Below, piece by piece: positions 1-64,000 of a DNA stretch of 64,000 nucleotides; within the stretch, counting starts at the first letter, position 1; each line of letters opens with the position of its first letter. Location: positions 1 to 64,000 of the forward strand of contig CALUTO010000010.1 of assembly GCA_944323735.1 (NCBI GenBank), written 5' to 3'. The notes beneath the pieces were generated by a model, which did no database searches, was not told where the DNA came from, and saw only the letters and a list, made by a program, of their open reading frames with translations. Origin of the DNA: Candidatus Gastranaerophilales bacterium. Its GTDB lineage: Bacteria > Cyanobacteriota > Vampirovibrionia > Gastranaerophilales > Gastranaerophilaceae. A program made the position numbers and the translations under genes.

Positions 1-6
1 TAATGT

Positions 7-13
7 CTCCTTT
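7..13 (-). promoter_or_regulatory. Ribosome binding site of a minus-strand gene starting left of the window
   Basis: Read on the minus strand, this is AAAGGAG followed by six bases to the window edge, which is the right spacing for a start codon just outside position 1. It suggests a divergent gene whose coding part is not in the window. The stretch between it and the first gene is AT-rich and holds nothing else I can name except a TATAAT at 211-216, a plausible -10 for the gene at 249 without a convincing -35. Confidence 0.5.
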
Positions 14-248
14 ACGGATTTCTTTTTACTTACTTACATATAAATAAAAACATTTCGTATATACTTATTTCATACTTTGTATATATTGTTACATTTCGTT
101 ACATACTGAGAATAATGTATAAAATTAATGCTAAAACACTGCAGCAAGAGAAATACCGAACCTTAAAAAATTTAATATAAAAATCTTATGCAAAATTTTT
201 TACTGCATTTTATAATAATTAAAGAAAATATAAACAGGGGAGAAACAA

Positions 249-1211
249 ATGAAAGCAGTCATATTTGATAAAATTTTGAAGTTTGTAACAGACTACCCGA
301 GACCGCAGCCCCAAAAAGGAGAAGCACTCATAAAAGTCAATACAATCGGTATTTGCAATACAGATTTTGAGATAACAAAAGGCTATATGGGCTACAAAGG
401 CATTCTGGGACATGAATTCACCGGAGTAGTGGAGGAAATTAATGCAGATGACAAATCACTTTTGAAAAAACGTGTAGTCGGAGAGATTAACTGCGGATGC
501 AAAGATTGCGATTATTGCAGACAGGGACTGGAGAGACACTGTTTTAACCGTTCAACACTGGGCATCTGGAAAAGAGAAGGATGTTTTGCAGAGTATGTTT
601 GCCTGCCGGTTTCAAATCTTCTTGAAATACCCGGGAATGTAACTGATGAAGAAGCTGTATTTACCGAGCCTCTTGCAGCAGCTCTCGAAATACTTGAACA
701 GGTGCATATACCGCCGGACAAAAAAGTCATAGTTCTCGGAGACGGAAAACTCGGACTGCTAATCGCACTCACACTCAATGCCTGCGGACTCAATGTCCTG
801 CTTGTCGGAAAACATGAAGAAAAACTCGGCATAGCAAAAAAGCAGGGCGTCAGAACACAACTTTTATCCGAACTTAAAATAGAAAAAGTATATGACTACG
901 TAGTTGAAGCCACCGGCTCGATTACCGGCTTTGAAACATCGCTTGCTCTTACAAAGCCAAGAGGCACATTGATTTTAAAAAGCACAATCGCTGCCTCAAA
1001 AGAATTTAACCTTGCCCCGATAGTCATAGATGAAATAACGGTAATCGGCTCAAGATGCGGACAATTTGCAGCTGCGCTGAGACTGCTCGAAAGCGGCAGA
1101 ATTGACGTAAAACCGTTAATTACTGACATTTTCACCATTGACAAATCAATTGAAGCATTTGAAAAAAATAAAGAAAAATCATCGGTTAAGGTTCTGGTAA
1201 AAGTTGAATAG
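249..1211 (+). CDS. Zinc-dependent alcohol/polyol dehydrogenase (MDR superfamily)
   Basis: A 320-residue medium-chain dehydrogenase, cytosolic, expected to oxidise or reduce an alcohol with NAD(P). The N-terminal GroES-like half carries the catalytic-zinc signatures GICNTD and GHEF and a four-cysteine structural zinc loop (CGCKDCDYC...HC, about residues 84-100). The nucleotide-binding half has the glycine motif VLGDGKLG near residue 160. The start is set by GGGGAG eight bases upstream. It is slightly shorter than the usual 340-350 residues. The next gene overlaps its stop by 8 bp, so the two are probably co-transcribed. The substrate cannot be read from sequence; sorbitol/threonine-dehydrogenase-like enzymes are the nearest recognisable group. 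Confidence 0.85.
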   Translation: MKAVIFDKILKFVTDYPRPQPQKGEALIKVNTIGICNTDFEITKGYMGYKGILGHEFTGVVEEINADDKSLLKKRVVGEINCGCKDCDYCRQGLERHCFNRSTLGIWKREGCFAEYVCLPVSNLLEIPGNVTDEEAVFTEPLAAALEILEQVHIPPDKKVIVLGDGKLGLLIALTLNACGLNVLLVGKHEEKLGIAKKQGVRTQLLSELKIEKVYDYVVEATGSITGFETSLALTKPRGTLILKSTIAASKEFNLAPIVIDEITVIGSRCGQFAAALRLLESGRIDVKPLITDIFTIDKSIEAFEKNKEKSSVKVLVKVE

Positions 1212-2232
1212 CAGCAATACAAAAAAAAATAACAGCAAATTTAAGCACAAAGACAAAATACTGGGGCTTGTAATAAGCCTGGTTTTTATAATATTAATAT
1301 TCTGGAAGCTGGACTTACAAAAGCTAATTGCCGCATTTGGCATGTTTAATTACAGGGTCTTGTTTTTGTTTGTACCTGTATATGTGTTCAGCCTTTATAT
1401 CAGAGGAGTGCGCTGGAAATACCTTCTATGCATGACAGAAAAACTTAGCATAAGTGAAGCATTTTTTTCTTTTACGGTCGGAAACACGATAAACAGCTAT
1501 CTTCCGGCACGTGCAGGCGATTTCTGGCGTGCATACCATGTCGGAAGCAAAATTGATGAAAGCAAGATGAAGCTGCTTGGTTCAATCATACTTGAACGGC
1601 TCATAGACGGAATTTCCATACTTTGTATTCTGTTTTTTGCAATTATGACTTATTTCCGCCACAAATGGGTTTTGAATATTGCAGAAATTTCTGCACTTCT
1701 GTTTTTTGGTGCACTCATTGTAATTTATGTTGTATTTAAGTACAACAACATTGAAAGGATAATTGCTAAACTCACAAAATTGCCTGTATTTAAAAATTTT
1801 GACAGCCAGCTAAACACATTATCCGCTCATTTGAAAAAGTTCATGTGCGGTTTTGAAGCATTAAACAACCCTAAATGTTTTTTTATGGCATTTTTTATGA
1901 GCATGCTTGCGTGGGGATTTGAGTGTCTGATGACTTATATGATAATTCTCGGCTTCGGTGTTCATTACGGTATTTCAATTGCATTGTTTACAATCAGTTT
2001 TATTGCATTGTCTACCGTGATACCTTCTTCATCAATATTTATAGGTCCTTACCAGTACGCATATATACTGGCACTCGGCATCTACCATATTGGAAAAGAA
2101 CAGGCATTAGGCACTGCGTTTATTCACCAGATGACAATTATGATTATCATAACAGTAATTTCTGTAATATATTTCTTAAAAGGAAATACAAAACTTTCAG
2201 ATATACAAAAAGAAATTCAAGAAGAAGGGTAA
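1204..2232 (+). CDS. Flippase-like integral membrane protein (lysylphosphatidylglycerol synthase TM family)
   Basis: A 342-residue polytopic membrane protein starting at a TTG that overlaps the previous stop. It has about eight hydrophobic segments and the family hallmarks RGVRWKYLL near the second segment and NSYLPARAGDFWRAY near residue 95. This is the UPF0104/YbhN/AglD-like family, which includes the transmembrane part of MprF and proposed lipid flippases. The C-terminal tail is charged and cytosolic. There is no aminoacyl-transferase domain, so it is not a complete MprF. The lipid or polyprenyl-linked substrate is unknown. It is followed 1 bp later by hydF, probably as a matter of operon packing rather than shared function. 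Confidence 0.75.
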   Translation: MNSSNTKKNNSKFKHKDKILGLVISLVFIILIFWKLDLQKLIAAFGMFNYRVLFLFVPVYVFSLYIRGVRWKYLLCMTEKLSISEAFFSFTVGNTINSYLPARAGDFWRAYHVGSKIDESKMKLLGSIILERLIDGISILCILFFAIMTYFRHKWVLNIAEISALLFFGALIVIYVVFKYNNIERIIAKLTKLPVFKNFDSQLNTLSAHLKKFMCGFEALNNPKCFFMAFFMSMLAWGFECLMTYMIILGFGVHYGISIALFTISFIALSTVIPSSSIFIGPYQYAYILALGIYHIGKEQALGTAFIHQMTIMIIITVISVIYFLKGNTKLSDIQKEIQEEG

Positions 2233-2233
2233 A

Positions 2234-3454
2234 ATGATTAAAACTCCAAGAGCGAACCGTTTACACATCGGAATCTACGGAAGAAGAAATGCCGGAAAAT
2301 CAACAATCATTAACAGATTAACAAATCAGGAAATTTCAATAGTCTCGCCGGTTGCAGGAACAACGACAGACGCAGTTGAAAAAGCCATGGAATTTTTACC
2401 GGTCGGACCGGTAGTTTTCATTGATACAGCAGGCATCGATGATACAGGAGAGCTTGGAGAAAAGAGGATAAAAAAAACAGAAAAAATCTTTGACCGCACT
2501 GATATTGCACTGATTGTATGCGATTTTCAGGGGTGGTGTGAATATGAAAAAAAACTTTTTGAAGAGTTTAAAAAAAGGAATATTCCTGTAGTCGCAATTG
2601 TAAACAAAATCGATTTAAATAACATCTCTGATTTCAACAGGCAGGAAATCGAAAAATATACAAAAAATATTATACTTACCAGCGCAAAAACCGACAAAAA
2701 TCTCGTTCACAACATTAAAAAATCTCTTATAGAAAATATTCCGGATGATTTTATAAATCCGCCCTCAATACTTGGAGATATAATAAAACCCAAAGATACG
2801 GTTATACTTGTTGTTCCGGTAGACAAGGAAGCACCAAAAGGCAGACTCATTCTTCCTCAGGTGCAATGCATAAGAGACATTCTGGATAATAACTGCAAGG
2901 CTTTTGTAGTAAAAGAAACAGAACTTGCTGATGCTATACTTGAGTTAAAAACGCAGCCAAAGCTTGTTGTTACAGATTCACAAGCATTTAAAGAGGTCGA
3001 TGCAACTGTACCGGAAGAAATTCCGCTTACATCTTTTTCTATTCTTTTTGCAAGAATAAAAGGCGATTTGACAGAATTTTACAAAGGAGCAGAATCAATT
3101 GATACACTCAAAGACGGAGACAAAGTGCTTATTTGCGAAAGCTGCACACATCATCCGATAGAGGATGACATTGCCAGAGTAAAAATTCCCCGTCTGATAA
3201 AACTAAAAACAAAAAAAGAAATAGAATTTGTTCATCACTCAGGTCATGACTTTCCCCAGGATTTAAAAGAGTACAGACTTATAATTCACTGCGGTGCATG
3301 CATGACAAACAGAAGGGAAATTCTCTCAAGAATAATGAAAGCAAAAGATGCAAATGTACCTCTCACAAACTACGGAATTGCAATTGCTTATTGTCTCGGG
3401 ATACTTAAAAGAGCAATTGCACCATTTGTACACGGGGAGGGAGATATTTATTAG
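2234..3454 (+). CDS. hydF: [FeFe]-hydrogenase maturation GTPase HydF
   Basis: A 406-residue scaffold/GTPase that receives the diiron subcluster built by HydE and HydG and delivers it to the hydrogenase. The GTPase domain shows GRRNAGKST (16-24), DTAG (64-67) and NKID (124-127). The C-terminal domain has the HydF iron-sulfur signature C304-x-H306 and H352-C353-x2-C356. Length and motif spacing match the family, and a good GAAGGG precedes the ATG. Its presence implies an [FeFe]-hydrogenase in the genome, consistent with a fermentative anaerobe. The hydrogenase, hydE and hydG are not in this window. Confidence 0.95.
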   Translation: MIKTPRANRLHIGIYGRRNAGKSTIINRLTNQEISIVSPVAGTTTDAVEKAMEFLPVGPVVFIDTAGIDDTGELGEKRIKKTEKIFDRTDIALIVCDFQGWCEYEKKLFEEFKKRNIPVVAIVNKIDLNNISDFNRQEIEKYTKNIILTSAKTDKNLVHNIKKSLIENIPDDFINPPSILGDIIKPKDTVILVVPVDKEAPKGRLILPQVQCIRDILDNNCKAFVVKETELADAILELKTQPKLVVTDSQAFKEVDATVPEEIPLTSFSILFARIKGDLTEFYKGAESIDTLKDGDKVLICESCTHHPIEDDIARVKIPRLIKLKTKKEIEFVHHSGHDFPQDLKEYRLIIHCGACMTNRREILSRIMKAKDANVPLTNYGIAIAYCLGILKRAIAPFVHGEGDIY

Positions 3455-3497
3455 CAAACAGAGCTTTTTAAATTAAATATCTTTATATAATATTAAT

Positions 3498-3527
3498 TTG
3501 ATTTTTTATTTTTATAGTTGATATAAT
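3498..3527 (+). promoter_or_regulatory. Promoter for the 3570-6586 gene set
   Basis: TTGATT at 3498-3503 and TATAAT at 3522-3527 with an 18-bp spacer lie about 40 bp before the first ATG. The previous gene ends at 3454, so this marks a new transcription unit. Confidence 0.55.
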
Positions 3528-3569
3528 AATATTATAAATATTAATGTACACAGACAAACAGGGGTATAA

Positions 3570-4568
3570 ATGAAATCATACAATGTAGCTGTTCTGGGAG
3601 CCGGTATATGGGGTAAAAACCTGGTCAGAAATTTTTTCAATTTAAATTATCTTCACACAGTCTGCGATATGGATGAAGAAAATTTGAGCAAAGTAAAAAA
3701 CGAATATCCTGATATTCATCTTACAAAAGACTTTAATGAAGTACTTGCAGATAAAGAAATAGACGGAGTTGTTGTAGCAACCCCAAGTCATACACATTAT
3801 AAAATAGTCAAAGCAGCACTTCTTGCAGGAAAGCATGTTTATGTTGAAAAGCCTCTGGCTACTGCTGTGTCAGAAGCAGAAGAACTCACAAAAATTGCAA
3901 ACGACAGAAATCTTGTGCTTATGGTAGGTCATTTACTCTTATATCATCCTGCAGTAAACAGATTGAAAATGATAGTAGACTCGGGTGAACTCGGAGAAAT
4001 TCGCTATGTTCAAAGCGACAGGCTGAACATAAACTACTTTAAAAATGACAGAAGCGTAATGTGGGATTTAGCACCGCACGACGTTTCAATGGTCAGCTAC
4101 ATACTCGGAGAAAAGCCCAAAAGAGTAATTTCTGCAGTCGGAACCAGTTCAGAGGCAAACGAAATCATGGATATAACCCATATTGATATCGAGTTTGAAA
4201 GCGGAGCAATGGCGCACATTTCTGACAGCTGGATACACCCTCAAAAAAGAGTAAACCTGATGATTAGAGGGACAAAAGGCAGTGCAGTGTTTGATGACAC
4301 ATTAAAAGAAAACAAATTACAGGTTTTCCAGAACAGCACCCCGAACTCCGCAAGCAACATTGCGCTTGACTACATAGAAATAGAGCCTTTGAAACTTGAA
4401 TGCGAACATTTTATAAAATGTATTGAGCACGGACAAAAAGCGAGAAGCGACGGAGAAAACGGATGTCTTGTAGTAGGAATACTGGAAGCAGCTGAAAAAA
4501 TAATGCTCGGAGACAGGAGAAAGCTGCTTGATGAACACGATTTTGCATTATCAAGAAGCAAGCAATAA
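3570..4568 (+). CDS. Gfo/Idh/MocA family NAD(P)-dependent oxidoreductase
   Basis: A 332-residue oxidoreductase with an N-terminal Rossmann fold (GAGIWGKN, about residues 10-17) and the family signature EKPLA near residue 98, then the C-terminal substrate domain. Family members oxidise or reduce sugars and inositols or sugar nucleotides. SD is AGGGG. No substrate-specific feature is recognisable. It leads a set with a CDP-alcohol phosphatidyltransferase, which could hint at inositol or polyol lipid metabolism, but this is only neighbour inference. Confidence 0.8.
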   Translation: MKSYNVAVLGAGIWGKNLVRNFFNLNYLHTVCDMDEENLSKVKNEYPDIHLTKDFNEVLADKEIDGVVVATPSHTHYKIVKAALLAGKHVYVEKPLATAVSEAEELTKIANDRNLVLMVGHLLLYHPAVNRLKMIVDSGELGEIRYVQSDRLNINYFKNDRSVMWDLAPHDVSMVSYILGEKPKRVISAVGTSSEANEIMDITHIDIEFESGAMAHISDSWIHPQKRVNLMIRGTKGSAVFDDTLKENKLQVFQNSTPNSASNIALDYIEIEPLKLECEHFIKCIEHGQKARSDGENGCLVVGILEAAEKIMLGDRRKLLDEHDFALSRSKQ

Positions 4569-4595
4569 TAAAGAAATCATATCGGGAGAGAGTTT

Positions 4596-5273
4596 ATGGC
4601 AAATTTAATTACAATTATAAGAATGATAATTGCATTCATAGCGGTAGGTCTGCTGTTTTTTCAGAATGCTGCGTGCTATATCACGGCATTTGTGCTTACA
4701 GCAATAGCTATATGGTTTGACGGACTTGACGGCTACGTTGCAAGAAAATTTAACGAAAGTTCAAAATTTGGTGCAGTACTGGATATTATCGGAGACAGAA
4801 TAGTTGAAAACATTTACTGGATAGTCTTTGCAGTACTCGGCTGGGTTCCCGTATTTGTTCCGCTGATTGTTGTGACCAGAGGTATTCTAACCGACGGAGC
4901 CAGAAGTATTGCTCTGGAAAAAGGCTATACAGCATTCGGTTCAACAACAATGATGAAAACAAAACTCGGACATTTCCTTGTTGCATCAAATTTTTCAAGA
5001 GGCAGTTATGCAGTCACAAAAGCGTTTGCATTCGCTTTTATGATTTTATGCAATTTTCCTTTTGCAAATATAGTACTCTTTTTGGATGGAAGTGATCCGG
5101 AAATGTCTAACACAGTTGTACACGCCTGGGAGCTGTTTCACAACATTTGCATAGGACTTTGCCCGTTTGCCCACTTCTGTGTATATGCCGCAGTTATATT
5201 CTGCGTGCTCAGAGGACTGCCCGTACTAATTGAAAGCAAAAGATTTTTTGTTGAAGATGAAAATAAACAGTAA
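4596..5273 (+). CDS. CDP-alcohol phosphatidyltransferase family membrane protein
   Basis: A 225-residue integral membrane enzyme that joins a CDP-diacylglycerol (or CDP-alcohol) to an alcohol in phospholipid synthesis. The complete family motif D-x2-D-G-x2-A-R-x8-G-x3-D-x3-D is present, beginning FDGLDGYVAR near residue 47 and ending DIIGDR. About six hydrophobic segments follow. PgsA (glycerol-3-phosphate) is the likeliest type for a housekeeping copy, but specificity is not settled by sequence. The C-terminus overlaps the start of trmL. SD is GGGAGAG. Confidence 0.8.
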   Translation: MANLITIIRMIIAFIAVGLLFFQNAACYITAFVLTAIAIWFDGLDGYVARKFNESSKFGAVLDIIGDRIVENIYWIVFAVLGWVPVFVPLIVVTRGILTDGARSIALEKGYTAFGSTTMMKTKLGHFLVASNFSRGSYAVTKAFAFAFMILCNFPFANIVLFLDGSDPEMSNTVVHAWELFHNICIGLCPFAHFCVYAAVIFCVLRGLPVLIESKRFFVEDENKQ

Positions 5274-5718
5274 ATTCAATATAGTACTTGTTGAACCGGA
5301 AATTCCGCAAAACACGGGAAATATCGTACGACTTTGTGCCTGTACAGGCTGCAGACTTTTTCTTGCTGGAAAGCTCGGTTTTTCAATCGACAGCAGACAT
5401 TTAAAACGGGCCGGACTTGATTACTGGGAGTCGGTGGAAATAAAAAGAGTACAGTCGCTTGATGAACTCAGGCAGAAATACCCTGAAAATACTTTCTATT
5501 ATCTGACGACAAAGTCAAAAAATATTTACACAGAAAGAACATTCAAAGACGGAGACTTCTTTGTTTTCGGCCCCGAGACAAGAGGACTTGATGAAAATCT
5601 TTTAAAGCAAAACCCTGATAATGCAATCACAATACCAATGAATGACGGACAAAGGAGTCTGAATCTTTCCAATTCTGTTGCAATTGTAGTATATGAGGCA
5701 ATAAGACAAAATGGCTGA
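5257..5718 (+). CDS. trmL: tRNA (cytidine(34)-2'-O)-methyltransferase TrmL
   Basis: A 153-residue SPOUT-class methyltransferase that 2'-O-methylates the wobble base of leucine tRNAs. Diagnostic stretches are the N-terminal EPEIPQNTGN, the mid-protein FGPETRGL, and the C-terminal knot motif RSLNLSNSVAI. I chose ATG 5257 rather than the upstream TTG 5230 because homologues begin just before the NIVLVEPEIP strand. The gene overlaps the previous stop by 17 bp, suggesting translational coupling. Confidence 0.9.
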   Translation: MKINSKFNIVLVEPEIPQNTGNIVRLCACTGCRLFLAGKLGFSIDSRHLKRAGLDYWESVEIKRVQSLDELRQKYPENTFYYLTTKSKNIYTERTFKDGDFFVFGPETRGLDENLLKQNPDNAITIPMNDGQRSLNLSNSVAIVVYEAIRQNG

Positions 5719-6586
5719 AGAAATAACAAGAGAACAGGCGAAGAGCCTTCTGCCGCAAAGACCGGAGAATTCACACAAAGGAACCTTCGGAAAAGTTTTA
5801 AATATAGCAGGTTCGCTAAATTATCAGGGAGCTGCTTATTTATCATCAATTGCTGCACTAAAAGCAGGTGCCGGATATATAACACTTGCGTCTATACAAA
5901 GCGTGCTTAATAACATAGCCGCAAAGACACCTGATATAACGTTTTTGCCGCTTCGTGATTCTTATAACCAGTGTATCGCAAGCGATGGTTTTTCGGAAAT
6001 CAAAGATACATCAAAGAATTACACTGTTATATCAATCGGCCCGGGTCTCTCTGACAGACCGGCAGCAACAGCATTTATTGATGAAGCACTCAAAGAACTT
6101 TCCGAAACCAATATGCCCGTTATAATCGATGCAGATGCTTTGAATGCTATAGCAAACTTGTCTGTAACAAAACTGCCTGCTGTTTCTGTTATTACGCCGC
6201 ATCCGAAAGAACTTTCAAGACTTCTGAATGTGCCTGTTGAGGAAATCCAAAACGACAGAGTACAGTATGCAAAGTTTGCATCAAAAAAATTCGCTGCAAC
6301 GGTAGTTTTGAAAGGTAAGGATACTGTAATTGCAAGCGGAGAAGATATTTTCATAAACACAACCGGAAATTCCGCACTTGCAAAAGCCGGCAGCGGGGAT
6401 GTTTTGACGGGTATAATTTCAGGTTTTGCAGCACAGGGATTAGACATAAAAAATGCCGCTATACTCGGAGTCTATATACACGGATTTACAGGAGAACTTG
6501 CCTCCAAAGTTTTAACAGAATACAGTGTTCTTGCTTCAGACCTTTTAAATTATATTCCGGAAGCAATAAAATCACTACTTGCCTGA
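5711..6586 (+). CDS. nnrD: ADP-dependent NAD(P)H-hydrate dehydratase (repair enzyme), stand-alone
   Basis: A 291-residue ribokinase-fold enzyme that restores NAD(P)H from its damaged hydrated form. Visible marks are the N-terminal KGTFGKVLNIAGS, AALKAGAGYIT near residue 60, TPHPKELSRL near residue 160 and the anion-hole motif NSALAKAGSGDVLTG near residue 220. Many bacteria carry this fused to the NnrE epimerase; here the epimerase domain is absent. Its start overlaps trmL by 8 bp, and its end overlaps the convergent aroH gene by 12 bp. Confidence 0.9.
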   Translation: MAEEITREQAKSLLPQRPENSHKGTFGKVLNIAGSLNYQGAAYLSSIAALKAGAGYITLASIQSVLNNIAAKTPDITFLPLRDSYNQCIASDGFSEIKDTSKNYTVISIGPGLSDRPAATAFIDEALKELSETNMPVIIDADALNAIANLSVTKLPAVSVITPHPKELSRLLNVPVEEIQNDRVQYAKFASKKFAATVVLKGKDTVIASGEDIFINTTGNSALAKAGSGDVLTGIISGFAAQGLDIKNAAILGVYIHGFTGELASKVLTEYSVLASDLLNYIPEAIKSLLA

Positions 6587-6943
6587 TAAATCTTTTCTTA
6601 AGACTTCAGCACCTCTTAAATATACATGCCTGATTTCTTCCTGCGATTTTTCCGTATTCACAACAATCAATACCCTCAGACATTTTTCAAGACTTCCCCC
6701 AACATCCAGTTCGTTAAAGCACATCATTGGTACACAGGAAAAGCCGAGACACTCACGGGCAAATTTAGCCGGAAATGCACTTTTTAAATCATTCGTTAGA
6801 GTAAAAATAGCATGTGAAATTTTACTCAAGTCCAAATCATTTTTCTTAATAATTTCAGTCAAAAGTTCTACGGTTGCTGATTTTATACTGTCTGATGTGT
6901 CAGAGTCTACTGTTATTGCACCTCTTATCCCTCTTGAATACAT
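6575..6943 (-). CDS. aroH: Monofunctional chorismate mutase, AroH class
   Basis: A 122-residue enzyme converting chorismate to prephenate for phenylalanine and tyrosine synthesis. The start RGIRGAITVDSDT is the hallmark of the trimeric AroH fold (Bacillus/cyanobacterial type), with RECLGFSCVPMMCFNELDV in mid-protein and HVYLRGAEVLR near the C-terminus carrying the active-site arginine. It is the last gene of the minus-strand hom-thrC-def-fmt-aroH set and overlaps fmt by 19 bp. Confidence 0.92.
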   Translation of the reverse strand: MYSRGIRGAITVDSDTSDSIKSATVELLTEIIKKNDLDLSKISHAIFTLTNDLKSAFPAKFARECLGFSCVPMMCFNELDVGGSLEKCLRVLIVVNTEKSQEEIRHVYLRGAEVLRKDLSGK

Positions 6944-7896
6944 TCTGCCGCCTCATCTGAAAAGATATCACCTGCTTTTACTTTTGCACCGTTTGCCCAG
7001 TCAAAAGGATTCATCACGTTTTTTCCCTCCGGTTTTATAGCCGTTATCAGCAATATTCCTTCGGACAAATAAAGCTCCATTCCGTCTTTTGTAATTTGCT
7101 TTACCGAACAAACGGGTCTGTTGTGCTGATTATTATCAACAATTCTTGATTCCAGTATTTTTATTAACCTGCCCCTGCATTTTGTGTATGCAGTAGGCCA
7201 GCTTTTCATTGCTCTTATTTGATTGTGTATTTGCACAGCACTTTTTGACCAGTCAATTTGTCCGTCAGTTTTTTTGAACTTTTTCGCAAGCGTAACTCGG
7301 CCTTCATCCTGTTTTACCGGTACAAGATTACCTGTATAAATTCCCTTTATTGTTTTATAAAGCAAAAACGGAGCTTTATCGCTTATAATTTCCGCTAACT
7401 CAATATCTGTCATATTTTCAGTTATCTGTATTTTTTCCTGCTCACAAATATCACCTGCATCAAGCGCAAGAACAGTAATCATTGTAGTAAGACCTGTTTC
7501 TGTTTTGCCGTCAAAAATTGCTCTCTGTATTGGATTTGCCCCCCTGTATTCAGGAAGGAGCGATGCATGAAGATTTATTGTCGCAAATTTAGGAATATCG
7601 AGAACTTCCTGCGTCAATATCTGTCCGAAGGCAAATGTTATGAAAAAATCAGGCTGCAGGTCTCTGAGCTTTTGAATTAATACGCTGTCATTTTTTATGG
7701 ACTCAGTTTGCAGCACAGGTACTGCATTTTTTACTGCACATTCCTTAACCGGAGGCGGAGTCAAAACATTTCCCCTTCCGGCAGGTCTGTCCGGCTGCGT
7801 CACAACAGCCAGCAGTTGTATATCATTAAAATTCAAAAGCTTTTTCAGGCTGTTAACCGCAATTTTCGGTGTGCCCATAAAGACGACTTTTATCAC
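6925..7896 (-). CDS. fmt: Methionyl-tRNA formyltransferase
   Basis: A 323-residue enzyme that formylates initiator Met-tRNA using 10-formyl-tetrahydrofolate. The N-terminal domain has VFMGTPKIAVNSL, PDRPAGRG and the signature NLHASLLPEYRGANPIQRAI with the catalytic asparagine and histidine; the C-terminal OB-fold follows from about residue 205. It overlaps def by 4 bp. The def-fmt pairing is the standard bacterial arrangement, with both enzymes acting on the N-terminal formyl-methionine. Confidence 0.96.
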   Translation of the reverse strand: MIKVVFMGTPKIAVNSLKKLLNFNDIQLLAVVTQPDRPAGRGNVLTPPPVKECAVKNAVPVLQTESIKNDSVLIQKLRDLQPDFFITFAFGQILTQEVLDIPKFATINLHASLLPEYRGANPIQRAIFDGKTETGLTTMITVLALDAGDICEQEKIQITENMTDIELAEIISDKAPFLLYKTIKGIYTGNLVPVKQDEGRVTLAKKFKKTDGQIDWSKSAVQIHNQIRAMKSWPTAYTKCRGRLIKILESRIVDNNQHNRPVCSVKQITKDGMELYLSEGILLITAIKPEGKNVMNPFDWANGAKVKAGDIFSDEAAECIQEG

Positions 7897-8486
7897 TCTT
7901 CTTCATCCTCCACAGGCTGAACCGGATTTTCAAGAATTTCTTTTTCCAGCACCTCTTCCTCCAGCAGATACGCTTCGTCAACAGGCGCAAGACCTTTTTC
8001 ACCGAGCACTTTGTTCGCTTCTTCTATATTTCTGCAGTGGTCAATAAAAAGTATACCGTCAAGGTGGTCAAACTCATGCTGAATGGCTCTGGCAAGAAGA
8101 GAACCGTCTGTGGCTTCTCTTACAAACGGCTTTCCATGGATATCAAGAGCTTTAACCATTACATTTTTATATCTTCTGACATTTGTGTATGCCTCGGGAA
8201 AACTCAAGCATCCTTCATAACTGTTTACAGCTCCTGATTTTTTAATAATCTTAGGGTTTATAAACACCAGCGGACACAGCGGCTCATTGTTTGATGAAAC
8301 ATCAATAACAAATACTCTGAGATTTTCGCCGATTTGAGGCGCAGCCAGTCCCACGCCGTTTTTTGCATACATTGTATCGAGCAAATCATGAACCAGTGTT
8401 TGTATTTTTTTTGAAATTTTTGAAACTTCTTTTGATTTTTTTCTTAGAGTTTCATCTCCGTAGGAAACTATTTTTTTTATTGCCAT
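7893..8486 (-). CDS. def: Peptide deformylase
   Basis: A 197-residue metallo-enzyme that removes the formyl group from new proteins. The three conserved motifs are present: GVGLAAPQIG (44-53), EGCLSFP (91-97, metal ligand C93) and QHEFDHLDG (136-144, ligands H137 and H141 and catalytic E138). An acidic tail of about 30 residues rich in glutamate extends beyond the usual length. The gene sits between thrC and fmt. Confidence 0.96.
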   Translation of the reverse strand: MAIKKIVSYGDETLRKKSKEVSKISKKIQTLVHDLLDTMYAKNGVGLAAPQIGENLRVFVIDVSSNNEPLCPLVFINPKIIKKSGAVNSYEGCLSFPEAYTNVRRYKNVMVKALDIHGKPFVREATDGSLLARAIQHEFDHLDGILFIDHCRNIEEANKVLGEKGLAPVDEAYLLEEEVLEKEILENPVQPVEDEEE

Positions 8487-8501
8487 TTTTTCACCTGTTT
8501 T

Positions 8502-9569
8502 TTATAAGTTCATTACTTTTAATATATCACTCAATTCAGAGGAAGTCTTTTTCACTTCACAGCCTGAATATTTTATTGCCGAATCAGGGTCTTTAAGTCC
8601 GTTACCAGTCAGAATACAAACGATTTTTTTGCCTTTTTCAATAAGACCGAGTTTGTTTGCTTTTATTACTCCGGCGACTGATGCGGCACTGGCCGGCTCT
8701 GCGAGTATCCCCTCGGAGGATGCAAGGAGCTTATATGCTTCTACAATCTGATTATCATTTACAAAATTAATTATACCGCCTGATTTATCTCTTGCATTTT
8801 CTGCCTGTTTCCAGCTTGCGGGATTTCCAATACGGATTGCTGTCGCAATTGTTTCCGGTTTGAGTATCCGTTCGCCTTTAACGATAGCCGCTGCGCCCTC
8901 AGCTTCAAAGCCCATCATCTTTGGAAGATGCGATATTTTTCCAAGTGCAAAAAATTCTTCATAACCTTTAAAATAAGCGGTAATATTTCCGGCATTTCCA
9001 ACAGGAATAAAATGATAATCCGGAGCATCGCCAAGTGCCTCGCAAACTTCAAATGCACCGGTTTTTTGCCCTTCTATTCTGTATGGATTAACAGAGTTGA
9101 CCAGAGTAACAGGATATTTCCGTGAAATTTCAATAACTCTTTCCAGTGCCTCATCAAAATTACCTTTGATAGCGATGATTTCAGCACCGTACATCATTGC
9201 CTGTGAAAGTTTGCCCAGTGCAATATATCCGTCCGGAATAAGAACAAATGTTTTCAGACCGGCTTTGGCACCGTAAGCGGCCGCAGCTGCACTTGTGTTA
9301 CCGGTAGATGCACAGATAATAGCTTTTGCACCGTCCTCTTTTGCTTTTGTAACAGCCATAGTCATACCACGGTCTTTAAAACTGCCGGTCGGGTTTGAAC
9401 CTTCGTATTTTAAATATATTTCACAATCAAGACCTATTTTTTTAGCCAGATTATCAGCTTTAATAAGAGGAGTGTTCCCTTCGTTCAGCGTAACTATTTT
9501 TGTATTGTCCGAAACAGGAAGATACTGTCTGTATTTGTTAATAAGTCCCTGATAATGATTTTTTTCCAT
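8502..9569 (-). CDS. thrC: Threonine synthase
   Basis: A 355-residue PLP enzyme converting O-phosphohomoserine to threonine. The PLP lysine is K65 in SFKDRGM, followed by [18 protein letters not shown] and the phosphate-binding IPVGNAGN loop near residue 190. It lies 3 bp downstream of hom, giving a threonine pathway pair. Homoserine kinase is not in the window. Confidence 0.95.
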
Positions 9570-9572
9570 TTT

Positions 9573-10841
9573 TTACTCCATTACTCTTATAAGATTATTA
9601 ATTTTTACTATATGCCTGTTATTTTTAAGCTCTGTTATTGCATTTTGTATATTAGCTTCAAGACTTTTTTCTGTTATGACAACTATTTGTGCAGTGTTAT
9701 CAGCGTCAGTACCTTTTTGAAGGACACTTGACAGATTTATGTCTGATTTCCCGCAGATTTCTCCAATACAGCCGATTACACCCGGAGTGTTTTCTGCGGT
9801 AATTGAGATATAATATTTATTCACTGTCTCACTGATATCAAGCTGGTCAGCATTAACTGCATGATTGCAGCGCATCATAGGAAGCACAACAGGAGCATCA
9901 ATATTTGCGCAAATCGCAAGAATATCACCGAGTACAGAGCTTGCAGTCGGCATTTCTCCTGCCCCGGGGCCGGCAAACATAACCTTTCCGACAGGAAATC
10001 CTTCAAGCAATACTGCATTTGTTACATTATTAATTGTTGATAAAGTATTGCTGAACGGCACTAACATAGGATGCACACGGACATCTGCTTTATTGTTATC
10101 ATCAAGGGCAGCCATCGCAATCAGTTTTATTCTGTAGCCCAGTTCTTTTGCAAATCTGATATCATTTGCACTTATATTTGTAATACCTTCACGGTAAATT
10201 TTATTAATATCAACACGCTGCTTGAGTGCAATCGTAGCGAGTGTTGCAATTTTGTATGCAGAATCAAACCCCTCTACATCTCCGCTCGGGTCTGTTTCCG
10301 CATACCCGAGTGCCTGTGCCTCTTTTAAAACAGTCTCGTAGGAAATACCTTCTTCTTCCATTTTTGTCAGAATATAATTTGTAGTTCCGTTAAGGATTCC
10401 GGCCGCTTTTCTGATATTATTTCCTGCAAGAGTCGTCTTTATAGGCATGATAACAGGAATCCCGCCGGCAATTGCCGCTTCATAGAGAATAACAACATTT
10501 TTCTCGTTTGCCAGTTTAAAAAGCTCTTCTCCTCGCTTTGCAAGCAGCTCTTTATTCGCAGTAACTATATGCTTTCCGTTATTTACAGCCGTTTTTAAAA
10601 GTTCAAAAGCCGGTTCAGTTCCGCCTATAACTTCGACCACAATTTTTATGTCTTTATCATTGACTATTTCAAACGGGTTATCAGTTAGTATACTTTCGTC
10701 TAAACCTTCAATGTTTCTTTTTTTTGAAAGATTTTTTACTGCAATCCTTTTTATATTTATATTTTTAAAATCCCTCAGAACTTTTACAACTCCGCCGCCT
10801 ACCGTGCCAAGACCAATTAAACCTATATTTATTTTGTCCAT
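9573..10841 (-). CDS. hom: Homoserine dehydrogenase with C-terminal ACT domain
   Basis: A 422-residue enzyme reducing aspartate semialdehyde to homoserine. It has the NAD(P) motif GLGTVGGGV, the ILNGTTNYILT signature near residue 150, GYAETDPSGDVEGFD with catalytic residues, and a C-terminal ACT domain beginning about residue 345 (YYISITAENTPGVIG) for amino-acid feedback control. I chose ATG 10841 rather than the GTG six bases upstream, because AGGTGA forms a Shine-Dalgarno for the ATG. It heads the minus-strand operon running to aroH. Confidence 0.95.
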   Translation of the reverse strand: MDKINIGLIGLGTVGGGVVKVLRDFKNINIKRIAVKNLSKKRNIEGLDESILTDNPFEIVNDKDIKIVVEVIGGTEPAFELLKTAVNNGKHIVTANKELLAKRGEELFKLANEKNVVILYEAAIAGGIPVIMPIKTTLAGNNIRKAAGILNGTTNYILTKMEEEGISYETVLKEAQALGYAETDPSGDVEGFDSAYKIATLATIALKQRVDINKIYREGITNISANDIRFAKELGYRIKLIAMAALDDNNKADVRVHPMLVPFSNTLSTINNVTNAVLLEGFPVGKVMFAGPGAGEMPTASSVLGDILAICANIDAPVVLPMMRCNHAVNADQLDISETVNKYYISITAENTPGVIGCIGEICGKSDINLSSVLQKGTDADNTAQIVVITEKSLEANIQNAITELKNNRHIVKINNLIRVME

Positions 10842-10966
10842 TCTCACCTCGTTTTTGTTATAAAACTATTAAAGCATAAAAATTTGTGCCTGAGTAAATT
10901 TTAGGTTCAAATAATAAAAAGCTGCAAAAATATGCCGGAGTGACTAAACACAAGATTGTGTGTTTG

Positions 10967-10995
10967 TTGTAAAATTTTGCATATAATTATAAAAT
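10967..10995 (+). promoter_or_regulatory. Promoter of the TPR protein gene
   Basis: TTGTAA (10967-10972), a 17-bp spacer and TAAAAT (10990-10995) lie 55 bp before the ATG at 11051. Confidence 0.5.
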
Positions 10996-11014
10996 TGTTT
11001 AAAATAAAAAATAT

Positions 11015-11040
11015 CGGCATGCAGCATGCCGGAAAACCGG
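11015..11040 (+). promoter_or_regulatory. Palindromic 5' leader abutting the ribosome binding site
   Basis: The leader of the 11051 gene holds CGGCATGC-A-GCATGCCG (11015-11031), then CCGG-AAAA-CCGG, whose last arm runs into the Shine-Dalgarno GGAGGAG. The two hairpins share bases, so they are mutually exclusive as full structures. This could shield or expose the ribosome site, or simply stabilise the RNA. Confidence 0.4.
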
Positions 11041-11050
11041 AGGAGAGAAA

Positions 11051-13189
11051 ATGAAAAAGCAGGTATTAATGTTAGCGGTTGCAATGATTTTTGCAGGCTC
11101 AAGCGTAAATGCATACGATGAATATCAACAGCCTGTGTCTCCATATTACACATCCGGAGTCCAGTATTTAAAATCGCATCAGTACACAAATGCTATTACT
11201 GAACTAAAAAAAGCACTTCGTGAAAATCCGAACGACACCTCTGCGAGAATACAACTGATAAATGCCTATCTGGCAAGAGCCGCATACTTTAACAATCAGG
11301 CAAAACAGTTCAACAAATCCGCCAACGATTTGCGCTCGGGTCTTTTTTACATGAAATATTACTCAACTTCCCCGATTGATACCGCAATGATGACAAATAT
11401 ACAGGCAACGGAAAATAATTTGAATATTGTAATGAGCTCTGTAGATACGGACAACACTCCTAAAGCCAGATTTGAACGGGGAAAAACTCTGCGCTCACAG
11501 GGTGAATTTGCAGCAGCCGCAATAGAGTACCACGCAGCGCAGCTTGACCCTTCTTACAAAAAAGATGCTTCTGTTGCGCTCGGAGATATCTATTACATAC
11601 TGAATCTCAACGAACAGGCCGCAAATTTTTATGAACAGGCAATAAAATGCGATGCATCGGTTGTTGAAACCCACCTGAAGCTTGCCCGTGTATATGAACG
11701 ACTCGGGCAAACAGACAAAGCTATAAACGAATACAACTGCGCACTCTCAAAATCAGATGAAAATCAGGATATACTTCTTTCTCTGGAAACAATATGGCGG
11801 CAGAAAGTTGCAGAAGAACCTGAAAATGCAGAAGCTCACGCAAATCTCGGTGCAGTATTGCAAAAAAAAGGTGATTTTGCTAACGCACTGACAGAATACC
11901 AGACTGCAGAAAAAATAAATCCTACAAATGTTACAACAAGAATGAATTTAGGCACTTTATACCAGCAGCAGAAAAATTATGAAGCAGCTATTCAGGCATA
12001 TGATTCTATTTTGAGACTATATCCAAACAATAAAATGGCATATTACTACAAAGCCCAGTGTCTGAAAGCACAGGGTCTAAAAGATGCGGCAATAGAAAAT
12101 TACAAGCTTGCACTGAATCTGGATACAAATGATGAAAACATAAAAGAAGAGCTGTTCGAGATGTACAAACAAACCATGACAACAGACCAGCTTCTTGCAT
12201 ATATGTATTCTGAATTGCAAAAAACACCTGCAGATGCTCTTGCTACATATAACTATGCATATGAACTCCATAAAGCAGGGCGTCTTGATGATGCAATTTC
12301 TTATTACAAACAGTCCATAAAACTTAATCCGAACTATCCGAATACATATATTAATCTTGCACAGGTTTACAGGCAAAAGAATGACTATGCTGCAGCAAAG
12401 CAGACGCTTATCGATGCAAAAGGACTTTTCCCCGAAAACGGAGACATAAAAAAACATCTTGCCTCGGTTGAAGCGGAAACCGGCTCTATTATGTTCAGCG
12501 ACGCAGCAAAATTATATCAGCAGCAAAAATATAATGAGGCAATAGCAATATACAATAAAATACAGCCTGCTACAGCAGAATCAAATCTTGGCATAGGAGC
12601 CTGCTATCAGGCAATGAACAACAATCAGAGCGCAATTGAATATTTCAAAAAAGCATTTATTCTGGACAGTACAAACGCTGACACGGCCTATTATATAGGA
12701 CTTGCTTATGCAAACATGAATGATTTTACGAATGCAAAGCTCTATGCAAATAAAGCACTATCAATTGATAAAAACAATAAAAATGCAAAAGATTTGATTG
12801 CCTACACTATAGAGCAGGAAAATATTATTTTTCTTGATAAAGCAATGGAATTTTATGAGAAAAAACAGTTTAATGACGCACTTGAACTCATAAATAAAGC
12901 ACTGGCACAAGATTCCACAGATTCAAACGCATATTATTACAGAGCACTTGTTTATGATGAACAAAAAAAATACAATGAAGCCATCGCAGATTATAACAGC
13001 GCAATAAAAAACAACCCGGAAATGACAATAGTATATTATGCAATGGCAATAGACTATGATTACCTTAAACAGTACAAAAATGCACTTTTAAATTACAAAA
13101 AATTTCTTGCCTCAACAAAAGAACAGAATGAATACACAAAATATTCACAGCAGAGAGTAAAGGATCTGCACCAGTATGACACCCCGTAA
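11051..13189 (+). CDS. Exported TPR-repeat protein
   Basis: A 712-residue protein with a signal peptide (positive MKKQ start, hydrophobic core, cleavage after about SVNA, residue 22) and then almost continuous tetratricopeptide repeats. I see about fifteen 34-residue units, with typical A-x2-YY/NLG-x2-Y positions, for example around residues 260-370 and 590-690. TPR arrays are protein-docking scaffolds. Localisation is predicted to be periplasmic or outer-membrane associated. It overlaps the next gene (Dus) by 14 bp. No catalytic domain is visible and the partner is unknown. Confidence 0.8.
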   Translation: MKKQVLMLAVAMIFAGSSVNAYDEYQQPVSPYYTSGVQYLKSHQYTNAITELKKALRENPNDTSARIQLINAYLARAAYFNNQAKQFNKSANDLRSGLFYMKYYSTSPIDTAMMTNIQATENNLNIVMSSVDTDNTPKARFERGKTLRSQGEFAAAAIEYHAAQLDPSYKKDASVALGDIYYILNLNEQAANFYEQAIKCDASVVETHLKLARVYERLGQTDKAINEYNCALSKSDENQDILLSLETIWRQKVAEEPENAEAHANLGAVLQKKGDFANALTEYQTAEKINPTNVTTRMNLGTLYQQQKNYEAAIQAYDSILRLYPNNKMAYYYKAQCLKAQGLKDAAIENYKLALNLDTNDENIKEELFEMYKQTMTTDQLLAYMYSELQKTPADALATYNYAYELHKAGRLDDAISYYKQSIKLNPNYPNTYINLAQVYRQKNDYAAAKQTLIDAKGLFPENGDIKKHLASVEAETGSIMFSDAAKLYQQQKYNEAIAIYNKIQPATAESNLGIGACYQAMNNNQSAIEYFKKAFILDSTNADTAYYIGLAYANMNDFTNAKLYANKALSIDKNNKNAKDLIAYTIEQENIIFLDKAMEFYEKKQFNDALELINKALAQDSTDSNAYYYRALVYDEQKKYNEAIADYNSAIKNNPEMTIVYYAMAIDYDYLKQYKNALLNYKKFLASTKEQNEYTKYSQQRVKDLHQYDTP

Positions 13190-14141
13190 TCTGCAAATAG
13201 GAAGTATAAAACTAAAAAGCAGAGCAGCACTTGCTCCGATGGCAGGAATAACTGATGTAGTACTGCGACAGCTTATAAGAAAATTTTCAAAAAATTGTCT
13301 ACTCACGACAGAAATGATTAGTTCTGAAGCACTTATGCAAAAAAAGGGCGGAGAAATTCTTGAATATAGAGAAAATGAAACACCTCTTGCATTTCAAATT
13401 TCAGGACACAAACCTCTTCTTATGGCAAAAGCCGCAAAAATGCTTGAGAACAGAGCTGATATCATAGATATAAACATGGGCTGTCCGGTTAATAAAGTAG
13501 TAAAAGGCGGAGACGGTTCCGCTTTGATGAAAAATCCGCAGCTTGCATCTGATATTGTTAAAGCAGTAAAAGATGCAGTAAACATACCGGTTACAGTAAA
13601 ATTCAGACTCGGCTACACAGCAGACACAAAAAACTTTCTTGAATTTGCAAAACTCATGCAGGACTCCGGAGCAGACGCAATGACTATTCATTGCAGAACA
13701 CGTTCACAAATGTACGGAGGCAAAGCTGACTGGGGTGCTTTATCTGACATAAAAAAAGAAATTTCCGTACCTGTATTTGCAAACGGAGATATTACAACAC
13801 CCGTACTAGCAAAAGATTGTCTTGAAGTATCAAAAGTTGACGGTGTTGCGATTGCACGGGGAGTGATTGGGAACCCTGACCTAATTTACAGGATTGAGCA
13901 TTTTCTGGAGACAGGAGAAATTGTTGAAAATATTGATATAAAAACAAAAATAGCTCTCCTTAAAGAACATTTGGATGAAGAAATAAAGCTCAGAGGAGAA
14001 CTTGCCGGCATACGATTTACAAGAAAATTTTACCCCTTCTACATAAAAGGAGTACACGGTGCGCCCGCTCTCAGGCATGCTCTTGTGACAGAGGATTGTT
14101 ACGACAAAATCATAAATATTCTGGATTCTATAAATGAATAA
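13176..14141 (+). CDS. dusB: tRNA-dihydrouridine synthase (DusB-like)
   Basis: A 321-residue flavoenzyme that reduces uridines in the tRNA D-loop. The TIM barrel starts with RAALAPMAGITD and contains the catalytic-cysteine signature INMGCPVNKVVKGGDGSAL near residue 95, then HCRTRSQMYGGKADW and the FMN phosphate motif GVAIARGVIGNP. The C-terminal helical domain is present. Assignment to the DusB subgroup is by overall similarity to the bacterial housekeeping type. Confidence 0.9.
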   Translation: MTPRNLQIGSIKLKSRAALAPMAGITDVVLRQLIRKFSKNCLLTTEMISSEALMQKKGGEILEYRENETPLAFQISGHKPLLMAKAAKMLENRADIIDINMGCPVNKVVKGGDGSALMKNPQLASDIVKAVKDAVNIPVTVKFRLGYTADTKNFLEFAKLMQDSGADAMTIHCRTRSQMYGGKADWGALSDIKKEISVPVFANGDITTPVLAKDCLEVSKVDGVAIARGVIGNPDLIYRIEHFLETGEIVENIDIKTKIALLKEHLDEEIKLRGELAGIRFTRKFYPFYIKGVHGAPALRHALVTEDCYDKIINILDSINE

Positions 14142-14397
14142 AGAAAAACACTATTACACTTACATAATATTAACCGAACGAAACACGCTTTACTGCGGCT
14201 ATACCGACAATCTTGAGAAAAGGTTTGAAAAACATAAAGCAGGACTTGCAGCAAAATACACAAGAGCAAACAAACCTGTAAAATTTGTTTACACAAAAGA
14301 ATTTGAAACAAAATCAGAGGCAATGAAAGAAGAGCGAAGAATAAAATCTCTCACAAGAAAGCAAAAAGAAGAGCTAATCTCTCACAACCTTTGTTAA
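14134..14397 (+). CDS. GIY-YIG endonuclease-fold protein (YhbQ/UPF0213 type)
   Basis: An 87-residue single-domain protein of the GIY-YIG nuclease superfamily. The fold signature reads YTYIILT-x9-YCGYT, followed by the conserved arginine and histidine in LEKRFEKHKAG and the glutamate in AMKEERRIKSL. Small stand-alone members are proposed DNA-repair or structure-specific nucleases, with little biochemistry. The start overlaps dus by 8 bp, and the 3' end overlaps the convergent SIS gene by 24 bp. Confidence 0.85.
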   Translation: MNKEKHYYTYIILTERNTLYCGYTDNLEKRFEKHKAGLAAKYTRANKPVKFVYTKEFETKSEAMKEERRIKSLTRKQKEELISHNLC

Positions 14398-15441
14398 ACC
14401 CTTTGGTCTGTCAGGATTTTTTTTCAAAATTTTTGCTATCTCGCATGCTATCAACTGAAGCACAATCAATGAACCAAAAATAGCTTTTATTTTTTTGCTT
14501 GTTTTTATGTAAATATTGAAATCGCCTGAATCAATATCTTTTACACTGCTTATGCAAATGATTTTCGGATTGTAATCTCTTCTTATTTTTTCCAGATTGC
14601 GCTTCGCTGACATTGCGTTTTCTTCATCAATTATTGCAATTACGATTGCCTTCTCATTCAATACTGCAACATGCCCGTGCATAAACTCGCCGAATGGATA
14701 TGCCATTACATTAAGGTAAGAAGTTTCTTTTATTTTAAGTGCACCTTCCTTGGCAACAGGGTAATATGTTTTATTCCCTAGAATAACAATATCACGGTAT
14801 TTTGATATCATCTCAGCAGCTATTTTAAATCTGTCAAAATCACCGATAATTCTCTCCAGATATAAAGGCAGCCTTTTGAGAGCAAGAATCTCACTTTCTA
14901 TACTCCCCGCAGTCGAAAATTTGATTTTTAAAATAATTAATAAAAGACAGAAAAGCTGTGCACAAAGTGCTTTTGTTGAGGCAATGCTTTTCTCTTCCCC
15001 TGCATCAGAGAGTATTCTGTAGTCACTCAAATTCCAGAGAGTAGAATTTTCGGAATTTGTTATACAAAGAGTTTTCCCACCCAGTTCTTTAATTTTTTTT
15101 ATTGCCTGAAGAGTGTCTGAAGTTTCTCCTGACTGGGATATGAATATAAAAAGTGTCTGGGGTGTTACAAAATAATTTTTTTGCAGAATAAATTCACTTG
15201 AATATTCGTATTCACAGGGAATGCAAAGCAACTCCCGAAACAGAGGCGCCGCAATAGCAGCACAATTATATGAGGATCCGCTTGCTGAAATAACAACATT
15301 ATTGATATTAAGCGGTATATTCAGCATTACCGTATCATCGGAATTTATACAGCGTTCAAACAACCTTTTCACAACAGCAGGCTGTTCAAATATCTCTTTT
15401 TGCATTACCGGCTTTGTTTCTTCATCATTTTTTTTGTTCAT
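14374..15441 (-). CDS. SIS-domain sugar-phosphate isomerase/deaminase, GlmS isomerase-half type
   Basis: A 355-residue protein with two SIS domains, equivalent to the C-terminal isomerase half of GlmS but without the glutaminase domain. Marks are SGSSYNCAAIAAPLF (about 53-67), SQSGETSDTL (phosphate loop), SIASTKAL and the second-domain stretch ALKIKETSYLNVMAYP followed by GEFMHGH. Possible roles are a glucosamine-6-phosphate deaminase-like, AgaS-like or fructoselysine deglycase-like enzyme acting on an aminosugar phosphate. It lies downstream of ybaB-recR on the same strand, 62 bp after recR. Confidence 0.8.
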   Translation of the reverse strand: MNKKNDEETKPVMQKEIFEQPAVVKRLFERCINSDDTVMLNIPLNINNVVISASGSSYNCAAIAAPLFRELLCIPCEYEYSSEFILQKNYFVTPQTLFIFISQSGETSDTLQAIKKIKELGGKTLCITNSENSTLWNLSDYRILSDAGEEKSIASTKALCAQLFCLLLIILKIKFSTAGSIESEILALKRLPLYLERIIGDFDRFKIAAEMISKYRDIVILGNKTYYPVAKEGALKIKETSYLNVMAYPFGEFMHGHVAVLNEKAIVIAIIDEENAMSAKRNLEKIRRDYNPKIICISSVKDIDSGDFNIYIKTSKKIKAIFGSLIVLQLIACEIAKILKKNPDRPKGLTKVVRD

Positions 15442-15503
15442 ATCAATCGGAACCTCATTTCATGCTTATAATACAAAAAATTCCCTGATTTTTGCAAAAC
15501 AAA

Positions 15504-16103
15504 TCAATTTATTTCACGCCGGCACTCAATCGCACGTGCCAGTGTAATTTCATCTGCATACTCGATGTCAGAGCCTACCGGAATACCGAAGGCTATTCTG
15601 CTGATTTTTATATTAAAAGGTTTTATCAGCTTTGTCAGATACATACTCGTAGCCTCTCCCTCTACAGACGGACCGAGTGCAAGTATTACCTCTTTTATAT
15701 CATTTCCGGCAATACGCCTGAGAAGTTCCTTTATTCTTATATCTTCTGCACCAATGCCGTCAATCGGGGATATCAATCCCTGTAACACATGATACTTCCC
15801 TTTATACTCATTTGTGTTTTCTATTGCGACAAGGTCTTTAGTCTCAGCACATACACAGATAGTCGAGCTGTCTCTGTTTGGGTCGCTGCATATTTCACAA
15901 GGATTTGTGGCTGACATATTAAAGCAGTTTTCGCAATAATGAATTGTTTCTTTTGCAACTACCATTGCATCAGCAAATTTTTGAACCTCAGCAGCAGGCA
16001 TTTTAAGCAGATAAAAAGCAATTCGCTGTGCCGACTTTGGTCCAATGCCAGGAAAACGCTGAAAATAGTCTATAAGAACAGCCAGCGGTTTTGTGTACTG
16101 CAT
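15504..16103 (-). CDS. recR: Recombination mediator protein RecR
   Basis: A 199-residue protein of the RecFOR repair pathway. It has the N-terminal helix-hairpin-helix (FQRFPGIGPKSAQRIAF), a four-cysteine zinc finger (CENC...CEIC, about 56-71) and the Toprim domain with AETKDLVAIENT. The start codon overlaps the ybaB stop by one base, the classic ybaB-recR pair. Confidence 0.96.
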   Translation of the reverse strand: MQYTKPLAVLIDYFQRFPGIGPKSAQRIAFYLLKMPAAEVQKFADAMVVAKETIHYCENCFNMSATNPCEICSDPNRDSSTICVCAETKDLVAIENTNEYKGKYHVLQGLISPIDGIGAEDIRIKELLRRIAGNDIKEVILALGPSVEGEATSMYLTKLIKPFNIKISRIAFGIPVGSDIEYADEITLARAIECRREIN

Positions 16104-16435
16104 TAAAACAATCCCGGAATGCTAATTCCACCTGTCAATGATTTCATTTTTGCTTCTTTTGCTGTATTGGCCTGTTCAAGCGCACGCTTCATTGCGGCAG
16201 TAATTATATCCTCAAGCATTTCAACAGTATCATCGTCAACAGAATCAGGATTTTCAGGATTAAGAGCTTCTTTTGTAAATTTTATTGATTTAAAATATCC
16301 CTGCCCGTCACAAACCACTTTAACGGAGCCATTGCCGCCTTCCGCACTATATTCAGTATTTGCCAATTCGGTCTGTGCTTCCTGAAGCTTTTTCTGCATA
16401 AACTGAGCCTGTTTCATCATTTGAGCTATATTCAT
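16103..16435 (-). CDS. Nucleoid-associated protein, YbaB/EbfC family
   Basis: A 110-residue small DNA-binding protein. It begins with the typical MKQAQFMQKKLQEAQTEL helix, then the SVKVVCDGQGYFKSI strand region and a C-terminal helical DIITAAMKRAL. It forms dimers that bind DNA and usually sits with recR or dnaX. It is translationally coupled to recR. Confidence 0.93.
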   Translation of the reverse strand: MNIAQMMKQAQFMQKKLQEAQTELANTEYSAEGGNGSVKVVCDGQGYFKSIKFTKEALNPENPDSVDDDTVEMLEDIITAAMKRALEQANTAKEAKMKSLTGGISIPGLF

Positions 16436-16584
16436 TTTATAAACCTCTCTCTTTTCCCATCATCTGTAAAAAAACGTATTGTTTATTAACCGGTAATATT
16501 AATTATAAAATAAAATATCATTTTTTTGCAATTTTATTATTAGTTTTTATAAAATTTTAAGTTTCCTTAATATAAAAAACGTGA

Positions 16585-16590
16585 TACTAT
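16585..16590 (+). promoter_or_regulatory. Extended -10 box for a leaderless gene
   Basis: TGA-TACTAT (extended -10) ends exactly six bases before the ATG at 16597, so transcription would begin at or next to the start codon. No Shine-Dalgarno is visible. Confidence 0.5.
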
Positions 16591-16596
16591 TAAAAA

Positions 16597-17283
16597 ATGA
16601 AATTGAATAAACGCAATGCTTTTTCAACTCTTGAAATAATAGCTTCAATATTTGTTATTGCTGTTATTTTCTTTGTCTGTGTCACACCGATGATGCAGAA
16701 CAGGATTAAAAATGATAATGTTTCGTTACTGAAAAAGTCATATGCTGAACTATTTCAGGCACTTCAAATGGCTGTTGGAGAAAACGGCGACATTAGCAGA
16801 TGGGGCTTTACAGGGAAATTTGAGGATAGAAAAATAATTGAGCAGAAAATTGTGCCTCATCTTATGCTCTCGGAAAATTGTCTGGATAAAGCCGGAAAAT
16901 GCGTCCCGTTAAGAAATTACCGGACTCTTGGAAATAAATATACAACAGAGAATTTAAGCCAATACCCTGCGTTTACACTATCTAACGGCTCCAGTGTAAT
17001 TTTTGAATTTTTACACTCCTGTAGGAACACAGATAATGTATGCGCAAATGTTTATATTGACATAAACGGCAGCAACAAGCCCAACATTTTCGGTCATGAT
17101 TTGTTTGTTTTTGTTATGGAAAATTCAAATTCAATTCTTTTACCATATAATAACAAACTAACTGCTGATGAACTTTTGAACGACAAAATTGAAGGCTGCT
17201 CAAAAAAAGCAATAACAGCAAAAAACTGTGCCGCATATATATATAAAAATAACTGGAAAATTACAAATGATTACGAATGGTAG
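16597..17283 (+). CDS. Type IV pilin/pseudopilin-like protein
   Basis: A 228-residue protein with a class III (prepilin) leader: basic KLNKRNA, then FSTLEIIASIFVIAVIFF with glutamate at +5 of the mature protein and a continuous hydrophobic helix. A prepilin peptidase would cleave before F9; the usual glycine at -1 is alanine here. The remaining ~190 residues form a soluble head with five or more cysteines that may pair. Such proteins build type IV pili or type II secretion pseudopili. No other pilus gene is adjacent. Confidence 0.7.
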   Translation: MKLNKRNAFSTLEIIASIFVIAVIFFVCVTPMMQNRIKNDNVSLLKKSYAELFQALQMAVGENGDISRWGFTGKFEDRKIIEQKIVPHLMLSENCLDKAGKCVPLRNYRTLGNKYTTENLSQYPAFTLSNGSSVIFEFLHSCRNTDNVCANVYIDINGSNKPNIFGHDLFVFVMENSNSILLPYNNKLTADELLNDKIEGCSKKAITAKNCAAYIYKNNWKITNDYEW

Positions 17284-17339
17284 TCTTGAAAAATAATACA
17301 GTGCTTACTATAATTTATATAATATACAGGAGATAATCA

Positions 17340-17939
17340 ATGGATGAAAAAACAATACTAAGCTATATTCCAATGGTAATAGAACAATCTTCAAGAGGAG
17401 AAAGAGCTTTTGATATTTTTTCCAGATTGTTGAGAGAAAGAATAATTTTTCTCGGTGAAGAAATAGATGATGAACTTGCAAATGTAGTTATTGCCCAGCT
17501 CCTTCTACTTGATTCAGAAAATCCGGAAAAAGATATAATGCTATATATTAATAGCCCCGGAGGCGTAATTACTGCAGGTCTCGCAATTTATGACACAATA
17601 CAGCATATAAGAGCTGACGTGAGTACAATCTGTCTGGGCGAAGCAGCCAGCATGGGAGCTTTTCTTCTTTCTTCGGGCACAAAAGGAAAAAGACTTTCAC
17701 TTCCGAGTTCCAGAATTATGATACACCAGCCGTTAGGCGGCGCAAGAGGACAGGCAACAGACATCGAAATAGAAGCAAAAGAAATTCTCAGAATGAAAGC
17801 CATGCTGAATGATATTCTGGCATCAAACTGCTCGCAGCCCCTTGAAAAAATCAAAGAGGATACCGAAAGAGATTATTACATGTCCGCACAACAGGCTGTC
17901 GAATACGGACTTATTGATAAAGTTATAAGCAAAGTTTAA
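17340..17939 (+). CDS. clpP: ATP-dependent Clp protease proteolytic subunit
   Basis: A 199-residue serine peptidase that forms the Clp barrel with a ClpX/ClpA ATPase. Catalytic serine S104 lies in [10 protein letters not shown] and histidine H129 in [10 protein letters not shown]; the acidic third residue lies in the [14 protein letters not shown] region. The N-terminal handle and IYDTIQ region are intact. SD is AGGAG. It is the only clp gene here and is closed by a hairpin terminator. Confidence 0.96.
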
Positions 17940-17996
17940 GATATTTTGGTTAATAAACACGCAGTTTCTTAACAAATCTTAATATTTCAAAAATTA

Positions 17997-18033
17997 AAAT
18001 ATGCAGTTTATATTTACAATCTGCATATTTTTT
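17997..18033 (+). terminator. Rho-independent terminator after clpP
   Basis: Arms AAATATGCAG and CTGCATATTT (10 bp) around a 14-base loop, followed by T residues, lie 58 bp after the clpP stop. Confidence 0.65.
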
Positions 18034-18221
18034 AAATATCATATATCTAAAAATTACCTGTAAAAAAACCTATATTATGTTCCAAATGCCCTCGCAACAA
18101 GGTTTTACACAAAAAAACTTCAATAATATTAAAGAAAAGAAATTTACGCAATTTCCAGTATCGAAATGTTTTTATATAAATGTAAGGTTAAATAGTTTGG
18201 TTATGGTAGGAGATTAAAACA

Positions 18222-18767
18222 GTGTACGCAATATTTACAATGCGAAAACTACAGCTGACACAGCGAATTAATCAGCTCCAGTACAGACAGATGCAGCTTG
18301 CACAAAGATTAGCTGACCTATCTGCATATGCCGGAAACATCGCTGATGGAATAATAACTCCTAACGAGTTTATGAACAGTCCTGCAAGCATATTCGGAGT
18401 ACAGATGAATTACCTTAACAGCAGCATTCCTAAAGCACTGTATCAGGCAGGAACAGCCACTCAGATGTACATGACAAACATTAACAATATGAATACAATG
18501 TCAGGCGGACATTACGGAATGGCTGTCGATCCGAGCAATCCAAACTCTATATATGTAAATCAATACTTTGTTTTTAATTCATATCTTAAACAGGCACTTG
18601 AAGCAGCAGGAAAAGCTGAAGCTGCTAAAATTAAACAGATGGAAACTAATATACAATCAGAAAAATTACAGATAGATACACAGCTTAAAGCAGCAGAAAA
18701 AGAACTTGAAGGTGTTGAAGAAGCTGAATCAAAAGGTATAGAACGCTCAACGCCTAAATATGCATAA
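18222..18767 (+). CDS. Uncharacterised helical protein
   Basis: I do not recognise this 181-residue protein. It starts at GTG 18222, supported by AGGAGA eight bases upstream. The first ~40 residues are glutamine-rich and predicted coiled coil (QRINQLQYRQMQLAQRL), the middle (55-125) is rich in N, M, Y and S with a few hydrophobic patches, and residues 126-181 form a second charged helix ending in KGIERSTPKYA. It has no signal peptide or cysteines. It is followed by a strong terminator, so it is a single-gene unit that is probably well expressed. It is likely lineage-specific. Confidence 0.65.
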   Translation: MYAIFTMRKLQLTQRINQLQYRQMQLAQRLADLSAYAGNIADGIITPNEFMNSPASIFGVQMNYLNSSIPKALYQAGTATQMYMTNINNMNTMSGGHYGMAVDPSNPNSIYVNQYFVFNSYLKQALEAAGKAEAAKIKQMETNIQSEKLQIDTQLKAAEKELEGVEEAESKGIERSTPKYA

Positions 18768-18826
18768 TAAAATTACATAATTCCTCGATAATAATTCCTC
18801 ATTTGTGTGAAAGTGAAAAAGTAAGC

Positions 18827-18855
18827 ACCCCTATAAAAATAGGGGTTTTCTTTTG
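18827..18855 (+). terminator. Rho-independent terminator after the helical protein
   Basis: ACCCCTAT-AAAA-ATAGGGGT (8-bp stem, tetraloop) followed by TTTCTTTT. Confidence 0.85.
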
Positions 18856-18876
18856 TTAAAAAAAAAGAGAAAAGAC

Positions 18877-18905
18877 TTGATTTAAAGCAAAAAAAGTTAT
18901 AAAAT
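18877..18905 (+). promoter_or_regulatory. Promoter of the zinc-ribbon gene
   Basis: TTGATT (18877-18882), a 17-bp spacer and TAAAAT (18900-18905), about 95 bp before the ATG at 19001. Confidence 0.5.
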
Positions 18906-19000
18906 ATTCAAAAGTAAGTACTAAATCAATAGTAAGATTATAAAATTCTGCATTGGTGGCTATTTACGTATTATTTATTTCAAAACAAGGAGAACTTAAA

Positions 19001-19297
19001 ATGTACCAAGATGAAACACTCATCTGTGAAGATTGCGGAAAAGAATTTATGTTTACTGCAGGCGAACAGGAATTTTACGCAGAAAAAGGTCTGGTAAACA
19101 AACCCAAAAGATGCCCGGAATGCAGAAAAAGCAGACGCCAGCACAACAGAAAAAAAATGTTCGATGTTGTATGTTCAAAATGCGGATGCGAAACAAAAGT
19201 TCCGTTTAAACCTACCCAGGGAAAAGAAGTATTCTGTAAAGAATGCTATCAGGCTATGAAATCTGAAACAGAGTCAGAAACAGAAGTTCAAGTTTAA
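19001..19297 (+). CDS. Small double zinc-ribbon protein (zf-trcl/CxxC type)
   Basis: A 98-residue protein starting at ATG 19001, chosen over the upstream in-frame start because AAGGAG sits seven bases ahead. The first ribbon is CEDCGKEF...CPECRKSRR (about residues 9-43), typical of the probable zinc-ribbon family. A second module CSKCGCETKVPF...CKECY (about 59-83) matches the CxxC...CxxC families seen in Cyanobacteria and gut anaerobes. The basic segment between them suggests nucleic-acid binding. The biological role is unknown. Confidence 0.8.
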   Translation: MYQDETLICEDCGKEFMFTAGEQEFYAEKGLVNKPKRCPECRKSRRQHNRKKMFDVVCSKCGCETKVPFKPTQGKEVFCKECYQAMKSETESETEVQV

Positions 19298-19319
19298 TAA
19301 TAAGAAAAAAGAAACAACA

Positions 19320-19346
19320 AAAGGCGTCCTAACGGACGCTTTTTTA
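19320..19346 (+). terminator. Rho-independent terminator after the zinc-ribbon gene
   Basis: GGCGTCC-TAAC-GGACGC stem followed by a run of T. Confidence 0.85.
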
Positions 19347-19350
19347 ATGA

Positions 19351-19494
19351 TTAAAATCTTAGCACTGATGCTGTAGTAACATTATTTCTGTCTATGCTCA
19401 CATTTGTTACACTCTGCATTGTTGTATAGAAAGAAATTATTAAAAGCAGCAAAGTTGCTATTAATGTATAATTTGCAATTCTTACTTCATTCAT
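19351..19494 (-). CDS. 47-residue single-pass membrane microprotein
   Basis: A small reading frame, ATG (complement of 19492-19494) to TAA (19351-19353), with GGAGTG about nine bases upstream. The peptide begins MNEVRIANY, then a hydrophobic helix (TLIATLLLLIISFY) and a polar tail with TNVSIDRNNVT. The layout (short polar start, one TM segment, polar end) and the ribosome site support a real gene. The homology is unknown to me. It is followed immediately by the convergent terminator of the zinc-ribbon gene. The other tiny gene at 19533 lies upstream on the same strand. Confidence 0.55.
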   Translation of the reverse strand: MNEVRIANYTLIATLLLLIISFYTTMQSVTNVSIDRNNVTTASVLRF

Positions 19495-19532
19495 AAATAC
19501 ACTCCGTTTTTTCTCCAAGTCCAATAGCACCT

Positions 19533-19691
19533 CTATGCCATCAAGTTTAATGAATTTCCTGCAGCAAGAGAGCCGGCTGTTTCTGCGCCCTGCCCGAACA
19601 GTGGCTGCATTTCTTCAGGTTTTTTATTGTAGGCTAAAGATCCTGCTGTTTCCGGTCTGAAACCAAAAGCACTGATTGATTCAATGTTCAT
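19533..19691 (-). CDS. 52-residue microprotein with a duplicated ETAGSLA motif
   Basis: Reading frame from ATG (complement of 19689-19691) to TAG (19533-19535) with a strong AAGGAG six bases upstream. It starts MNIESISAFGF and contains PETAGSLAYN and AETAGSLAAG, two copies of ETAGSLA 24 residues apart. It has no TM segment or cysteine. The duplicated peptide and good ribosome site argue that it is translated. It shares orientation with the 47-residue membrane protein 38 bp further on, so the two may be one transcript. Confidence 0.6.
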   Translation of the reverse strand: MNIESISAFGFRPETAGSLAYNKKPEEMQPLFGQGAETAGSLAAGNSLNLMA

Positions 19692-19994
19692 ACTTTACTC
19701 CTTTTTTTATCTCACTTAACTTATTGCTTACTCTTTATACTCTTTATATCTTTTGTATCTCGTACTTATATAAACACATATAAAAATCTCTGATTTCAAA
19801 CAGCGGGTAAAAATATTACATAACTTTACAAAAATAGAAATATTTCTTAACAAAACCCATGAAAAGTCAATAATACAAAGGGTTTTATTTTTTAAACAAA
19901 AAGCAAAAGTTAAGAAATTATTAACAAAACTTGAGTAAAGTTATTGATAAACTATAATATATGTATCCTAAAAAGATAAAAAAGGAATGTAATT
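19692..19994. other. Intergenic gap between the microproteins and grpE
   Basis: About 300 bp of AT-rich DNA. On the minus strand the first 90 bp carry TATAAAGAGTATAAAGAG-type repeats that could be the promoter of the 52-residue gene. An AAAACCC...GGGTTTT inverted repeat (19852-19886, 21-base loop) is a weak hairpin. The grpE promoter is at the right end. No CIRCE element was seen. Confidence 0.5.
19931..19958 (+). promoter_or_regulatory. Promoter of grpE-dnaJ
   Basis: TTGAGT (19931-19936), a 16-bp spacer and a perfect TATAAT (19953-19958), 36 bp before grpE. This resembles a vegetative promoter; neither CIRCE nor a heat-shock sigma type box is evident. Confidence 0.55.
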
Positions 19995-20570
19995 ATGGAG
20001 AATAACGATAATACATTAAATCAGGAAACAGAAGAACAGGAAACAAAAAGCAACAACCCCTTTTCTGAAGATTGTGTTCCTCAGGAAGAAGTAGAAGAAA
20101 TCACTCAGGAATGCGACAGCAACATAGAAAAACTTCAAGCAGAGCTTGATAAATTAAATAATCAGTATCTCAGACTTGCTGCTGATTTTGATAATTACAG
20201 AAAAAGACAGATGCAGGAAAGAGAAGCTCTTCTTAAATACGGTGCAGAGGATACTCTGAAAAAACTGATAGAAACTCTTGATACAATAGACAGGGCAGTT
20301 GCTTCAACAGAAAAGCTGGAAGATGTAAAAGCAGTAAAAGACAGCTATAACATAGTTTTTAAACAATTGTTCGATGCGTTGAACAAAATAGGACTGGAAG
20401 TTATTGAAACAAAAGATGCGACTTTTGACCCGAATTTGCATGAAGCGGTTATGCAAACACCGACGTCAGAATACCCTGAACATGCAATTATTGCAGAACT
20501 GCAAAAGGGATATAAACTTGGAGACAGGGTGTTAAGACCTGCGCTTGTTAATGTCGCAGTAAGCGAATAG
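19995..20570 (+). CDS. grpE: Nucleotide exchange factor GrpE
   Basis: A 191-residue DnaK co-chaperone that releases ADP. It has an acidic disordered N-terminus (1-45), the long coiled coil beginning near IEKLQAELDKL, the conserved LAADFDNYRKR at the helix, and the C-terminal beta domain with the signature near GDRVLRPALVNVAV. It is 8 bp upstream of dnaJ. dnaK and hrcA are not adjacent. Confidence 0.95.
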   Translation: MENNDNTLNQETEEQETKSNNPFSEDCVPQEEVEEITQECDSNIEKLQAELDKLNNQYLRLAADFDNYRKRQMQEREALLKYGAEDTLKKLIETLDTIDRAVASTEKLEDVKAVKDSYNIVFKQLFDALNKIGLEVIETKDATFDPNLHEAVMQTPTSEYPEHAIIAELQKGYKLGDRVLRPALVNVAVSE

Positions 20571-20578
20571 AGAGGGAA

Positions 20579-21700
20579 ATGGCTAATTACTACGAAATAC
20601 TCGGGGTCGAGGCAACAGCAACACAAGAAGAAATAAAAAGAGCTTTTAGAAAAAAAGCAAGAGAACTACATCCGGATGTAAACAAAGCACCGGATGCGGA
20701 AGAACGTTTCAAGGAACTGGGAAAAGCATACGAAACGTTGATGGATGAGCAGAAACGCTCACTATACGACAGATACGGCGAGGACGGATTAAAAAATGCA
20801 GGCTACGACAGCACAGGTCCGTTCGATTTTGGCTTTGGAAATATAAACGATATTTTCGAAACATTCTTCTCCGGTTTTACCGGTGGAGGCAGGCACACAG
20901 ACCCGAATGCACCTGTGAGAGGGCATGATTTAAGACTTGATATTGAACTTGATTTTGAAGAGGCTGTTTTCGGTGCCGAAAAAGAGATTAAAATCGACCA
21001 TCTGGAATCCTGCACCGAATGCAACGGGACAGGAGCAAAACCGGGTTCGAAACCGACGATATGTCCGACATGCCATGGCACAGGTCAGGTTCAACAGGTT
21101 ACTCAAACTATTCTGGGCAGCTTCACGCAGGTTACAGTTTGTCCTAAATGTTCCGGCAAAGGTCAGGTTATAGAATCACCATGCCAGAAATGCAAAGGCG
21201 AAGGACGCATTGAAGCGGAAAAGACTGTAAAAGTCAAAATACCGGCAGGTATTGACGACAATTCAAAAATGCGTATTGCACACGAAGGGGATGCAGGTCT
21301 GAACGGGGGAAGCACCGGAGACCTTTATGTTGTGCTGCATGTACGTCCGCATAAAACCTTCAAAAGAGACGGATTTAATATTTATACAGAGGAATACATA
21401 TCTGTACCTCAGGCCGTACTGGGCGATTCTGTTGAGGTAAACACCGTCCACGGTCAAAAAGTTCTAAACATTCCGGCAGGCACAGAATATGGAAAAATGA
21501 TTACAATAAAAGGAGCAGGTGTTCCGGTACTGGGCTCGAATGACAAATGCGGCGACCATATTGTACTAATAAAATACAGAACACCAAAATCCCTGAATGA
21601 AGAAGAAAAAAGATTGTACAAAAGATTATTTGAAATATCGACTAATCGTAAATCAAATGATAATATAATTAATAAGTTCAAAAACGCAATTCATAGTTAG
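20579..21700 (+). CDS. dnaJ: Chaperone DnaJ
   Basis: A 373-residue type I J-protein. The J domain (1-70) has the HPD tripeptide, then a G/F-rich linker (about 75-115), and a zinc-finger region with four CxxCxGxG-type repeats (CTECNGTG, CPTCHGTG, CPKCSGKG, CQKCKGEG), then the two C-terminal substrate domains. SD GAGAGGG overlaps the grpE stop. All functional elements are intact. Confidence 0.97.
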   Translation: MANYYEILGVEATATQEEIKRAFRKKARELHPDVNKAPDAEERFKELGKAYETLMDEQKRSLYDRYGEDGLKNAGYDSTGPFDFGFGNINDIFETFFSGFTGGGRHTDPNAPVRGHDLRLDIELDFEEAVFGAEKEIKIDHLESCTECNGTGAKPGSKPTICPTCHGTGQVQQVTQTILGSFTQVTVCPKCSGKGQVIESPCQKCKGEGRIEAEKTVKVKIPAGIDDNSKMRIAHEGDAGLNGGSTGDLYVVLHVRPHKTFKRDGFNIYTEEYISVPQAVLGDSVEVNTVHGQKVLNIPAGTEYGKMITIKGAGVPVLGSNDKCGDHIVLIKYRTPKSLNEEEKRLYKRLFEISTNRKSNDNIINKFKNAIHS

Positions 21701-21708
21701 GAATTAGT

Positions 21709-23142
21709 ATGAAAATAAAAAAGATACTGGCATTTGCGCTGGTTTACATGCTCACAATGAGTGCTTCATTTGCAACAAAACTGCCGGAGCCGATTGAAAA
21801 ATACATAAAAAAAGAGATTCCTAATACAAGAGTCCGTTTTGACGGACTCATTACAACACCGAACGGGACAAATTATATTCCGGTGTTTCCTGCTGCAACG
21901 ACAAGAACACCGACTGCCGCAGTAAAAGAGACCTATCCGGCGGGAAAAAAGTTCTCCCAGTATCCTGATGTAATACTTTTTGAGAACAATTTTGCTCTTT
22001 TAAAACTGATAAAAAATAAACAGGGCAGACTGACCGTTACAAATTCAAAAAACATTCCGCCTATAATCAAAACAGGAGTATTGCCGCAGGACTTGCTTGT
22101 ACCTCCCGGAATGATACTGCCGGATGATATGAAGATTGTACTCGGAAACCTCAAAATACCGCTTATCAGCTCGCCTGTTAATAACTTTTTCCAGCAGGAT
22201 TCTAATGCAAAATCAAAACCTGTTTACAAAAAAATAACACCGCTGCCCGCATTGAAGAACAAAACTCTTATTATAACAACTCTTGAATCGCAAAATATAA
22301 ATATGGTGCCGACCGATTCAGCAGAACCGAAATTTGTGCTTAAACTGAACGGGCTGCCCAGATTTGTTGAGCCTGTTTCTAATGACAACTACCTTATGGT
22401 CGCAACATCCGGAAAAACTTTTATAGATATTGCTGACCTGAACCAGTCTGTTCTGGCAAAAAAAATAGATATATCCGCTGTTCCGTCAGAAATTGTTTTA
22501 ACCTCCGGTAAAAACACCGCTTATGTAGGAGCGGCAAACGAAGAAGCTATTTTCATAATAGATGTACACTCCATGTCTTTACTGGAAAAAATCAAAATTA
22601 CAGGAATACCAAAGCACCTGTATCTTGATGAAAAAGGGAAGATGTTAGGGTATCTGGACAAATCATCAGGAAATGTTTACACACTCACAACCAATATGCC
22701 CTACATAAATAAAAGGATAGCAAAAGTCGATAACGTATCAAAACTTCTTGTTAATGACAATAAAGTTTATCTGCTTTCACGCACGGAAAACAAACTATCC
22801 GTCTATGACACAGAACTTCAGGAGATGATTTTTGATATAGACACAGTTGTAAAACCTATAGATATTCTGCAATACAAAAATAAACTCTACATACTCTCCG
22901 GCACAAACAAACTCCAGATTTTCAACATGGATGATTTTATGATGGAAGCCACGATAACAATATCAGACAAGGGTTTTACAAAAGAATTAGTACCTGTGCC
23001 AAATTCAAATCTTGTTTTAATAACAAATATTGCAGGCAACAACTACTATGTTTTTGACCTTGCACAGAATAAAGTCATTCAAACTGTTCCGACGGCTTTG
23101 AATATAAATGAACTAAGAATAATGAATGTAAGTGTAAAATAA
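21709..23142 (+). CDS. Exported beta-propeller-like (YVTN-type) protein
   Basis: A 477-residue protein with a signal peptide (MKIKKILAFALVYMLTM, cleavage near SFA-TK). Residues 25-200 are a proline-rich N-terminal region including TTPNGTNYIPVFPAA. From about 205 to the end, repeats of 40-45 residues with strand patterns such as NTAYVGAANEEAIFIIDV, NKVYLLSRTENKLSVYD and NKLYILSGTNKLQIFNM look like blades of a propeller. Such domains usually bind proteins or glycans in the envelope. Its stop overlaps the start of the methyltransferase by one base. Confidence 0.7.
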   Translation: MKIKKILAFALVYMLTMSASFATKLPEPIEKYIKKEIPNTRVRFDGLITTPNGTNYIPVFPAATTRTPTAAVKETYPAGKKFSQYPDVILFENNFALLKLIKNKQGRLTVTNSKNIPPIIKTGVLPQDLLVPPGMILPDDMKIVLGNLKIPLISSPVNNFFQQDSNAKSKPVYKKITPLPALKNKTLIITTLESQNINMVPTDSAEPKFVLKLNGLPRFVEPVSNDNYLMVATSGKTFIDIADLNQSVLAKKIDISAVPSEIVLTSGKNTAYVGAANEEAIFIIDVHSMSLLEKIKITGIPKHLYLDEKGKMLGYLDKSSGNVYTLTTNMPYINKRIAKVDNVSKLLVNDNKVYLLSRTENKLSVYDTELQEMIFDIDTVVKPIDILQYKNKLYILSGTNKLQIFNMDDFMMEATITISDKGFTKELVPVPNSNLVLITNIAGNNYYVFDLAQNKVIQTVPTALNINELRIMNVSVK

Positions 23143-23702
23143 TGGAAGAACCGGCTGAAACATTAGAAGAAACATTTAAAGCTCTTGAAGAAACACAGCA
23201 TGAATACTGGAATATTTCGAGACAAACAGCTGTTTTTATCAGCATGCTTATAAAACTTTCCGGCACAAAAACAGCACTTGAAATAGGCACATCAAACGGA
23301 TATTCGACACTATGGATTGCGCAGGCACTCTCTCAGACAAACGGTCATCTAACAACAATTGAATTCTGGGACAAACGTCAGAAAATAGCAGTTGAAAATC
23401 TGGAAAAACACGGACTCCTTGACTATGTTACACCTGTCACAGGGCGGGCACTTACTGTGTTGAAAGAACTTGAGATAAAACCGGATTTTGTTTTTATTGA
23501 CGCAAACAAAGCGGAGTATGTGCAGTATTTTGATACAATAAAAGGCAAAATGCCGAAAGGAGCAGTCCTTCTGGCTGATAACGTACTTTCGCACAAAGAA
23601 AAAGTAAAACCATTTGTTGATAAAATAACGGCAGATACTGATTTTCAGTGTACAATACTCGACCTTCCAGCAGGACTCTTAATGGCGTATAAACTTCACT
23701 AA
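23142..23702 (+). CDS. Class I SAM-dependent O-methyltransferase (caffeoyl-CoA/COMT-like)
   Basis: A 186-residue enzyme with motif I LEIGTSNGYSTLWIAQAL (SAM loop), an acidic end of strand 2 (TTIEFWD) and the metal-linked motif PDFVFIDANKAEYVQYFD near residue 110. Family members methylate catechol-type hydroxyls in a metal-dependent way. The substrate is unknown. It is translationally coupled to the propeller protein. It ends 3 bp before the convergent phospholipase D gene. Confidence 0.8.
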   Translation: MEEPAETLEETFKALEETQHEYWNISRQTAVFISMLIKLSGTKTALEIGTSNGYSTLWIAQALSQTNGHLTTIEFWDKRQKIAVENLEKHGLLDYVTPVTGRALTVLKELEIKPDFVFIDANKAEYVQYFDTIKGKMPKGAVLLADNVLSHKEKVKPFVDKITADTDFQCTILDLPAGLLMAYKLH

Positions 23703-23705
23703 TAT

Positions 23706-25463
23706 CTACCTGCACATAGTGTCTTCAGCATCAATTTTTCCGTCATAGTCATTGTCGATACCGTCATAACAAGAATTAACAGAATTTTTACTCTCAGCAC
23801 CCGGGTTTTTGTAAAGCCATTTGTCAGGAATGTTTTTCCATAAATGTAAAAAATGCTGTTTATAGGCAGAAGCAAAATTTTTATCCTTTATAAGTATAAG
23901 ATTTTCATCATTGTAATTTTCACCGCTTTTCGAAAAATTCATGGAACCGACAATCAAATACAAATCGTCTATGACAATAGCCTTTGAATGCATTTTCCCT
24001 GCACGGTTCTCTATTTTTATTTTTAATCCGGCAGAACGCATTTCATCAACGGGAGAATACCTGTTTGCAGCACCTGTTGCGTCTGTCAGTATACGCACGT
24101 CAACTCCCCTGCGGCTTGCATTTTTCAACGCATTAACCAGATTTTTATCAGTAATTATAAAAACAGGGATATAAATATATTTTTTTGCATTCTGCACAAG
24201 AGGCAGTATTTTATTTTTTAAAGGTTTGTCCTGCGGGGAAAAATAAACAGACACCTCTGTACTTTCGAGTTTTATATTTTCATTATTCACTGTTTTTATT
24301 TTATCTTTGTGAAAAGCACCGGAATACATCTGCTCAAATTCTTTTTTGTACACAGATGCAACAACAGGAGACTTTATAAGAAGGACGGTATTTGCATTAA
24401 ATCCGGAAAGATCAGTATCACTGATATTAGCAGAGCCTGTCCAGACAGAATTATTGTCAAAAATAAAAAATTTATTGTGCATAATAGAACCGGCATACCT
24501 GTTATCGACATCAGAACGGGCATTCGAAAGCTCGACAACAGTGTTTTTTGTATGTGAGTAAACAGAATTTCCGTTTCCGTCCAAATCATAAACCCATCGA
24601 ACTTTCACACCCCTTTTCTTAGCCTTTTTTAATGCATTGACGATTTGAGGCTCATTATAAACACCGTATACTGCAAAATCAATTGTTTCTTTAGCACTGT
24701 TTATATTAGACAGCAGAGACTTGCATACAGCAGTCATACAGCGGTTGTTTGTAAAAAAATATTTAGTAAAATCTGTTGCATAAAGCTCAATGTATTTTGT
24801 CTTATAAACCGGTTTGTACTCCTCTGATATAAATTTAGGATAAATTTCCAGCTTTTTCTCTTTCCGGAGCGCATAACAGTGCTTACACTTTTTTGAATTA
24901 GCCGGCAAATTTTTTTCTTCAAGAATAATATTGTTAACACCGCTAAAAGCATGTTCACACTCCAGTTTGTGAAAAATACCGGATTTCTGATTGTAGCTCA
25001 CAAGATTTAATTTTGAAGCAGCAGCAATATTATTTGTTATTTCAATCCCGTTTTTTATATCAGAATAGGGATTTTTTGCTATAGCTGTATTTGCAATCGC
25101 ATAGCCTTTTCTGACAAGCATTTGTGAGTAATCCGCTCCGTCAAAAATTACGGTTTTTAATCTGTGCCTTTCATCAAACACAGCCTTAACCGGCTTATTT
25201 TGCAGTGTATTTACGGCATAATTATCGGCAAGATAAGAGAGTTTTGCACAGTCAACCGGAGAATAAGAACCTTTTTTTATTTTCCTGACATAATAAAGTT
25301 CTGTCAGCTCGTTTTCATCGGCAATTCCATTGTCATTAAAATCAATATAAAAAGCATCTGCCGAAATAATTTTAATAACTCTGTGCTCATCAGTTGTTTT
25401 CGAAACAGAAAGCACGATTAATACAAAAATAAAAAATAACAGCAGTATATAAACTTTTTTCAT
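23706..25463 (-). CDS. Exported multi-domain phospholipase D-like protein
   Basis: A 585-residue protein beginning at ATG 25463 (MKKVYILLLFF) with an N-terminal signal anchor. In order: a thermonuclease-like beta region (about 25-130) containing an EF-hand-like loop DFNDNGIADENE; a small Cys/His module resembling the Ada-type zinc domain (FHKLECEH...CKHC, about 170-205); two PLD catalytic motifs, HNKFFIFD followed by GSAN and HSKAIVIDD followed by GSMN; and a C-terminal Asp-rich calcium-type motif CYDGIDNDYDGKIDAEDTMC. Both HxKx4D motifs are intact, so a phosphodiesterase or nuclease on the cell surface or in the periplasm is likely. The nuclease-like N-terminal region lacks the arginine-rich active site of staphylococcal nuclease as I align it. 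An upstream in-frame ATG exists but has no promoter support. Confidence 0.8.
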   Translation of the reverse strand: MKKVYILLLFFIFVLIVLSVSKTTDEHRVIKIISADAFYIDFNDNGIADENELTELYYVRKIKKGSYSPVDCAKLSYLADNYAVNTLQNKPVKAVFDERHRLKTVIFDGADYSQMLVRKGYAIANTAIAKNPYSDIKNGIEITNNIAAASKLNLVSYNQKSGIFHKLECEHAFSGVNNIILEEKNLPANSKKCKHCYALRKEKKLEIYPKFISEEYKPVYKTKYIELYATDFTKYFFTNNRCMTAVCKSLLSNINSAKETIDFAVYGVYNEPQIVNALKKAKKRGVKVRWVYDLDGNGNSVYSHTKNTVVELSNARSDVDNRYAGSIMHNKFFIFDNNSVWTGSANISDTDLSGFNANTVLLIKSPVVASVYKKEFEQMYSGAFHKDKIKTVNNENIKLESTEVSVYFSPQDKPLKNKILPLVQNAKKYIYIPVFIITDKNLVNALKNASRRGVDVRILTDATGAANRYSPVDEMRSAGLKIKIENRAGKMHSKAIVIDDLYLIVGSMNFSKSGENYNDENLILIKDKNFASAYKQHFLHLWKNIPDKWLYKNPGAESKNSVNSCYDGIDNDYDGKIDAEDTMCR

Positions 25464-25470
25464 AAAAATT

Positions 25471-25499
25471 ATTATAGTCGAAATTAACAACTACTGTAA
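25471..25499 (-). promoter_or_regulatory. Promoter of the phospholipase D gene, leaderless type
   Basis: On the minus strand: TTACAG (25494-25499), 17-bp spacer, TATAAT (25471-25476), then seven bases to the ATG. No Shine-Dalgarno is visible. Confidence 0.6.
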
Positions 25500-25522
25500 T
25501 AAGGTAAACTAAAGTTAAAATT

Positions 25523-25551
25523 TTGCAAAATTTCAAACAAACAAATAGAAT
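25523..25551 (+). promoter_or_regulatory. Promoter of the alpha-mannosidase gene, leaderless type
   Basis: TTGCAA (25523-25528), 17-bp spacer, TAGAAT (25546-25551), then six bases to the ATG at 25558. No Shine-Dalgarno is visible. Confidence 0.6.
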
Positions 25552-25557
25552 GTTCTC

Positions 25558-27984
25558 ATGAAAAAAGTATATGCATATATTCACACACACTGGGACAGAG
25601 AGTGGTACAGAGAGTTTGAAGAATTCAGGGTTAGACTGATTGAGGTTTTTGACGATGTATTGCAAAAACTAAAGACAGGCGAACTTGATTACTTTTATTT
25701 TGACGGACAAACAGCTGCACTTGAGGATTACCTTGAAATACATCCTGAAAAACAGAATGAAATAAAAAAGCTAATTGCAGAAAAAAAACTGAGCACAGGC
25801 CCCTACTACTGCTCGACAGACAGCCTGCTAATTGAAAGAGAATCGCTTATTAGAAATCTGCAATACGGTATAAATTATTCAAAAAAAACCGGCTGCAGTG
25901 ATTTTATTGCATATCACGCAGACACATTCGGACACAGCAAAGATATGCCCGCAATTATTAATTATTTTAATATAGATTACGGTATATTCTGGAGAGGCTG
26001 CGGGGATAATCCATCTGAATTCATATTTAACGGACTCAAATCTACATATTTAATCGAAGGATACTTTCACGATGAACTTTCACAGGAACTCGATTACGAA
26101 AAGAAAGCGGCAGGGCTTAAACGCACTCTGGACAGAATTTCAAAATTTAGTTCCGATTGTATTCTTCTGCCGCTCGGTGCAGACCATCTTGCCGCTGCAG
26201 ACAATATAAAGCAGCAAATCAACGAGATTAACAAATACCTCTTTGACTATGAAATTATTCTTAGCACCCCATTTGAATATTTTGAAAAAGTACAAAATAA
26301 TTTTAAAAAAAGTATAAAAACAGAACAGAGAAGCTGCAAAAGGAATTTTATACTTCCCGGTGTTTACTCCTCAAGAATGGATTTAAAACAAAAAAACACC
26401 GGAACCCAGTGGGCTCTTACCGAAAAAACAGAACCGCTTCAGGCTCTTATGTCGTACCTCGGCAAAAGCAGAAACTTTCAAAAAGAAATTGACAACGCAT
26501 ACAAAACATTAATGCAAAACCACGCACATGACAGTATTTACGGCTGCAGCATTGATGCGGTGCACAGAGAAAATTCAATAAGATATGACAGAGTGCTTCA
26601 AACAGCGAACGCCGTACAAAAAAGTGTACTGCGTGACATAGCAGGCAATGAACTGACAGTCATAAATTTTTCACAATACCCGTATTCAGGTGCTGTAAAA
26701 ATTCGTTCAAAAGAAAAATACAAGGATTACGAGCCTGTTTCTGTAAAAAAAGGATTCCCTGATGAAAATGTTTATCCGGTAAACAAAATACCGGTTACAG
26801 AGGACTATTGCAATATATATGAGTACCTGATAGATGTAAAAAACCTGCCTCCGTTTTCAATAAAAAACATTGAACAAAAAGATTTATGCAAAAAATGCAC
26901 GCTGCAAATCACAAAAAACTCGATTGAAAATGAAAATATAAAACTGTTTATAAAAAATAAAAAAATCTGTCTCACAGACAAAAGAAAAAACAAAACCTTT
27001 GAGGATTTTATTAATATTACAGACAGAGCGGATATCGGAGACAGCTACAATTTCGGTGCACTAAAATATGACAGAGAAATAAAAGCAAAAATTATAAAAT
27101 CAGAAGTAAAAGAAAATAACAAAATAAGATGCACGCTAAAAATTACAGCGGAAATTGATATACCAAAAAACTCAACAAAAAACGGCAGAACAAAAGAACT
27201 AAGAAAACACAAACTCGAAATCCTATCATCTCTGGAAAATCAGAGTGAATATATTGATTTTAAAATTAACTGGATAAATAAAGCAGAAAACCACATTTTA
27301 CAGGTTAAATTCAAATTTGATAAAAACATTGAAACGACTTGCTCTGATGACCTCGTGTCTGATGTTGTACGAAAATTTGATACAGAATATGACATTTATA
27401 ATCACATTCCGGCTCCAAAAGGCATAGAACTAAAATACAATACAGCACCGCTGAAAAAATACGTAATGACAGATGATGCAGCCATTATTACAGAAGGTCT
27501 GCAGGAATATGAAATTTCAAAAAATTATTTATGCATAACGCTGTTAAGAGCAACAGGCATAATCTCTAATCCGCAAAACCCGACCAGAGGTACTCCGGCA
27601 GGTCCGCCTCTTTTGACTCCGGATTTGCAGATGAAAGGAAAAAATTCAGCAAGATTCGCTCTTCTGTTTAATAAAAAAAATATTCACGAAAATACAGACA
27701 AATTTTTCGGAAAGACATTCTGTCTGTTTGCCGGTCTAAAAGACCTGATATTTATAAAAAACCGGAATTTTAAAATCTCAGCAATAAAAACAGATGAAAA
27801 AAACAATTTGATAATAAGATTTTATAATCCTTCAAAATTGAAACAACTATTCGATTTTTCAACTGAATTAGAATATTCAAAAATAGTTTATTTGAATGCA
27901 ATGGAAGAAGAAATTTCAGATTTTTCAAAAAAAGAAATAGACTCCGGAAACTTTGTCACAATAAAAATAGTAAATAAAAAATAA
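25558..27984 (+). CDS. Glycoside hydrolase family 38 alpha-mannosidase
   Basis: An 808-residue cytosolic enzyme (no signal peptide) expected to hydrolyse alpha-mannosides, as in MngB-type degradation of mannosyl compounds. The GH38 catalytic barrel begins IHTHWDREWY with zinc ligands H11 and D13; the nucleophile is D122 in AYHADTFGHS. The middle helical domain carries NHAHDSIYGCSID near residue 320 with another zinc histidine. The C-terminal beta domain follows from about 400. Long lysine-rich stretches (500-560) are more AT-rich than the front half. It is divergent from the phospholipase D gene and ends in a terminator. Confidence 0.88.
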   Translation: MKKVYAYIHTHWDREWYREFEEFRVRLIEVFDDVLQKLKTGELDYFYFDGQTAALEDYLEIHPEKQNEIKKLIAEKKLSTGPYYCSTDSLLIERESLIRNLQYGINYSKKTGCSDFIAYHADTFGHSKDMPAIINYFNIDYGIFWRGCGDNPSEFIFNGLKSTYLIEGYFHDELSQELDYEKKAAGLKRTLDRISKFSSDCILLPLGADHLAAADNIKQQINEINKYLFDYEIILSTPFEYFEKVQNNFKKSIKTEQRSCKRNFILPGVYSSRMDLKQKNTGTQWALTEKTEPLQALMSYLGKSRNFQKEIDNAYKTLMQNHAHDSIYGCSIDAVHRENSIRYDRVLQTANAVQKSVLRDIAGNELTVINFSQYPYSGAVKIRSKEKYKDYEPVSVKKGFPDENVYPVNKIPVTEDYCNIYEYLIDVKNLPPFSIKNIEQKDLCKKCTLQITKNSIENENIKLFIKNKKICLTDKRKNKTFEDFINITDRADIGDSYNFGALKYDREIKAKIIKSEVKENNKIRCTLKITAEIDIPKNSTKNGRTKELRKHKLEILSSLENQSEYIDFKINWINKAENHILQVKFKFDKNIETTCSDDLVSDVVRKFDTEYDIYNHIPAPKGIELKYNTAPLKKYVMTDDAAIITEGLQEYEISKNYLCITLLRATGIISNPQNPTRGTPAGPPLLTPDLQMKGKNSARFALLFNKKNIHENTDKFFGKTFCLFAGLKDLIFIKNRNFKISAIKTDEKNNLIIRFYNPSKLKQLFDFSTELEYSKIVYLNAMEEEISDFSKKEIDSGNFVTIKIVNKK

Positions 27985-27994
27985 AAATAAACAA

Positions 27995-28020
27995 AAAAGT
28001 TCTGTTAAAACAGAACTTTT
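27995..28020 (+). terminator. Rho-independent terminator after the alpha-mannosidase
   Basis: AAAAGTTCTG-TTAAAA-CAGAACTTTT, a 10-bp perfect stem ending in T residues. The symmetrical A/T flanks would also serve the opposite strand. Confidence 0.8.
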
Positions 28021-28547
28021 AATGTTTAAAATAATATTTCGACACTCAACTCATACGCTCCTTTGAAAAGATTTTTATTAATTTATTCTTTCTGGAGCTT
28101 CTCCTACCCCGGCACCAGCAGCCGTATCCTCCAAATCCATACTTTTTTTGTTTAAAATTTACTTAAAAATTTAGTCCTTCCAATTCCTTCTAACTTCTTA
28201 ATCCCCGATGCTTCACCATCACCCCTCTCTTAAATTCAACAAAATAATCATACAAAGATATGATTTTATTTACAAGCAAATTTTTGTAAAACAATTTTTA
28301 CAATAGACCATGCCCGCTAATATTATTGAAAAAAATTTTTTTTTACAATCTTAATAAAATTATAGTATTTACTTTTCAAAATTTTTGTGAAAAAAAATAA
28401 AAAAATTTTTCAAAAATAATATTAAAACTTTTAATTATCAAAAAGCTGAAAACCTGCACTAAAAAAGCAATAGCAAAAAAAAACAAAATAAAGGAAAATA
28501 AAAATTAATTGAAAAAAATTTAGAATTTTTTAGATAAAAAAAATAAA
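28021..28547. other. Gap between the mannosidase and SRP RNA genes
   Basis: Very AT-rich except for 28075-28230, which is clearly richer in G and C and on the minus strand contains short open stretches. One is a 20-codon frame from ATG near 28140 with GAGVGEAP. The other is a start-less stretch ending IGRTKFLSKF and a stop. Neither has a placed ribosome site. The rest (28240-28540) is nearly pure A/T with no feature I can support. Confidence 0.4.
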
Positions 28548-28810
28548 AGCCGTGCCTCTGCCTATCGACAAATGAAAAAATATTTCAACTTCATACCTTC
28601 CTCCTTTACAGAATTCAATCACCCGAAAGTTGAATCTTAGTGCTGCTGCATTCCTGCTCTGACACGGTTCGACTGCTTTCGCCGAAAGAAACTGTAATAT
28701 CAACGGAAAATATTCCGCATCCATACTCCTCAAAAGCCTCACAGCAGGCTCTGCACCCCGCATAAGCGTTCGGGTCGAGAGATCCGCTACGTCCCCGTGG
28801 AGCACGGCAA
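28548..28810 (-). ncRNA. ffs: Signal recognition particle RNA, large bacterial type
   Basis: A ~263-nt RNA on the minus strand. The 5' and 3' ends pair (GCCGTGCT near 28808 with AGGCACGGC near 28550). The 5' part (GGGGACGTAGCGG...) matches the Alu domain of Bacillus-type scRNA. The conserved S-domain hairpin is present as GTCAG-AGCA-GGAA-TGCAGCAGCA, the GGAA loop lying at 28651-28654. The 3' end GTCGATAGGCAGAGGCACGG also resembles the Bacillus 3' end. It is followed by a T-rich tract and preceded by a good promoter. It scaffolds Ffh to target membrane and secreted proteins co-translationally. Exact ends are estimated. A 91-codon open frame inside it is coincidental. Confidence 0.93.
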
Positions 28811-28814
28811 TATT

Positions 28815-28842
28815 ATTTTAACCTAAAAGTTTTTATTTGCAA
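28815..28842 (-). promoter_or_regulatory. Promoter of the SRP RNA gene
   Basis: On the minus strand: TTGCAA (28837-28842), 16-bp spacer, TAAAAT (28815-28820), then four bases to the predicted RNA 5' end. Confidence 0.65.
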
Positions 28843-28899
28843 AATTTCCAATTTACTAGGATAATATTTAATGTCTGGTACTTATTATTAGGAGAAAAA

Positions 28900-29322
28900 A
28901 TGAAAAAAATAACAGGATTAATTTTTTTAGCGGCCATGCTTTTCGTTCCTAATACTCTGGCTAACGCAAATGAAGAAGAATTCTACGAAAATTTGAAGAC
29001 ATGTACTCCGTACAATGCATACTATCCAAACAACGGTGCCGGAAAAATAATTACCGGAGGAACTACAGACAGCTGCGAAGTTACCGTCATAAATTATCCG
29101 GACAAATATTACAAATGCACAATGACCCGGACCGATATAGAAAGAGCTATCTCAGCCTTTGAAGAAGGTCCGTCCAAAAATCGTGCAATTATAATTAAAA
29201 GAAAAGACGGCACAATCGGAAAATACAACGGATGGTCAGGTGCAGGAGTTTTCTGGAATGAACTCACAGAATATGATACAGTATGTAAAAAAGTTGATAA
29301 ACAGGAGATAAGTAATGAATAA
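28900..29322 (+). CDS. Small secreted cysteine protein, copy 1 of a tandem pair
   Basis: A 140-residue protein starting at ATG 28900 (AGGAG eight bases before). It has a signal peptide of about 23 residues (MKKITGLIFLAAMLFV, cleavage near LANA-NE). The mature part has four cysteines (TC..., DSCEV, YKCTM, TVCKK) and an acidic start EEEFYENLKTC. Homology to the next gene is clear: both have GKII/GRII followed by a double-glycine turn and C, then a P-x-Y-x2-C segment and F-W-x-E-L before the last cysteine. Two disulfides and a periplasmic or extracellular location are inferred. I do not recognise the family. Confidence 0.75.
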   Translation: MKKITGLIFLAAMLFVPNTLANANEEEFYENLKTCTPYNAYYPNNGAGKIITGGTTDSCEVTVINYPDKYYKCTMTRTDIERAISAFEEGPSKNRAIIIKRKDGTIGKYNGWSGAGVFWNELTEYDTVCKKVDKQEISNE

Positions 29323-29713
29323 AAATTTTTTGTGGCTGCTTGCAGCATCTATTTTTTTCCTCTCTGCTAATGCATCAAACGCAGATGAAGAAGCAAGATT
29401 CTACAGATATCTGAAAAAATGCAAAACTTACAACTCTGTCAAAAAGAATGACGAAAATTTTAAAGCAGGCAGAATTATTTACGGCGGAGACGGACAGAAC
29501 TGCAAAATCAGAGTAGTTATCTCTCCGGGGTATGATATGACCTGCAATCTTTCAGAAGCAGAAAGAAAAGTCGGTCTGGATGCATATTATGAAAGGAAAT
29601 ACGAAGGCTACCGTTCAGAAGACTACACAAACTGGGCACCTAAGCATATTTTCTGGAAAGAACTTTTGCACTCTCAGGCCTGTACATATAATTACGAACA
29701 TACCGGTTTATAA
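29315..29713 (+). CDS. Small secreted cysteine protein, copy 2 of a tandem pair
   Basis: A 132-residue paralogue of the preceding protein, overlapping it by 8 bp and led by AGGAGATAAGT. The signal peptide is KNFLWLLAASIFFL with cleavage near SNA-DE. The mature part keeps the four aligned cysteines (KKCKTY, QNCKIR, DMTCNL, SQACTY) and IFWKEL. The last four codons (His-Thr-Gly-Leu) and the stop lie inside a terminator hairpin. The function is unknown. Confidence 0.75.
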   Translation: MNKNFLWLLAASIFFLSANASNADEEARFYRYLKKCKTYNSVKKNDENFKAGRIIYGGDGQNCKIRVVISPGYDMTCNLSEAERKVGLDAYYERKYEGYRSEDYTNWAPKHIFWKELLHSQACTYNYEHTGL

Positions 29714-29725
29714 TAAACCGGTATG
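29699..29725 (+). terminator. Terminator hairpin built on the end of the coding sequence
   Basis: CATACCGGTTTA-TAA-TAAACCGGTATG, 12-bp arms, followed by TCTTT. The left arm encodes the last codons and the loop is the stop codon of the upstream gene. Confidence 0.6.
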
Positions 29726-29819
29726 TCTTTATATATAAATTGATAAAAAATACACTATCTGTTTTCAGCCGGTCTTTATAAATACATACCACTGCCAATC
29801 ACCAAACACCTGCGGTTTT

Positions 29820-29844
29820 TCATGATATTAACAATTAATCATGA
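29820..29844 (+). promoter_or_regulatory. Inverted repeat upstream of the iron alcohol dehydrogenase promoter
   Basis: TCATGAT-N11-ATCATGA, 7-bp arms, ending about 60 bp before the promoter. The form suits a dimeric regulator; no regulator gene is adjacent. Confidence 0.3.
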
Positions 29845-29904
29845 TTAAGAATAAACATCCGGAACCACGCAACATTAATGACAAAAGAGCCTGTATCTTT
29901 TTTC

Positions 29905-29933
29905 TTAACTAAAATACAAAAATGTTGTATTAT
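29905..29933 (+). promoter_or_regulatory. Promoter of the iron alcohol dehydrogenase
   Basis: TTAACT (29905-29910), 17-bp spacer, TATTAT (29928-29933), 31 bp before the ATG at 29965. Confidence 0.45.
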
Positions 29934-29964
29934 ATTATCGGATAGAAAAAGAAAGGAACTGATT

Positions 29965-31179
29965 ATGTGGGAAAAAGATGTCAACATCAACCAGATTCAG
30001 GAAATCAGGGTTAAAACAAACGTATTTTTCGGTATCGGTGCTATCGAAAAAATTGATGACATAGCTGTTGACCTGAAGAAAAAAGGAATTGATAAAGTTA
30101 TAGTAGTCAGCGGACGTAACGCTTACAAATCAACAGGTGCGTGGGACTACGTAGAAAAGGCACTAAAAAATAACGAAATCGGATATATAAACTACGCAAA
30201 AGTTACCCCGAACCCGACTACGGCAGCAATAGATGAAGCAACAACCGAAGCAAAACAGTTCGGTGCAAAAGCCGTAATCGCTATCGGAGGAGGGTCTCCG
30301 ATTGATACGGGAAAAAGCGTTGCTATTTTGCTTGAATATCCTGATAAAACTGCTGCAGATTTATATGAATACAAATTTTCAGCAGAAAAAGCAGTACCGA
30401 TTGTCGCAATAAATCTAACTCACGGAACAGGCACGGAAGTGAACAGATTTGCAGTTGCAACCCTTCTTGAAAAGAACTTCAAACCTGCTATAGCATATGA
30501 CTGCATCTATCCGTCATACTCTATTGACGACCCGCAGCTAATGACAAAACTATCTAAGAACCAGACAATGTACACCGCAATCGATGCAGTTAACCACGTA
30601 ATAGAAGGTGCAACCTCAAAAGTCGCATCTCCCTATGCCGTTACACTTGCAAAAGAAACAATCCGACTTGTTGCAAAATATTTGCCAGAAGCACTTAAAG
30701 ACCTTGAAAATCCTGAGCCAAGATATTATCTTTTATATGCTTCACTGCTTGGAGGAGTCGGATTTGACAACGGCATGCTCCACTACACTCATGCTCTAGA
30801 ACACCCGCTTAGCGCAGTAAAACCGGAGCTTTCACACGGTCTCGGACTTGCAATGCTTCTGCCTGCTGTTATAAAAGCAATTTATGCAGACAAAGCTGCA
30901 ACACTCGCCGACATACTTGAGCCGGTTGCACCGGGTCTGAAGGGCACGTCTGATGAAGCAGAAAAAGCAGCTAAACTTGTCGAAAAATGGCTGTTTGATG
31001 TGGGTGTAACACAAAAACTCACAGACGACGGCTTTTGTGAAAACGATGTTGATAAACTCGTAAACCTCTGCTTCACAACTCCGTCTCTGGATTTGTTATT
31101 GAGTCTTGCACCGAACGAAGCAACGAAGGAAGTTGTAAAACGGATTTATGAAGAATCAATGACTCCTTACAACAAGTAA
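29965..31179 (+). CDS. Iron-containing alcohol dehydrogenase
   Basis: A 404-residue group III dehydrogenase that interconverts alcohols and aldehydes with NAD(P)H in fermentation. The start is ATG 29965 with AAAGGAA upstream; the longer frame has no ribosome site. Marks are GGGSPIDTGKSVA (nucleotide loop, about residue 110), and the metal-ligand region: an Asp/His in AIDAVNHVIEG and histidines in NGMLHYTHALEHPLSA and SHGLGLAMLLP. Length is typical. It ends in a strong terminator just before the biosynthetic cluster. It might supply or consume the aldehyde of the LuxC step, but this is speculation from proximity. Confidence 0.88.
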   Translation: MWEKDVNINQIQEIRVKTNVFFGIGAIEKIDDIAVDLKKKGIDKVIVVSGRNAYKSTGAWDYVEKALKNNEIGYINYAKVTPNPTTAAIDEATTEAKQFGAKAVIAIGGGSPIDTGKSVAILLEYPDKTAADLYEYKFSAEKAVPIVAINLTHGTGTEVNRFAVATLLEKNFKPAIAYDCIYPSYSIDDPQLMTKLSKNQTMYTAIDAVNHVIEGATSKVASPYAVTLAKETIRLVAKYLPEALKDLENPEPRYYLLYASLLGGVGFDNGMLHYTHALEHPLSAVKPELSHGLGLAMLLPAVIKAIYADKAATLADILEPVAPGLKGTSDEAEKAAKLVEKWLFDVGVTQKLTDDGFCENDVDKLVNLCFTTPSLDLLLSLAPNEATKEVVKRIYEESMTPYNK

Positions 31180-31197
31180 TCAAAACCACTTTAGAAA

Positions 31198-31227
31198 CAG
31201 CCGGCAGAAAAAGCCGGCTGTTTTTTT
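31198..31227 (+). terminator. Rho-independent terminator after the iron alcohol dehydrogenase
   Basis: CAGCCGGC-AGAAAAA-GCCGGCTG followed by seven T residues. Confidence 0.92.
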
Positions 31228-31545
31228 ATGCAACCCGACAGACCCCTGCATTTTTCTTACTATTTTTTAATTATTAAAAATTTTTCCCGAAATTATAAAT
31301 TAAAAAAAAAAAAAAAAAACAGATATTTTTTCACGGATTTTTTATACAAATTTTAAAAAAGCAGTTAAAATAAGCTTTTCGGGGTAAAGGATTTTCAAAA
31401 AAAATTTTTTTATATAGACAGTCGGGTAATAGACGACAGAACATTCAGCGAATTAATGTATAAGTAACGTTATTAATTTAAAATCTACCGTGTCATAAAT
31501 AATAAAGAAACAGGGAAACAGGAATGACTAGTGGAAGAGGGATAG
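31228..31545. other. AT-rich gap in front of the biosynthetic cluster, with an A18 tract
   Basis: About 320 bp with no gene. It includes an uninterrupted run of 18 A (31302-31319). The 31430-31545 part is less skewed and should contain the cluster promoter, but I could not pick one pair of boxes with confidence. GGAAGAGGG just before 31546 is the ribosome site of the first gene. Confidence 0.5.
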
Positions 31546-32772
31546 ATGGGTAATAAATTTTTAGAAACAATTTTCTCTATAAAAAATGACTACAAAAGTG
31601 TATCACTGGGCCGCAAACACAAAGTGCTCTGTTTTTTGGGAATAAAAATAAAATTCAGAATCGATCCCAGACTAAAAGAAACAATAGCAGCAAAAAAAAT
31701 TCAAAATACATACGATTTAAGCGTTTACATTAACGCAGAAAAAGTTGTTGTTTTTATAGAAGTAAATGCCGTAATATGCGGTGGGCAGATATCTATCTTT
31801 TCTTTATGTAAATATTCTAAAGCCATACTAGAGCCCAAAGTACCGGTACTTATGACAACAATGCCGGGAAAATATACATATGCACACAATGATTTTTTCA
31901 TAAACAACATTGATGTTTTTCGCTGGGAACAAATTATTGAAATAATAAAAAATAAAAAAGAGGTTATTATTCATATCCCGGAATATTTAACTCCATTATT
32001 TTTAAAAAATCTGACAATAAAAGAAAAGAAAATACTAAAAAAAATTAAAAATTTGCAAATAAATATCATGAATCAACGTGTAGACATAATGCCACCTAAA
32101 GAATATATAGATGAATGTAAAAAATTAACAGAAAATATTACACAGACAACCGCACATGACAGATATTCAACACAGCAAATGAGTAACAAGTATAACATAC
32201 CTTTACATAAATTTTCTGTAAATCTGGATATGCTTCAATACAGTCACCTGAGAACAAATAATATAGAAAAAATAATTTTAATTTCTCCTGACAACAGAAC
32301 AAAAAGTTTTTGCATTAACTGCTTTATTAACAAACTCGGAAAAGAACTGCCTGATTATAAAATCATTCGTTTTTATAAAATGAAATTCTTAGATTGCATG
32401 AAACTTACCTCCAGATGTTTTTTTACAATATCAATGGGTGAAGGGTTTGACGGATATCTAATCCATCCTTTATTTGTTGGCAGGCTTGGAGCAGCAATTT
32501 ACAACAACACTTATTTTCCGGATGCAAGCTGGCTGAAATACAGAAATATCTATGAGGATTATCATCAACTCTGCAATGATTTTGTAAAAGATGTCAGATA
32601 TTTTGAAAACAATCTGGATGCATATCACGAACTTGTTAAAGAACAAAAAGAACGCATTATGAAAATCTACGACATGGAAGAATATAAAGACAATCTGCGC
32701 AGATTCTATAACAGAGAATATGATTTTTACCCGCAGACAGAAGAGGGGGCTAAAAATGCAATCCTCATTTAA
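31546..32772 (+). CDS. Glycosyltransferase-like protein, first gene of the cluster
   Basis: A 408-residue protein I cannot place in a named family. The N-terminus (KVLCFLGIKIKFR) resembles the short FGI/FLGI segments attached to many gut-bacterial glycan enzymes. The C-terminal half has a stretch SMGEGFDGYLIHPLFVGRLG near residue 300 that resembles the nucleotide-sugar binding region of GT-B glycosyltransferases, and the end is helical and charged. It has no signal or TM segment. It is noticeably more A-rich than genes on either side, which suggests acquisition. It overlaps the start of the first ketosynthase by 17 bp. A role in attaching or preparing a sugar is inferred. Confidence 0.5.
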   Translation: MGNKFLETIFSIKNDYKSVSLGRKHKVLCFLGIKIKFRIDPRLKETIAAKKIQNTYDLSVYINAEKVVVFIEVNAVICGGQISIFSLCKYSKAILEPKVPVLMTTMPGKYTYAHNDFFINNIDVFRWEQIIEIIKNKKEVIIHIPEYLTPLFLKNLTIKEKKILKKIKNLQINIMNQRVDIMPPKEYIDECKKLTENITQTTAHDRYSTQQMSNKYNIPLHKFSVNLDMLQYSHLRTNNIEKIILISPDNRTKSFCINCFINKLGKELPDYKIIRFYKMKFLDCMKLTSRCFFTISMGEGFDGYLIHPLFVGRLGAAIYNNTYFPDASWLKYRNIYEDYHQLCNDFVKDVRYFENNLDAYHELVKEQKERIMKIYDMEEYKDNLRRFYNREYDFYPQTEEGAKNAILI

Positions 32773-33922
32773 ACATGTAAAAATAACCGGTATTTCAACT
32801 GCTATTCCGAAAAAAGAAATAAATATCTATGATGAAGCGCAATACTACGGAAACAGCATAAAAAAAATAGACCGTATGAGAAAAATGGTCGGATTTTATA
32901 AAAGAAGAGTTGTTGAGGAAGGGACAACAGCCTCTGATTTAGGAATTTGTGCAGCTAAACATCTGCTGAACGGCATGAACATTAACCTCAGGGAAATAGA
33001 TGCTCTTGTTTATGTTGTTCAAAAACCTGATTATGAAGCACCGGCAACAGCATTTTATATACACAATAAATTAGGACTCCCGGATACAGTTCCGGCATTT
33101 GATATTAATATGGGATGTGCGGGTTTTGTATACGGCATGTGGACAGTCAGCCAGATGATAGAATCAAAAACCTGTAAAAGGATATTACTTATTTGCGCAG
33201 ACACACCTACACTTGACGTAGATCTTGCAGACAGAAATGTTGCACCTATTTTTGGAGACGGAGGCAGTGCCATACTGGCTGAATACAGCAAAGACGAAAT
33301 CTTTTCTTTTTACAATATAGAAACGAAAAGCAGCGGATATTACGCAATAATAGATCCGGCAAAAGGCCACAGATTAAACTTACAAATCAGAAACACAAAA
33401 GATTTTAATTTGATATTAAAATATAAAGACAAAAAATTACAAACACCTGACGGAAGAGAAACAACATTCTTCCATCCATACCTGAACGGAATAGAAGTTT
33501 TTGATTTTACAATCTCCGTAGTACCGCAAAATATAAAAAAACTTCTTGACTATGCAAATTTAAAAGATACGGACATAGAAGCACTTTGCCTTCATCAGGC
33601 AAATAAACAAATAATACAGGCTATTGGAAATGCAGCAGGTTTTCCTGAAGATAAAGTTCCATATCATGCATTCGAAAATTTTGGAAACAATACAATGTGC
33701 TCTATCCCCACAACGATTTGCAGCATATTAAAAGAAAAAACAGAAAAAAGCTGTGTAAAAATTTTAGGCTCCGGATTCGGAAACGGTTTGACTTGCGCAT
33801 CATGTATATTAACGCTGGATAATATATACAATTCGGGCATTGTTGACTATCAATTGTCCGAAAAAACAATGAGTAAAGAAGAATATATTGAATACTGGAT
33901 AAAAAAAATTAAGGGAGAATAA
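32756..33922 (+). CDS. KAS III-type 3-oxoacyl-ACP synthase, copy 1
   Basis: A 388-residue thiolase-fold condensing enzyme. The catalytic triad is intact: C111 in FDINMGCAGFVYG, H270 in LCLHQAN, N301 in ENFGNNT. ATG 32756 is supported by AGAGGGGG. It is 60-70 residues longer than housekeeping FabH, with an insertion around 200-235 and a C-terminal extension ending EEYIEYWIKKIKGE that the second copy also carries. KAS III enzymes condense an acyl starter with a malonyl-ACP; variants of this length occur in glycan-modification and secondary-metabolite loci. An ACP gene follows 2 bp later. Confidence 0.88.
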   Translation: MQSSFKHVKITGISTAIPKKEINIYDEAQYYGNSIKKIDRMRKMVGFYKRRVVEEGTTASDLGICAAKHLLNGMNINLREIDALVYVVQKPDYEAPATAFYIHNKLGLPDTVPAFDINMGCAGFVYGMWTVSQMIESKTCKRILLICADTPTLDVDLADRNVAPIFGDGGSAILAEYSKDEIFSFYNIETKSSGYYAIIDPAKGHRLNLQIRNTKDFNLILKYKDKKLQTPDGRETTFFHPYLNGIEVFDFTISVVPQNIKKLLDYANLKDTDIEALCLHQANKQIIQAIGNAAGFPEDKVPYHAFENFGNNTMCSIPTTICSILKEKTEKSCVKILGSGFGNGLTCASCILTLDNIYNSGIVDYQLSEKTMSKEEYIEYWIKKIKGE

Positions 33923-33924
33923 CA

Positions 33925-34152
33925 ATGAAAAAAACTGATTTTTTAGTTGAACTTGAGGATATACTGCAAAGAGAAGAACCCTGTAGAGAAGAGGACGCTC
34001 TTGAAGACTACGAAGAATGGGACTCCCTCTCAAAAATGGCCGTAATGGCATACTATGACAAAAACTTTAATGTAAAAATTTCTCTTCAGGATTTTCAGGA
34101 AATAAAAACAGTTAATGACTTAATAACACTTGCAGGGGACAAAATCGAATAA
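33925..34152 (+). CDS. Acyl carrier protein, copy 1
   Basis: A 75-residue acidic four-helix carrier. The phosphopantetheine serine is S34 in EEWDSLSKMAV. It differs from housekeeping AcpP (DSLDTVEL) in the residues after the serine, as expected for a dedicated carrier. It lies between a ketosynthase and a ketoreductase, so it likely carries the growing beta-keto/hydroxy acyl chain. Its stop overlaps the next start by one base. Confidence 0.88.
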   Translation: MKKTDFLVELEDILQREEPCREEDALEDYEEWDSLSKMAVMAYYDKNFNVKISLQDFQEIKTVNDLITLAGDKIE

Positions 34153-34898
34153 TGATAAGCTTTCAAAAAGAACAAATATTTATTGTAACTGGCGCAAGCT
34201 CCGGCATAGGAAAGGCTACCGCACTTTTATTAAACGAACTCGGCGCAACAGTTATTGCAATAGCCAGAAATACCGAACGTCTGACACAAATGAAAGCAGG
34301 GTGCAAATATCCGGAAAACACTTATATTGAAGTCAAAGATCTTGCTGAAAATATAGATGCACTTCCTGATTATGTAAAATCTTTAAAAGAAAAATACGGA
34401 AAATTTTCAGGCATGGCATACTGCGCAGGAATTACAGATGTTACTCCGGTAAGTTTCATTGATTTTGAAAAGTTACAACATATATTTCTAACTGATTATT
34501 TTGCACCGATTCTTTTTACAAAAGGAATAGCGGATAAAAGGAACAATTCAGGTACCGGTACATCTATAGTACTAATCTCTTCTATGTCCGGCGTCTACGC
34601 AACAAAAGGAATGACCGCATACTGCGGTGCTAAAGCAGCTTTAATAAACTCTGCAAAATGCATAGCAAAAGAAATTGCAAATAAAGGAATAAGGATAAAT
34701 ACAATATCACCTTCTGACATAGAAACGCCAATGACAATGAATGATAATATCAAAACACTGCTGGAACAAAGAATACATTTATACCCTATGGGAATAGGCA
34801 AAGCCGAAGATGCCGCAAACCTGACAGCATTTCTATTATCGGAAAAATCCTCATGGATTACTGCACAAAATTATATATTAGACTGCGGGAGTATATAA
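34152..34898 (+). CDS. Short-chain dehydrogenase/reductase, FabG-like, copy 1
   Basis: A 248-residue classical SDR with the cofactor motif VTGASSGIG (residues 10-18), catalytic serine in VLISSMSG, Y and K in YCGAKAA, and the C-terminal SSWITAQNYILDCG stretch. In this setting it would reduce a 3-oxoacyl-ACP to the 3-hydroxy form. The stop and the next ATG overlap as TAATG, so the genes are translationally coupled. Confidence 0.88.
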   Translation: MISFQKEQIFIVTGASSGIGKATALLLNELGATVIAIARNTERLTQMKAGCKYPENTYIEVKDLAENIDALPDYVKSLKEKYGKFSGMAYCAGITDVTPVSFIDFEKLQHIFLTDYFAPILFTKGIADKRNNSGTGTSIVLISSMSGVYATKGMTAYCGAKAALINSAKCIAKEIANKGIRINTISPSDIETPMTMNDNIKTLLEQRIHLYPMGIGKAEDAANLTAFLLSEKSSWITAQNYILDCGSI

Positions 34899-35545
34899 TG
34901 AAGAAAATATATATTGTAGGCGGTAACGGTTTTGCACGTGAATGTCATCTGAGTTTATTAACAATTTTGAAATCAAAAAATGACATTACATTCGGCGGTT
35001 TTCTAGGTCACGGTGGTTACGGTCATACTGTTGATTACAAAGAACTGCAAAATTTTTACAAGGGTGAAGTTTCGGAATACAAATTCAATGATAATGAATA
35101 TGTTGTAATAGGTGCCGGATATCCTGAATTAAGACAAAAAATTTATTACGAATTAAAAGAGAAAGAAATAAAATTTTTTAACTTGATTTCACCCAATATT
35201 ACAATTTCAGAGACGGTAAGAATTGGAGAATCTAATGTAATAGCAGGAAACAGCTTAATATCAGTAAATTGCAATATAGGAAACGGAAATGTATTAAATT
35301 GCGATGTAAACCTAGGTCACGACTGCGAAATCGGAGATTTCAACTTTTTCGGGCCACGTTCACAGGCACTCGGGAATGCAAAAATCGGCAGTATGAACCA
35401 GATTGGTGCAAATGCAATTCTTCTGCCAAATTCAAAAATCGGAGACAACAACAAAATTGCACCGCTCAGCGCAGTATACAAAGGCTGCAAAAATAATTGT
35501 TACATGGCAGGCAATCCTGCACTGAAAATAGGGAGTATAGAATGA
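34898..35545 (+). CDS. Hexapeptide-repeat acyltransferase (PglD/NeuD-like)
   Basis: A 215-residue protein with an N-terminal Rossmann-like segment (KKIYIVGGNGFAREC) and a C-terminal left-handed beta-helix built of hexapeptides such as VIAGNS, IGNGNV, NCDVNLGHDCEIGDFN and IGDNNKIAP. This is the PglD/NeuD/GNAT-independent sugar acyltransferase family that N- or O-acylates nucleotide sugars. It is the best candidate for the transfer step onto a sugar, here possibly using an acyl-ACP or acyl-CoA made by the cluster. I chose ATG 34898 over an upstream in-frame start because it is coupled to the SDR stop. Confidence 0.8.
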   Translation: MKKIYIVGGNGFARECHLSLLTILKSKNDITFGGFLGHGGYGHTVDYKELQNFYKGEVSEYKFNDNEYVVIGAGYPELRQKIYYELKEKEIKFFNLISPNITISETVRIGESNVIAGNSLISVNCNIGNGNVLNCDVNLGHDCEIGDFNFFGPRSQALGNAKIGSMNQIGANAILLPNSKIGDNNKIAPLSAVYKGCKNNCYMAGNPALKIGSIE

Positions 35546-38079
35546 CTGATTGTTTAACAACAAATGAACCCAATACAGTAGTATTAAAGCATAAATGTAC
35601 AAACTGCATGGCATGCTACAACATCTGTCCGTCAGGTGCAATTGAAATGAAAGAGGACAAAGACGGATTCGTTTATCCGTTCATAAATGAAGAAAAGTGT
35701 ACCCACTGCGGATTGTGCACTAAAAAATGTCCGGCACTAAACCTTGAAGAGATAAAATCATCAACTGACAGAACAGATGCACCGGTAATCTATGCCGGAT
35801 ATTCAGATAATGAAGAAATCAGAGAAAAAAGCACATCAGGAGGCGTGTTCTCAATTCTTGCAAAATACATTTTAGACAAAGGCGGATATGTCTGCGGCGC
35901 ACGTTTTACCAGAGGAGGTATCTGCGAGCACGTTATTGTGGACAATTGGGAAGACTTAGCCCCCTTAAGAGGCTCAAAATATGTCCAGAGTAATATAAAT
36001 AACTGTTATAAAGAAATAAAAAATCTGCTCGCTCAGGACAAATATGTTCTTTTTACCGGCACCCCCTGTCAGGTAGCAGCACTTTATGCAGTACTTGGTA
36101 AAGATTATGAAAAGCTTTTTACAATAGACCTACTGTGTCATGGTCTGCCGTCTCAAAAGATTTTCCGTGAATATTTGAATGAAATAACCGACGGTCTTGA
36201 AAATGAAGTTGAAGATTTTCAGTTCAGAAATAAAATAGAAGGATGGGAAAAACCGTCAATATCATACAGACTAAGAGGTAACTACTACTACTATTACTGG
36301 GATACAGCATATATTCAGGGATTTGTGAGAAATTTAACACTCAGAAAATCATGCACAGATTGTAAATACTCAAAATTACCAAGAAACGGCGATTTTACAA
36401 TAGGTGATTTCTGGGGGGTAAATGCATTTGACAAAAGCATTAACGACAACAAAGGAATTTCTGTTCTGCTTTTAAATTCCCTAAAAGCACGCAATGCTTT
36501 TGCTGAAGTTAAAGATAAGTTTAAAATATTAAAACAACTAACACTTGCACAAACAAAAGTTGCAAACGAGTGGTCATTTTCAAAAGCACCGGTTCATCCG
36601 TCTCATTCTTATTTTATGCACAGATATTCAACAGGCAAATATTCATCAATCTCCACGCTGATAACAGAATGTCTTAACAAAAAAGACGGAATTGCTCTTT
36701 TGAATTTTGGAGATTCAAAAATCAATTACGGATGTGTTTTAACAGCCTATGCACTTCAACAGGTTATAAAACAGCACGGATATTTCCCCGTAAACATAAA
36801 ATTCTACGATAATGAAAACATAATCGACCTGAATAACCTCGAAGATTTTCAGAAAGAGCATCTCGATTTCACTGCACCTTGCAGCAATATTAATAAACTC
36901 AAAGCACTAAACGAAAATATCAGAACTTTTATCGTCGGGTCTGACTGCGTATGGTTCGATTTTGCAAATAGCTCCTTTTTTAATGCTTTTAAATTTAACT
37001 TTGCAGATTTTTCAAAAAATATTTGTTCCTATGCTGCATCATTTTTGACAGATAAACTTGAAAAATGCAGAGCCGGAAAAATAGGAACATACCCTTACAC
37101 TCCAGCCGAAAAACAGGAAGCCCAAAAGCTGCTCCGGCGTTTCTCTCACATAAGCGTCAGAGAAAAAAGCGGAGTCGATATATGCAGAGAAAATTTTGAT
37201 ATCAATGCAGAACTTGTTCTGGATCCGGTATTTTTGCTGAGACCGGATGAATGGCTCGCTCTTCAAGAAAAAAAGAAATATGAACAACCGGCATTTCATG
37301 AAAAAAACGGAGGTGCTGTCAGTTATATAATTAACTGGGGCAATCTTGATAAAAGAATACTTGAATATATCGAAAACATTAACAGTCTAAAAAAACTATA
37401 CAATGGAGTTACTTACGGTGAACTAATACGCGATTTAAAAAAGAAAAAAGCTTATGGACCTACTGTTGAAGACTGGGTTAAAAATATTGCAAACTGTGAT
37501 ATTTTATACACTGATTCTTTTCACGGCATGTGTTTTGCAATAATTTTCAATAAACCGTTTATACTTTTTGGTGCAAGCGGCAACGGTTTTACCAGACATA
37601 AGTCACTTATGGATTTGCTTGGAATCTCAGACAGGCGGGCAAATAATGTTGACGATATTATCCGGCTCGAAAAAACACCTATAGACTATGTATCAGTAAA
37701 CAATCGGCTGCATGAAGAAATAATAAAATCTCAGAAATATATTGCCAAAATGTTAAATTCACACGAAAATCCGGACAAAACCAGAATATATATAGAAACT
37801 CTGGAAAAGGAAATGAATGCAAAGATTGCCGGATGTGAACAGAGAATGAATGCAAAAGTTTCACAATTACAAGCAGAAATAATCAAACTAAAAGCCATTC
37901 CCCTAAAAGTAAAATGGGAATTTCTCGGAGTTCAGGTATTTAAAAAGAAATTAAGAAAAACGAACTACTGGTTCTATATCTTCGGTATACCACTTATTAA
38001 AGAAGTCAAAAAAGAACACAATACCTACTACAAACTCTTCGGAATCATCAGAGTCCTTAAAAAAGCAGTCAGAAGCTAG
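35542..38079 (+). CDS. Fusion: F420-dehydrogenase-beta-like iron-sulfur domain + polysaccharide pyruvyl transferase
   Basis: An 845-residue fusion with start ATG 35542 (GGGAGTATAG before it). Residues 15-65 hold two [4Fe-4S] ferredoxin motifs (C19/22/25/29 and C53/56/59/63). Residues 80-375 match the coenzyme F420 hydrogenase/dehydrogenase beta subunit, with STSGGVFS, RGSKYVQS, FTGTPCQVAAL and GDFWG. Residues 385-695 match polysaccharide pyruvyl transferase (start NFGDSKINYGCVLTAYAL, end TDSFHGMCFAIIFNKPFI). Then comes a coiled coil (about 745-785) and a tail with FYIFGIPLIK and KLFGIIRVLK. These two domains are usually adjacent genes in capsule loci. They may reduce or modify a glycan intermediate and add a pyruvyl ketal, respectively; actual substrates are unknown. 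Confidence 0.82.
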   Translation: MTDCLTTNEPNTVVLKHKCTNCMACYNICPSGAIEMKEDKDGFVYPFINEEKCTHCGLCTKKCPALNLEEIKSSTDRTDAPVIYAGYSDNEEIREKSTSGGVFSILAKYILDKGGYVCGARFTRGGICEHVIVDNWEDLAPLRGSKYVQSNINNCYKEIKNLLAQDKYVLFTGTPCQVAALYAVLGKDYEKLFTIDLLCHGLPSQKIFREYLNEITDGLENEVEDFQFRNKIEGWEKPSISYRLRGNYYYYYWDTAYIQGFVRNLTLRKSCTDCKYSKLPRNGDFTIGDFWGVNAFDKSINDNKGISVLLLNSLKARNAFAEVKDKFKILKQLTLAQTKVANEWSFSKAPVHPSHSYFMHRYSTGKYSSISTLITECLNKKDGIALLNFGDSKINYGCVLTAYALQQVIKQHGYFPVNIKFYDNENIIDLNNLEDFQKEHLDFTAPCSNINKLKALNENIRTFIVGSDCVWFDFANSSFFNAFKFNFADFSKNICSYAASFLTDKLEKCRAGKIGTYPYTPAEKQEAQKLLRRFSHISVREKSGVDICRENFDINAELVLDPVFLLRPDEWLALQEKKKYEQPAFHEKNGGAVSYIINWGNLDKRILEYIENINSLKKLYNGVTYGELIRDLKKKKAYGPTVEDWVKNIANCDILYTDSFHGMCFAIIFNKPFILFGASGNGFTRHKSLMDLLGISDRRANNVDDIIRLEKTPIDYVSVNNRLHEEIIKSQKYIAKMLNSHENPDKTRIYIETLEKEMNAKIAGCEQRMNAKVSQLQAEIIKLKAIPLKVKWEFLGVQVFKKKLRKTNYWFYIFGIPLIKEVKKEHNTYYKLFGIIRVLKKAVRS

Positions 38080-38088
38080 GAAATTTAT

Positions 38089-39237
38089 ATGACGAATACA
38101 GTATTTAAAAATGTAAAAATATCAGGCATTACCGTTGTCTTACCGGAAAATAAAATATCCGTAGACGATGAACTTGAGTTTTACAAAAACGATATAAAAC
38201 TGCTCGAGAGAAACAAAAAAATTCTTGGCATAAAATACCGCTATATCGTTGAAAACGGAGTAACATGCACAGACCTTTGTGAAAAAGCAGCTGAATTACT
38301 TTTAAGAAATATTAATATTAATAAAACAGAAATAGACAGCCTGATTTTTGTATCAACCAGCCACGACTATAGCGCACCTGCTTCTGCATGCTTGTTACAT
38401 GGCAGACTCGGGCTTGATGATACCTGTGCCTGTTTTGACACATCCGGGCTCTCATGTTCAGGATATGTCTACGGGCTGTGGCTGGCGCACTCTCTTATCT
38501 CATCAGGTGCTTCTAAAAAGTGTCTGCTGCTTGCAGGAGATACAAACAGCCTTCACTCTGACAAAAGAAACAGAATCTCAAATATGCTATACAGCGATGC
38601 CGGCTCTGCAACTCTGATAGAGTACACTAAAGAAGAAAACACTTCATACTTTAATCTTGGAACCAGCGGCAAAGACTGGAACAAAATTATTATACCCGCT
38701 TCCGGTTACAGACTTCCTGTCAGAAAGGATATTGCAGATATTGAGATTACTGACGAAAACGGAAATGTCTGGCACCTTTATGACGAAATTTTGAAAGGCA
38801 TGGATATTTTTCGGTTCACCATGGAAAACGCACCTAAAAGTATAAAAGAATTATTAACTTTTTCTAAAAAAACATTCGATGATATAGACAGAGTTCTAAT
38901 GCATCAGGCAAACGGACAAATACTGAAAACAATTGCCCAGCATGCAGCAATTCCGAAAGAAAAGACATCAGCTGAAACTTTTTCAAAATATGCAAATTGC
39001 GGTGCGGCATCCGTAGTAAGCGCAATTTGCGACCAGATGCACAATTCCTGCGCAAATAACGCAATGCTTGTCACCTTCGGTGTAGGTCTTTCCTGGGCAA
39101 GTGCTATTATTAATCTGAAAAAATGTCTGATAACAGATATTCAGTTTTACAAATGCAATGAAAAATCTATATCAAGACGAGAACAAATTGAAGAATGGAT
39201 AAAATATTTTAAAGGAGAGGAACCGGTTAAAATATGA
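38089..39237 (+). CDS. KAS III-type 3-oxoacyl-ACP synthase, copy 2
   Basis: A 382-residue paralogue of the 32756 gene. Catalytic residues are C113 in GLSCSGYVYG, H272 in LMHQANGQ and N303 in KYANCGAAS. The active-site surroundings differ from copy 1 (SGLSC against NMGCAG), suggesting a different acyl substrate. The same C-terminal extension (EQIEEWIKYFKGEE) is present. It overlaps the following SDR by 4 bp, mirroring the ketosynthase-reductase pairing of the first module. Confidence 0.86.
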   Translation: MTNTVFKNVKISGITVVLPENKISVDDELEFYKNDIKLLERNKKILGIKYRYIVENGVTCTDLCEKAAELLLRNININKTEIDSLIFVSTSHDYSAPASACLLHGRLGLDDTCACFDTSGLSCSGYVYGLWLAHSLISSGASKKCLLLAGDTNSLHSDKRNRISNMLYSDAGSATLIEYTKEENTSYFNLGTSGKDWNKIIIPASGYRLPVRKDIADIEITDENGNVWHLYDEILKGMDIFRFTMENAPKSIKELLTFSKKTFDDIDRVLMHQANGQILKTIAQHAAIPKEKTSAETFSKYANCGAASVVSAICDQMHNSCANNAMLVTFGVGLSWASAIINLKKCLITDIQFYKCNEKSISRREQIEEWIKYFKGEEPVKI

Positions 39238-39971
39238 ACAGAAAAAATGTTTTTATAACAGGGGCAGCCGGAGGCATCGGTAAGGCATTAATAAAAATTT
39301 TTGCGTCAAATAATTATAACATTATCGCACATTGCCGGAAACCAGATAAAGAAAAAGAAAAATATTTTGACGAAATAAAAAAAGAATTTGATATTGAAAT
39401 TTATCCGGTGTATTTCGATATGACAAACTATATTGCAATGAAAACAGCTCTTTTAAATCTATTTAAAGAAAAAAAGAATATCGATGTGCTTGTCAACAAT
39501 GCAGGCATTGCGCACGGCGGACTTTTTGCAATGACACCGGTTTCTAAAATAAAAGAAGTTTTTGAAATAAATTTATTTTCACAGATGGAATTAACCAGAC
39601 TTGTTTTAAAAATAATGACAAGGAAAAAATCCGGATCTATTGTCAATATTTCATCAATTGCAGGATTAGATCTTGCAGCCGGTAACAGTGCTTACGGAGT
39701 TTCAAAAGCCGCACTTGCAGCCTGGACAAAAACACTGGCTGCAGAATTCACCGGCTCAGGAATAAGAATAAATGCAGTTGCGCCGGGTCTCACGGACACA
39801 AGAATGGCAGTATTAATGGAGGAAAAAGCAAAACAAGAAATGATATCAGCTTCGGCAATGAACAGACTTGCAAAACCGGAAGAAATAGCACAGGCAGTAT
39901 TTTTTCTAACCTCCGATGCCGCTTCTTTTATCAACGGTCAAATTTTAAGAGTTGACGGGGGAGCAAAATAG
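39234..39971 (+). CDS. Short-chain dehydrogenase/reductase, FabG-like, copy 2
   Basis: A 245-residue SDR with VFITGAAGGIGKAL at the cofactor site, NNAGIAHGG, catalytic serine in IVNISSIAG, YGVSKAAL with tyrosine and lysine, and the C-terminal FINGQILRVDGG typical of 3-oxoacyl-ACP reductases. It is closer to canonical FabG than copy 1. It would reduce the product of the second ketosynthase. Confidence 0.88.
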   Translation: MNRKNVFITGAAGGIGKALIKIFASNNYNIIAHCRKPDKEKEKYFDEIKKEFDIEIYPVYFDMTNYIAMKTALLNLFKEKKNIDVLVNNAGIAHGGLFAMTPVSKIKEVFEINLFSQMELTRLVLKIMTRKKSGSIVNISSIAGLDLAAGNSAYGVSKAALAAWTKTLAAEFTGSGIRINAVAPGLTDTRMAVLMEEKAKQEMISASAMNRLAKPEEIAQAVFFLTSDAASFINGQILRVDGGAK

Positions 39972-39975
39972 TTTT

Positions 39976-40803
39976 ATGCAGAATATAATAAAAAAATGTA
40001 ATCATGCAGCAAACCGTATCAGACTTGATATAATAGAAATGACATACAGTACAGGCTCAACCGGGGCTCATGCCGGCGGTTCACTCTCAATGGCAGAAAT
40101 TATGTCTGTTTTATATTGTGCTGTTATGAAATTTGATGAAAAAAATCCTTGCAAAGAAAATCGTGACAGATTGATTTTGAGCAAAGGACACGGCGTAATG
40201 GCGCAATATGCGGCACTAAAACATATAGGAGTGCTAACAAAGGACGACCTGAAAACATTTAAGAAAAATGGCTCATTTCTTTATGCACATCCGTCAATAA
40301 ACCCTTCTATCGGCATTGAATTTTCGAGCGGCAGCCTTGGACAGGGTTTGTCACTCGGTGTCGGAACGGCTCTCGGCTTAAAAATAAAGAAAAACTTTTC
40401 ATCTAAAGTTTACGTTGTTCTTGGAGATGGTGAATGCAATGAAGGACAGATATGGGAAGCTGCTATGTCTGCTTCACATTTTAAACTCGATAATTTAGTT
40501 GTTGTTATTGACAAAAACAGGCTGCAATACGATGGGGAAACAGACACAATTCTAGACTTAGAACCATTTGAAAAAAAATGGGAAAGCTTTGGCTTCAAAA
40601 CACTTTCAGTAAACGGACATAATACGCAGGCACTATTTGACGCATTTAATACCGACCACAATAAACAGCCGATGTGCATTATAGCGGAAACAATAAAAGG
40701 AAAAGGCGTGTCATTTATGGAAAACCAAACAAAATGGCATAACTGTGCACTGAGCAAAGAACAATATGAGCTTGCAATACAAGAAATCGGAGGTGCGTTA
40801 TGA
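39976..40803 (+). CDS. Transketolase, N-terminal (TPP-binding) subunit
   Basis: A 275-residue stand-alone N-terminal half. It includes TGAHAGGSLSMAEI (substrate and TPP region), LSKGHGVMAQYAAL and the thiamine-diphosphate motif GDGECNEGQ with the asparagine of IDKNRLQ. ATG 39976 is preferred, as the upstream in-frame start lies inside the previous gene. The partner subunit overlaps by 4 bp. Together they would transfer a two-carbon ketol unit. Split transketolases occur in archaea and in biosynthetic loci; a housekeeping role is unlikely inside this operon. Confidence 0.9.
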   Translation: MQNIIKKCNHAANRIRLDIIEMTYSTGSTGAHAGGSLSMAEIMSVLYCAVMKFDEKNPCKENRDRLILSKGHGVMAQYAALKHIGVLTKDDLKTFKKNGSFLYAHPSINPSIGIEFSSGSLGQGLSLGVGTALGLKIKKNFSSKVYVVLGDGECNEGQIWEAAMSASHFKLDNLVVVIDKNRLQYDGETDTILDLEPFEKKWESFGFKTLSVNGHNTQALFDAFNTDHNKQPMCIIAETIKGKGVSFMENQTKWHNCALSKEQYELAIQEIGGAL

Positions 40804-41771
40804 TAGAATACACTCCGCAAAACATAAGAATGTGGTCTTTGTTAGGCTCTTGCGGAGCATTCGGTACCGCAGCATCAGCATTGCCCGAAATTGACAAAAA
40901 CATACTGATATTAACTGCCGATTTATGCTACTATTCAGGATTAACAAGATTTAAAGAAACCTATCCGGACAAATTAATTAACGTCGGTATTGCAGAACAA
41001 AATCTAATCGGTGTAGCTGCAGGTCTGGCAAAAGAAGGTTTTAACCCGTTTGTTACAACATACGCTTCTTTCGCATCATTACGGTGCGCTGATCAGGTTA
41101 AAGTCAATATGGGATATATGAAACTACCTGTAAAACTGATTGGCCTGACATCAGGGCTTTCTGTCGGAATACTCGGACCTACACACATGTGTACGGAAGA
41201 CATTGCTGTAATGCGCTCAATACCAAACATAACCATTCTGTCACCTGCGGACTGTACCGAAACAGTTAAATGTGTTTTAGAAGCTGCAAAAATAAATTCA
41301 CCGGTATACATAAGACTGACAGGCAGTTTTAATAACCCTGCAGTTTACAAAAAAGATTATGATTTTCATTTATACAGCGCAGATACAATAAAAAACGGCG
41401 ACGATATTACAATTATCGCAACAGGCTCAATGGTTTTCAATTCAATAAAAGCAGCACAAATTCTTGAAAAACGAGGATTGAATAGTACCGTTATTAATAT
41501 GCATACACTGAAACCGCTGGATATAGAAATTATTAAAAAGAGCTGCAAAACAAAATTGATAGTAACAGTAGAGGAGCATTCCATATACGGAGGTCTCGGT
41601 GCAGCAGTTTCTGAAACTCTTGGCGCAATAAACAGAAAACCAAAGCACCTTATTATCGGTATATCTGATGAATACAAACATGCAGGAGAATACAAATACC
41701 TTCTTGAACAGTATGGACTATCTCCGGAGCAAATAGCAGAAAAAATAGAAAAATCATATAAGGAGACATAA
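40800..41771 (+). CDS. Transketolase, C-terminal (pyrimidine-binding) subunit
   Basis: A 323-residue partner of the previous gene. The catalytic glutamate that activates TPP lies in GIAEQNLIGVAAGLA (about residue 65), with the conserved histidine in LGPTHMCTEDIA and the C-terminal swivel domain from about 190. It is directly abutted by the second acyl carrier gene with no spacer, which suggests the ketol unit may be delivered to that carrier or to an acyl group on it. Confidence 0.9.
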   Translation: MIEYTPQNIRMWSLLGSCGAFGTAASALPEIDKNILILTADLCYYSGLTRFKETYPDKLINVGIAEQNLIGVAAGLAKEGFNPFVTTYASFASLRCADQVKVNMGYMKLPVKLIGLTSGLSVGILGPTHMCTEDIAVMRSIPNITILSPADCTETVKCVLEAAKINSPVYIRLTGSFNNPAVYKKDYDFHLYSADTIKNGDDITIIATGSMVFNSIKAAQILEKRGLNSTVINMHTLKPLDIEIIKKSCKTKLIVTVEEHSIYGGLGAAVSETLGAINRKPKHLIIGISDEYKHAGEYKYLLEQYGLSPEQIAEKIEKSYKET

Positions 41772-42011
41772 ATGAACAATCTCGAGAAATACACAAAAGT
41801 TTTTACAGAAACCTTTGAAATACCCGAAGAAGAGGTGCAGAGCCTGAAATATCAAGACATAAAAGCGTGGGATTCTGTCGGACACATGGGGCTTGTCGCA
41901 AAACTGGAAGAAGCCTTCGACATAATGATGGAAACAGATGACATCATTGATTTAAGCTCATTTGAAAAGGGAAAAGAAATACTGGCAAAATATGATGTGG
42001 AAATTAAATAA
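41772..42011 (+). CDS. Acyl carrier protein, copy 2
   Basis: A 79-residue carrier with phosphopantetheine serine S35 in KAWDSVGHMGLV and acidic helix II (KLEEAFDIMMETDDIIDL). AWDSVGHM resembles carriers of biosynthetic and glycan-modification loci more than AcpP. It sits between the transketolase pair and the acyl ligase, which overlaps its 3' end by 20 bp. It is thus the probable acceptor for the ligase. Confidence 0.88.
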   Translation: MNNLEKYTKVFTETFEIPEEEVQSLKYQDIKAWDSVGHMGLVAKLEEAFDIMMETDDIIDLSSFEKGKEILAKYDVEIK

Positions 42012-43404
42012 ATTTAAAAATAACACGGCCGTAATCACTGAAAGCGGACAGAAAATTACATACGAAGAACTCGATGCACACTGCCAATCACTGACAGACA
42101 AAATCGGCAGACGCTGTCTGGTTTTCAATCTTTGCAGGAACGAAACCGCTTCACTGGCAGGTTATACAGGATTTTTGAATGCAAAAATTGTTCCTCTTAT
42201 GCTTAAAGCTGATTTGGATAAAGACCTGCTTAAAAGCTTTATAATAACCTATAAACCGGATTATCTGCATGTACCCTCCGATATGGCAGCCGCATTTACA
42301 GACAGCAGAGAAATCTATAAAAATCTCGGCTACAGTTTAATAAAAACTCCGTATAATAATGAATTTGAGCTGCATGATGAACTTGCGCTTCTTTTGACCA
42401 CATCAGGCTCAACCGGCAGCCCGAAGCTTGTCAGACAGAGCTATAAAAATATAGAAGCCAACACAAAATCCATTGTTAAATACTTGAACATAGAAGAAAC
42501 AGAACGTGCAATTACGACTCTGCCGATGAATTACACATACGGTATTTCCATTATTAATACACATCTTATGACCGGTGCATGCCTGATTTTAACAGAAAAA
42601 GGGCTTATGCAAAAAGAGTTCTGGCAGCAGCTCAAGGAAAACAAAGCAACCTCCTTCGGGGGAGTGCCATATACTTATGAAATGCTCGAGCGTCTGAGAT
42701 TTTTCAGAATGGACTTGCCGTCATTAAAATATTTAACTCAGGCCGGCGGAAAGCTCTCCCCCGATTTGCATGAAAAATTTGCAAAATGGGCAATTGAGAA
42801 TGATAAAAAATTTATTGTTATGTACGGACAAACAGAAGCAACCGCAAGAATGGCATATCTGCCCTGTGAAAAATCGCTGGAGAAATACGGAAGCATGGGG
42901 ATTGCAATCCCCGGCGGCAAGTTTTCATTGATTGATGAAAACGGAGAAGAGATAACAACTCCTGAGACAGTTGGCGAACTTGTTTATGAAGGTGATAATG
43001 TCACTTTAGGCTATGCTCAATGCGGAGATGACCTGAAAAAAGGAGACGAAAGAGGAGGACGGCTTGTCACCGGAGATATGGCAAAATTTGACAAAGACGG
43101 ATTTTTCTATATTGCCGGACGAAAAAAACGTTTTCTGAAAATTTACGGCAACCGTGTGAATCTTGATGAAACAGAACGTTTAATAAAAAGCAATTTTAAA
43201 GACATTGACTGCGCCTGTACAGGAATAGATGACAAAATGGATATCTTTATCACAAATCCACTTTACAAAGAGATTGTGTTAAAATTCATTTCTGCAAAGA
43301 CAGGAATAAATCATAACGCCTTCACAGTGAATATCATTTCAGAAATACCGAAAAACGAAGCAGGAAAAACTCTTTACAAAGAACTGGAGCTGTCTTATGT
43401 ATAA
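41992..43404 (+). CDS. AMP-forming acyl-CoA/acyl-ACP ligase
   Basis: About 470 residues, ANL superfamily. ATP/AMP motifs: LLTTSGSTGSPKLV (P-loop), YGQTEATARMAY, TGDMAKFDKDGFFYIAGRKKRFLKIYGNRVN and the catalytic lysine in NEAGKTLYKEL. The start is ATG 41992 or 41995. The longer frame extends back through the ACP gene and is unlikely. It activates a carboxylic acid as an adenylate and loads it onto CoA or one of the two ACPs. Confidence 0.88.
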   Translation: MMWKLNKFKNNTAVITESGQKITYEELDAHCQSLTDKIGRRCLVFNLCRNETASLAGYTGFLNAKIVPLMLKADLDKDLLKSFIITYKPDYLHVPSDMAAAFTDSREIYKNLGYSLIKTPYNNEFELHDELALLLTTSGSTGSPKLVRQSYKNIEANTKSIVKYLNIEETERAITTLPMNYTYGISIINTHLMTGACLILTEKGLMQKEFWQQLKENKATSFGGVPYTYEMLERLRFFRMDLPSLKYLTQAGGKLSPDLHEKFAKWAIENDKKFIVMYGQTEATARMAYLPCEKSLEKYGSMGIAIPGGKFSLIDENGEEITTPETVGELVYEGDNVTLGYAQCGDDLKKGDERGGRLVTGDMAKFDKDGFFYIAGRKKRFLKIYGNRVNLDETERLIKSNFKDIDCACTGIDDKMDIFITNPLYKEIVLKFISAKTGINHNAFTVNIISEIPKNEAGKTLYKELELSYV

Positions 43405-44461
43405 CATAACAGAGCCTTTTTCACTAGACAAAGCACAAAAAGAAGCTGTTTTGCTGAAAAAATTGAAAGAACTCACAGGTTTTCATTACAAAAACTGCGA
43501 AAACTACAGACATATCATTGACAGACTCGGGATAAAAATCACTGATATAAAAACAGTGGAAGATATTCCGTTTATTCCTGTCAGACTGTTTAAAGAATAC
43601 GATTTATACAGCATTAAAAAAGAGGAAATTTTTAAAACGATGACCTCCTCAGGCACCTCCGGTCAGGCTGTATCAAAAATATATCTGGATAGAGCAACAG
43701 CAGCTAACCAGCAAAAAACGCTTGTAAAAATAGTGTCTGATTTTACAGGCGCATCCAGAATGCCTATGCTAATAATTGACTCCCCGTCAGTTATAAAAAA
43801 CAGAGAGATGTTTTCTGCACGTGGAGCAGGTATACTGGGATTTTCCATATTCGGTGCCGACAGAACATATGCGCTTGATGAAAATATGAATATTAATCTT
43901 CCGGAGATTGAAGCATTTTTAGACAGACACAAAGGAAAAAAGATTTTGCTTTTCGGATTTACCTTTATGATATGGCAGTATTTTTATAAAGAGCTTAAAA
44001 ACATCAATGCACAACTAAATCTTGAAAACGGAATATTAATTCATGGCGGAGGCTGGAAAAAATTAATAAACGAAGCAGTATCAAAAGAAGATTTTAAAAA
44101 ATGCCTTAATGAGGTATGCGGACTGAAAAATATCCATGATTACTACGGAATGGTAGAACAAACCGGATGTATATACATGGAATGCGAATACGGACACCTG
44201 CACGCAAGTGCATATTCAGACATCATCACACGTAAATCACATGATTTCTCTGTTTGCAGCACAGGTGAAAAAGGACTCATACAGGTTGTCTCGCAATTAC
44301 CTGAGTCATACCCCGGCCACTCGCTTCTAACAGAGGATGAAGGTGTTATTCTTGGTGAAGATGACTGCCCGTGCGGAAGAAAGGGCAAATATTTTGAAAT
44401 AAAAGGCAGAATAAAAAATGCAGAAATTAGAGGATGTTCAGATACATATGAGCGGCGTTAA
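43397..44461 (+). CDS. LuxE-like acyl-protein synthetase
   Basis: A 354-residue protein of the LuxE/PaaK-like adenylate-forming family. Marks are FIPVRLFKEYDLYSIK, the nucleotide motif MTSSGTSGQAVSKIYLD near residue 80, YYGMVEQTGCIYMECEYGHLH and GLIQVVSQLPESYPGHSLLTEDEG. In bioluminescent bacteria LuxE activates a fatty acid and hands it as an acyl-enzyme to LuxC. Here it overlaps luxC by 44 bp, consistent with the same partnership, but no luciferase genes are present. Confidence 0.85.
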   Translation: MYNITEPFSLDKAQKEAVLLKKLKELTGFHYKNCENYRHIIDRLGIKITDIKTVEDIPFIPVRLFKEYDLYSIKKEEIFKTMTSSGTSGQAVSKIYLDRATAANQQKTLVKIVSDFTGASRMPMLIIDSPSVIKNREMFSARGAGILGFSIFGADRTYALDENMNINLPEIEAFLDRHKGKKILLFGFTFMIWQYFYKELKNINAQLNLENGILIHGGGWKKLINEAVSKEDFKKCLNEVCGLKNIHDYYGMVEQTGCIYMECEYGHLHASAYSDIITRKSHDFSVCSTGEKGLIQVVSQLPESYPGHSLLTEDEGVILGEDDCPCGRKGKYFEIKGRIKNAEIRGCSDTYERR

Positions 44462-45623
44462 TTACTTAATAGGAAATGAAGATATATTAAACATGCCGGA
44501 GGTTCCGTTCTCTGATGAGGTTTGTAAATTTTTAAACGACCTGTCAAAAGAGATTCTGGGCTCGAAAGAGGGGCGGCTTTATCCTGACCTTTCAGCACTA
44601 GCCTTCTGGTGCAGACGTGCAAACATACAGCATCTCAAATCATTGTTAGATAACAAACAATACCGGCTTGGAAGAGGACTTTGTTTTCACATTGCACCCT
44701 CAAATATACCTGTCAATTTTGCATTTTCGTACGTATTTTCACTGCTTGCTGGCAACGCCAATATAGTAAGACTACCCGGCAAGGATTTTCCTCAAGTAAA
44801 GGCACTGATTGAAATATTTAAAAAAATACTGGAAAAATATCCAAAAATTAAGGACAGAACGGCTTTTGTAAAATACAACAGAGCCTCTGATGCAACATCA
44901 GTATTCTCAAAAACAGCAGATGTCAGAATGCTCTGGGGAGGAGACAATACAATAAAGGCCCTAAAATCCTGCGAAACAAAACCCCGCTGCATCGACATTG
45001 CCTTCTCTGACAGGTATTCTGTGTGTATTATAGACGGGGCAAGCGTTTTAAAAGCAGATGAAAAGACAATAGAAAAACTTGCAGAAAACTTTTATAATGA
45101 CACATACCTTATGGATCAAAATGCCTGTTCTTCTCCGCAGCTTATCTACTGGCAAAATGACAGCGAATACGCCCGTGAAAAGTTCTGGAGTGCAGTTTAT
45201 AAAACAGCAAAAGAAAAATATAATCTACAAGATGCGATATGCGTGGATAAATACACAAAACTCTGCGAGGATGCAATAGACTATCCGGAGAAAATAAAAT
45301 CCGTAAAACATTGTGGAAACCTTCTATACAGAAGCGAACTTTCAGCACCGGACAAAGACATTGAAAACCTGCGTGGCAAAGGCGGCTATTTTTATGAATA
45401 TTCTTTAAAGGACACAGGTGAACTATACAGAATGATTGATGAAAAATATCAGACAGTCACATATTTTGGGATTAACCCCGAAAAACTTGTAAAAGAGATA
45501 TGCATTCACAAAATATGCGGCATAGACAGAATAGTACCGGTCGGACAGGCAATGGATATAGACATAATATGGGACGGATACGACCTGTTGAATCAATTAT
45601 CGAGGATAATAGATGTACGCTGA
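44418..45623 (+). CDS. LuxC-like acyl reductase (NADPH-dependent aldehyde-forming)
   Basis: A 401-residue aldehyde-dehydrogenase-fold protein of the LuxC family. It reduces an acyl thioester or LuxE-bound acyl to the aldehyde. The nucleophilic cysteine is C237 in MDQNACSSPQLIYW. HIAPSNIPVNFAFSYVFSLLAGNANIVRLP (about 91-120) forms the cofactor region. It is shorter than Vibrio LuxC (about 480). The cluster therefore can produce a free or enzyme-bound aldehyde. An alternative internal start at 44448 exists. Confidence 0.85.
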   Translation: MQKLEDVQIHMSGVNYLIGNEDILNMPEVPFSDEVCKFLNDLSKEILGSKEGRLYPDLSALAFWCRRANIQHLKSLLDNKQYRLGRGLCFHIAPSNIPVNFAFSYVFSLLAGNANIVRLPGKDFPQVKALIEIFKKILEKYPKIKDRTAFVKYNRASDATSVFSKTADVRMLWGGDNTIKALKSCETKPRCIDIAFSDRYSVCIIDGASVLKADEKTIEKLAENFYNDTYLMDQNACSSPQLIYWQNDSEYAREKFWSAVYKTAKEKYNLQDAICVDKYTKLCEDAIDYPEKIKSVKHCGNLLYRSELSAPDKDIENLRGKGGYFYEYSLKDTGELYRMIDEKYQTVTYFGINPEKLVKEICIHKICGIDRIVPVGQAMDIDIIWDGYDLLNQLSRIIDVR

Positions 45624-46521
45624 AAGACATAAAACAAAAATATCCATAATAGGAGCCGGTGCAGTAGGTTCGGCAATCGCATATGCGCTTATGCTCAGAG
45701 GGCTTGCGGATGAAATTGTTTTTATTGATATAAACGAAAAGCTTGCCAATGCAGAAATGCTGGACATAAAACACGGAGTTAAATGTATTCCTGATGTTGA
45801 TATATTCTGCGGCGATTATTCAGATATAAAAAACAGCTCAATGATTATTGTGACAGCAGGAAGAGGAAGAAAAGAAGGAGAAAGCCGGCTTGACCTGACA
45901 TACGACAATTTGAAAATAACAGAAGAAATAGCCTGCGGGATTGAAAAATATTACAATTGCGGCATAGTGCTGGTAGTTTCAAACCCTGTAGATATAATAA
46001 CCTGCTATCTTGCAAAACGTCTGAATTTAGAAAGAGGGAAGGTATTTGGCACAGGCTGTATACTTGACACATCAAGACTTTCGGCCATAGTATCAGATTA
46101 TTTTGAAAGAAAACTTGAAATTCCGGTCATTGGAGAGCACGGAAGCTCACAGTACGCACTCTGGAATATTTCCGGTGAGCTTGATTTAAGCATGCCGCAG
46201 AAATCAGCAATGGAGGCGGATGTACGTGCAATGGGTGCCGAAATCATAGCAGGCAAGGGAAAAACATTTTACGGTATTGCCACATGCGTATGCTCTGTAG
46301 CACAGGCCGTTATCTGTGATACCCCGGTAGAACTCTGTGTATCAGTCCTGCTGAACGGAGAATACGGAATATATGATGCAGCACTGAGTATACCGTGTAT
46401 TGTAGACTCAAATGGAGCCAGAGTTAACGAAAATAGAAGGCTTCCGGATGAAATAATAACCTTTTTAAAAAAAACAGCACAGAATTTAAATAACACAATT
46501 CCAAATGCCTATCGATTATAA
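45613..46521 (+). CDS. L-lactate/malate dehydrogenase family enzyme
   Basis: A 302-residue NAD-dependent 2-hydroxyacid dehydrogenase. NAD motif GAGAVGSAIAY; FIDIN acidic end; SNPVDIITCYLAKRL; GTGCILDTSRL; catalytic histidine in IGEHGSS. The specificity loop reads AGRGRKEGESR. Aligned with LDH (NQKPGETR), the glutamine that selects lactate is replaced by arginine, as in malate dehydrogenases. The substrate may thus carry a second acidic or phosphate group. Its start overlaps luxC by 11 bp. A housekeeping LDH or MDH would not normally sit here, so a cluster-specific 2-hydroxy or 2-keto substrate is inferred. Confidence 0.82.
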   Translation: MYAERHKTKISIIGAGAVGSAIAYALMLRGLADEIVFIDINEKLANAEMLDIKHGVKCIPDVDIFCGDYSDIKNSSMIIVTAGRGRKEGESRLDLTYDNLKITEEIACGIEKYYNCGIVLVVSNPVDIITCYLAKRLNLERGKVFGTGCILDTSRLSAIVSDYFERKLEIPVIGEHGSSQYALWNISGELDLSMPQKSAMEADVRAMGAEIIAGKGKTFYGIATCVCSVAQAVICDTPVELCVSVLLNGEYGIYDAALSIPCIVDSNGARVNENRRLPDEIITFLKKTAQNLNNTIPNAYRL

Positions 46522-46557
46522 CAGTATAAAAATTTTATTCGATAATCATTTCCATGC

Positions 46558-46563
46558 TAAAAT
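46558..46563 (+). promoter_or_regulatory. Extended -10 box of a leaderless phosphopantetheinyl transferase gene
   Basis: TGC-TAAAAT ends six bases before ATG 46570; no Shine-Dalgarno is visible. It gives this gene its own promoter at the end of the cluster. Confidence 0.5.
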
Positions 46564-46569
46564 TGAGCT

Positions 46570-47124
46570 ATGCACAGGGTTAAAATATTTTTTCTAAACG
46601 CCGATACATTTTTATCAGCAATGAACACACAGTATCTGCTCGGTTTTTCAGAAGGCAGAGAATTTAAATCGGAAAAGAGAATGAAACAGTTTTGCCTCGG
46701 ACGATTTCTGCTCAAATATGTTCTAAAAAAAATATATAAAATACAAGAGCCGGAAATAAGAGTAAAAAATGAAAAGCCGTATCTGGTAAACGGTGACATA
46801 CTATTCAGTCTTTCTCACTCAAAAAATCTTATTATAGCAGCATTTGCACCGTTTGAGCTGGGACTTGATGTTGAATACATGAAGGGACGTGACTTTGAAT
46901 CAATTTACAGATATCTGAAAAGAAAAAGCGACAATCCTGACACAGATACGTTTTACAGATTCTGGACAAAGTACGAAGCGGAAATAAAGCTGCAAAAAGA
47001 GCCCGCATCCTGGTTTTGCACGAAGCTGAAGGACAATTTTATGCTTTCTGTATGCGCAGCAGTAAAAGAGGATATTACTCCGGAAATACAGGAAATTACA
47101 AATCACCTTCTACATAATCAATAG
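46570..47124 (+). CDS. 4'-phosphopantetheinyl transferase (Sfp type)
   Basis: A 184-residue enzyme that converts apo carrier proteins to the active form using coenzyme A. It has the family motifs FSLSHSKNLIIAAF (near 80), LGLDVEYM with the magnesium aspartate and glutamate, and FYRFWTKYEAEIKLQ (WTKxEA motif, near 140). It is short for Sfp (about 220) but resembles the compact cyanobacterial/HetI-like forms. It is the natural activator of the two ACPs upstream. Its 3' end overlaps the convergent tolC-like gene by 29 bp. Confidence 0.88.
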   Translation: MHRVKIFFLNADTFLSAMNTQYLLGFSEGREFKSEKRMKQFCLGRFLLKYVLKKIYKIQEPEIRVKNEKPYLVNGDILFSLSHSKNLIIAAFAPFELGLDVEYMKGRDFESIYRYLKRKSDNPDTDTFYRFWTKYEAEIKLQKEPASWFCTKLKDNFMLSVCAAVKEDITPEIQEITNHLLHNQ

Positions 47125-48859
47125 GCGCACCCACAACTTTTTCAAGATTTGCAGCAGCAATGTTGTACTGCATAAGAGTATTGTAATAGCTCAACTGTGA
47201 ATTTCTGTAAGTTGTTTCTGCGTCTTTTAACTCGATGGCATCGCCCATACCGACCTTATATCTGCCGCTTGCAAGCTCATACTGTTCTTTCGCAACCATC
47301 ATTGAGGAGCGGGCAACGGGAACAGACTCCTGTGCATTCATTAAATCAATGTAAGCCTGTTTTACCTGCAAATAAACATTCTGCCGTGCTGTTTCATAAT
47401 CAGCCTGATCTTTTTTATATGTCAATTTTGCTTCATCGAGCTGTTTTTTCAATAAATAGAGGTTTGTACCGGTGTAAGACAGTTGTGCACCAATCTGATA
47501 TCCGTAGTCCGTATCCGGAGTTTTTCCGCCCTGAGTAAAGCTTCCAACCCCTCTTAAATCAGGCAGAAACGCATACTTGGAGGCCTTAATGAGTATTTTA
47601 GAACCTTCCATTTTCTTCTTTGCTGCAAGCAGCTCAGGACGCTGTTCAAAGGACTTATTTAACACCGCTTCAAATTCGACCTCGTATTTTTTTGAATCGA
47701 GTCTTTCACTTATATTGTAGTCAGAAAATTCCGGAACACCCATTGCATTATTCAGGTTTGCATAAGCGGTTTTTACGGTATTTTTAGCCTGAATTAGACT
47801 TAACTGAGCATTATCAAGGTTATATTTAGCAGTGGATACATCAATTTTTGCTTTTGTTCCAATATCATAGTAAGCCTGTGCCTGTTTAAGGTGAACTTCA
47901 TAGTTCATTACCGTGTCCTCATACACATTCACCTGCTGCATTGCAAACAAAAGGTTATAATATGCAGTTTTTACCTGACAGATAATATCATTAATGTTTT
48001 CCTGTAATGTATCACCGGCAGCTTCGTATGTTTTTCTGGCGACACCTGCCTGTGCACTGGTTTTTCCAAAGTCAAACAACAGCCAGTCAAAACCGACATT
48101 AGGTGTATTATACAAATTGTACTGCTGCATTGGAAATCTGAAGTTAGTCACCATCATATCGTTTCTTGAATAGCTGACACCAAGATTCAATGTCGGAAAA
48201 TAATTTGCCCAAGCCTGAGCAATTTTGTTCTGATAAATATCTTTGCTCATCATTTGAGACATGATTCTCGGGTTGTTTTCCAGTGCAATTTTGACACAAT
48301 CGTCAACAGTAACAACCTTGTTTGCCGTTACTGCACCCTCAACGACCTGTTCCCCTTCAAAAGCATCTCTGGGCTGAATTGCCGGAGCTTCTTCTACTGT
48401 TTTGTTATTTTCTTCTTTTTGTTTTTTATCTTTTCTTCCAAACAAACGAAATTTTTTCTTTTCTTTCTCCTGAGAGGCTTTTGAATCTTCTTGTGCAGGC
48501 TTCAATTTTTCAAGGTCATCTGTACTGTCCTCCACCTGTACAACATCTATATCAGAACCTGATTGCACAATATTCGTTTTTTCCGGCTCTTTTTCTTTAG
48601 ATTTATGTTTAAAGAAATTTAAAAATTTATTATCAGAATCTTGAGCAGTCTCAGACTCTTCATCAATATCTGCCCCTTCATCCAGTTGTATAAGTTTAAC
48701 ACTTCCATCCTCCGACTGAACACCTATGTCCGGAACAACTCTTGTATTACTCATAAAGCCGGCAACCCGCTCTTTAAAAGTAACTTTTGCGTCAGCCTGC
48801 TGTAAAAGACCGGCAGCAACCGAAAGAAATATAAGTGATGTTAAAAATCGTTTGTTCAT
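47096..48859 (-). CDS. TolC-family outer-membrane efflux protein with a charged N-terminal insert
   Basis: A 587-residue protein with signal peptide (cleavage near ADA-KV, residue 24) and an outer-membrane efflux domain from about residue 182. It is made of two repeats with long helices (KVVTVDDCVKIALENNP and the second repeat near FEQRPELLAAKKK). Between the two lies a ~155-residue disordered, K/E-rich region. It has two similar basic clusters (NFFKHKSKEKEPEK and FRLFGRKDKKQKEE). TolC normally lacks such an insert. It forms the outer channel for the RND pump encoded upstream in the same operon. Confidence 0.88.
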   Translation of the reverse strand: MNKRFLTSLIFLSVAAGLLQQADAKVTFKERVAGFMSNTRVVPDIGVQSEDGSVKLIQLDEGADIDEESETAQDSDNKFLNFFKHKSKEKEPEKTNIVQSGSDIDVVQVEDSTDDLEKLKPAQEDSKASQEKEKKKFRLFGRKDKKQKEENNKTVEEAPAIQPRDAFEGEQVVEGAVTANKVVTVDDCVKIALENNPRIMSQMMSKDIYQNKIAQAWANYFPTLNLGVSYSRNDMMVTNFRFPMQQYNLYNTPNVGFDWLLFDFGKTSAQAGVARKTYEAAGDTLQENINDIICQVKTAYYNLLFAMQQVNVYEDTVMNYEVHLKQAQAYYDIGTKAKIDVSTAKYNLDNAQLSLIQAKNTVKTAYANLNNAMGVPEFSDYNISERLDSKKYEVEFEAVLNKSFEQRPELLAAKKKMEGSKILIKASKYAFLPDLRGVGSFTQGGKTPDTDYGYQIGAQLSYTGTNLYLLKKQLDEAKLTYKKDQADYETARQNVYLQVKQAYIDLMNAQESVPVARSSMMVAKEQYELASGRYKVGMGDAIELKDAETTYRNSQLSYYNTLMQYNIAAANLEKVVGAPIDYVEGDL

Positions 48860-48919
48860 AATTTATAAACTTATCCTCACAATAAAACCTTTATCCATAC
48901 AAACATTATTAATCATATA

Positions 48920-51900
48920 CTATTGTTTTTCTTCTGCCTGCGTTTTTTTCTTCATGACTTTGTATACAAAATGCTGGATTATAGTATAAAAAGCAGGTGT
49001 CATAATAGTACCGAGCGTACCTGCCGCCAGCATACCGCCAAAGACCGTACTGCCGACTGAAATTCTGCTGGATGCACCTGCACCGTGAGCAAGTACAAGA
49101 GGAATCATACCGACAACAAACGCAACAACTGTCATCATGATAGCTCTGAACCTGATTTTTGATGCTTCAACCGCAGCTTCTTCAATAGACATTCCGTTTT
49201 CTTCATGCAAAACTTTAGCAAATTCTACAATCAAAATTGCCTGTTTTGCCGCAAGACCGATAAGCATAATCATACCAACCTGAGAATAGAGGTCAAATGC
49301 CTGTCCCATCATCAACTGGAACAATAATGCCCCGACTGCCGCAAGCGGACAAATCAACAGAACAGCAAACGGTATAGACCAGCTCTCATACAATGCAACA
49401 AGGAATAAATAGACAAATATAAGAGCAAGACTGATAATTGTAGTGGTTTGACCGCTGGATTCGAGCTCCTGTTTTGAAGTACCGGACCACTCAAAGCCCA
49501 TATCAGACGGCATAGTCTCGGTTGTTACCTGCTCCATCGCTTTCATAGCGTCACCGGAGCTCTTGCCCTGCGCAGGGCTGCCTGAAATCTGTACATTTCT
49601 GTACTGATTGTATCTCGTGATAGAACCTGCGCCAACACTCTGCTTTAATGTGATTACAGTGGTCACGGGAACCATTTTTCCGGCACTGTTTTTAACATAA
49701 ATATTAGTCAGGTCACCTGCTTTTCTTCTGAATTTTTGCTCGGCCTGCAATTGCACCCTGAAAACACGACCCAGCTTGTTAAAATCATTAACATAATAAG
49801 TACCCAGAGTAGATGAAAGTGTACTGTAAAGCTCCTGCAGATCTATTCCCTGGGCAAGTGCTTTGTCATAATCAATTTCTACAATATATTGCAGCATGTT
49901 TGCCTGATACTGAGAATAAACGTTTGACAGATTTTTATTCTGGTTAGCCGCAGCAACAAGCTGATTAGCAAGTTTTTCCATATCCTGCGGGGTATGCTCG
50001 CCTTTTGACAATAGCTGGAACTCAAACCCGCCGAGCATACTCATACCGGAAATTGCAGGCGGAGAGAACACACCGATTCTGGCTTCTTTAAGTTTTCCAA
50101 ACTCACTACGTATTCTTCCGAGAATTGCATTCAATGATAAGTCTGTTTCTTTACCCTGGATTTTTCTTATTAATTTCTGAAATATATTAAATTCACGTTT
50201 ACTCCACTCTTCAAGTCTAATGACCATAAAAGCTTCGTTGGAAGGTCCCATTCCGACAAAAACAATTCTGCCTTCGACACCTTCTATATTTTCCAGTATT
50301 TTTTCCATCTTATCAGTCAGGTCTGTAGTTCGTGCAATTGAAGCACCGGCAGGAAGGCTGACCTGCGCCATCAGCACCGCCTGATCTTCATCAGGAATGA
50401 ATCCTGTCGGGATAATTTTAAACAGAAGAAGCATAAGAACAATTATGCTGCCATACACAATAAGTGTAAGTTTTTGATTGTATACAAATTTCTTTACATA
50501 ATGCAAATATATATCCGTCAGTTTCTGGAAATACACGTTGAATTCCATAAACAGCCACTTTATAGCAGCTGAAATCTTATTTGAGGGCTTTCTGTTTGGA
50601 TCCTCATGTCTTAATATAATAGAACAAAGTGCCGGAGATAGAGTAAGCGCACATACAGCTGAAAGTGCAATTGAAACAGCAATACAAACAGCAAACTGCT
50701 TGTACATAAGTCCTGACAACCCGGGCATAAAACTTACCGGAACGAATACAGCCATAAGCACCAGTGCCATGGAAACAAGTGCACCGCCTATTTCTTTCAT
50801 CGTTAGCTGTGTAGCTTCAACCGGAGACTTACCTTCTTCAAGGTGTCTTTTAACGTTTTCAATAACAACAATAGCATCATCAACAACTGTCGCAACAGCA
50901 AGAACCATCGCAAACAGTGTCAAAAGGTTAATTGACATGTCAAAAACAGGAAGCGTTGCAAACGTACCAATCAATGAAACAGGTATTGCAATCAACGGAA
51001 CAAGGGTAGCTCTAGGATCGCCGAGGAACACAAAGATAATAGCAACAACGATTATTGATGTTTCAATAATCGTTTTTACAACTTCCTTCATTGATTCACG
51101 GATAAATTCCGTATCATCATGAACCATTGCAAGCTTCATTCCGTCAGGAATAGTACCCTCAATCTCCGCCATTTTCTTTTCAACTGCATTTACAATTTCT
51201 ATAGCATTTGCACCCGGGATTTGAATAATTTGCATTAGAGCTGCAGGTTTTCCGTCAACTTTACCGTTTCTTGAATAAGTTTCGGAACCGAGTTCAACTC
51301 TCGCCACGTCTTTTATTCTTATACTCGAACCGTCAACATTCGAACGGACAATAATATTTTCAAACTCTTTAGGCTCAAGCAGACGGCCTTTGGTCCTCAA
51401 TGTGATTTGAAAACGCTGCTTGTCAGGGCCCGGCTCCTGTCCAAGTGCACCTGCTGATACCTGAATATTTTGTGTTGTTATTGCTTTTTGTATTTCTGAA
51501 ACGGAAACATTTAAATTAGCCATTTTTTCAGTATCAAGCCATATTCTCATTGAGTAATTGCCGGCACCGTAAACACCGACCTCGCCTACACCGGGCAGAC
51601 GTGCGATTTCATCTTTAATAAAGATAGAAGCATAGTTGGTAACATCCAGCTGTGAATATCTGTTATCAGTCGATGCAAGGTTCAAAATAGCAACACCGGC
51701 ACCTGATACCTGTTGTTTTGCAGTTACACCAAGCCTTTTAACATCCTCGGGCAATTTGGGTTCTATCTGCTGTATACGGTTTTGGACATTAACAAGGTCA
51801 ATATTTCTGTCTGAACCGACTTTAAAATATATCTGCAATCTGTAAGATTCATCAGAACTTGTCGAAATCATGTACAGCATATCCTCGACACCGTTTACCT

Positions 51901-52159
51901 GAGATTCAATAAGAGAAGCAACAGAAGATTCGACAACATCAGCACTTGCTCCGGGATAGGATGCACTGACAACAATCTGCGGTGGGGTAATATCAGGATA
52001 TTTTTCCAGCTTCAGCCCCATCATGGCAATAAAACCGACAAGAGTAATAAAAATAGAGATTACTATTGCAAATCTCGGTTTTCTTATAAAAAAGTATAAT
52101 TCTTCTTTGTTCTGACTATTCTGTTCATTAGGATTACTTTGATTGTTCTGCATTTTCAT
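48920..52159 (-). CDS. RND multidrug efflux permease (HAE1/AcrB family)
   Basis: A 1,079-residue inner-membrane proton antiporter. The first TM helix is at IRKPRFAIVISIFITLVG, with twelve TM helices and two large periplasmic loops. The proton-relay aspartates lie in AVATVVDDAIVVIENVKRH, and the HAE1 signature GLAAKQAILIVEFA near residue 975 is intact. ATG 52159 is preferred, as AAAGGT lies five bases upstream; an in-frame start 18 bp earlier lacks a ribosome site. It overlaps the MFP gene by 26 bp. Substrate is unknown; neighbouring biosynthetic cluster products are candidates. Confidence 0.95.
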   Translation of the reverse strand: MKMQNNQSNPNEQNSQNKEELYFFIRKPRFAIVISIFITLVGFIAMMGLKLEKYPDITPPQIVVSASYPGASADVVESSVASLIESQVNGVEDMLYMISTSSDESYRLQIYFKVGSDRNIDLVNVQNRIQQIEPKLPEDVKRLGVTAKQQVSGAGVAILNLASTDNRYSQLDVTNYASIFIKDEIARLPGVGEVGVYGAGNYSMRIWLDTEKMANLNVSVSEIQKAITTQNIQVSAGALGQEPGPDKQRFQITLRTKGRLLEPKEFENIIVRSNVDGSSIRIKDVARVELGSETYSRNGKVDGKPAALMQIIQIPGANAIEIVNAVEKKMAEIEGTIPDGMKLAMVHDDTEFIRESMKEVVKTIIETSIIVVAIIFVFLGDPRATLVPLIAIPVSLIGTFATLPVFDMSINLLTLFAMVLAVATVVDDAIVVIENVKRHLEEGKSPVEATQLTMKEIGGALVSMALVLMAVFVPVSFMPGLSGLMYKQFAVCIAVSIALSAVCALTLSPALCSIILRHEDPNRKPSNKISAAIKWLFMEFNVYFQKLTDIYLHYVKKFVYNQKLTLIVYGSIIVLMLLLFKIIPTGFIPDEDQAVLMAQVSLPAGASIARTTDLTDKMEKILENIEGVEGRIVFVGMGPSNEAFMVIRLEEWSKREFNIFQKLIRKIQGKETDLSLNAILGRIRSEFGKLKEARIGVFSPPAISGMSMLGGFEFQLLSKGEHTPQDMEKLANQLVAAANQNKNLSNVYSQYQANMLQYIVEIDYDKALAQGIDLQELYSTLSSTLGTYYVNDFNKLGRVFRVQLQAEQKFRRKAGDLTNIYVKNSAGKMVPVTTVITLKQSVGAGSITRYNQYRNVQISGSPAQGKSSGDAMKAMEQVTTETMPSDMGFEWSGTSKQELESSGQTTTIISLALIFVYLFLVALYESWSIPFAVLLICPLAAVGALLFQLMMGQAFDLYSQVGMIMLIGLAAKQAILIVEFAKVLHEENGMSIEEAAVEASKIRFRAIMMTVVAFVVGMIPLVLAHGAGASSRISVGSTVFGGMLAAGTLGTIMTPAFYTIIQHFVYKVMKKKTQAEEKQ

Positions 52160-53318
52160 CTGTACCTTTTTGTGCATTGTCTATAGCCGGAGGTTCAGGT
52201 GCAACGGTAATTCCGTCTCTGAGTGTCTGAAACCCTTTTGTGATAACAGTCTCACCTTCGGAAAGACCTTCCTTAACTATCCATTTATCCCCCTCCTGAT
52301 TGGATATCTTTATAAATTTTTGTTTTGCCACATTGTTTTTATCCACAACCCAGACATAAGTTCCCTGTGTACTTTCAGAGACAGCAATCTGTGGAACAAG
52401 AAGCACCTGCTTTGGTTTTGTTGCTTCCGCAACAACATTTACAAAGTCGCCGGGAACAAGAAATCTGTCTTTGTTATCAAAAGTCGCTCTCAAAGAAATC
52501 GTGCCGGCTGTCGGATCCACTTCGTTGTTTACAAACTCAAGAACACCTTCTTCGTGGTAAATAGAGCCGTCTGAAAGTTTTATAAATACTTTAGTATCTC
52601 CCAGATCATCCTGAGCTTCGGCCTCAGCCTTTTTAAATTTCAAATAATCTTCACTTTTCAGATTAAAATAAACATATATCGGGCTGGTTGAAACGATTCT
52701 TGCCAGAGTTCCAGACTGCGCATTCACAAGGTTGCCTTCGGTAATTATAATTTTTCCGATTTTACCGTCAACCGGAGCTTTTATCCGGGTATAAGAAAGG
52801 TTAAGTTTTGCATTTGCCAGACTGGCTTTGTTTGCATCAAGCTGCGCCTTGTTCTGGTCACGGGTTGCCAGTGCCTGATCAAAATATGACTTGCTCACAA
52901 AGTCGTTTTTCACAAGCTCACGTGCTCTTGTGAGTTCTTTTTCTGCATTTACCAGAGCAGCTTCAGACTGTCTGACAGCCGCCTGCGCCTGCTGGACTGC
53001 AATCTCGTATTCATGCGGCTGAATCAGGAACAGTGTCTGACCTTTTTTTACATAATTACCTTCTTTGAAATAGCTTTTTTGAAGCCATCCGTTTATACGG
53101 GCAACAACATCAACAGAATATTTTGCTTCTATTCTGCCGACAGATTCGGTTTTTGGGTAATAATCGCCCTTTACAACAGTACCGACTTCAACAGCAGGAG
53201 GTTTTGCATTCATTTTCGCCATTATTTTTGAACTGACAAAAGTCATCACTTTATTAGAGATAATCGGAAGCACAATAATTGCAATTATAATTCCGGTAAT
53301 CAGTTTCTTTTTATTCAT
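52134..53318 (-). CDS. RND efflux periplasmic adaptor (membrane fusion protein)
   Basis: A 394-residue AcrA/MexA-like protein anchored by an N-terminal hydrophobic helix (KLITGIIIAIIVLPII) without a lipobox cysteine. It has a barrel-sandwich hybrid (KKGQTLFLIQP and GKIIITEGNLVNAQSG), a helical hairpin (about 95-165) and a beta-barrel (PIYVYFNLKSEDYLKF, VPGDFVNV). It is the first gene of the efflux operon, with a ~105-nt leader. Confidence 0.95.
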   Translation of the reverse strand: MNKKKLITGIIIAIIVLPIISNKVMTFVSSKIMAKMNAKPPAVEVGTVVKGDYYPKTESVGRIEAKYSVDVVARINGWLQKSYFKEGNYVKKGQTLFLIQPHEYEIAVQQAQAAVRQSEAALVNAEKELTRARELVKNDFVSKSYFDQALATRDQNKAQLDANKASLANAKLNLSYTRIKAPVDGKIGKIIITEGNLVNAQSGTLARIVSTSPIYVYFNLKSEDYLKFKKAEAEAQDDLGDTKVFIKLSDGSIYHEEGVLEFVNNEVDPTAGTISLRATFDNKDRFLVPGDFVNVVAEATKPKQVLLVPQIAVSESTQGTYVWVVDKNNVAKQKFIKISNQEGDKWIVKEGLSEGETVITKGFQTLRDGITVAPEPPAIDNAQKGTDENAEQSK

Positions 53319-53433
53319 ATTTTCTAATCCTCAAGGTTCCGGTCATACTTAAATTTTAACTAACTGCAAAACAGTTTTTATTATTCACAAAATCCAAATA
53401 GCAACTGTCATTTCAATCTGAATCTTATTTGAC

Positions 53434-53451
53434 ATGTTATTATAATAACAT
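53434..53451 (-). promoter_or_regulatory. Perfect 18-bp palindrome over the -10 of the efflux operon
   Basis: ATGTTATTATAATAACAT is its own reverse complement and covers the minus-strand TATAAT (53439-53444). The position is that of a TetR- or MarR-type operator. In DNA this AT-rich a palindrome of this length is not very improbable, so the placement is the main support. Confidence 0.45.
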
Positions 53452-53468
53452 TAATAATACACTATCAA
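53439..53468 (-). promoter_or_regulatory. Promoter of the efflux operon
   Basis: On the minus strand: TTGATA (53463-53468), 18-bp spacer, TATAAT (53439-53444), about 105 nt of leader to the MFP start codon. Confidence 0.55.
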
Positions 53469-53508
53469 AAAATTTACAATAGTATACATGGTTGATGAAT
53501 TTTTTTCA

Positions 53509-53541
53509 CATGCCGGCAAGGAAATGGAAACATGCCGGCAA
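53509..53541. repeat. Two direct copies of CATGCCGGCAA
   Basis: CATGCCGGCAA at 53509-53519 and 53531-53541, 22 bp start to start (about two helical turns), 40-75 bp upstream of the efflux operon promoter. Each copy contains the palindrome TGCCGGCA. It could be an activator site or part of the end of the 53548 gene's transcript. Confidence 0.45.
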
Positions 53542-53547
53542 CAGAAC

Positions 53548-54108
53548 TCAATTTTTCTCCCACTCAAAAACCCTGTTTTTGCCTGAAACAAGATGAAAAT
53601 CATTAATTATGTAGAAAGGACAGGCTGACGGAGCCGATTTTACCAGTATATGTGAATACAAATTTTTCAACCCCTGAAGCATTGCAGAACCAATCCGTTT
53701 AAAATACGGCGGATCAAATGAATATATATACTGCGGATGAACCTGCAAATATTCAAGCTCTGTTTTGCTGTCTGAAATTGCTGATGTCATAGCTATACCG
53801 AGCACATTATCAGGATTCAGCCGCTCAAATTTGTCATTTTGTTTTGTCAGAGCGAAAAAGCAGCACTTGTCCCTGTCAGAGTCAGAATTTTTCCGCACAA
53901 TTTTTGCAGCAGCGTAAATATTATTTGCAAAGCTGTCTGCGCCGAACTCATCAGCAACTCCGGATATTGTGTGAAAATCATCTGGATTTTCAGGAGCCAG
54001 CTGCACGAAATTAGCAGATGATGGAATATATTTTTTTTCAGTATATGAATATTTTTTTAGCGGAACTTTTTCTATAAAAGAAGCACCGAATGAGACATTA
54101 CTTTGCAT
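53548..54108 (-). CDS. GNAT-like protein with an SFG-type N-terminus
   Basis: A 186-residue protein beginning MQSNVSFGASF, the lineage motif seen in several proteins further on. From about residue 95 it resembles an acetyltransferase core: LEYLQVHPQY followed by KRIGSAMLQGLKNLYSH fits the GNAT beta4-alpha3 acetyl-CoA segment, and VLGIAMTSAI the preceding strand. Two adjacent cysteines (CC, about 80) are notable. It has no signal peptide. The acyl acceptor is unknown. No clear ribosome site precedes the ATG, and a TATAAT lies only two bases before it, so the true start is uncertain. Confidence 0.55.
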   Translation of the reverse strand: MQSNVSFGASFIEKVPLKKYSYTEKKYIPSSANFVQLAPENPDDFHTISGVADEFGADSFANNIYAAAKIVRKNSDSDRDKCCFFALTKQNDKFERLNPDNVLGIAMTSAISDSKTELEYLQVHPQYIYSFDPPYFKRIGSAMLQGLKNLYSHILVKSAPSACPFYIINDFHLVSGKNRVFEWEKN

Positions 54109-54179
54109 ACATTATACAAAATACGTAAAAAATAAAATTGCGTTTTCATCTGACATAAAAAAATAAAATTTACAAAAAT

Positions 54180-55448
54180 TTAAGACTTTTGAATTTCAGC
54201 TATAAGTGACTGTATATCAGCATTATCATTAAATGCCTGCGCCTGTTTTGCGTATCTCAGGGCATCCTGTTTTGCGCCCATTTCCATATGCAGTACAGCC
54301 ATATTATAATTTACAATGTACCTGTCAAAATCATTTTTTGCAACACTCATGCCCTTATCAAGAGTATATTTCGCACTGCTGTAATCTTCTGCTTTTGCAT
54401 ACAAAACTGCCAGATCAACATACCCGCCGATTTGAAAAGGTGCCTTTTTTATATAATCTTCGGCTTCGATAATTTTTTCCCTCAGTATATCCTCTTGAGA
54501 ACCGAGCACAACCGGAGAATAGATAAGCCCTTTTGTATTTATTTTATCTGTATTTGTGATATCCGGAGACATATTATACAACAACTTAAGCGTATTTAAA
54601 TCATCCTTACTGAGCGACGGTTCAATCCCTGTGACTACAGCCGCCATATTGGACATATACATCAAATCGTTTGCGTTCTGGCTGTGGCCCATCATACCAA
54701 GCGCATGTCCGATTTCATGCAAAACAAATGTGTAAACAGCTTTCTCGGGATAATACCTTCCGAAGCGGTCTCTGTCATGCACAAATATAGTCATTTTTTT
54801 AAGCTTATTGTTTTTTATATCCGGCGCAGAAAAAGCAGGATTCCCGAGATGACCACGTTCACCGCCGGATGAAACATTAAAAGGGATAAATCTAACCTGT
54901 ATATCCCCGTTTGAGTCCGCAAATTTAAATTTAAAAAATCCTCCTGACTCTTTTTCCCACGTGTCAAAAGCCAATCTGGAGCGCATTAGATAATACTCAG
55001 GAACATCAGTATCCTCAGAAAAACTAACACTTAAAGGAAAAGACTCACGGTTCCACCGGATAATTTTAGTATCCAGAGGAGCGTTTTTGATGTAATTACT
55101 TCCGGTTTTTTTCATCGCAAAATCACGCCACTCTTGTATTTTGTTTTCAGCTATAACATCTGCTTCGTCTTTGTATTTTGAAAGTGTAAATTCAAATATC
55201 TCTTTTTGAACACTAAATGACGGAGGAAGTCCGCAAAGTGCCCTTATATACACCAATCTGGAGGCCTTATTGTCAGGTTCAAGAAAAACCGCATTTTTTG
55301 CAAGTTTATATGCACTTTTATAATTATTGTTGTCCAGATACTTTAAAGCCAGCAGTGTAAAAAGCTCTGCACCAAAAAAACGGAGCCCGAGAACAAAAAT
55401 TAGTGCACAACAAAGCGGTATGATAAATCTTTTACGAATTTTTGCCAT
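54180..55448 (-). CDS. Membrane-anchored zinc metallopeptidase with TPRs
   Basis: A 422-residue protein with an N-terminal membrane anchor (RFIIPLCCALIFVLGLRFFG) and one TPR-like unit (about 35-70). Then comes a metzincin-type catalytic domain (about 125-275) with the zinc motif HEIGHALGMMGH and a Met-turn DLMYMSN. TPR-like helices follow from 330 to the end (YVDLAVLYAKAEDYSSAKYTL). The extended HExxHxxGxxH motif is that of matrixin (M10) peptidases. It is predicted to act in the periplasm or on the surface. It lies divergently from the cell-wall amidase gene; any joint role in the envelope is inferred. Confidence 0.82.
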   Translation of the reverse strand: MAKIRKRFIIPLCCALIFVLGLRFFGAELFTLLALKYLDNNNYKSAYKLAKNAVFLEPDNKASRLVYIRALCGLPPSFSVQKEIFEFTLSKYKDEADVIAENKIQEWRDFAMKKTGSNYIKNAPLDTKIIRWNRESFPLSVSFSEDTDVPEYYLMRSRLAFDTWEKESGGFFKFKFADSNGDIQVRFIPFNVSSGGERGHLGNPAFSAPDIKNNKLKKMTIFVHDRDRFGRYYPEKAVYTFVLHEIGHALGMMGHSQNANDLMYMSNMAAVVTGIEPSLSKDDLNTLKLLYNMSPDITNTDKINTKGLIYSPVVLGSQEDILREKIIEAEDYIKKAPFQIGGYVDLAVLYAKAEDYSSAKYTLDKGMSVAKNDFDRYIVNYNMAVLHMEMGAKQDALRYAKQAQAFNDNADIQSLIAEIQKS

Positions 55449-55569
55449 ACGGGGAATTATACTGTATTTTTTAAATTTAGTACAGTAGAGACAGGAAAAA
55501 TTTGTTGAATAATAATATGAAGTTTTTTGAAATCGTGGACATGTTTTTTACGTGTAATATGATGTTTAT

Positions 55570-57417
55570 ATGTTCAAAAAATTTTTAGTATTACTTTTTA
55601 TAATATTAAGCACCTTTGTTTTTACACACTGCTGTCTGGCGCAAAACTCACCGCAGCCGATTAAAATAAACAATATTTTGTTTGACAATTCGGACAACAT
55701 GATTTTTCTCGGCACAGATGCACCTTCCGGTTATAATCAGCCGATAAAGCTCAAAAAATTAAGCGACAGAGGCTATTTTGACATAGAAAATGCAATACTC
55801 ACACGCCCGAATACAAGCTGGACTTTTAAAAACAGTGTCATAAAACAGGTTAAAATTTCACAGTTTTCTACTAAACCGGATGTAGTAAGAATTGTTATTT
55901 TATACAACAAAGGTTTTAAAACAGGAGATTTAAAACTTCTTCAGCTGGACAATAATTTTATCCTCACATACAAAGACGATTTCCTTGATACAAACGGTGA
56001 AACAACAGTATACAATGATGAACGGCTTAACAAAGAAGGCTATTATGAATACACAACATTCAGCGAAGACGAAAAGCCGGCTGAAACCGGCGCAAAAAAC
56101 AGTGTAATCAGTTCAAATCCTTCTGCTGCAAAAGTTTTAAACAATGTAGAGCAAGAAAAACACGACACAAAACTTAAGTCAAGATTTTATGTAAACAGGA
56201 TAGATGTAAAAAGAGGAAATGCACTTGTTCGAGGCATAGGTCAAATTGCAATAGAAAATCCTCTCATTTTAACAGAACCGTCCAGACTTGTTTTTGATCT
56301 TCCAAACACATATGTTGCTCCGGAAATCAGAAACATTGAATATGTTCTAAGCGAAAAAGAAACAATAAAAATCGGACAGTTTGAACCCACTAAAGCTCGT
56401 CTGGTTATAAAAAGCGAAGATGTGGACAAATTCCGCCCCGTATATTCTTATGACGGTCAAAGCATCTTTTTTGCCCATGACAACAGACTGGCAGGACTTT
56501 CGCTTTTTCACAAAACAGCAGCAACAACGGCATATAGTGCAAAAAAAATAAATAACAAAACAGATGAATTGAGTTTTTCATATACAAATCCGATTATACA
56601 TTCAATCCACAGAACGGCAGATTCCGTAGAGCTTAATCTTTACAACTCATCAGGATTTGACAGGACTGCATTTGTAAAAAATTTAAAATCTGAAAAGCTT
56701 GCCAATCTCAGAACAGAAGCTATTGTACCTTATGGAATAAAAATAATTCTCCCTGTAAGCGGGATGTCCGTATTAAAATACGATGAAGGCACAGACTGCA
56801 AATCACTAAAACTTACAGTCACAACACCAGATGAACCAGTAATAAAAACAAAAACTCCGCCTGTTATTACAAAAGGCAGAGAAATAAGGGTTATTGTCGT
56901 AGATGCCGGCCATGGCGGCGCTGATGTCGGTGCAACACGTGACTCGATTTATGAAAAAGATATTACGCTTGATATTTCCAAAAGACTTGCTGACATTTTA
57001 ACAAACAAAGGCTACCATGTTGAAATGACCAGAAGAAGTGACGAAACTGTTTCTTTAAAAGACAGAGTACAGTTTACAGAAGAAAAAAATGCAGATTTGT
57101 TCGTCAGCGTGCACGTAAATTCAAGTGTAAGCGAGGAGCCGTACGGAGTAGAAACTCACTATTACACTGACGAATCATACAATTTTGCACAGGAGGTGCA
57201 CAAATCTCTGGCGCAAAAAATAGATTCAAAAGACAGAGGATTGTTTAAATCAAAGTTTTATGTTATCAATAATTCTATAGCTCCGTCTATACTTGTTGAG
57301 ACAGGCTTCATTTCCAATACGGAAGAAAGAACAAGTCTCATCACGGAGGAAAGAAAACAAAAAACAGCAGAGGCTATTGCAGACGGAATTTTGAATTATA
57401 TAAAAAAGAATAAGTAA
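55570..57417 (+). CDS. N-acetylmuramoyl-L-alanine amidase with AMIN domain (AmiC type)
   Basis: A 615-residue exported amidase. A signal peptide (cleavage near CLA-QN) is followed by two AMIN-like beta regions (about 30-140 and 210-310) that bind peptidoglycan. The C-terminal Amidase_3 domain starts at residue 440 with VVDAGHGGADVGA (zinc histidine), then EKDITLDISKRLA (zinc glutamate), FVSVHVNSS (zinc histidine) and VETGFISN with the catalytic glutamate. It cleaves the peptide from the glycan during cell separation. There is no Shine-Dalgarno; TAATAT lies nine bases before the ATG, so the leader is very short. murI follows 2 bp later. Confidence 0.93.
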   Translation: MFKKFLVLLFIILSTFVFTHCCLAQNSPQPIKINNILFDNSDNMIFLGTDAPSGYNQPIKLKKLSDRGYFDIENAILTRPNTSWTFKNSVIKQVKISQFSTKPDVVRIVILYNKGFKTGDLKLLQLDNNFILTYKDDFLDTNGETTVYNDERLNKEGYYEYTTFSEDEKPAETGAKNSVISSNPSAAKVLNNVEQEKHDTKLKSRFYVNRIDVKRGNALVRGIGQIAIENPLILTEPSRLVFDLPNTYVAPEIRNIEYVLSEKETIKIGQFEPTKARLVIKSEDVDKFRPVYSYDGQSIFFAHDNRLAGLSLFHKTAATTAYSAKKINNKTDELSFSYTNPIIHSIHRTADSVELNLYNSSGFDRTAFVKNLKSEKLANLRTEAIVPYGIKIILPVSGMSVLKYDEGTDCKSLKLTVTTPDEPVIKTKTPPVITKGREIRVIVVDAGHGGADVGATRDSIYEKDITLDISKRLADILTNKGYHVEMTRRSDETVSLKDRVQFTEEKNADLFVSVHVNSSVSEEPYGVETHYYTDESYNFAQEVHKSLAQKIDSKDRGLFKSKFYVINNSIAPSILVETGFISNTEERTSLITEERKQKTAEAIADGILNYIKKNK

Positions 57418-57419
57418 TT

Positions 57420-58220
57420 ATGGATATTATAAAAGACAGACCAATAGGTGTTTTTGATTCAGGAATAGGCGGTTTGACTGTTCTTGAAAAGCTGTATGAA
57501 GCATGCCCGCATGAACATTATATCTATTTTGCGGACACAAAAAATCTTCCCTACGGTGAAAAAACAAAAGACGAACTTATTTTTGCCGTGCAAAAAATAT
57601 TTGACTTTTACGCATCACAGGATGTAAAAGCTGTTGTTATGGCTTGTAATACTTCTTCTGCACTTGTTTATGAAGAACTGAAAGAAGACTACGATTTCAA
57701 AATATACCCGATAATTCAAATCACGGCAGAATGCGTAGCGGATATGGGATTAAAAAGAGTCGGAGTTCTTGCAACAACAGCTACTGTGGAATCACATGCA
57801 TATTTAAAGGCACTTGTGGAATATGACAGACACATGCTGATAAAAGAAAATGCCTGCCCGCTGTGGGTTTCTATGGTGGAAAACAGAAAAGAGGACTACG
57901 AAGACGAGGATGAGGATGCAATTATGCTCGACTATTTAGAACCGGTACTGGATTTCAGACCGGAAAAGATAATTCTCGGCTGTACACACTATCCTCACCT
58001 TATGAATAAAATAAAAAGATACGCAAGAAAAAGCCTTTTTATAAACCCGGCCGAGTGTTTTTCGGAATACATAAAAAAAGACCTTGAACAAGCCGGATTG
58101 AGAAAAACTTACGGAGTTCTGAGAACAGATTTTTATGTAAGCTCAGACCCTGAAAATTTCAAAAAAAATGCCTCTGTCTTTATTAAAATGAAAGATTTGC
58201 CTGAACTGCTTGAGCTTTGA
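57420..58220 (+). CDS. murI: Glutamate racemase
   Basis: A 266-residue cofactor-independent racemase making D-glutamate for peptidoglycan. The first catalytic cysteine is in VMACNTSSA (about residue 73), the second in LGCTHYPHL (about residue 187). The N-terminal signature IGVFDSGIGGLTVL is intact. Pairing with the amidase gives a small cell-wall operon. Confidence 0.96.
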   Translation: MDIIKDRPIGVFDSGIGGLTVLEKLYEACPHEHYIYFADTKNLPYGEKTKDELIFAVQKIFDFYASQDVKAVVMACNTSSALVYEELKEDYDFKIYPIIQITAECVADMGLKRVGVLATTATVESHAYLKALVEYDRHMLIKENACPLWVSMVENRKEDYEDEDEDAIMLDYLEPVLDFRPEKIILGCTHYPHLMNKIKRYARKSLFINPAECFSEYIKKDLEQAGLRKTYGVLRTDFYVSSDPENFKKNASVFIKMKDLPELLEL

Positions 58221-58235
58221 TTTTCGGGAATTACA

Positions 58236-58817
58236 TCAAAAGTATGCTGAAAAGTATTCGTCTTTATGCCTTTCTTCAAGCAGAAATTTATCAATGTCAA
58301 ATTTCAGCTTGCGTGCAATATATTGAGCACAGCTCACAGTGCCTTCTGCATCGTTAACGGCTTTTTTGCAAAGAGCTTTAAAACGCCCTGCATCGCCGTC
58401 AAAATGACGTTTGAATGCAAAAAGTGATTCATTTGAATCAGAAAAGTTTTCTGCAGTTTCTGACATCATTTTACCCGAGCCAAGCAGTGTAAAAAATTTT
58501 TGTAATTTTTGAAAAACCGGAGCCGACTGCCGGTTTAAATTAATTACATCCCCGTTTATCCCGTAAACACGAAATGTCTCACGGTCAGTTGTATATTCAT
58601 CAAGTGTAAAATTCAACGCATTTTGATTAGTTCTGTTTTTAAACACATTTAGTACCGGACTAAGCCGTTCAAGGTCATTAGAGTTTTTATCAGTAATCTC
58701 TGCCTGCAGCGTGATATGTCTGGAAGCAGGCGCAAGTCCGTATTTTGTCATTTTAACATAACCGCTTTCAGTTTGAAGAGCGGCTGCATTTTTTACTCCG
58801 TAAAAATTTATTTTCAT
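58236..58817 (-). CDS. Lineage-specific protein, copy 3 of a tandem triplet
   Basis: A 193-residue protein beginning MKINFYGVKNAA. It shares with its two neighbours an N-terminal F-x-G-[IV]-KN motif, a segment NDLERLSPVLNVFKNR...NALNF (about 45-70) and a putative helical C-terminus. It has a GGAGAT ribosome site. There are no TM segments or signal. It is the most divergent of the three. Function unknown. Confidence 0.65.
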   Translation of the reverse strand: MKINFYGVKNAAALQTESGYVKMTKYGLAPASRHITLQAEITDKNSNDLERLSPVLNVFKNRTNQNALNFTLDEYTTDRETFRVYGINGDVINLNRQSAPVFQKLQKFFTLLGSGKMMSETAENFSDSNESLFAFKRHFDGDAGRFKALCKKAVNDAEGTVSCAQYIARKLKFDIDKFLLEERHKDEYFSAYF

Positions 58818-58820
58818 TTA

Positions 58821-59423
58821 TTATCTCCGTGAATCAGATAATGCCAGCAGTAAAGCTGACTGCAACATCAGGCAGGTTTCTTTTATTCTTTTGGGATCTA
58901 AAAATTTTTCAATAGTCATTTCTGCCATTTTTGGATTGTTTCTATAGTAATTATAGAAGCTTGCATAAGAATCTCTGCAGTTTTTTGAACCTATGTAGTT
59001 CTTTGTATAAGTAAGTTCGTTATTCTCTGCTCTTTTAGTAATTTTTTCAACAAGTGAATAAATTTTAGCAAACATTGGATAATTCTTATGATTTATATCG
59101 AATTTTTGTCCGTTTATTACACAAATATCATTTTTCAATTCATATTTCATATCAACAATCTTATATGAACTGTCCATTACAAAATCAATTACATTTCTTC
59201 GGCCGTTGCGGTTTGGAAAAGCTTTCAATATATCTCTGAACTCATCGAGGTCGTTTGTACCCGTATTATTCAGTTCACAATGAAGTTCAAAAGTTTTGCC
59301 CCGTGGTATAAACAGTGTAGATGTTCGACCGTTTTTCTGATTTTTATATTGCACCAGTCTGTGTTCGGGTCTGTATTCAAAATCAGCACCTGCATTTTTT
59401 ATTCCATGAAAACTTATATTCAT
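58821..59423 (-). CDS. Lineage-specific protein, copy 2 of a tandem triplet
   Basis: A 200-residue protein beginning MNISFHGIKNAGADF, with FELHCELNNTGTNDLDEFRD and AFPNRNGRRNVIDF (about 45-80), then INGQKFDINHKNYPMFAKIYSLV aligning with FSINGKDVDLNDG in copy 1. SD is AGGTGA. The segment L-x-NT-[GN]-x-NDL-[DE]-E is the most conserved in the family. Function unknown. Confidence 0.68.
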   Translation of the reverse strand: MNISFHGIKNAGADFEYRPEHRLVQYKNQKNGRTSTLFIPRGKTFELHCELNNTGTNDLDEFRDILKAFPNRNGRRNVIDFVMDSSYKIVDMKYELKNDICVINGQKFDINHKNYPMFAKIYSLVEKITKRAENNELTYTKNYIGSKNCRDSYASFYNYYRNNPKMAEMTIEKFLDPKRIKETCLMLQSALLLALSDSRR

Positions 59424-59430
59424 AATTCAC

Positions 59431-60000
59431 CTATGTGTTTAGTAAATATTTTGTGAGTACGTTTGATAATTTTTCCGAGAGATATTTTGCACCGTTTCTT
59501 GCAAAATATTTGCTGTGAGCAATCTCAAGAATTCTGCCGAAGTCTTTTTCCGGTTTATAGTATCTGTATGGAAAAAATGCTTCACTTGCTTCACCAGAAA
59601 GGAAATAATTTCTGTCTAAAACCAGTTCATCACTTTCAGTTGTCGCAATTTTTTTCATTAAATTATACAGTTTTATAAAAATACGAAGGCTGCCGTCGTT
59701 TAAATCCACATCTTTGCCGTTTATAGAAAAGATTCTGTGTTTTTTATTTGTTTTCAAATCACTAAACGAGTCATAAGAAAAATTCAGAGCATTCGGGTTT
59801 CTTTTATTTGGATATTTTTGCAGAATGCTTCCGTATTCTTCAAGGTCATTGCCGTTTGTGTTTGTCAGTTCAACATGAATATTAGTAAAACGGCCTTTGG
59901 GTATTTCCAATACATAGTTGCCTGACCTGATTCTTTCAGGCGTTTCTCTGTCGTAAAAATACGACCCTATGTTTTTTATTCCATGGAAACTTATTTGCAT
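59431..60000 (-). CDS. Lineage-specific protein, copy 1 of a tandem triplet
   Basis: A 189-residue protein starting MQISFHGIKNIGSYF at ATG 60000 (GGAG before it); the longer frame lacks a ribosome site. NIHVELTNTNGNDLEEYGSI followed by YPNKRNPNALNF forms the shared core. It heads the triplet, whose members are 3-8 bp apart and clearly arose by duplication. No enzyme motif is visible. Confidence 0.68.
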   Translation of the reverse strand: MQISFHGIKNIGSYFYDRETPERIRSGNYVLEIPKGRFTNIHVELTNTNGNDLEEYGSILQKYPNKRNPNALNFSYDSFSDLKTNKKHRIFSINGKDVDLNDGSLRIFIKLYNLMKKIATTESDELVLDRNYFLSGEASEAFFPYRYYKPEKDFGRILEIAHSKYFARNGAKYLSEKLSNVLTKYLLNT

Positions 60001-60106
60001 TAAAATCTCCGGCTTTTTTGTATAAAAATACTGCAATACAAGCATAAAATCCAGTAATAAATTTTTTTTGCTATATTCAAAAAAACGATTAATTATTTGT
60101 TACAAA

Positions 60107-60949
60107 TTATTTCCACGGGTTTGTGAATATTTTTTTCCCGAATGCAGCGCAGTGCTGGCATTCTGCAGTCTCAAGGTAACATTTTTTACTGAAATTTTTT
60201 ATACTGGAGCCGCATCTGCCTCTGTAGTCATTCGAAAGGACGGGACAGGAATAAATTCCGTTTTTAGTAAGCAGCCTTCCGGTCATACAATCCGGCTCAA
60301 AATCAACAGGGGCCTCACGCAGAACAGCGTCTGCAGCTAAATCAGGAATAATCTGCAAATTTATATCCTCTGTTTCAAACCGGAATTTTTGTCCCAGTTC
60401 CCTAAATCCGCTCAAAAGCTCAGCCTCCGTAGCAGATGTAACATTTTTTATCATAAGAATCGGATTAAATCCGTATTTATTCAAAGATGTAACGGCATGC
60501 AGCGCATTTCTGAAAGCACCTCTTCCTGCTTTTTCATCGTTTGTTCTCTCGTCATAGTGATTAATAAAAATTTTAAAAATAATTTCGTTTACCCCTTCAT
60601 CTTCAACACGCTTAAGAAAACGTGCCTTTTTGTCATTCAGACATGTACCGTCAGTGTATATTGTTACAGGGGTAAACTGCAGACACAAACGCAATATGCT
60701 GTTAAAATCAGGATGAGAAATACAATCCTTTCCTGTGATATAAATATATCTCAGCTGTTTTATATCTAAATTCTTTAATGTTTCTTTTATCTCTTCTAAT
60801 TGCAGATAATTTTTATGTTTGTGGTTAAAACTTCTGCTCCTGTACAAGGATATGTTTTTGCTAACCGATTTATTATACTCAAGGTTTAAAAACAGATGAT
60901 TCAATGCCTTGAGCGTAACACAGCGTGCCTGTACAATAGAATTATGCAT
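60107..60949 (-). CDS. Radical-SAM-fold protein lacking the cluster cysteines, with C-terminal cysteine region
   Basis: A 280-residue protein led by a strong AAGGAGG. The body follows the radical SAM barrel: IYITGKDCISHPDFNSILRLC (the usual GGEPLLHPDF position), VTIYTDGTCLND (NGTLL position) and EIIFKIFINHYDERTND. At the N-terminus, where CxxxCxxC should bind the [4Fe-4S] cluster, it has V29, I33 and Y36 (KSVSKNISLY). The C-terminal ~65 residues contain six cysteines in a SPASM-like order (CMTGR...YSCPVL...GRCGSS...KKCYLETAECQHC). So it has probably lost radical chemistry or is a non-catalytic partner. Confidence 0.65.
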   Translation of the reverse strand: MHNSIVQARCVTLKALNHLFLNLEYNKSVSKNISLYRSRSFNHKHKNYLQLEEIKETLKNLDIKQLRYIYITGKDCISHPDFNSILRLCLQFTPVTIYTDGTCLNDKKARFLKRVEDEGVNEIIFKIFINHYDERTNDEKAGRGAFRNALHAVTSLNKYGFNPILMIKNVTSATEAELLSGFRELGQKFRFETEDINLQIIPDLAADAVLREAPVDFEPDCMTGRLLTKNGIYSCPVLSNDYRGRCGSSIKNFSKKCYLETAECQHCAAFGKKIFTNPWK

Positions 60950-61351
60950 TTGTCCTCCTTTGATTGACTAAAAAACATTTTACTGCTGCTGATTTTCGTA
61001 AAAACAAAAAATCAGAACAGTTCTTGCAGAAAAAGTACATTTTTCTGTTTAAAAAATTTTTATCCCTTCAGCTTGTATAAAGCAAAAATTCATCTCTGTC
61101 CTCTGTGATATTTTGTTGATAAAATATTAATTTTAAAACCGGCTTAAATAAATTACTCTACTGTATAAAATTTTTATACACAAAGGCGGTATCTGTCCGG
61201 AGAAAATATTTATATAAATTTGAAAGAAGATTTCTAAACCCTGATGATGATATTTCTAAAGACAAAAGAAAAGATTCCGATATAGAGAATATAGGAATTG
61301 TGACAAAAAACGGATAAATATCCGTTGATGAGTCACTGGATAAGGTGTAAT
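60950..61351. other. Gap with a possible gene remnant
   Basis: About 400 bp without a complete gene. The 60960-61115 part is AT-rich and featureless. From about 61116 to 61316 the plus strand is open (stop at 61314-61316) and would encode a Lys/Asp-rich C-terminus (FLNPDDDISKDKRKD), but no ATG, GTG or TTG opens it. This may be a decayed 3' end of a gene. Confidence 0.3.
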
Positions 61352-61525
61352 ATGGCAAACATAATTGAAAATTTGTACGGCAGAAGAATTATCAAAATGT
61401 CAACAGACGATGTTATCTCCATTGTGCGTGAATATCAAAATACAGCAGGAAGATATTCAACATATAAAGAACTCAGAAAAAAACTTGATAAAAAAGATTT
61501 TTATATTCCCGAAGACCCCCTGTAA
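61352..61525 (+). CDS. 57-residue small protein
   Basis: Starts at ATG 61352 with AAGGTG seven bases ahead; the longer frame has no ribosome site. The peptide (MANIIENLYGRRI...STYKELRKKLDKKDFYIPED) is charged, predicted helical and cytosolic. I do not recognise it. Confidence 0.55.
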   Translation: MANIIENLYGRRIIKMSTDDVISIVREYQNTAGRYSTYKELRKKLDKKDFYIPEDPL

Positions 61526-61647
61526 AAAAATTAAAATATTTTAACATTTGATAACTAAATATTTTTTTTGAACTTTATGCATGATAAACTTACTATAGTT
61601 TAGAATAATTTTTTTTGCAAAAACCGCAAAAAAGAAATTGGGGAAGA

Positions 61648-62451
61648 ATGACTTACCTTAGAACTACATCGCCGAAACTGCTATACAACAAAATCACCGC
61701 AGAAAAATCCTGCGGGAACAACAAATTTTCAGAGTCGGGTATTACTTTTTCCGATAATTCATACAATAATATTCATAGAAAGACCGCCGGAGTCAGCTTT
61801 GGCGGTCTTTCTAATATCAGCACAACTGCAAAAAAATCCATCGTAAACTCAAACGGCTGGGCCTTTTCAAAAAATAAAGGAGTACTATGGTTTATCAATA
61901 AAGCTGCAAACAATCAGACAGTCTTTGATGCCCTGTTTGCACTGGGAATAAACTGCGGTATCAGACCGGCTGCTATTATGCTGCAGGGAGGAGAAGAAGA
62001 TTACCAAAAAAATAAAAAAGCAGCATCTCACTCAATAACATCAGGGCTTGTCGGTTATGCAATGGCAGTTGTACTCTTCACTCCGATATCCAATGCACTG
62101 AAACTCATCAAAAAAGATGCGCCAAAATATGCTAAAAAAGCTGTAAATTTCCTGACCTTTAACAATACAAAGAAAATCAGTGCCTCAAAACGCTATCAGA
62201 CAATGGTGATGCTCTTTAACTATACCCCGCAGCTTCTCACCTCCTCTATGCGTTCCGCTGCAACCATTGCAATGATACCCTACATAGACAAATACGTTAT
62301 AAGCAAACTGTTTAAACCCAAAAACAGCAATATAGCCCGACAGCAGCATAAAAAAGAACCAACGAAAAAAGAATCTTATGACGAGTTCCGTTTTCAGTAT
62401 TTGAATTTTAAAAAGAATATTTTTCAGAGTTTTATGGGAGGGATGAAATAA
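61648..62451 (+). CDS. Membrane protein with an internal SFGG motif
   Basis: A 267-residue protein starting at ATG 61648 (GGGGAAG before it), not at the upstream TTG. After a ~45-residue polar leader comes AGVSFGGLSN, then VLWFINKAANNQTVFDALFALG and hydrophobic helices near 105-125, 140-165 and 215-235. The long basic C-terminus ends RFQYLNFKKNIFQSFMGG. It overlaps the next gene by one base. Gastranaerophilales-type envelope or lipid-associated protein; the function is unknown. Confidence 0.65.
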   Translation: MTYLRTTSPKLLYNKITAEKSCGNNKFSESGITFSDNSYNNIHRKTAGVSFGGLSNISTTAKKSIVNSNGWAFSKNKGVLWFINKAANNQTVFDALFALGINCGIRPAAIMLQGGEEDYQKNKKAASHSITSGLVGYAMAVVLFTPISNALKLIKKDAPKYAKKAVNFLTFNNTKKISASKRYQTMVMLFNYTPQLLTSSMRSAATIAMIPYIDKYVISKLFKPKNSNIARQQHKKEPTKKESYDEFRFQYLNFKKNIFQSFMGGMK

Positions 62452-63323
62452 TGAAAATATCCAAAATCTCAGCAGCACCCTCTTTTAAAGCAAACACACC
62501 GACAGTTCTTGAAAGAAAACTCGCAGCAGGCATAGGAGAGCTTGCCGGAACGAAGCCGGTGCAAAAAGTTGTTGATTACCTTAAAGATAAAAACTACCAG
62601 CGTCATATACCGGCAGCTGTAGGTGTAACCCTCTCAAGTTTTTATATGCTGGATACAGCCCGTTCAAAAAAAATTGAAAGCGATCAAAAAATGCCCCTTA
62701 TAATAAATCAGGGTGCAGTAGTCACTGCTTCAACAGCCGGAGCCTATACCATAAACATATATCTGGACAAAAAGCTGGACAAACTCGGGCAGACATTTGC
62801 TATAGCAAATATGGAAGATAAAAAACTTCAAAAAGCTTTCATAAAACTAAAAGACAATCCTGAATATATAAATGTTCTGAAAAGAGCACCACAGCTTTCT
62901 GAATTCAGAGAAAAGCTGAAAGAGGAATTTGAATATTCACCGAAGCTGACAGGAATACTTGAAAAAGAATTAAGGAAAAATCCGGAAGACAATGCTGTTG
63001 CTGCCGTATTAGATGAAGTCAAAAAAATTGACAAAAAAGATATTCACAGATTTGACAAATCAAAAGACATTTTTTTGAAACACTTGAAAAGCAGCAAAAT
63101 TCTTGAAAATATATTCGATAAACAGTCCGTAAAAAATGCAATAAATCTGGTTGCGGAAACAGAAAAAAATCTTCCTGAAAAAATGTCCGGATTTAAAATT
63201 TCGAAATCTCTTGTCGTTTTCGGACTGATGTACAGATTTTTCACCCCGGTTTTTGCCACACCGTTTGCAAATAAAGTCAGCAAACATATAGAAGAAAAGA
63301 AAAAAATGAATATCAACGGGTAA
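62451..63323 (+). CDS. Membrane-associated protein with an N-terminal PSFKA motif
   Basis: A 290-residue protein beginning MKISKISAAPSFKANTPT. Like its neighbour it has a short polar leader followed by helical segments, here HIPAAVGVTLSSFYML and INQGAVVTASTAGAYTINIYL, then a charged domain (120-255) and a C-terminal helix near SKSLVVFGLMYRFFTPVF. It is coupled to the previous gene (TAATGA overlap). Probably both act together; the function is unknown. Confidence 0.65.
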   Translation: MKISKISAAPSFKANTPTVLERKLAAGIGELAGTKPVQKVVDYLKDKNYQRHIPAAVGVTLSSFYMLDTARSKKIESDQKMPLIINQGAVVTASTAGAYTINIYLDKKLDKLGQTFAIANMEDKKLQKAFIKLKDNPEYINVLKRAPQLSEFREKLKEEFEYSPKLTGILEKELRKNPEDNAVAAVLDEVKKIDKKDIHRFDKSKDIFLKHLKSSKILENIFDKQSVKNAINLVAETEKNLPEKMSGFKISKSLVVFGLMYRFFTPVFATPFANKVSKHIEEKKKMNING

Positions 63324-63455
63324 GCATCGTTTACAGGTGTTTTTAAACAAATGCATAAATTTAGTATTAAATTAGTAATTTATGCAGTGATTAGCTCTGC
63401 ATACATCCATTTAAAAAATTAAAAAAAATTTTTCAAATTATACCCGATATAATAA

Positions 63456-63485
63456 TTGACAAGTATATTACACTACAGATAATAT
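63456..63485 (+). promoter_or_regulatory. Promoter of rfbC
   Basis: TTGACA (63456-63461) with TAATAT (63480-63485) at 18 bp or GATAAT (63478-63483) at 16 bp, about 20 bp before the ATG at 63505. It is the best consensus -35 in the window. Confidence 0.65.
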
Positions 63486-63504
63486 ATACGAAAGGAGTTA
63501 AAAA

Positions 63505-64000
63505 ATGCCTTTTGAATTTGAAAAAACACAGCTGCCTGATGTTATTCTTGTAAAACCCAAAATATTTGGCGATGCAAGAGGCTTTTTTATGGAGACATAT
63601 AAAAAAACCGAATTTGCAAAAAACGGAATTGATATAGAGTTTGTACAGGATAACCACTCAAAATCAACAAAAGGTGTATTGAGAGGACTTCACTACCAGA
63701 AAGAGCCAAAAGCACAGGCAAAGCTGGTAAGATGCCCTTACGGAAAAGTGTTTGACGTAGCTGTTGACATAAGAAAAAATTCACCTTACTTCGGGAAATG
63801 GACAGGGGCAATACTTTCAGCAGAAAACAAACACATGCTCTATATTCCTGAAGGTTTTGCGCATGGTTTTGTGGTTTTAAGCGATGAGGCGGAACTTTTT
63901 TATAAAGCATCTGACGAGTATTCTCCGGAGCATGACAGAGGAATAAAATGGAATGACCCTGATATAAACATAGACTGGGGTATTGACTTTAAACCGCTTG
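63505..64000 (+). CDS. rfbC: dTDP-4-dehydrorhamnose 3,5-epimerase (3' end outside the window)
   Basis: The first 165 residues of a cupin-fold epimerase in dTDP-L-rhamnose synthesis. The catalytic histidine is in SKSTKGVLRGLHYQ, and the conserved GFAHGFVVLSDEAE (about 115-128) and the KPKIFGDARGFFMETY start are present. AAAGGAG precedes the ATG. The gene runs off the right edge; only 15-25 residues should be missing. It may start an rml operon for rhamnose-containing surface glycans. Confidence 0.93.
   Translation, partial: MPFEFEKTQLPDVILVKPKIFGDARGFFMETYKKTEFAKNGIDIEFVQDNHSKSTKGVLRGLHYQKEPKAQAKLVRCPYGKVFDVAVDIRKNSPYFGKWTGAILSAENKHMLYIPEGFAHGFVVLSDEAELFYKASDEYSPEHDRGIKWNDPDINIDWGIDFKPL

Follow-up and report, generated by a model that had tools for sequence, protein, structure and literature searches.

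What product calls for two KAS III enzymes, a split transketolase and the LuxE and LuxC proteins, all encoded in one dense run of genes? In this study, the question was approached through a 64-kb stretch of DNA from a Gastranaerophilales genome (a gut-dwelling kin of the cyanobacteria), hereafter the window, by profile search of its open reading frames, structure prediction, comparison with related loci and a survey of the literature. We favor, with a probability of roughly 0.58, the explanation that the locus is a glycan-decoration operon in which two mobile modules, both acyl-building, have come to stand together. The first-pass annotation had proposed that a short acyl, hydroxylated, or a ketol group is placed on a surface glycan or lipid. 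Our data support such an acyl, or one derived from a ketol, on a surface glycan. The annotation had also regarded the cluster as undescribed, which it is not entirely, as gene sets corresponding to both halves have already been reported (PMC6519341, PMC7575072).

Layout and boundaries of the locus

The cluster consists of 15 co-directional genes on the + strand at 31546-46521, with spacings between neighbors of -53 to +9 bp, followed 48 bp past the 15th gene by a phosphopantetheinyl transferase of the Sfp/HetI type (46570-47124, +; AusB and HetI models, below cut-off); a separate AcpS is found on contig C2 of the same genome. The packing, coordinates and functions given earlier for these genes were confirmed, and Pfam and NCBIfam likewise recovered two KAS III, two ACPs, two short-chain reductases (SDRs), the split transketolase, an AMP-ligase, LuxE, LuxC and an LDH/MDH-family enzyme. 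KAS I/II, PKS-type acyltransferase, dehydratase, enoyl reductase and thioesterase were all absent from the 15 genes, and no KAS I/II, dehydratase or enoyl reductase domain was seen in the 16 genes that include the phosphopantetheinyl transferase. A PKS, aryl polyene or fatty-acid operon was rejected, as in the first-pass annotation, because such domains are absent; nor does the cluster have the make-up of a bioluminescence lux operon, as the luciferase genes luxAB and the LuxD thioesterase are missing from it.

Upstream, a terminator-like hairpin on the + strand at 31199-31219 (AGCCGGC-AGAAAAA-GCCGGCT, then a T run) follows an Fe-ADH gene that is 91% conserved in congeners. Since this hairpin parts the cluster from the Fe-ADH, the upstream boundary of the transcription unit was placed there and the Fe-ADH was rejected as an operon member; the cluster would be read as a single transcript. 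Promoter-like matches numbered 66 against 54.6 +/- 6.8 in shuffled sequence, and because the promoter and terminator scans were near the shuffled expectation, they were left out of the argument. The leader or promoter region also harbors an A18 homopolymer (31302-31319), the sole run of at least 10 A/T (or at least 8 G/C) in the window, which was not found in the congeners' upstream stretches examined and which one might speculate to be a phase-variable switch. Downstream of the cluster lie RND-type efflux genes (47096-53318) in convergent orientation.

The KAS III module and its glycan genes

Module A comprises KS1 (32720-33922; PF08545/PF08541, PRK12880-like, catalytic motifs GCAGF and HQAN), ACP1 (33925-34152; PF00550, DSL motif), the 3-ketoacyl reductase SDR1 (34152-34898; PF13561), a hexapeptide acyltransferase (34853-35545) and KS2 (38089-39237; PRK12880-like, 271 bits, catalytic motifs SCSGY and HQAN), all on the + strand like every gene of the cluster. 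The acyltransferase is of the NeuD/PglD/VioB type, predicted to N-acylate a nucleotide amino sugar (TIGR03570, 126 bits, below cut-off), and its best PDB match is VioB, followed by UDP-N-acetylbacillosamine N-acetyltransferase. Together with a fusion of FrhB/FdhB and polysaccharide pyruvyl transferase (35497-38079; PF04230, PF04432), it accounts for the glycan-type enzymes noticed at first reading. The first gene, ORF1 (31546-32772), has no Pfam match; nearly all the best PDB fold matches of its AF2 model are GT-B glycosyltransferases (best E 9e-7), making it a probable GT-B glycosyltransferase, though with low confidence because the structure prediction is weak (mean pLDDT 60).

The same kinds of genes, namely two 3-ketoacyl-ACP synthases, one ACP, one ketoreductase and a PglD-type acyltransferase, stand together in Flavobacterium psychrophilum wfpC-wfpG, described for the 3,5-dihydroxyhexanoyl of 3,5-dihydroxyhexanoyl-Qui2NAc4N; unlike for the window, neither lux nor transketolase genes are reported there (PMC6519341). 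In relatives, module A was found alone, in part or whole, with SDR1 adjoining ACP1 and at times no transketolase. One relative carries RmlB-RmlA-DesI-like-GT-KS1-ACP1-SDR1-NeuD, that is, part of module A inside a complete dTDP-aminosugar operon. DegT is near module A in L106, L111, L112 and G326, and in G326 it lies with ORF1 just upstream of KS1; an ORF1 homologue also adjoins a DegT aminotransferase in the host genome. Amino-sugar precursor genes are not in the cluster itself. The host's DegT sits on other contigs, and the genome has RmlA, RmlB and a DesI-like aminotransferase beside the ORF1 homologue. With the VioB likeness of the acyltransferase and the gene orders of the relatives, these genes point to a nucleotide-linked amino sugar, probably resembling dTDP-Qui4N, as the acceptor. 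The location of the aminotransferase and dTDP-sugar genes elsewhere in the genome counts against the favored explanation.

The LuxE-LuxC core and a transketolase without its phosphate clamp

Module B contains the FabG-type reductase SDR2 (39234-39971; PF13561, 187 bits), the two transketolase halves, the dedicated carrier ACP2 (41772-42011; ACP models PRK00982 and AmcB, DSV motif), the adjacent AMP-forming acyl ligase LIG (41962-43404; PF00501, 147 bits), for which we propose an RfbL-like role as acid:ACP2 ligase, LuxE, LuxC and a dehydrogenase. The acyl-protein synthetase LuxE (43397-44461; PF04443, 202 bits) has its C-terminal Cys in an RGCSD motif, aligned with Photobacterium phosphoreum LuxE (7xc6) and present in 62 of 63 sequences, while the acyl reductase LuxC (44418-45623; PF05893, 100 bits), with Cys in a QNACS motif, was aligned with the LuxC of 7xc6, and at 26 bits its likeness to the LuxC of luminous bacteria is distant. 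The LDH/MDH family of the last gene (45613-46521; PF00056/PF02866) was confirmed, but its earlier naming as LDH was corrected to a predicted malate-type activity because Arg occupies the Q102 specificity site, as it also does in five of five relatives aligned. No second LDH/MDH-type gene was found in the genome; such a gene is present in some loci only, and the malate reading hangs on that one specificity residue.

Most of 63 loci, spread over many phyla, share the ACP2-LIG-LuxE-LuxC core. The named genomes were scanned with LuxE as query, and KAS III-only or transketolase-only relatives were sampled within the window's phylum. Under strict clustering, LuxE was counted in 55 of these loci, LuxC in 57, LIG in 56 and ACP2 in 45, and amino-sugar or nonulosonate genes (DegT, NeuB, NeuD or a sugar epimerase) were noticed in 30. 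This recurrence indicates that the gene combination is not due to chance, and disposes of the concern that these genes might be unrelated insertions found only here. Transketolase pairs occur in 20 of the 63 loci, mostly those without KAS III, with an SDR adjoining the two halves in most cases, and L015, L016, L026 and L046 each harbor two pairs. Transketolase and SDR occupy a position open to exchange, next to a core that is otherwise constant, and the transketolase-free core is complete by itself in Aeromonas, Deinococcus and Bacillus.

The transketolase halves are TKN (39952-40803; PF00456), which keeps His26, His66, His100 and His261 (E. coli numbering), and TKC (40800-41771; PF02779/PF02780), in which all five positions that clamp the phosphate or alpha-hydroxyl are changed (R358C, S385Y, H461T, D469L and R520G). 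In the alignment, all 26 island pairs retain the ThDP and catalytic residues H26, H66, H261, E411 and H473 of a canonical sugar-phosphate transketolase, but none of them has the sugar-phosphate clamp H461, D469 and R520. By comparison, R358, S385, H461, D469 and R520 are retained in 26 of 27 unlinked split transketolases of relatives, the host's own included; one unlinked enzyme (L136) also lacks the clamp. The island enzymes group together in the tree (99/99), with one unlinked exception. In the E. coli transketolase variant S385Y/D469T/R520Q, evolution shifted the enzyme's use of phosphorylated aldehydes to non-phosphorylated ones, and phosphosugar binding is impeded (PMC5073344). The same three acceptor-site positions are changed in the window (385Y/469L/520G), with Tyr at 385 in both, although the E. 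coli variant is laboratory-evolved and single-chain, whereas the window enzyme is natural and split and is altered at 358 and 461 as well. The loss fits a non-phosphorylated acceptor, and a natural lineage carries a change at the acceptor site of the sort made by hand in protein engineering. As judged from the alignment, clamp loss in the island transketolases is the new point here. No source found on such clusters gives the transketolase a role, and our literature search returned nothing joining transketolase, acyl-protein synthetase and glycosylation.

Several known systems share parts of module B, and none of the characterized pathways matches the whole cluster. The genes luxC-luxE-fadD-tktA-tktB-fabG-acpP have been reported from Dickeya flagellin islands, without a mechanism and only as fatty-acid and sugar genes; they are the same genes as in module B and lie beside an aminotransferase and an acyltransferase, but the KAS III module is missing (PMC7575072). 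No solved glycan for the D. zeae lux-tkt set was found in the literature. The ACP-SDR-ligase-luxE-luxC core is also reported from Enterobacteriaceae (PMC4875605) and from Aeromonas, whose group II flagellin glycosylation island has no transketolase (PMC7874193). Neither lux nor transketolase genes come up in recent papers on Clostridium and Geobacillus flagellin glycosylation. The cluster also encodes two parts expected of a tetronate pathway, namely a dedicated ACP2 with a putative acid-activating LIG, and LuxE and LuxC with predicted catalytic Cys. The rfbK-O genes of Vibrio cholerae O1 include a LuxC part, an alcohol dehydrogenase and an acyltransferase. By described gene content and kind, as with the F. 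psychrophilum genes above, the tetronate proteins RfbK, RfbL and RfbN are counterparts of the ACP, ligase and LuxE (PMC12208996, PMC4772473), and rfbK-O, which makes 3-deoxy-L-glycero-tetronyl-perosamine, resembles the window in using a carrier, an acid-activating ligase and a LuxE domain for the hydroxyacyl of an O-antigen amino sugar (PMC12208996, PMC4772473, PMC3441752). The window differs in having LuxE and LuxC separate, in the extra split transketolase, SDR and KAS III module, and in an operon without an RfbM-type alcohol dehydrogenase. For that step, the conserved Fe-ADH gene is close by upstream, though on the far side of the terminator-like hairpin, and SDR2 could stand in.

Proposed route and competing explanations

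Observed here are the organization of the genes, their domains and catalytic motifs, the co-occurrence of the modules and the loss of the clamp; from these we infer the substrates, step order, final structure, sugar and target of the following route. KS1, ACP1, SDR1 and KS2 would yield a 3-hydroxy- or 3,5-dihydroxyacyl-ACP. The other module would start from a carboxylate, most likely on a C4 hydroxy-diacid, for instance L-malate from the malate-type dehydrogenase. LuxE would activate this carboxylate and LuxC would reduce it to a non-phosphorylated aldehyde, to which the split transketolase would join a two-carbon ketol unit; SDR2 would reduce the new ketone, and the polyhydroxy acid so formed would be loaded on ACP2 by LIG. 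N-acylation of the nucleotide-linked amino sugar by the NeuD/VioB-type transferase would follow, with a surface glycan or flagellin as the destination. If the transketolase is missing, the core would yield 2,4-dihydroxybutyryl (tetronate). On this view, the unexplained 102-Da moiety and the 376.14-Da pseudaminic acid derivative of Aeromonas flagellin could simply be read as dihydroxybutyryl groups. Gene order leaves the order of steps unproven, and the aldehyde could arise after ACP loading rather than before. With one acyltransferase and two carriers, either both acyls share the transferase or the modules build one composite acyl.

Other explanations were weighed against this route. Module B might make only a tetronate-like C4 dihydroxyacyl, in which case the transketolase would not elongate the LuxC aldehyde but would supply an unrelated sugar or the C4 starter, e.g. 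by passing C2 to glyoxylate. The self-sufficient transketolase-free cores agree with this, and so do the published Aeromonas moieties of 102 Da and 376.14 Da, which match dihydroxybutyryl masses. Nevertheless, the exchangeable transketolase-SDR slot, the doubled transketolase pairs and a clamp loss suited to a non-phosphorylated acceptor make this unlikely. NapB/NapD are proposed to hand a glycolyl unit to an ACP, and a similar transfer here, extended by KS1 and KS2, would give one polyketide-like acyl from both modules, in keeping with KS, transketolase and ACP genes in one run and a single acyltransferase. We set this aside as improbable, because the cluster has no lipoyl domain and the modules are separate in other genomes, transketolase pairs lying mostly where KAS III is missing and module A occurring without transketolase.

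The adjoining RND-type genes might suggest a small diffusible metabolite exported by that pump. This is very improbable: the pump is convergent, its genes were not found beside the congeners' islands, and the cluster encodes a NeuD/VioB-type transferase and has relatives among glycan genes. Least credible is the synthesis of fatty aldehyde or "liposugar", suggested for lux-bearing flagellin islands (PMC4875605, PMC7874193) and in line with the reduction of fatty acids by LuxE and LuxC of luminous bacteria, since KAS I/II, dehydratase and enoyl reductase are absent from the cluster, the window LuxC is distant from its luminous namesakes, and the kinds of ACP, ligase and LuxE present agree with tetronate-type genes. 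Under the two-module glycan-decoration route, the lux genes of many non-luminous bacteria would gain a concrete job beyond that vague idea.

A broader generalization, a route to acyl chains that had gone unrecognized until now, is offered tentatively, and we hold it to be somewhat less probable than even. LuxE and LuxC would turn an acid into an aldehyde, exchangeable carboligases would lengthen it, and a dedicated ACP would be recharged with the product, giving polyhydroxylated, sugar-like acyls on glycans in many phyla. The lengthening would fall to split transketolases that add a ketol, at times two pairs of them, or else to an acetolactate-synthase-like enzyme together with a NeuB-type PEP aldolase. 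An example product would be a C6H10O5 acyl of 162.05 Da, isobaric with hexose; C6 acyls made in this way by a transketolase might be taken for hexose in glycan mass spectra.

A probable variant of known glycan acyl-decoration pathways

The cluster is itself a new variation on known pathways for the acyl decoration of glycans: a tetronate-type lux/ACP/ligase core, extended by a specialised split transketolase (TK), is joined to a dihydroxyhexanoyl-type KAS III module. The interpretation given in the first-pass annotation holds in part. Glycan acyl decoration as the class of function is fairly secure (probability about 0.85); the label "undescribed" has to be dropped, since the genes of module B have already been described in Dickeya, Aeromonas and enterobacterial islands.

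The contig (C10; 78319 bases, with the window covering 1-64000) belongs to a 2.06-Mb host genome that is 99.7% complete and is attributed to the Gastranaerophilales, non-photosynthetic members of the Cyanobacteriota. Fifteen genes run on the + strand from 31546 to 46521, spaced at -53 to +9 bp. A phosphopantetheinyl transferase (PPTase) begins 48 bp past the fifteenth. This confirms the tight co-directional run claimed earlier. The Fe-ADH gene upstream (29878-31179) is set apart from this unit by a terminator-like hairpin and T run (31199-31219). In three same-genus genomes (congeners) that gene is 91% identical and syntenic and stands ahead of their islands as in the window; within the genus it marks the upstream border of a variable island. 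The genes of the congener islands are about 42-82% identical to those of the window and differ in content, with one short match to the acyltransferase NeuD at 27%, and the downstream flank is not common to the window and the three congeners. In its conserved edge and divergent content, the island would resemble variable surface-antigen islands. An A18 homopolymer upstream of the operon (31302-31319), the sole A/T run of at least 10 in the 64-kb window, is absent from the upstream stretches inspected in the congeners and may be a phase-variable switch. OEP/AcrB-type/HlyD efflux genes (47096-53318) lie convergent with the operon and were not found beside the congeners' islands.

Two modules and their relatives

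Module A comprises KS1-ACP1-SDR1-NeuD-KS2, with two KAS III enzymes and a reductase (SDR1). Relatives in the same family hold KS1-ACP1-SDR1-NeuD, or two KS genes with ACP1 and SDR1, and no lux or transketolase match was found in the stretches examined. At one locus (L112), RmlB, RmlA, a DesI-like aminotransferase and a glycosyltransferase precede KS1-ACP1-SDR1-NeuD, an apparently complete route to an N-hydroxyacylated dTDP-4-amino-4,6-dideoxyhexose. In its gene content, module A matches wfpC-G, the proposed source of the 3,5-dihydroxyhexanoyl group in the F. psychrophilum O-polysaccharide (PMC6519341).

Module B consists of SDR2-TKN-TKC-ACP2-LIG-LuxE-LuxC, where TKN and TKC are the transketolase halves and LIG is an AMP-forming acyl ligase, to which this lineage adds a dehydrogenase. 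Scanning the named genome collection for LuxE returned 63 loci, hosted by Gastranaerophilales, Lachnospiraceae and other Clostridia, Negativicutes, Bacillus, Helicobacter, Alpha- and Gammaproteobacteria, Synergistales and others. Under strict clustering, LuxC occurs in 57 of these loci, LIG in 56 and ACP2 in 45, and all four core genes, LuxE included, occur together in 39 of the 63; a transketolase pair is present in 20, and a DegT, NeuB, NeuD or sugar-epimerase gene lies nearby in 30. Sets of these genes have been described in the flagellin island of Dickeya zeae, tktA-tktB included (PMC7575072), in group II islands of Aeromonas (PMC7874193) and in flagellin islands of enterobacteria (PMC4875605), and the passages on these sets give no role for the transketolase. 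At five loci from Clostridium cadaveris, Megasphaera and Megamonas (L040, L054, L060, L064, L070), the ACP-LuxE-LuxC-LIG core has a metabolic, non-glycan setting: its neighbours are a CoA-transferase, a MaoC gene, a sigma-54 activator and a member of the HpaB family that is possibly 4-hydroxybutyryl-CoA dehydratase.

Transketolase clamp and exchangeable slot

Residues are numbered as in E. coli TktA, verified on the K-12 gene. H26, H66, H261, E411 and H473 are retained in 26/26 island TK pairs and H100 in 23/26, while H461, D469 and R520 are absent from all 26; the window pair has C358, Y385, T461, L469 and G520. Among 27 split TKs in relatives that occur apart from the lux genes, counting the housekeeping pair of the host itself, 26 retain R358, S385, H461, D469 and R520, and the sole exception (L136) is a long-branch enzyme with no lux gene beside it within the 4 kb inspected. 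The maximum-likelihood tree places the island TKs and L136 on one branch (99/99 support), and the 26 island TKs fall on one side of a branch in 82% of bootstrap trees. This last split transketolase (G062:C162; L136, L154) carries a different degenerate clamp (G461, G469, K520), and a weak radical-SAM match lies close to it.

In the transketolase family, the phosphate is held by H461, R520, R358 and S385, and the acceptor alpha-hydroxyl by D469. Given these roles, the loss of the clamp suggests a non-phosphorylated aldehyde without an alpha-hydroxyl as acceptor, and the altered TK is encoded beside the aldehyde-making LuxE/LuxC pair. Contact of S385 with phosphate is stated for E. coli transketolase, and the positions changed in its laboratory-evolved S385Y/D469T/R520Q variant for non-phosphorylated aldehydes (PMC5073344) are also altered in the window TK; nature has therefore altered the same positions. 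We give the specific transketolase-on-aldehyde mechanism an even chance.

L014 (4318-9981), L017, L018, L019 and L038 have the same lux core, but their transketolase slot is filled by a FabA-type dehydratase, a NeuB-family enzyme and a ThDP enzyme resembling acetolactate synthase, with an additional MBL-fold hydrolase in L014; a type II thioesterase lies near LIG in other loci. Two transketolase pairs each occur in L015, L016, L026 and L046. In the congener locus L047, ACP2, LIG, LuxC and the dehydrogenase share 64-82% identity with their window counterparts, but the transketolase only 45-50%, and its clamp substitutions are different. Slot replacements, double pairs and the divergence of L047 support a constant core for activation and reduction around which the carbon-carbon chemistry can change.

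Predicted acyl groups and their acceptor

LuxE has the C-terminal RGCSD cysteine in 62/63 sequences, LuxC has a cysteine in a QNACS motif, and both can be aligned to the P. phosphoreum LuxC-LuxE structure 7xc6. The "LDH" carries Arg at the Gln102 site of lactate dehydrogenases, as do 5/5 aligned relatives, from which a malate-type substrate is predicted; no second LDH/MDH-family copy was found in the host genome. Malate as the starter is tentative, at somewhat less than even odds. By comparison with the V. cholerae tetronate genes rfbK/L/N, whose products are the counterparts of ACP, ligase and LuxE (PMC12208996, PMC4772473), we interpret module B as a core of the tetronate type that has gained a C2-adding step. 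In the order of steps that we infer, the module would add a ketol to malate semialdehyde and then reduce the product to a 3-deoxyhexonic acid, with a computed acyl residue of C6H10O5 (162.05 Da).

In Aeromonas piscicola AH-3, whose island has the transketolase-free core, an unexplained 102-Da moiety and a 376.14-Da derivative of pseudaminic acid are reported on the flagellin glycan (PMC7874193). Exchanging one acetyl of Pse5Ac7Ac (316.127) for dihydroxybutyryl gives a computed 376.148, and dihydroxybutyryl itself 102.032, a numerical fit to both masses rather than proof, but one that makes the dihydroxybutyryl idea directly testable.

As to the acceptor, the closest structures to the window transferase are VioB and PglD, and RmlB and RmlA lie just beyond the window (C10:64056-66708). 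A DesI-like aminotransferase adjoins a homologue of ORF1, a low-confidence GT-B glycosyltransferase, on C29 of the host genome, and in another genome (G326) KS1 is preceded by DegT and ORF1. Nine flagellin N-domain matches occur in the 2-Mb host genome (G000; contigs C7, C11, C15, C32, C41, C42), so flagellin is a possible target, on a par with a capsule or LPS-type glycan. With a separate AcpS encoded in the host genome, the Sfp-type PPTase may serve ACP1 and ACP2 alone.
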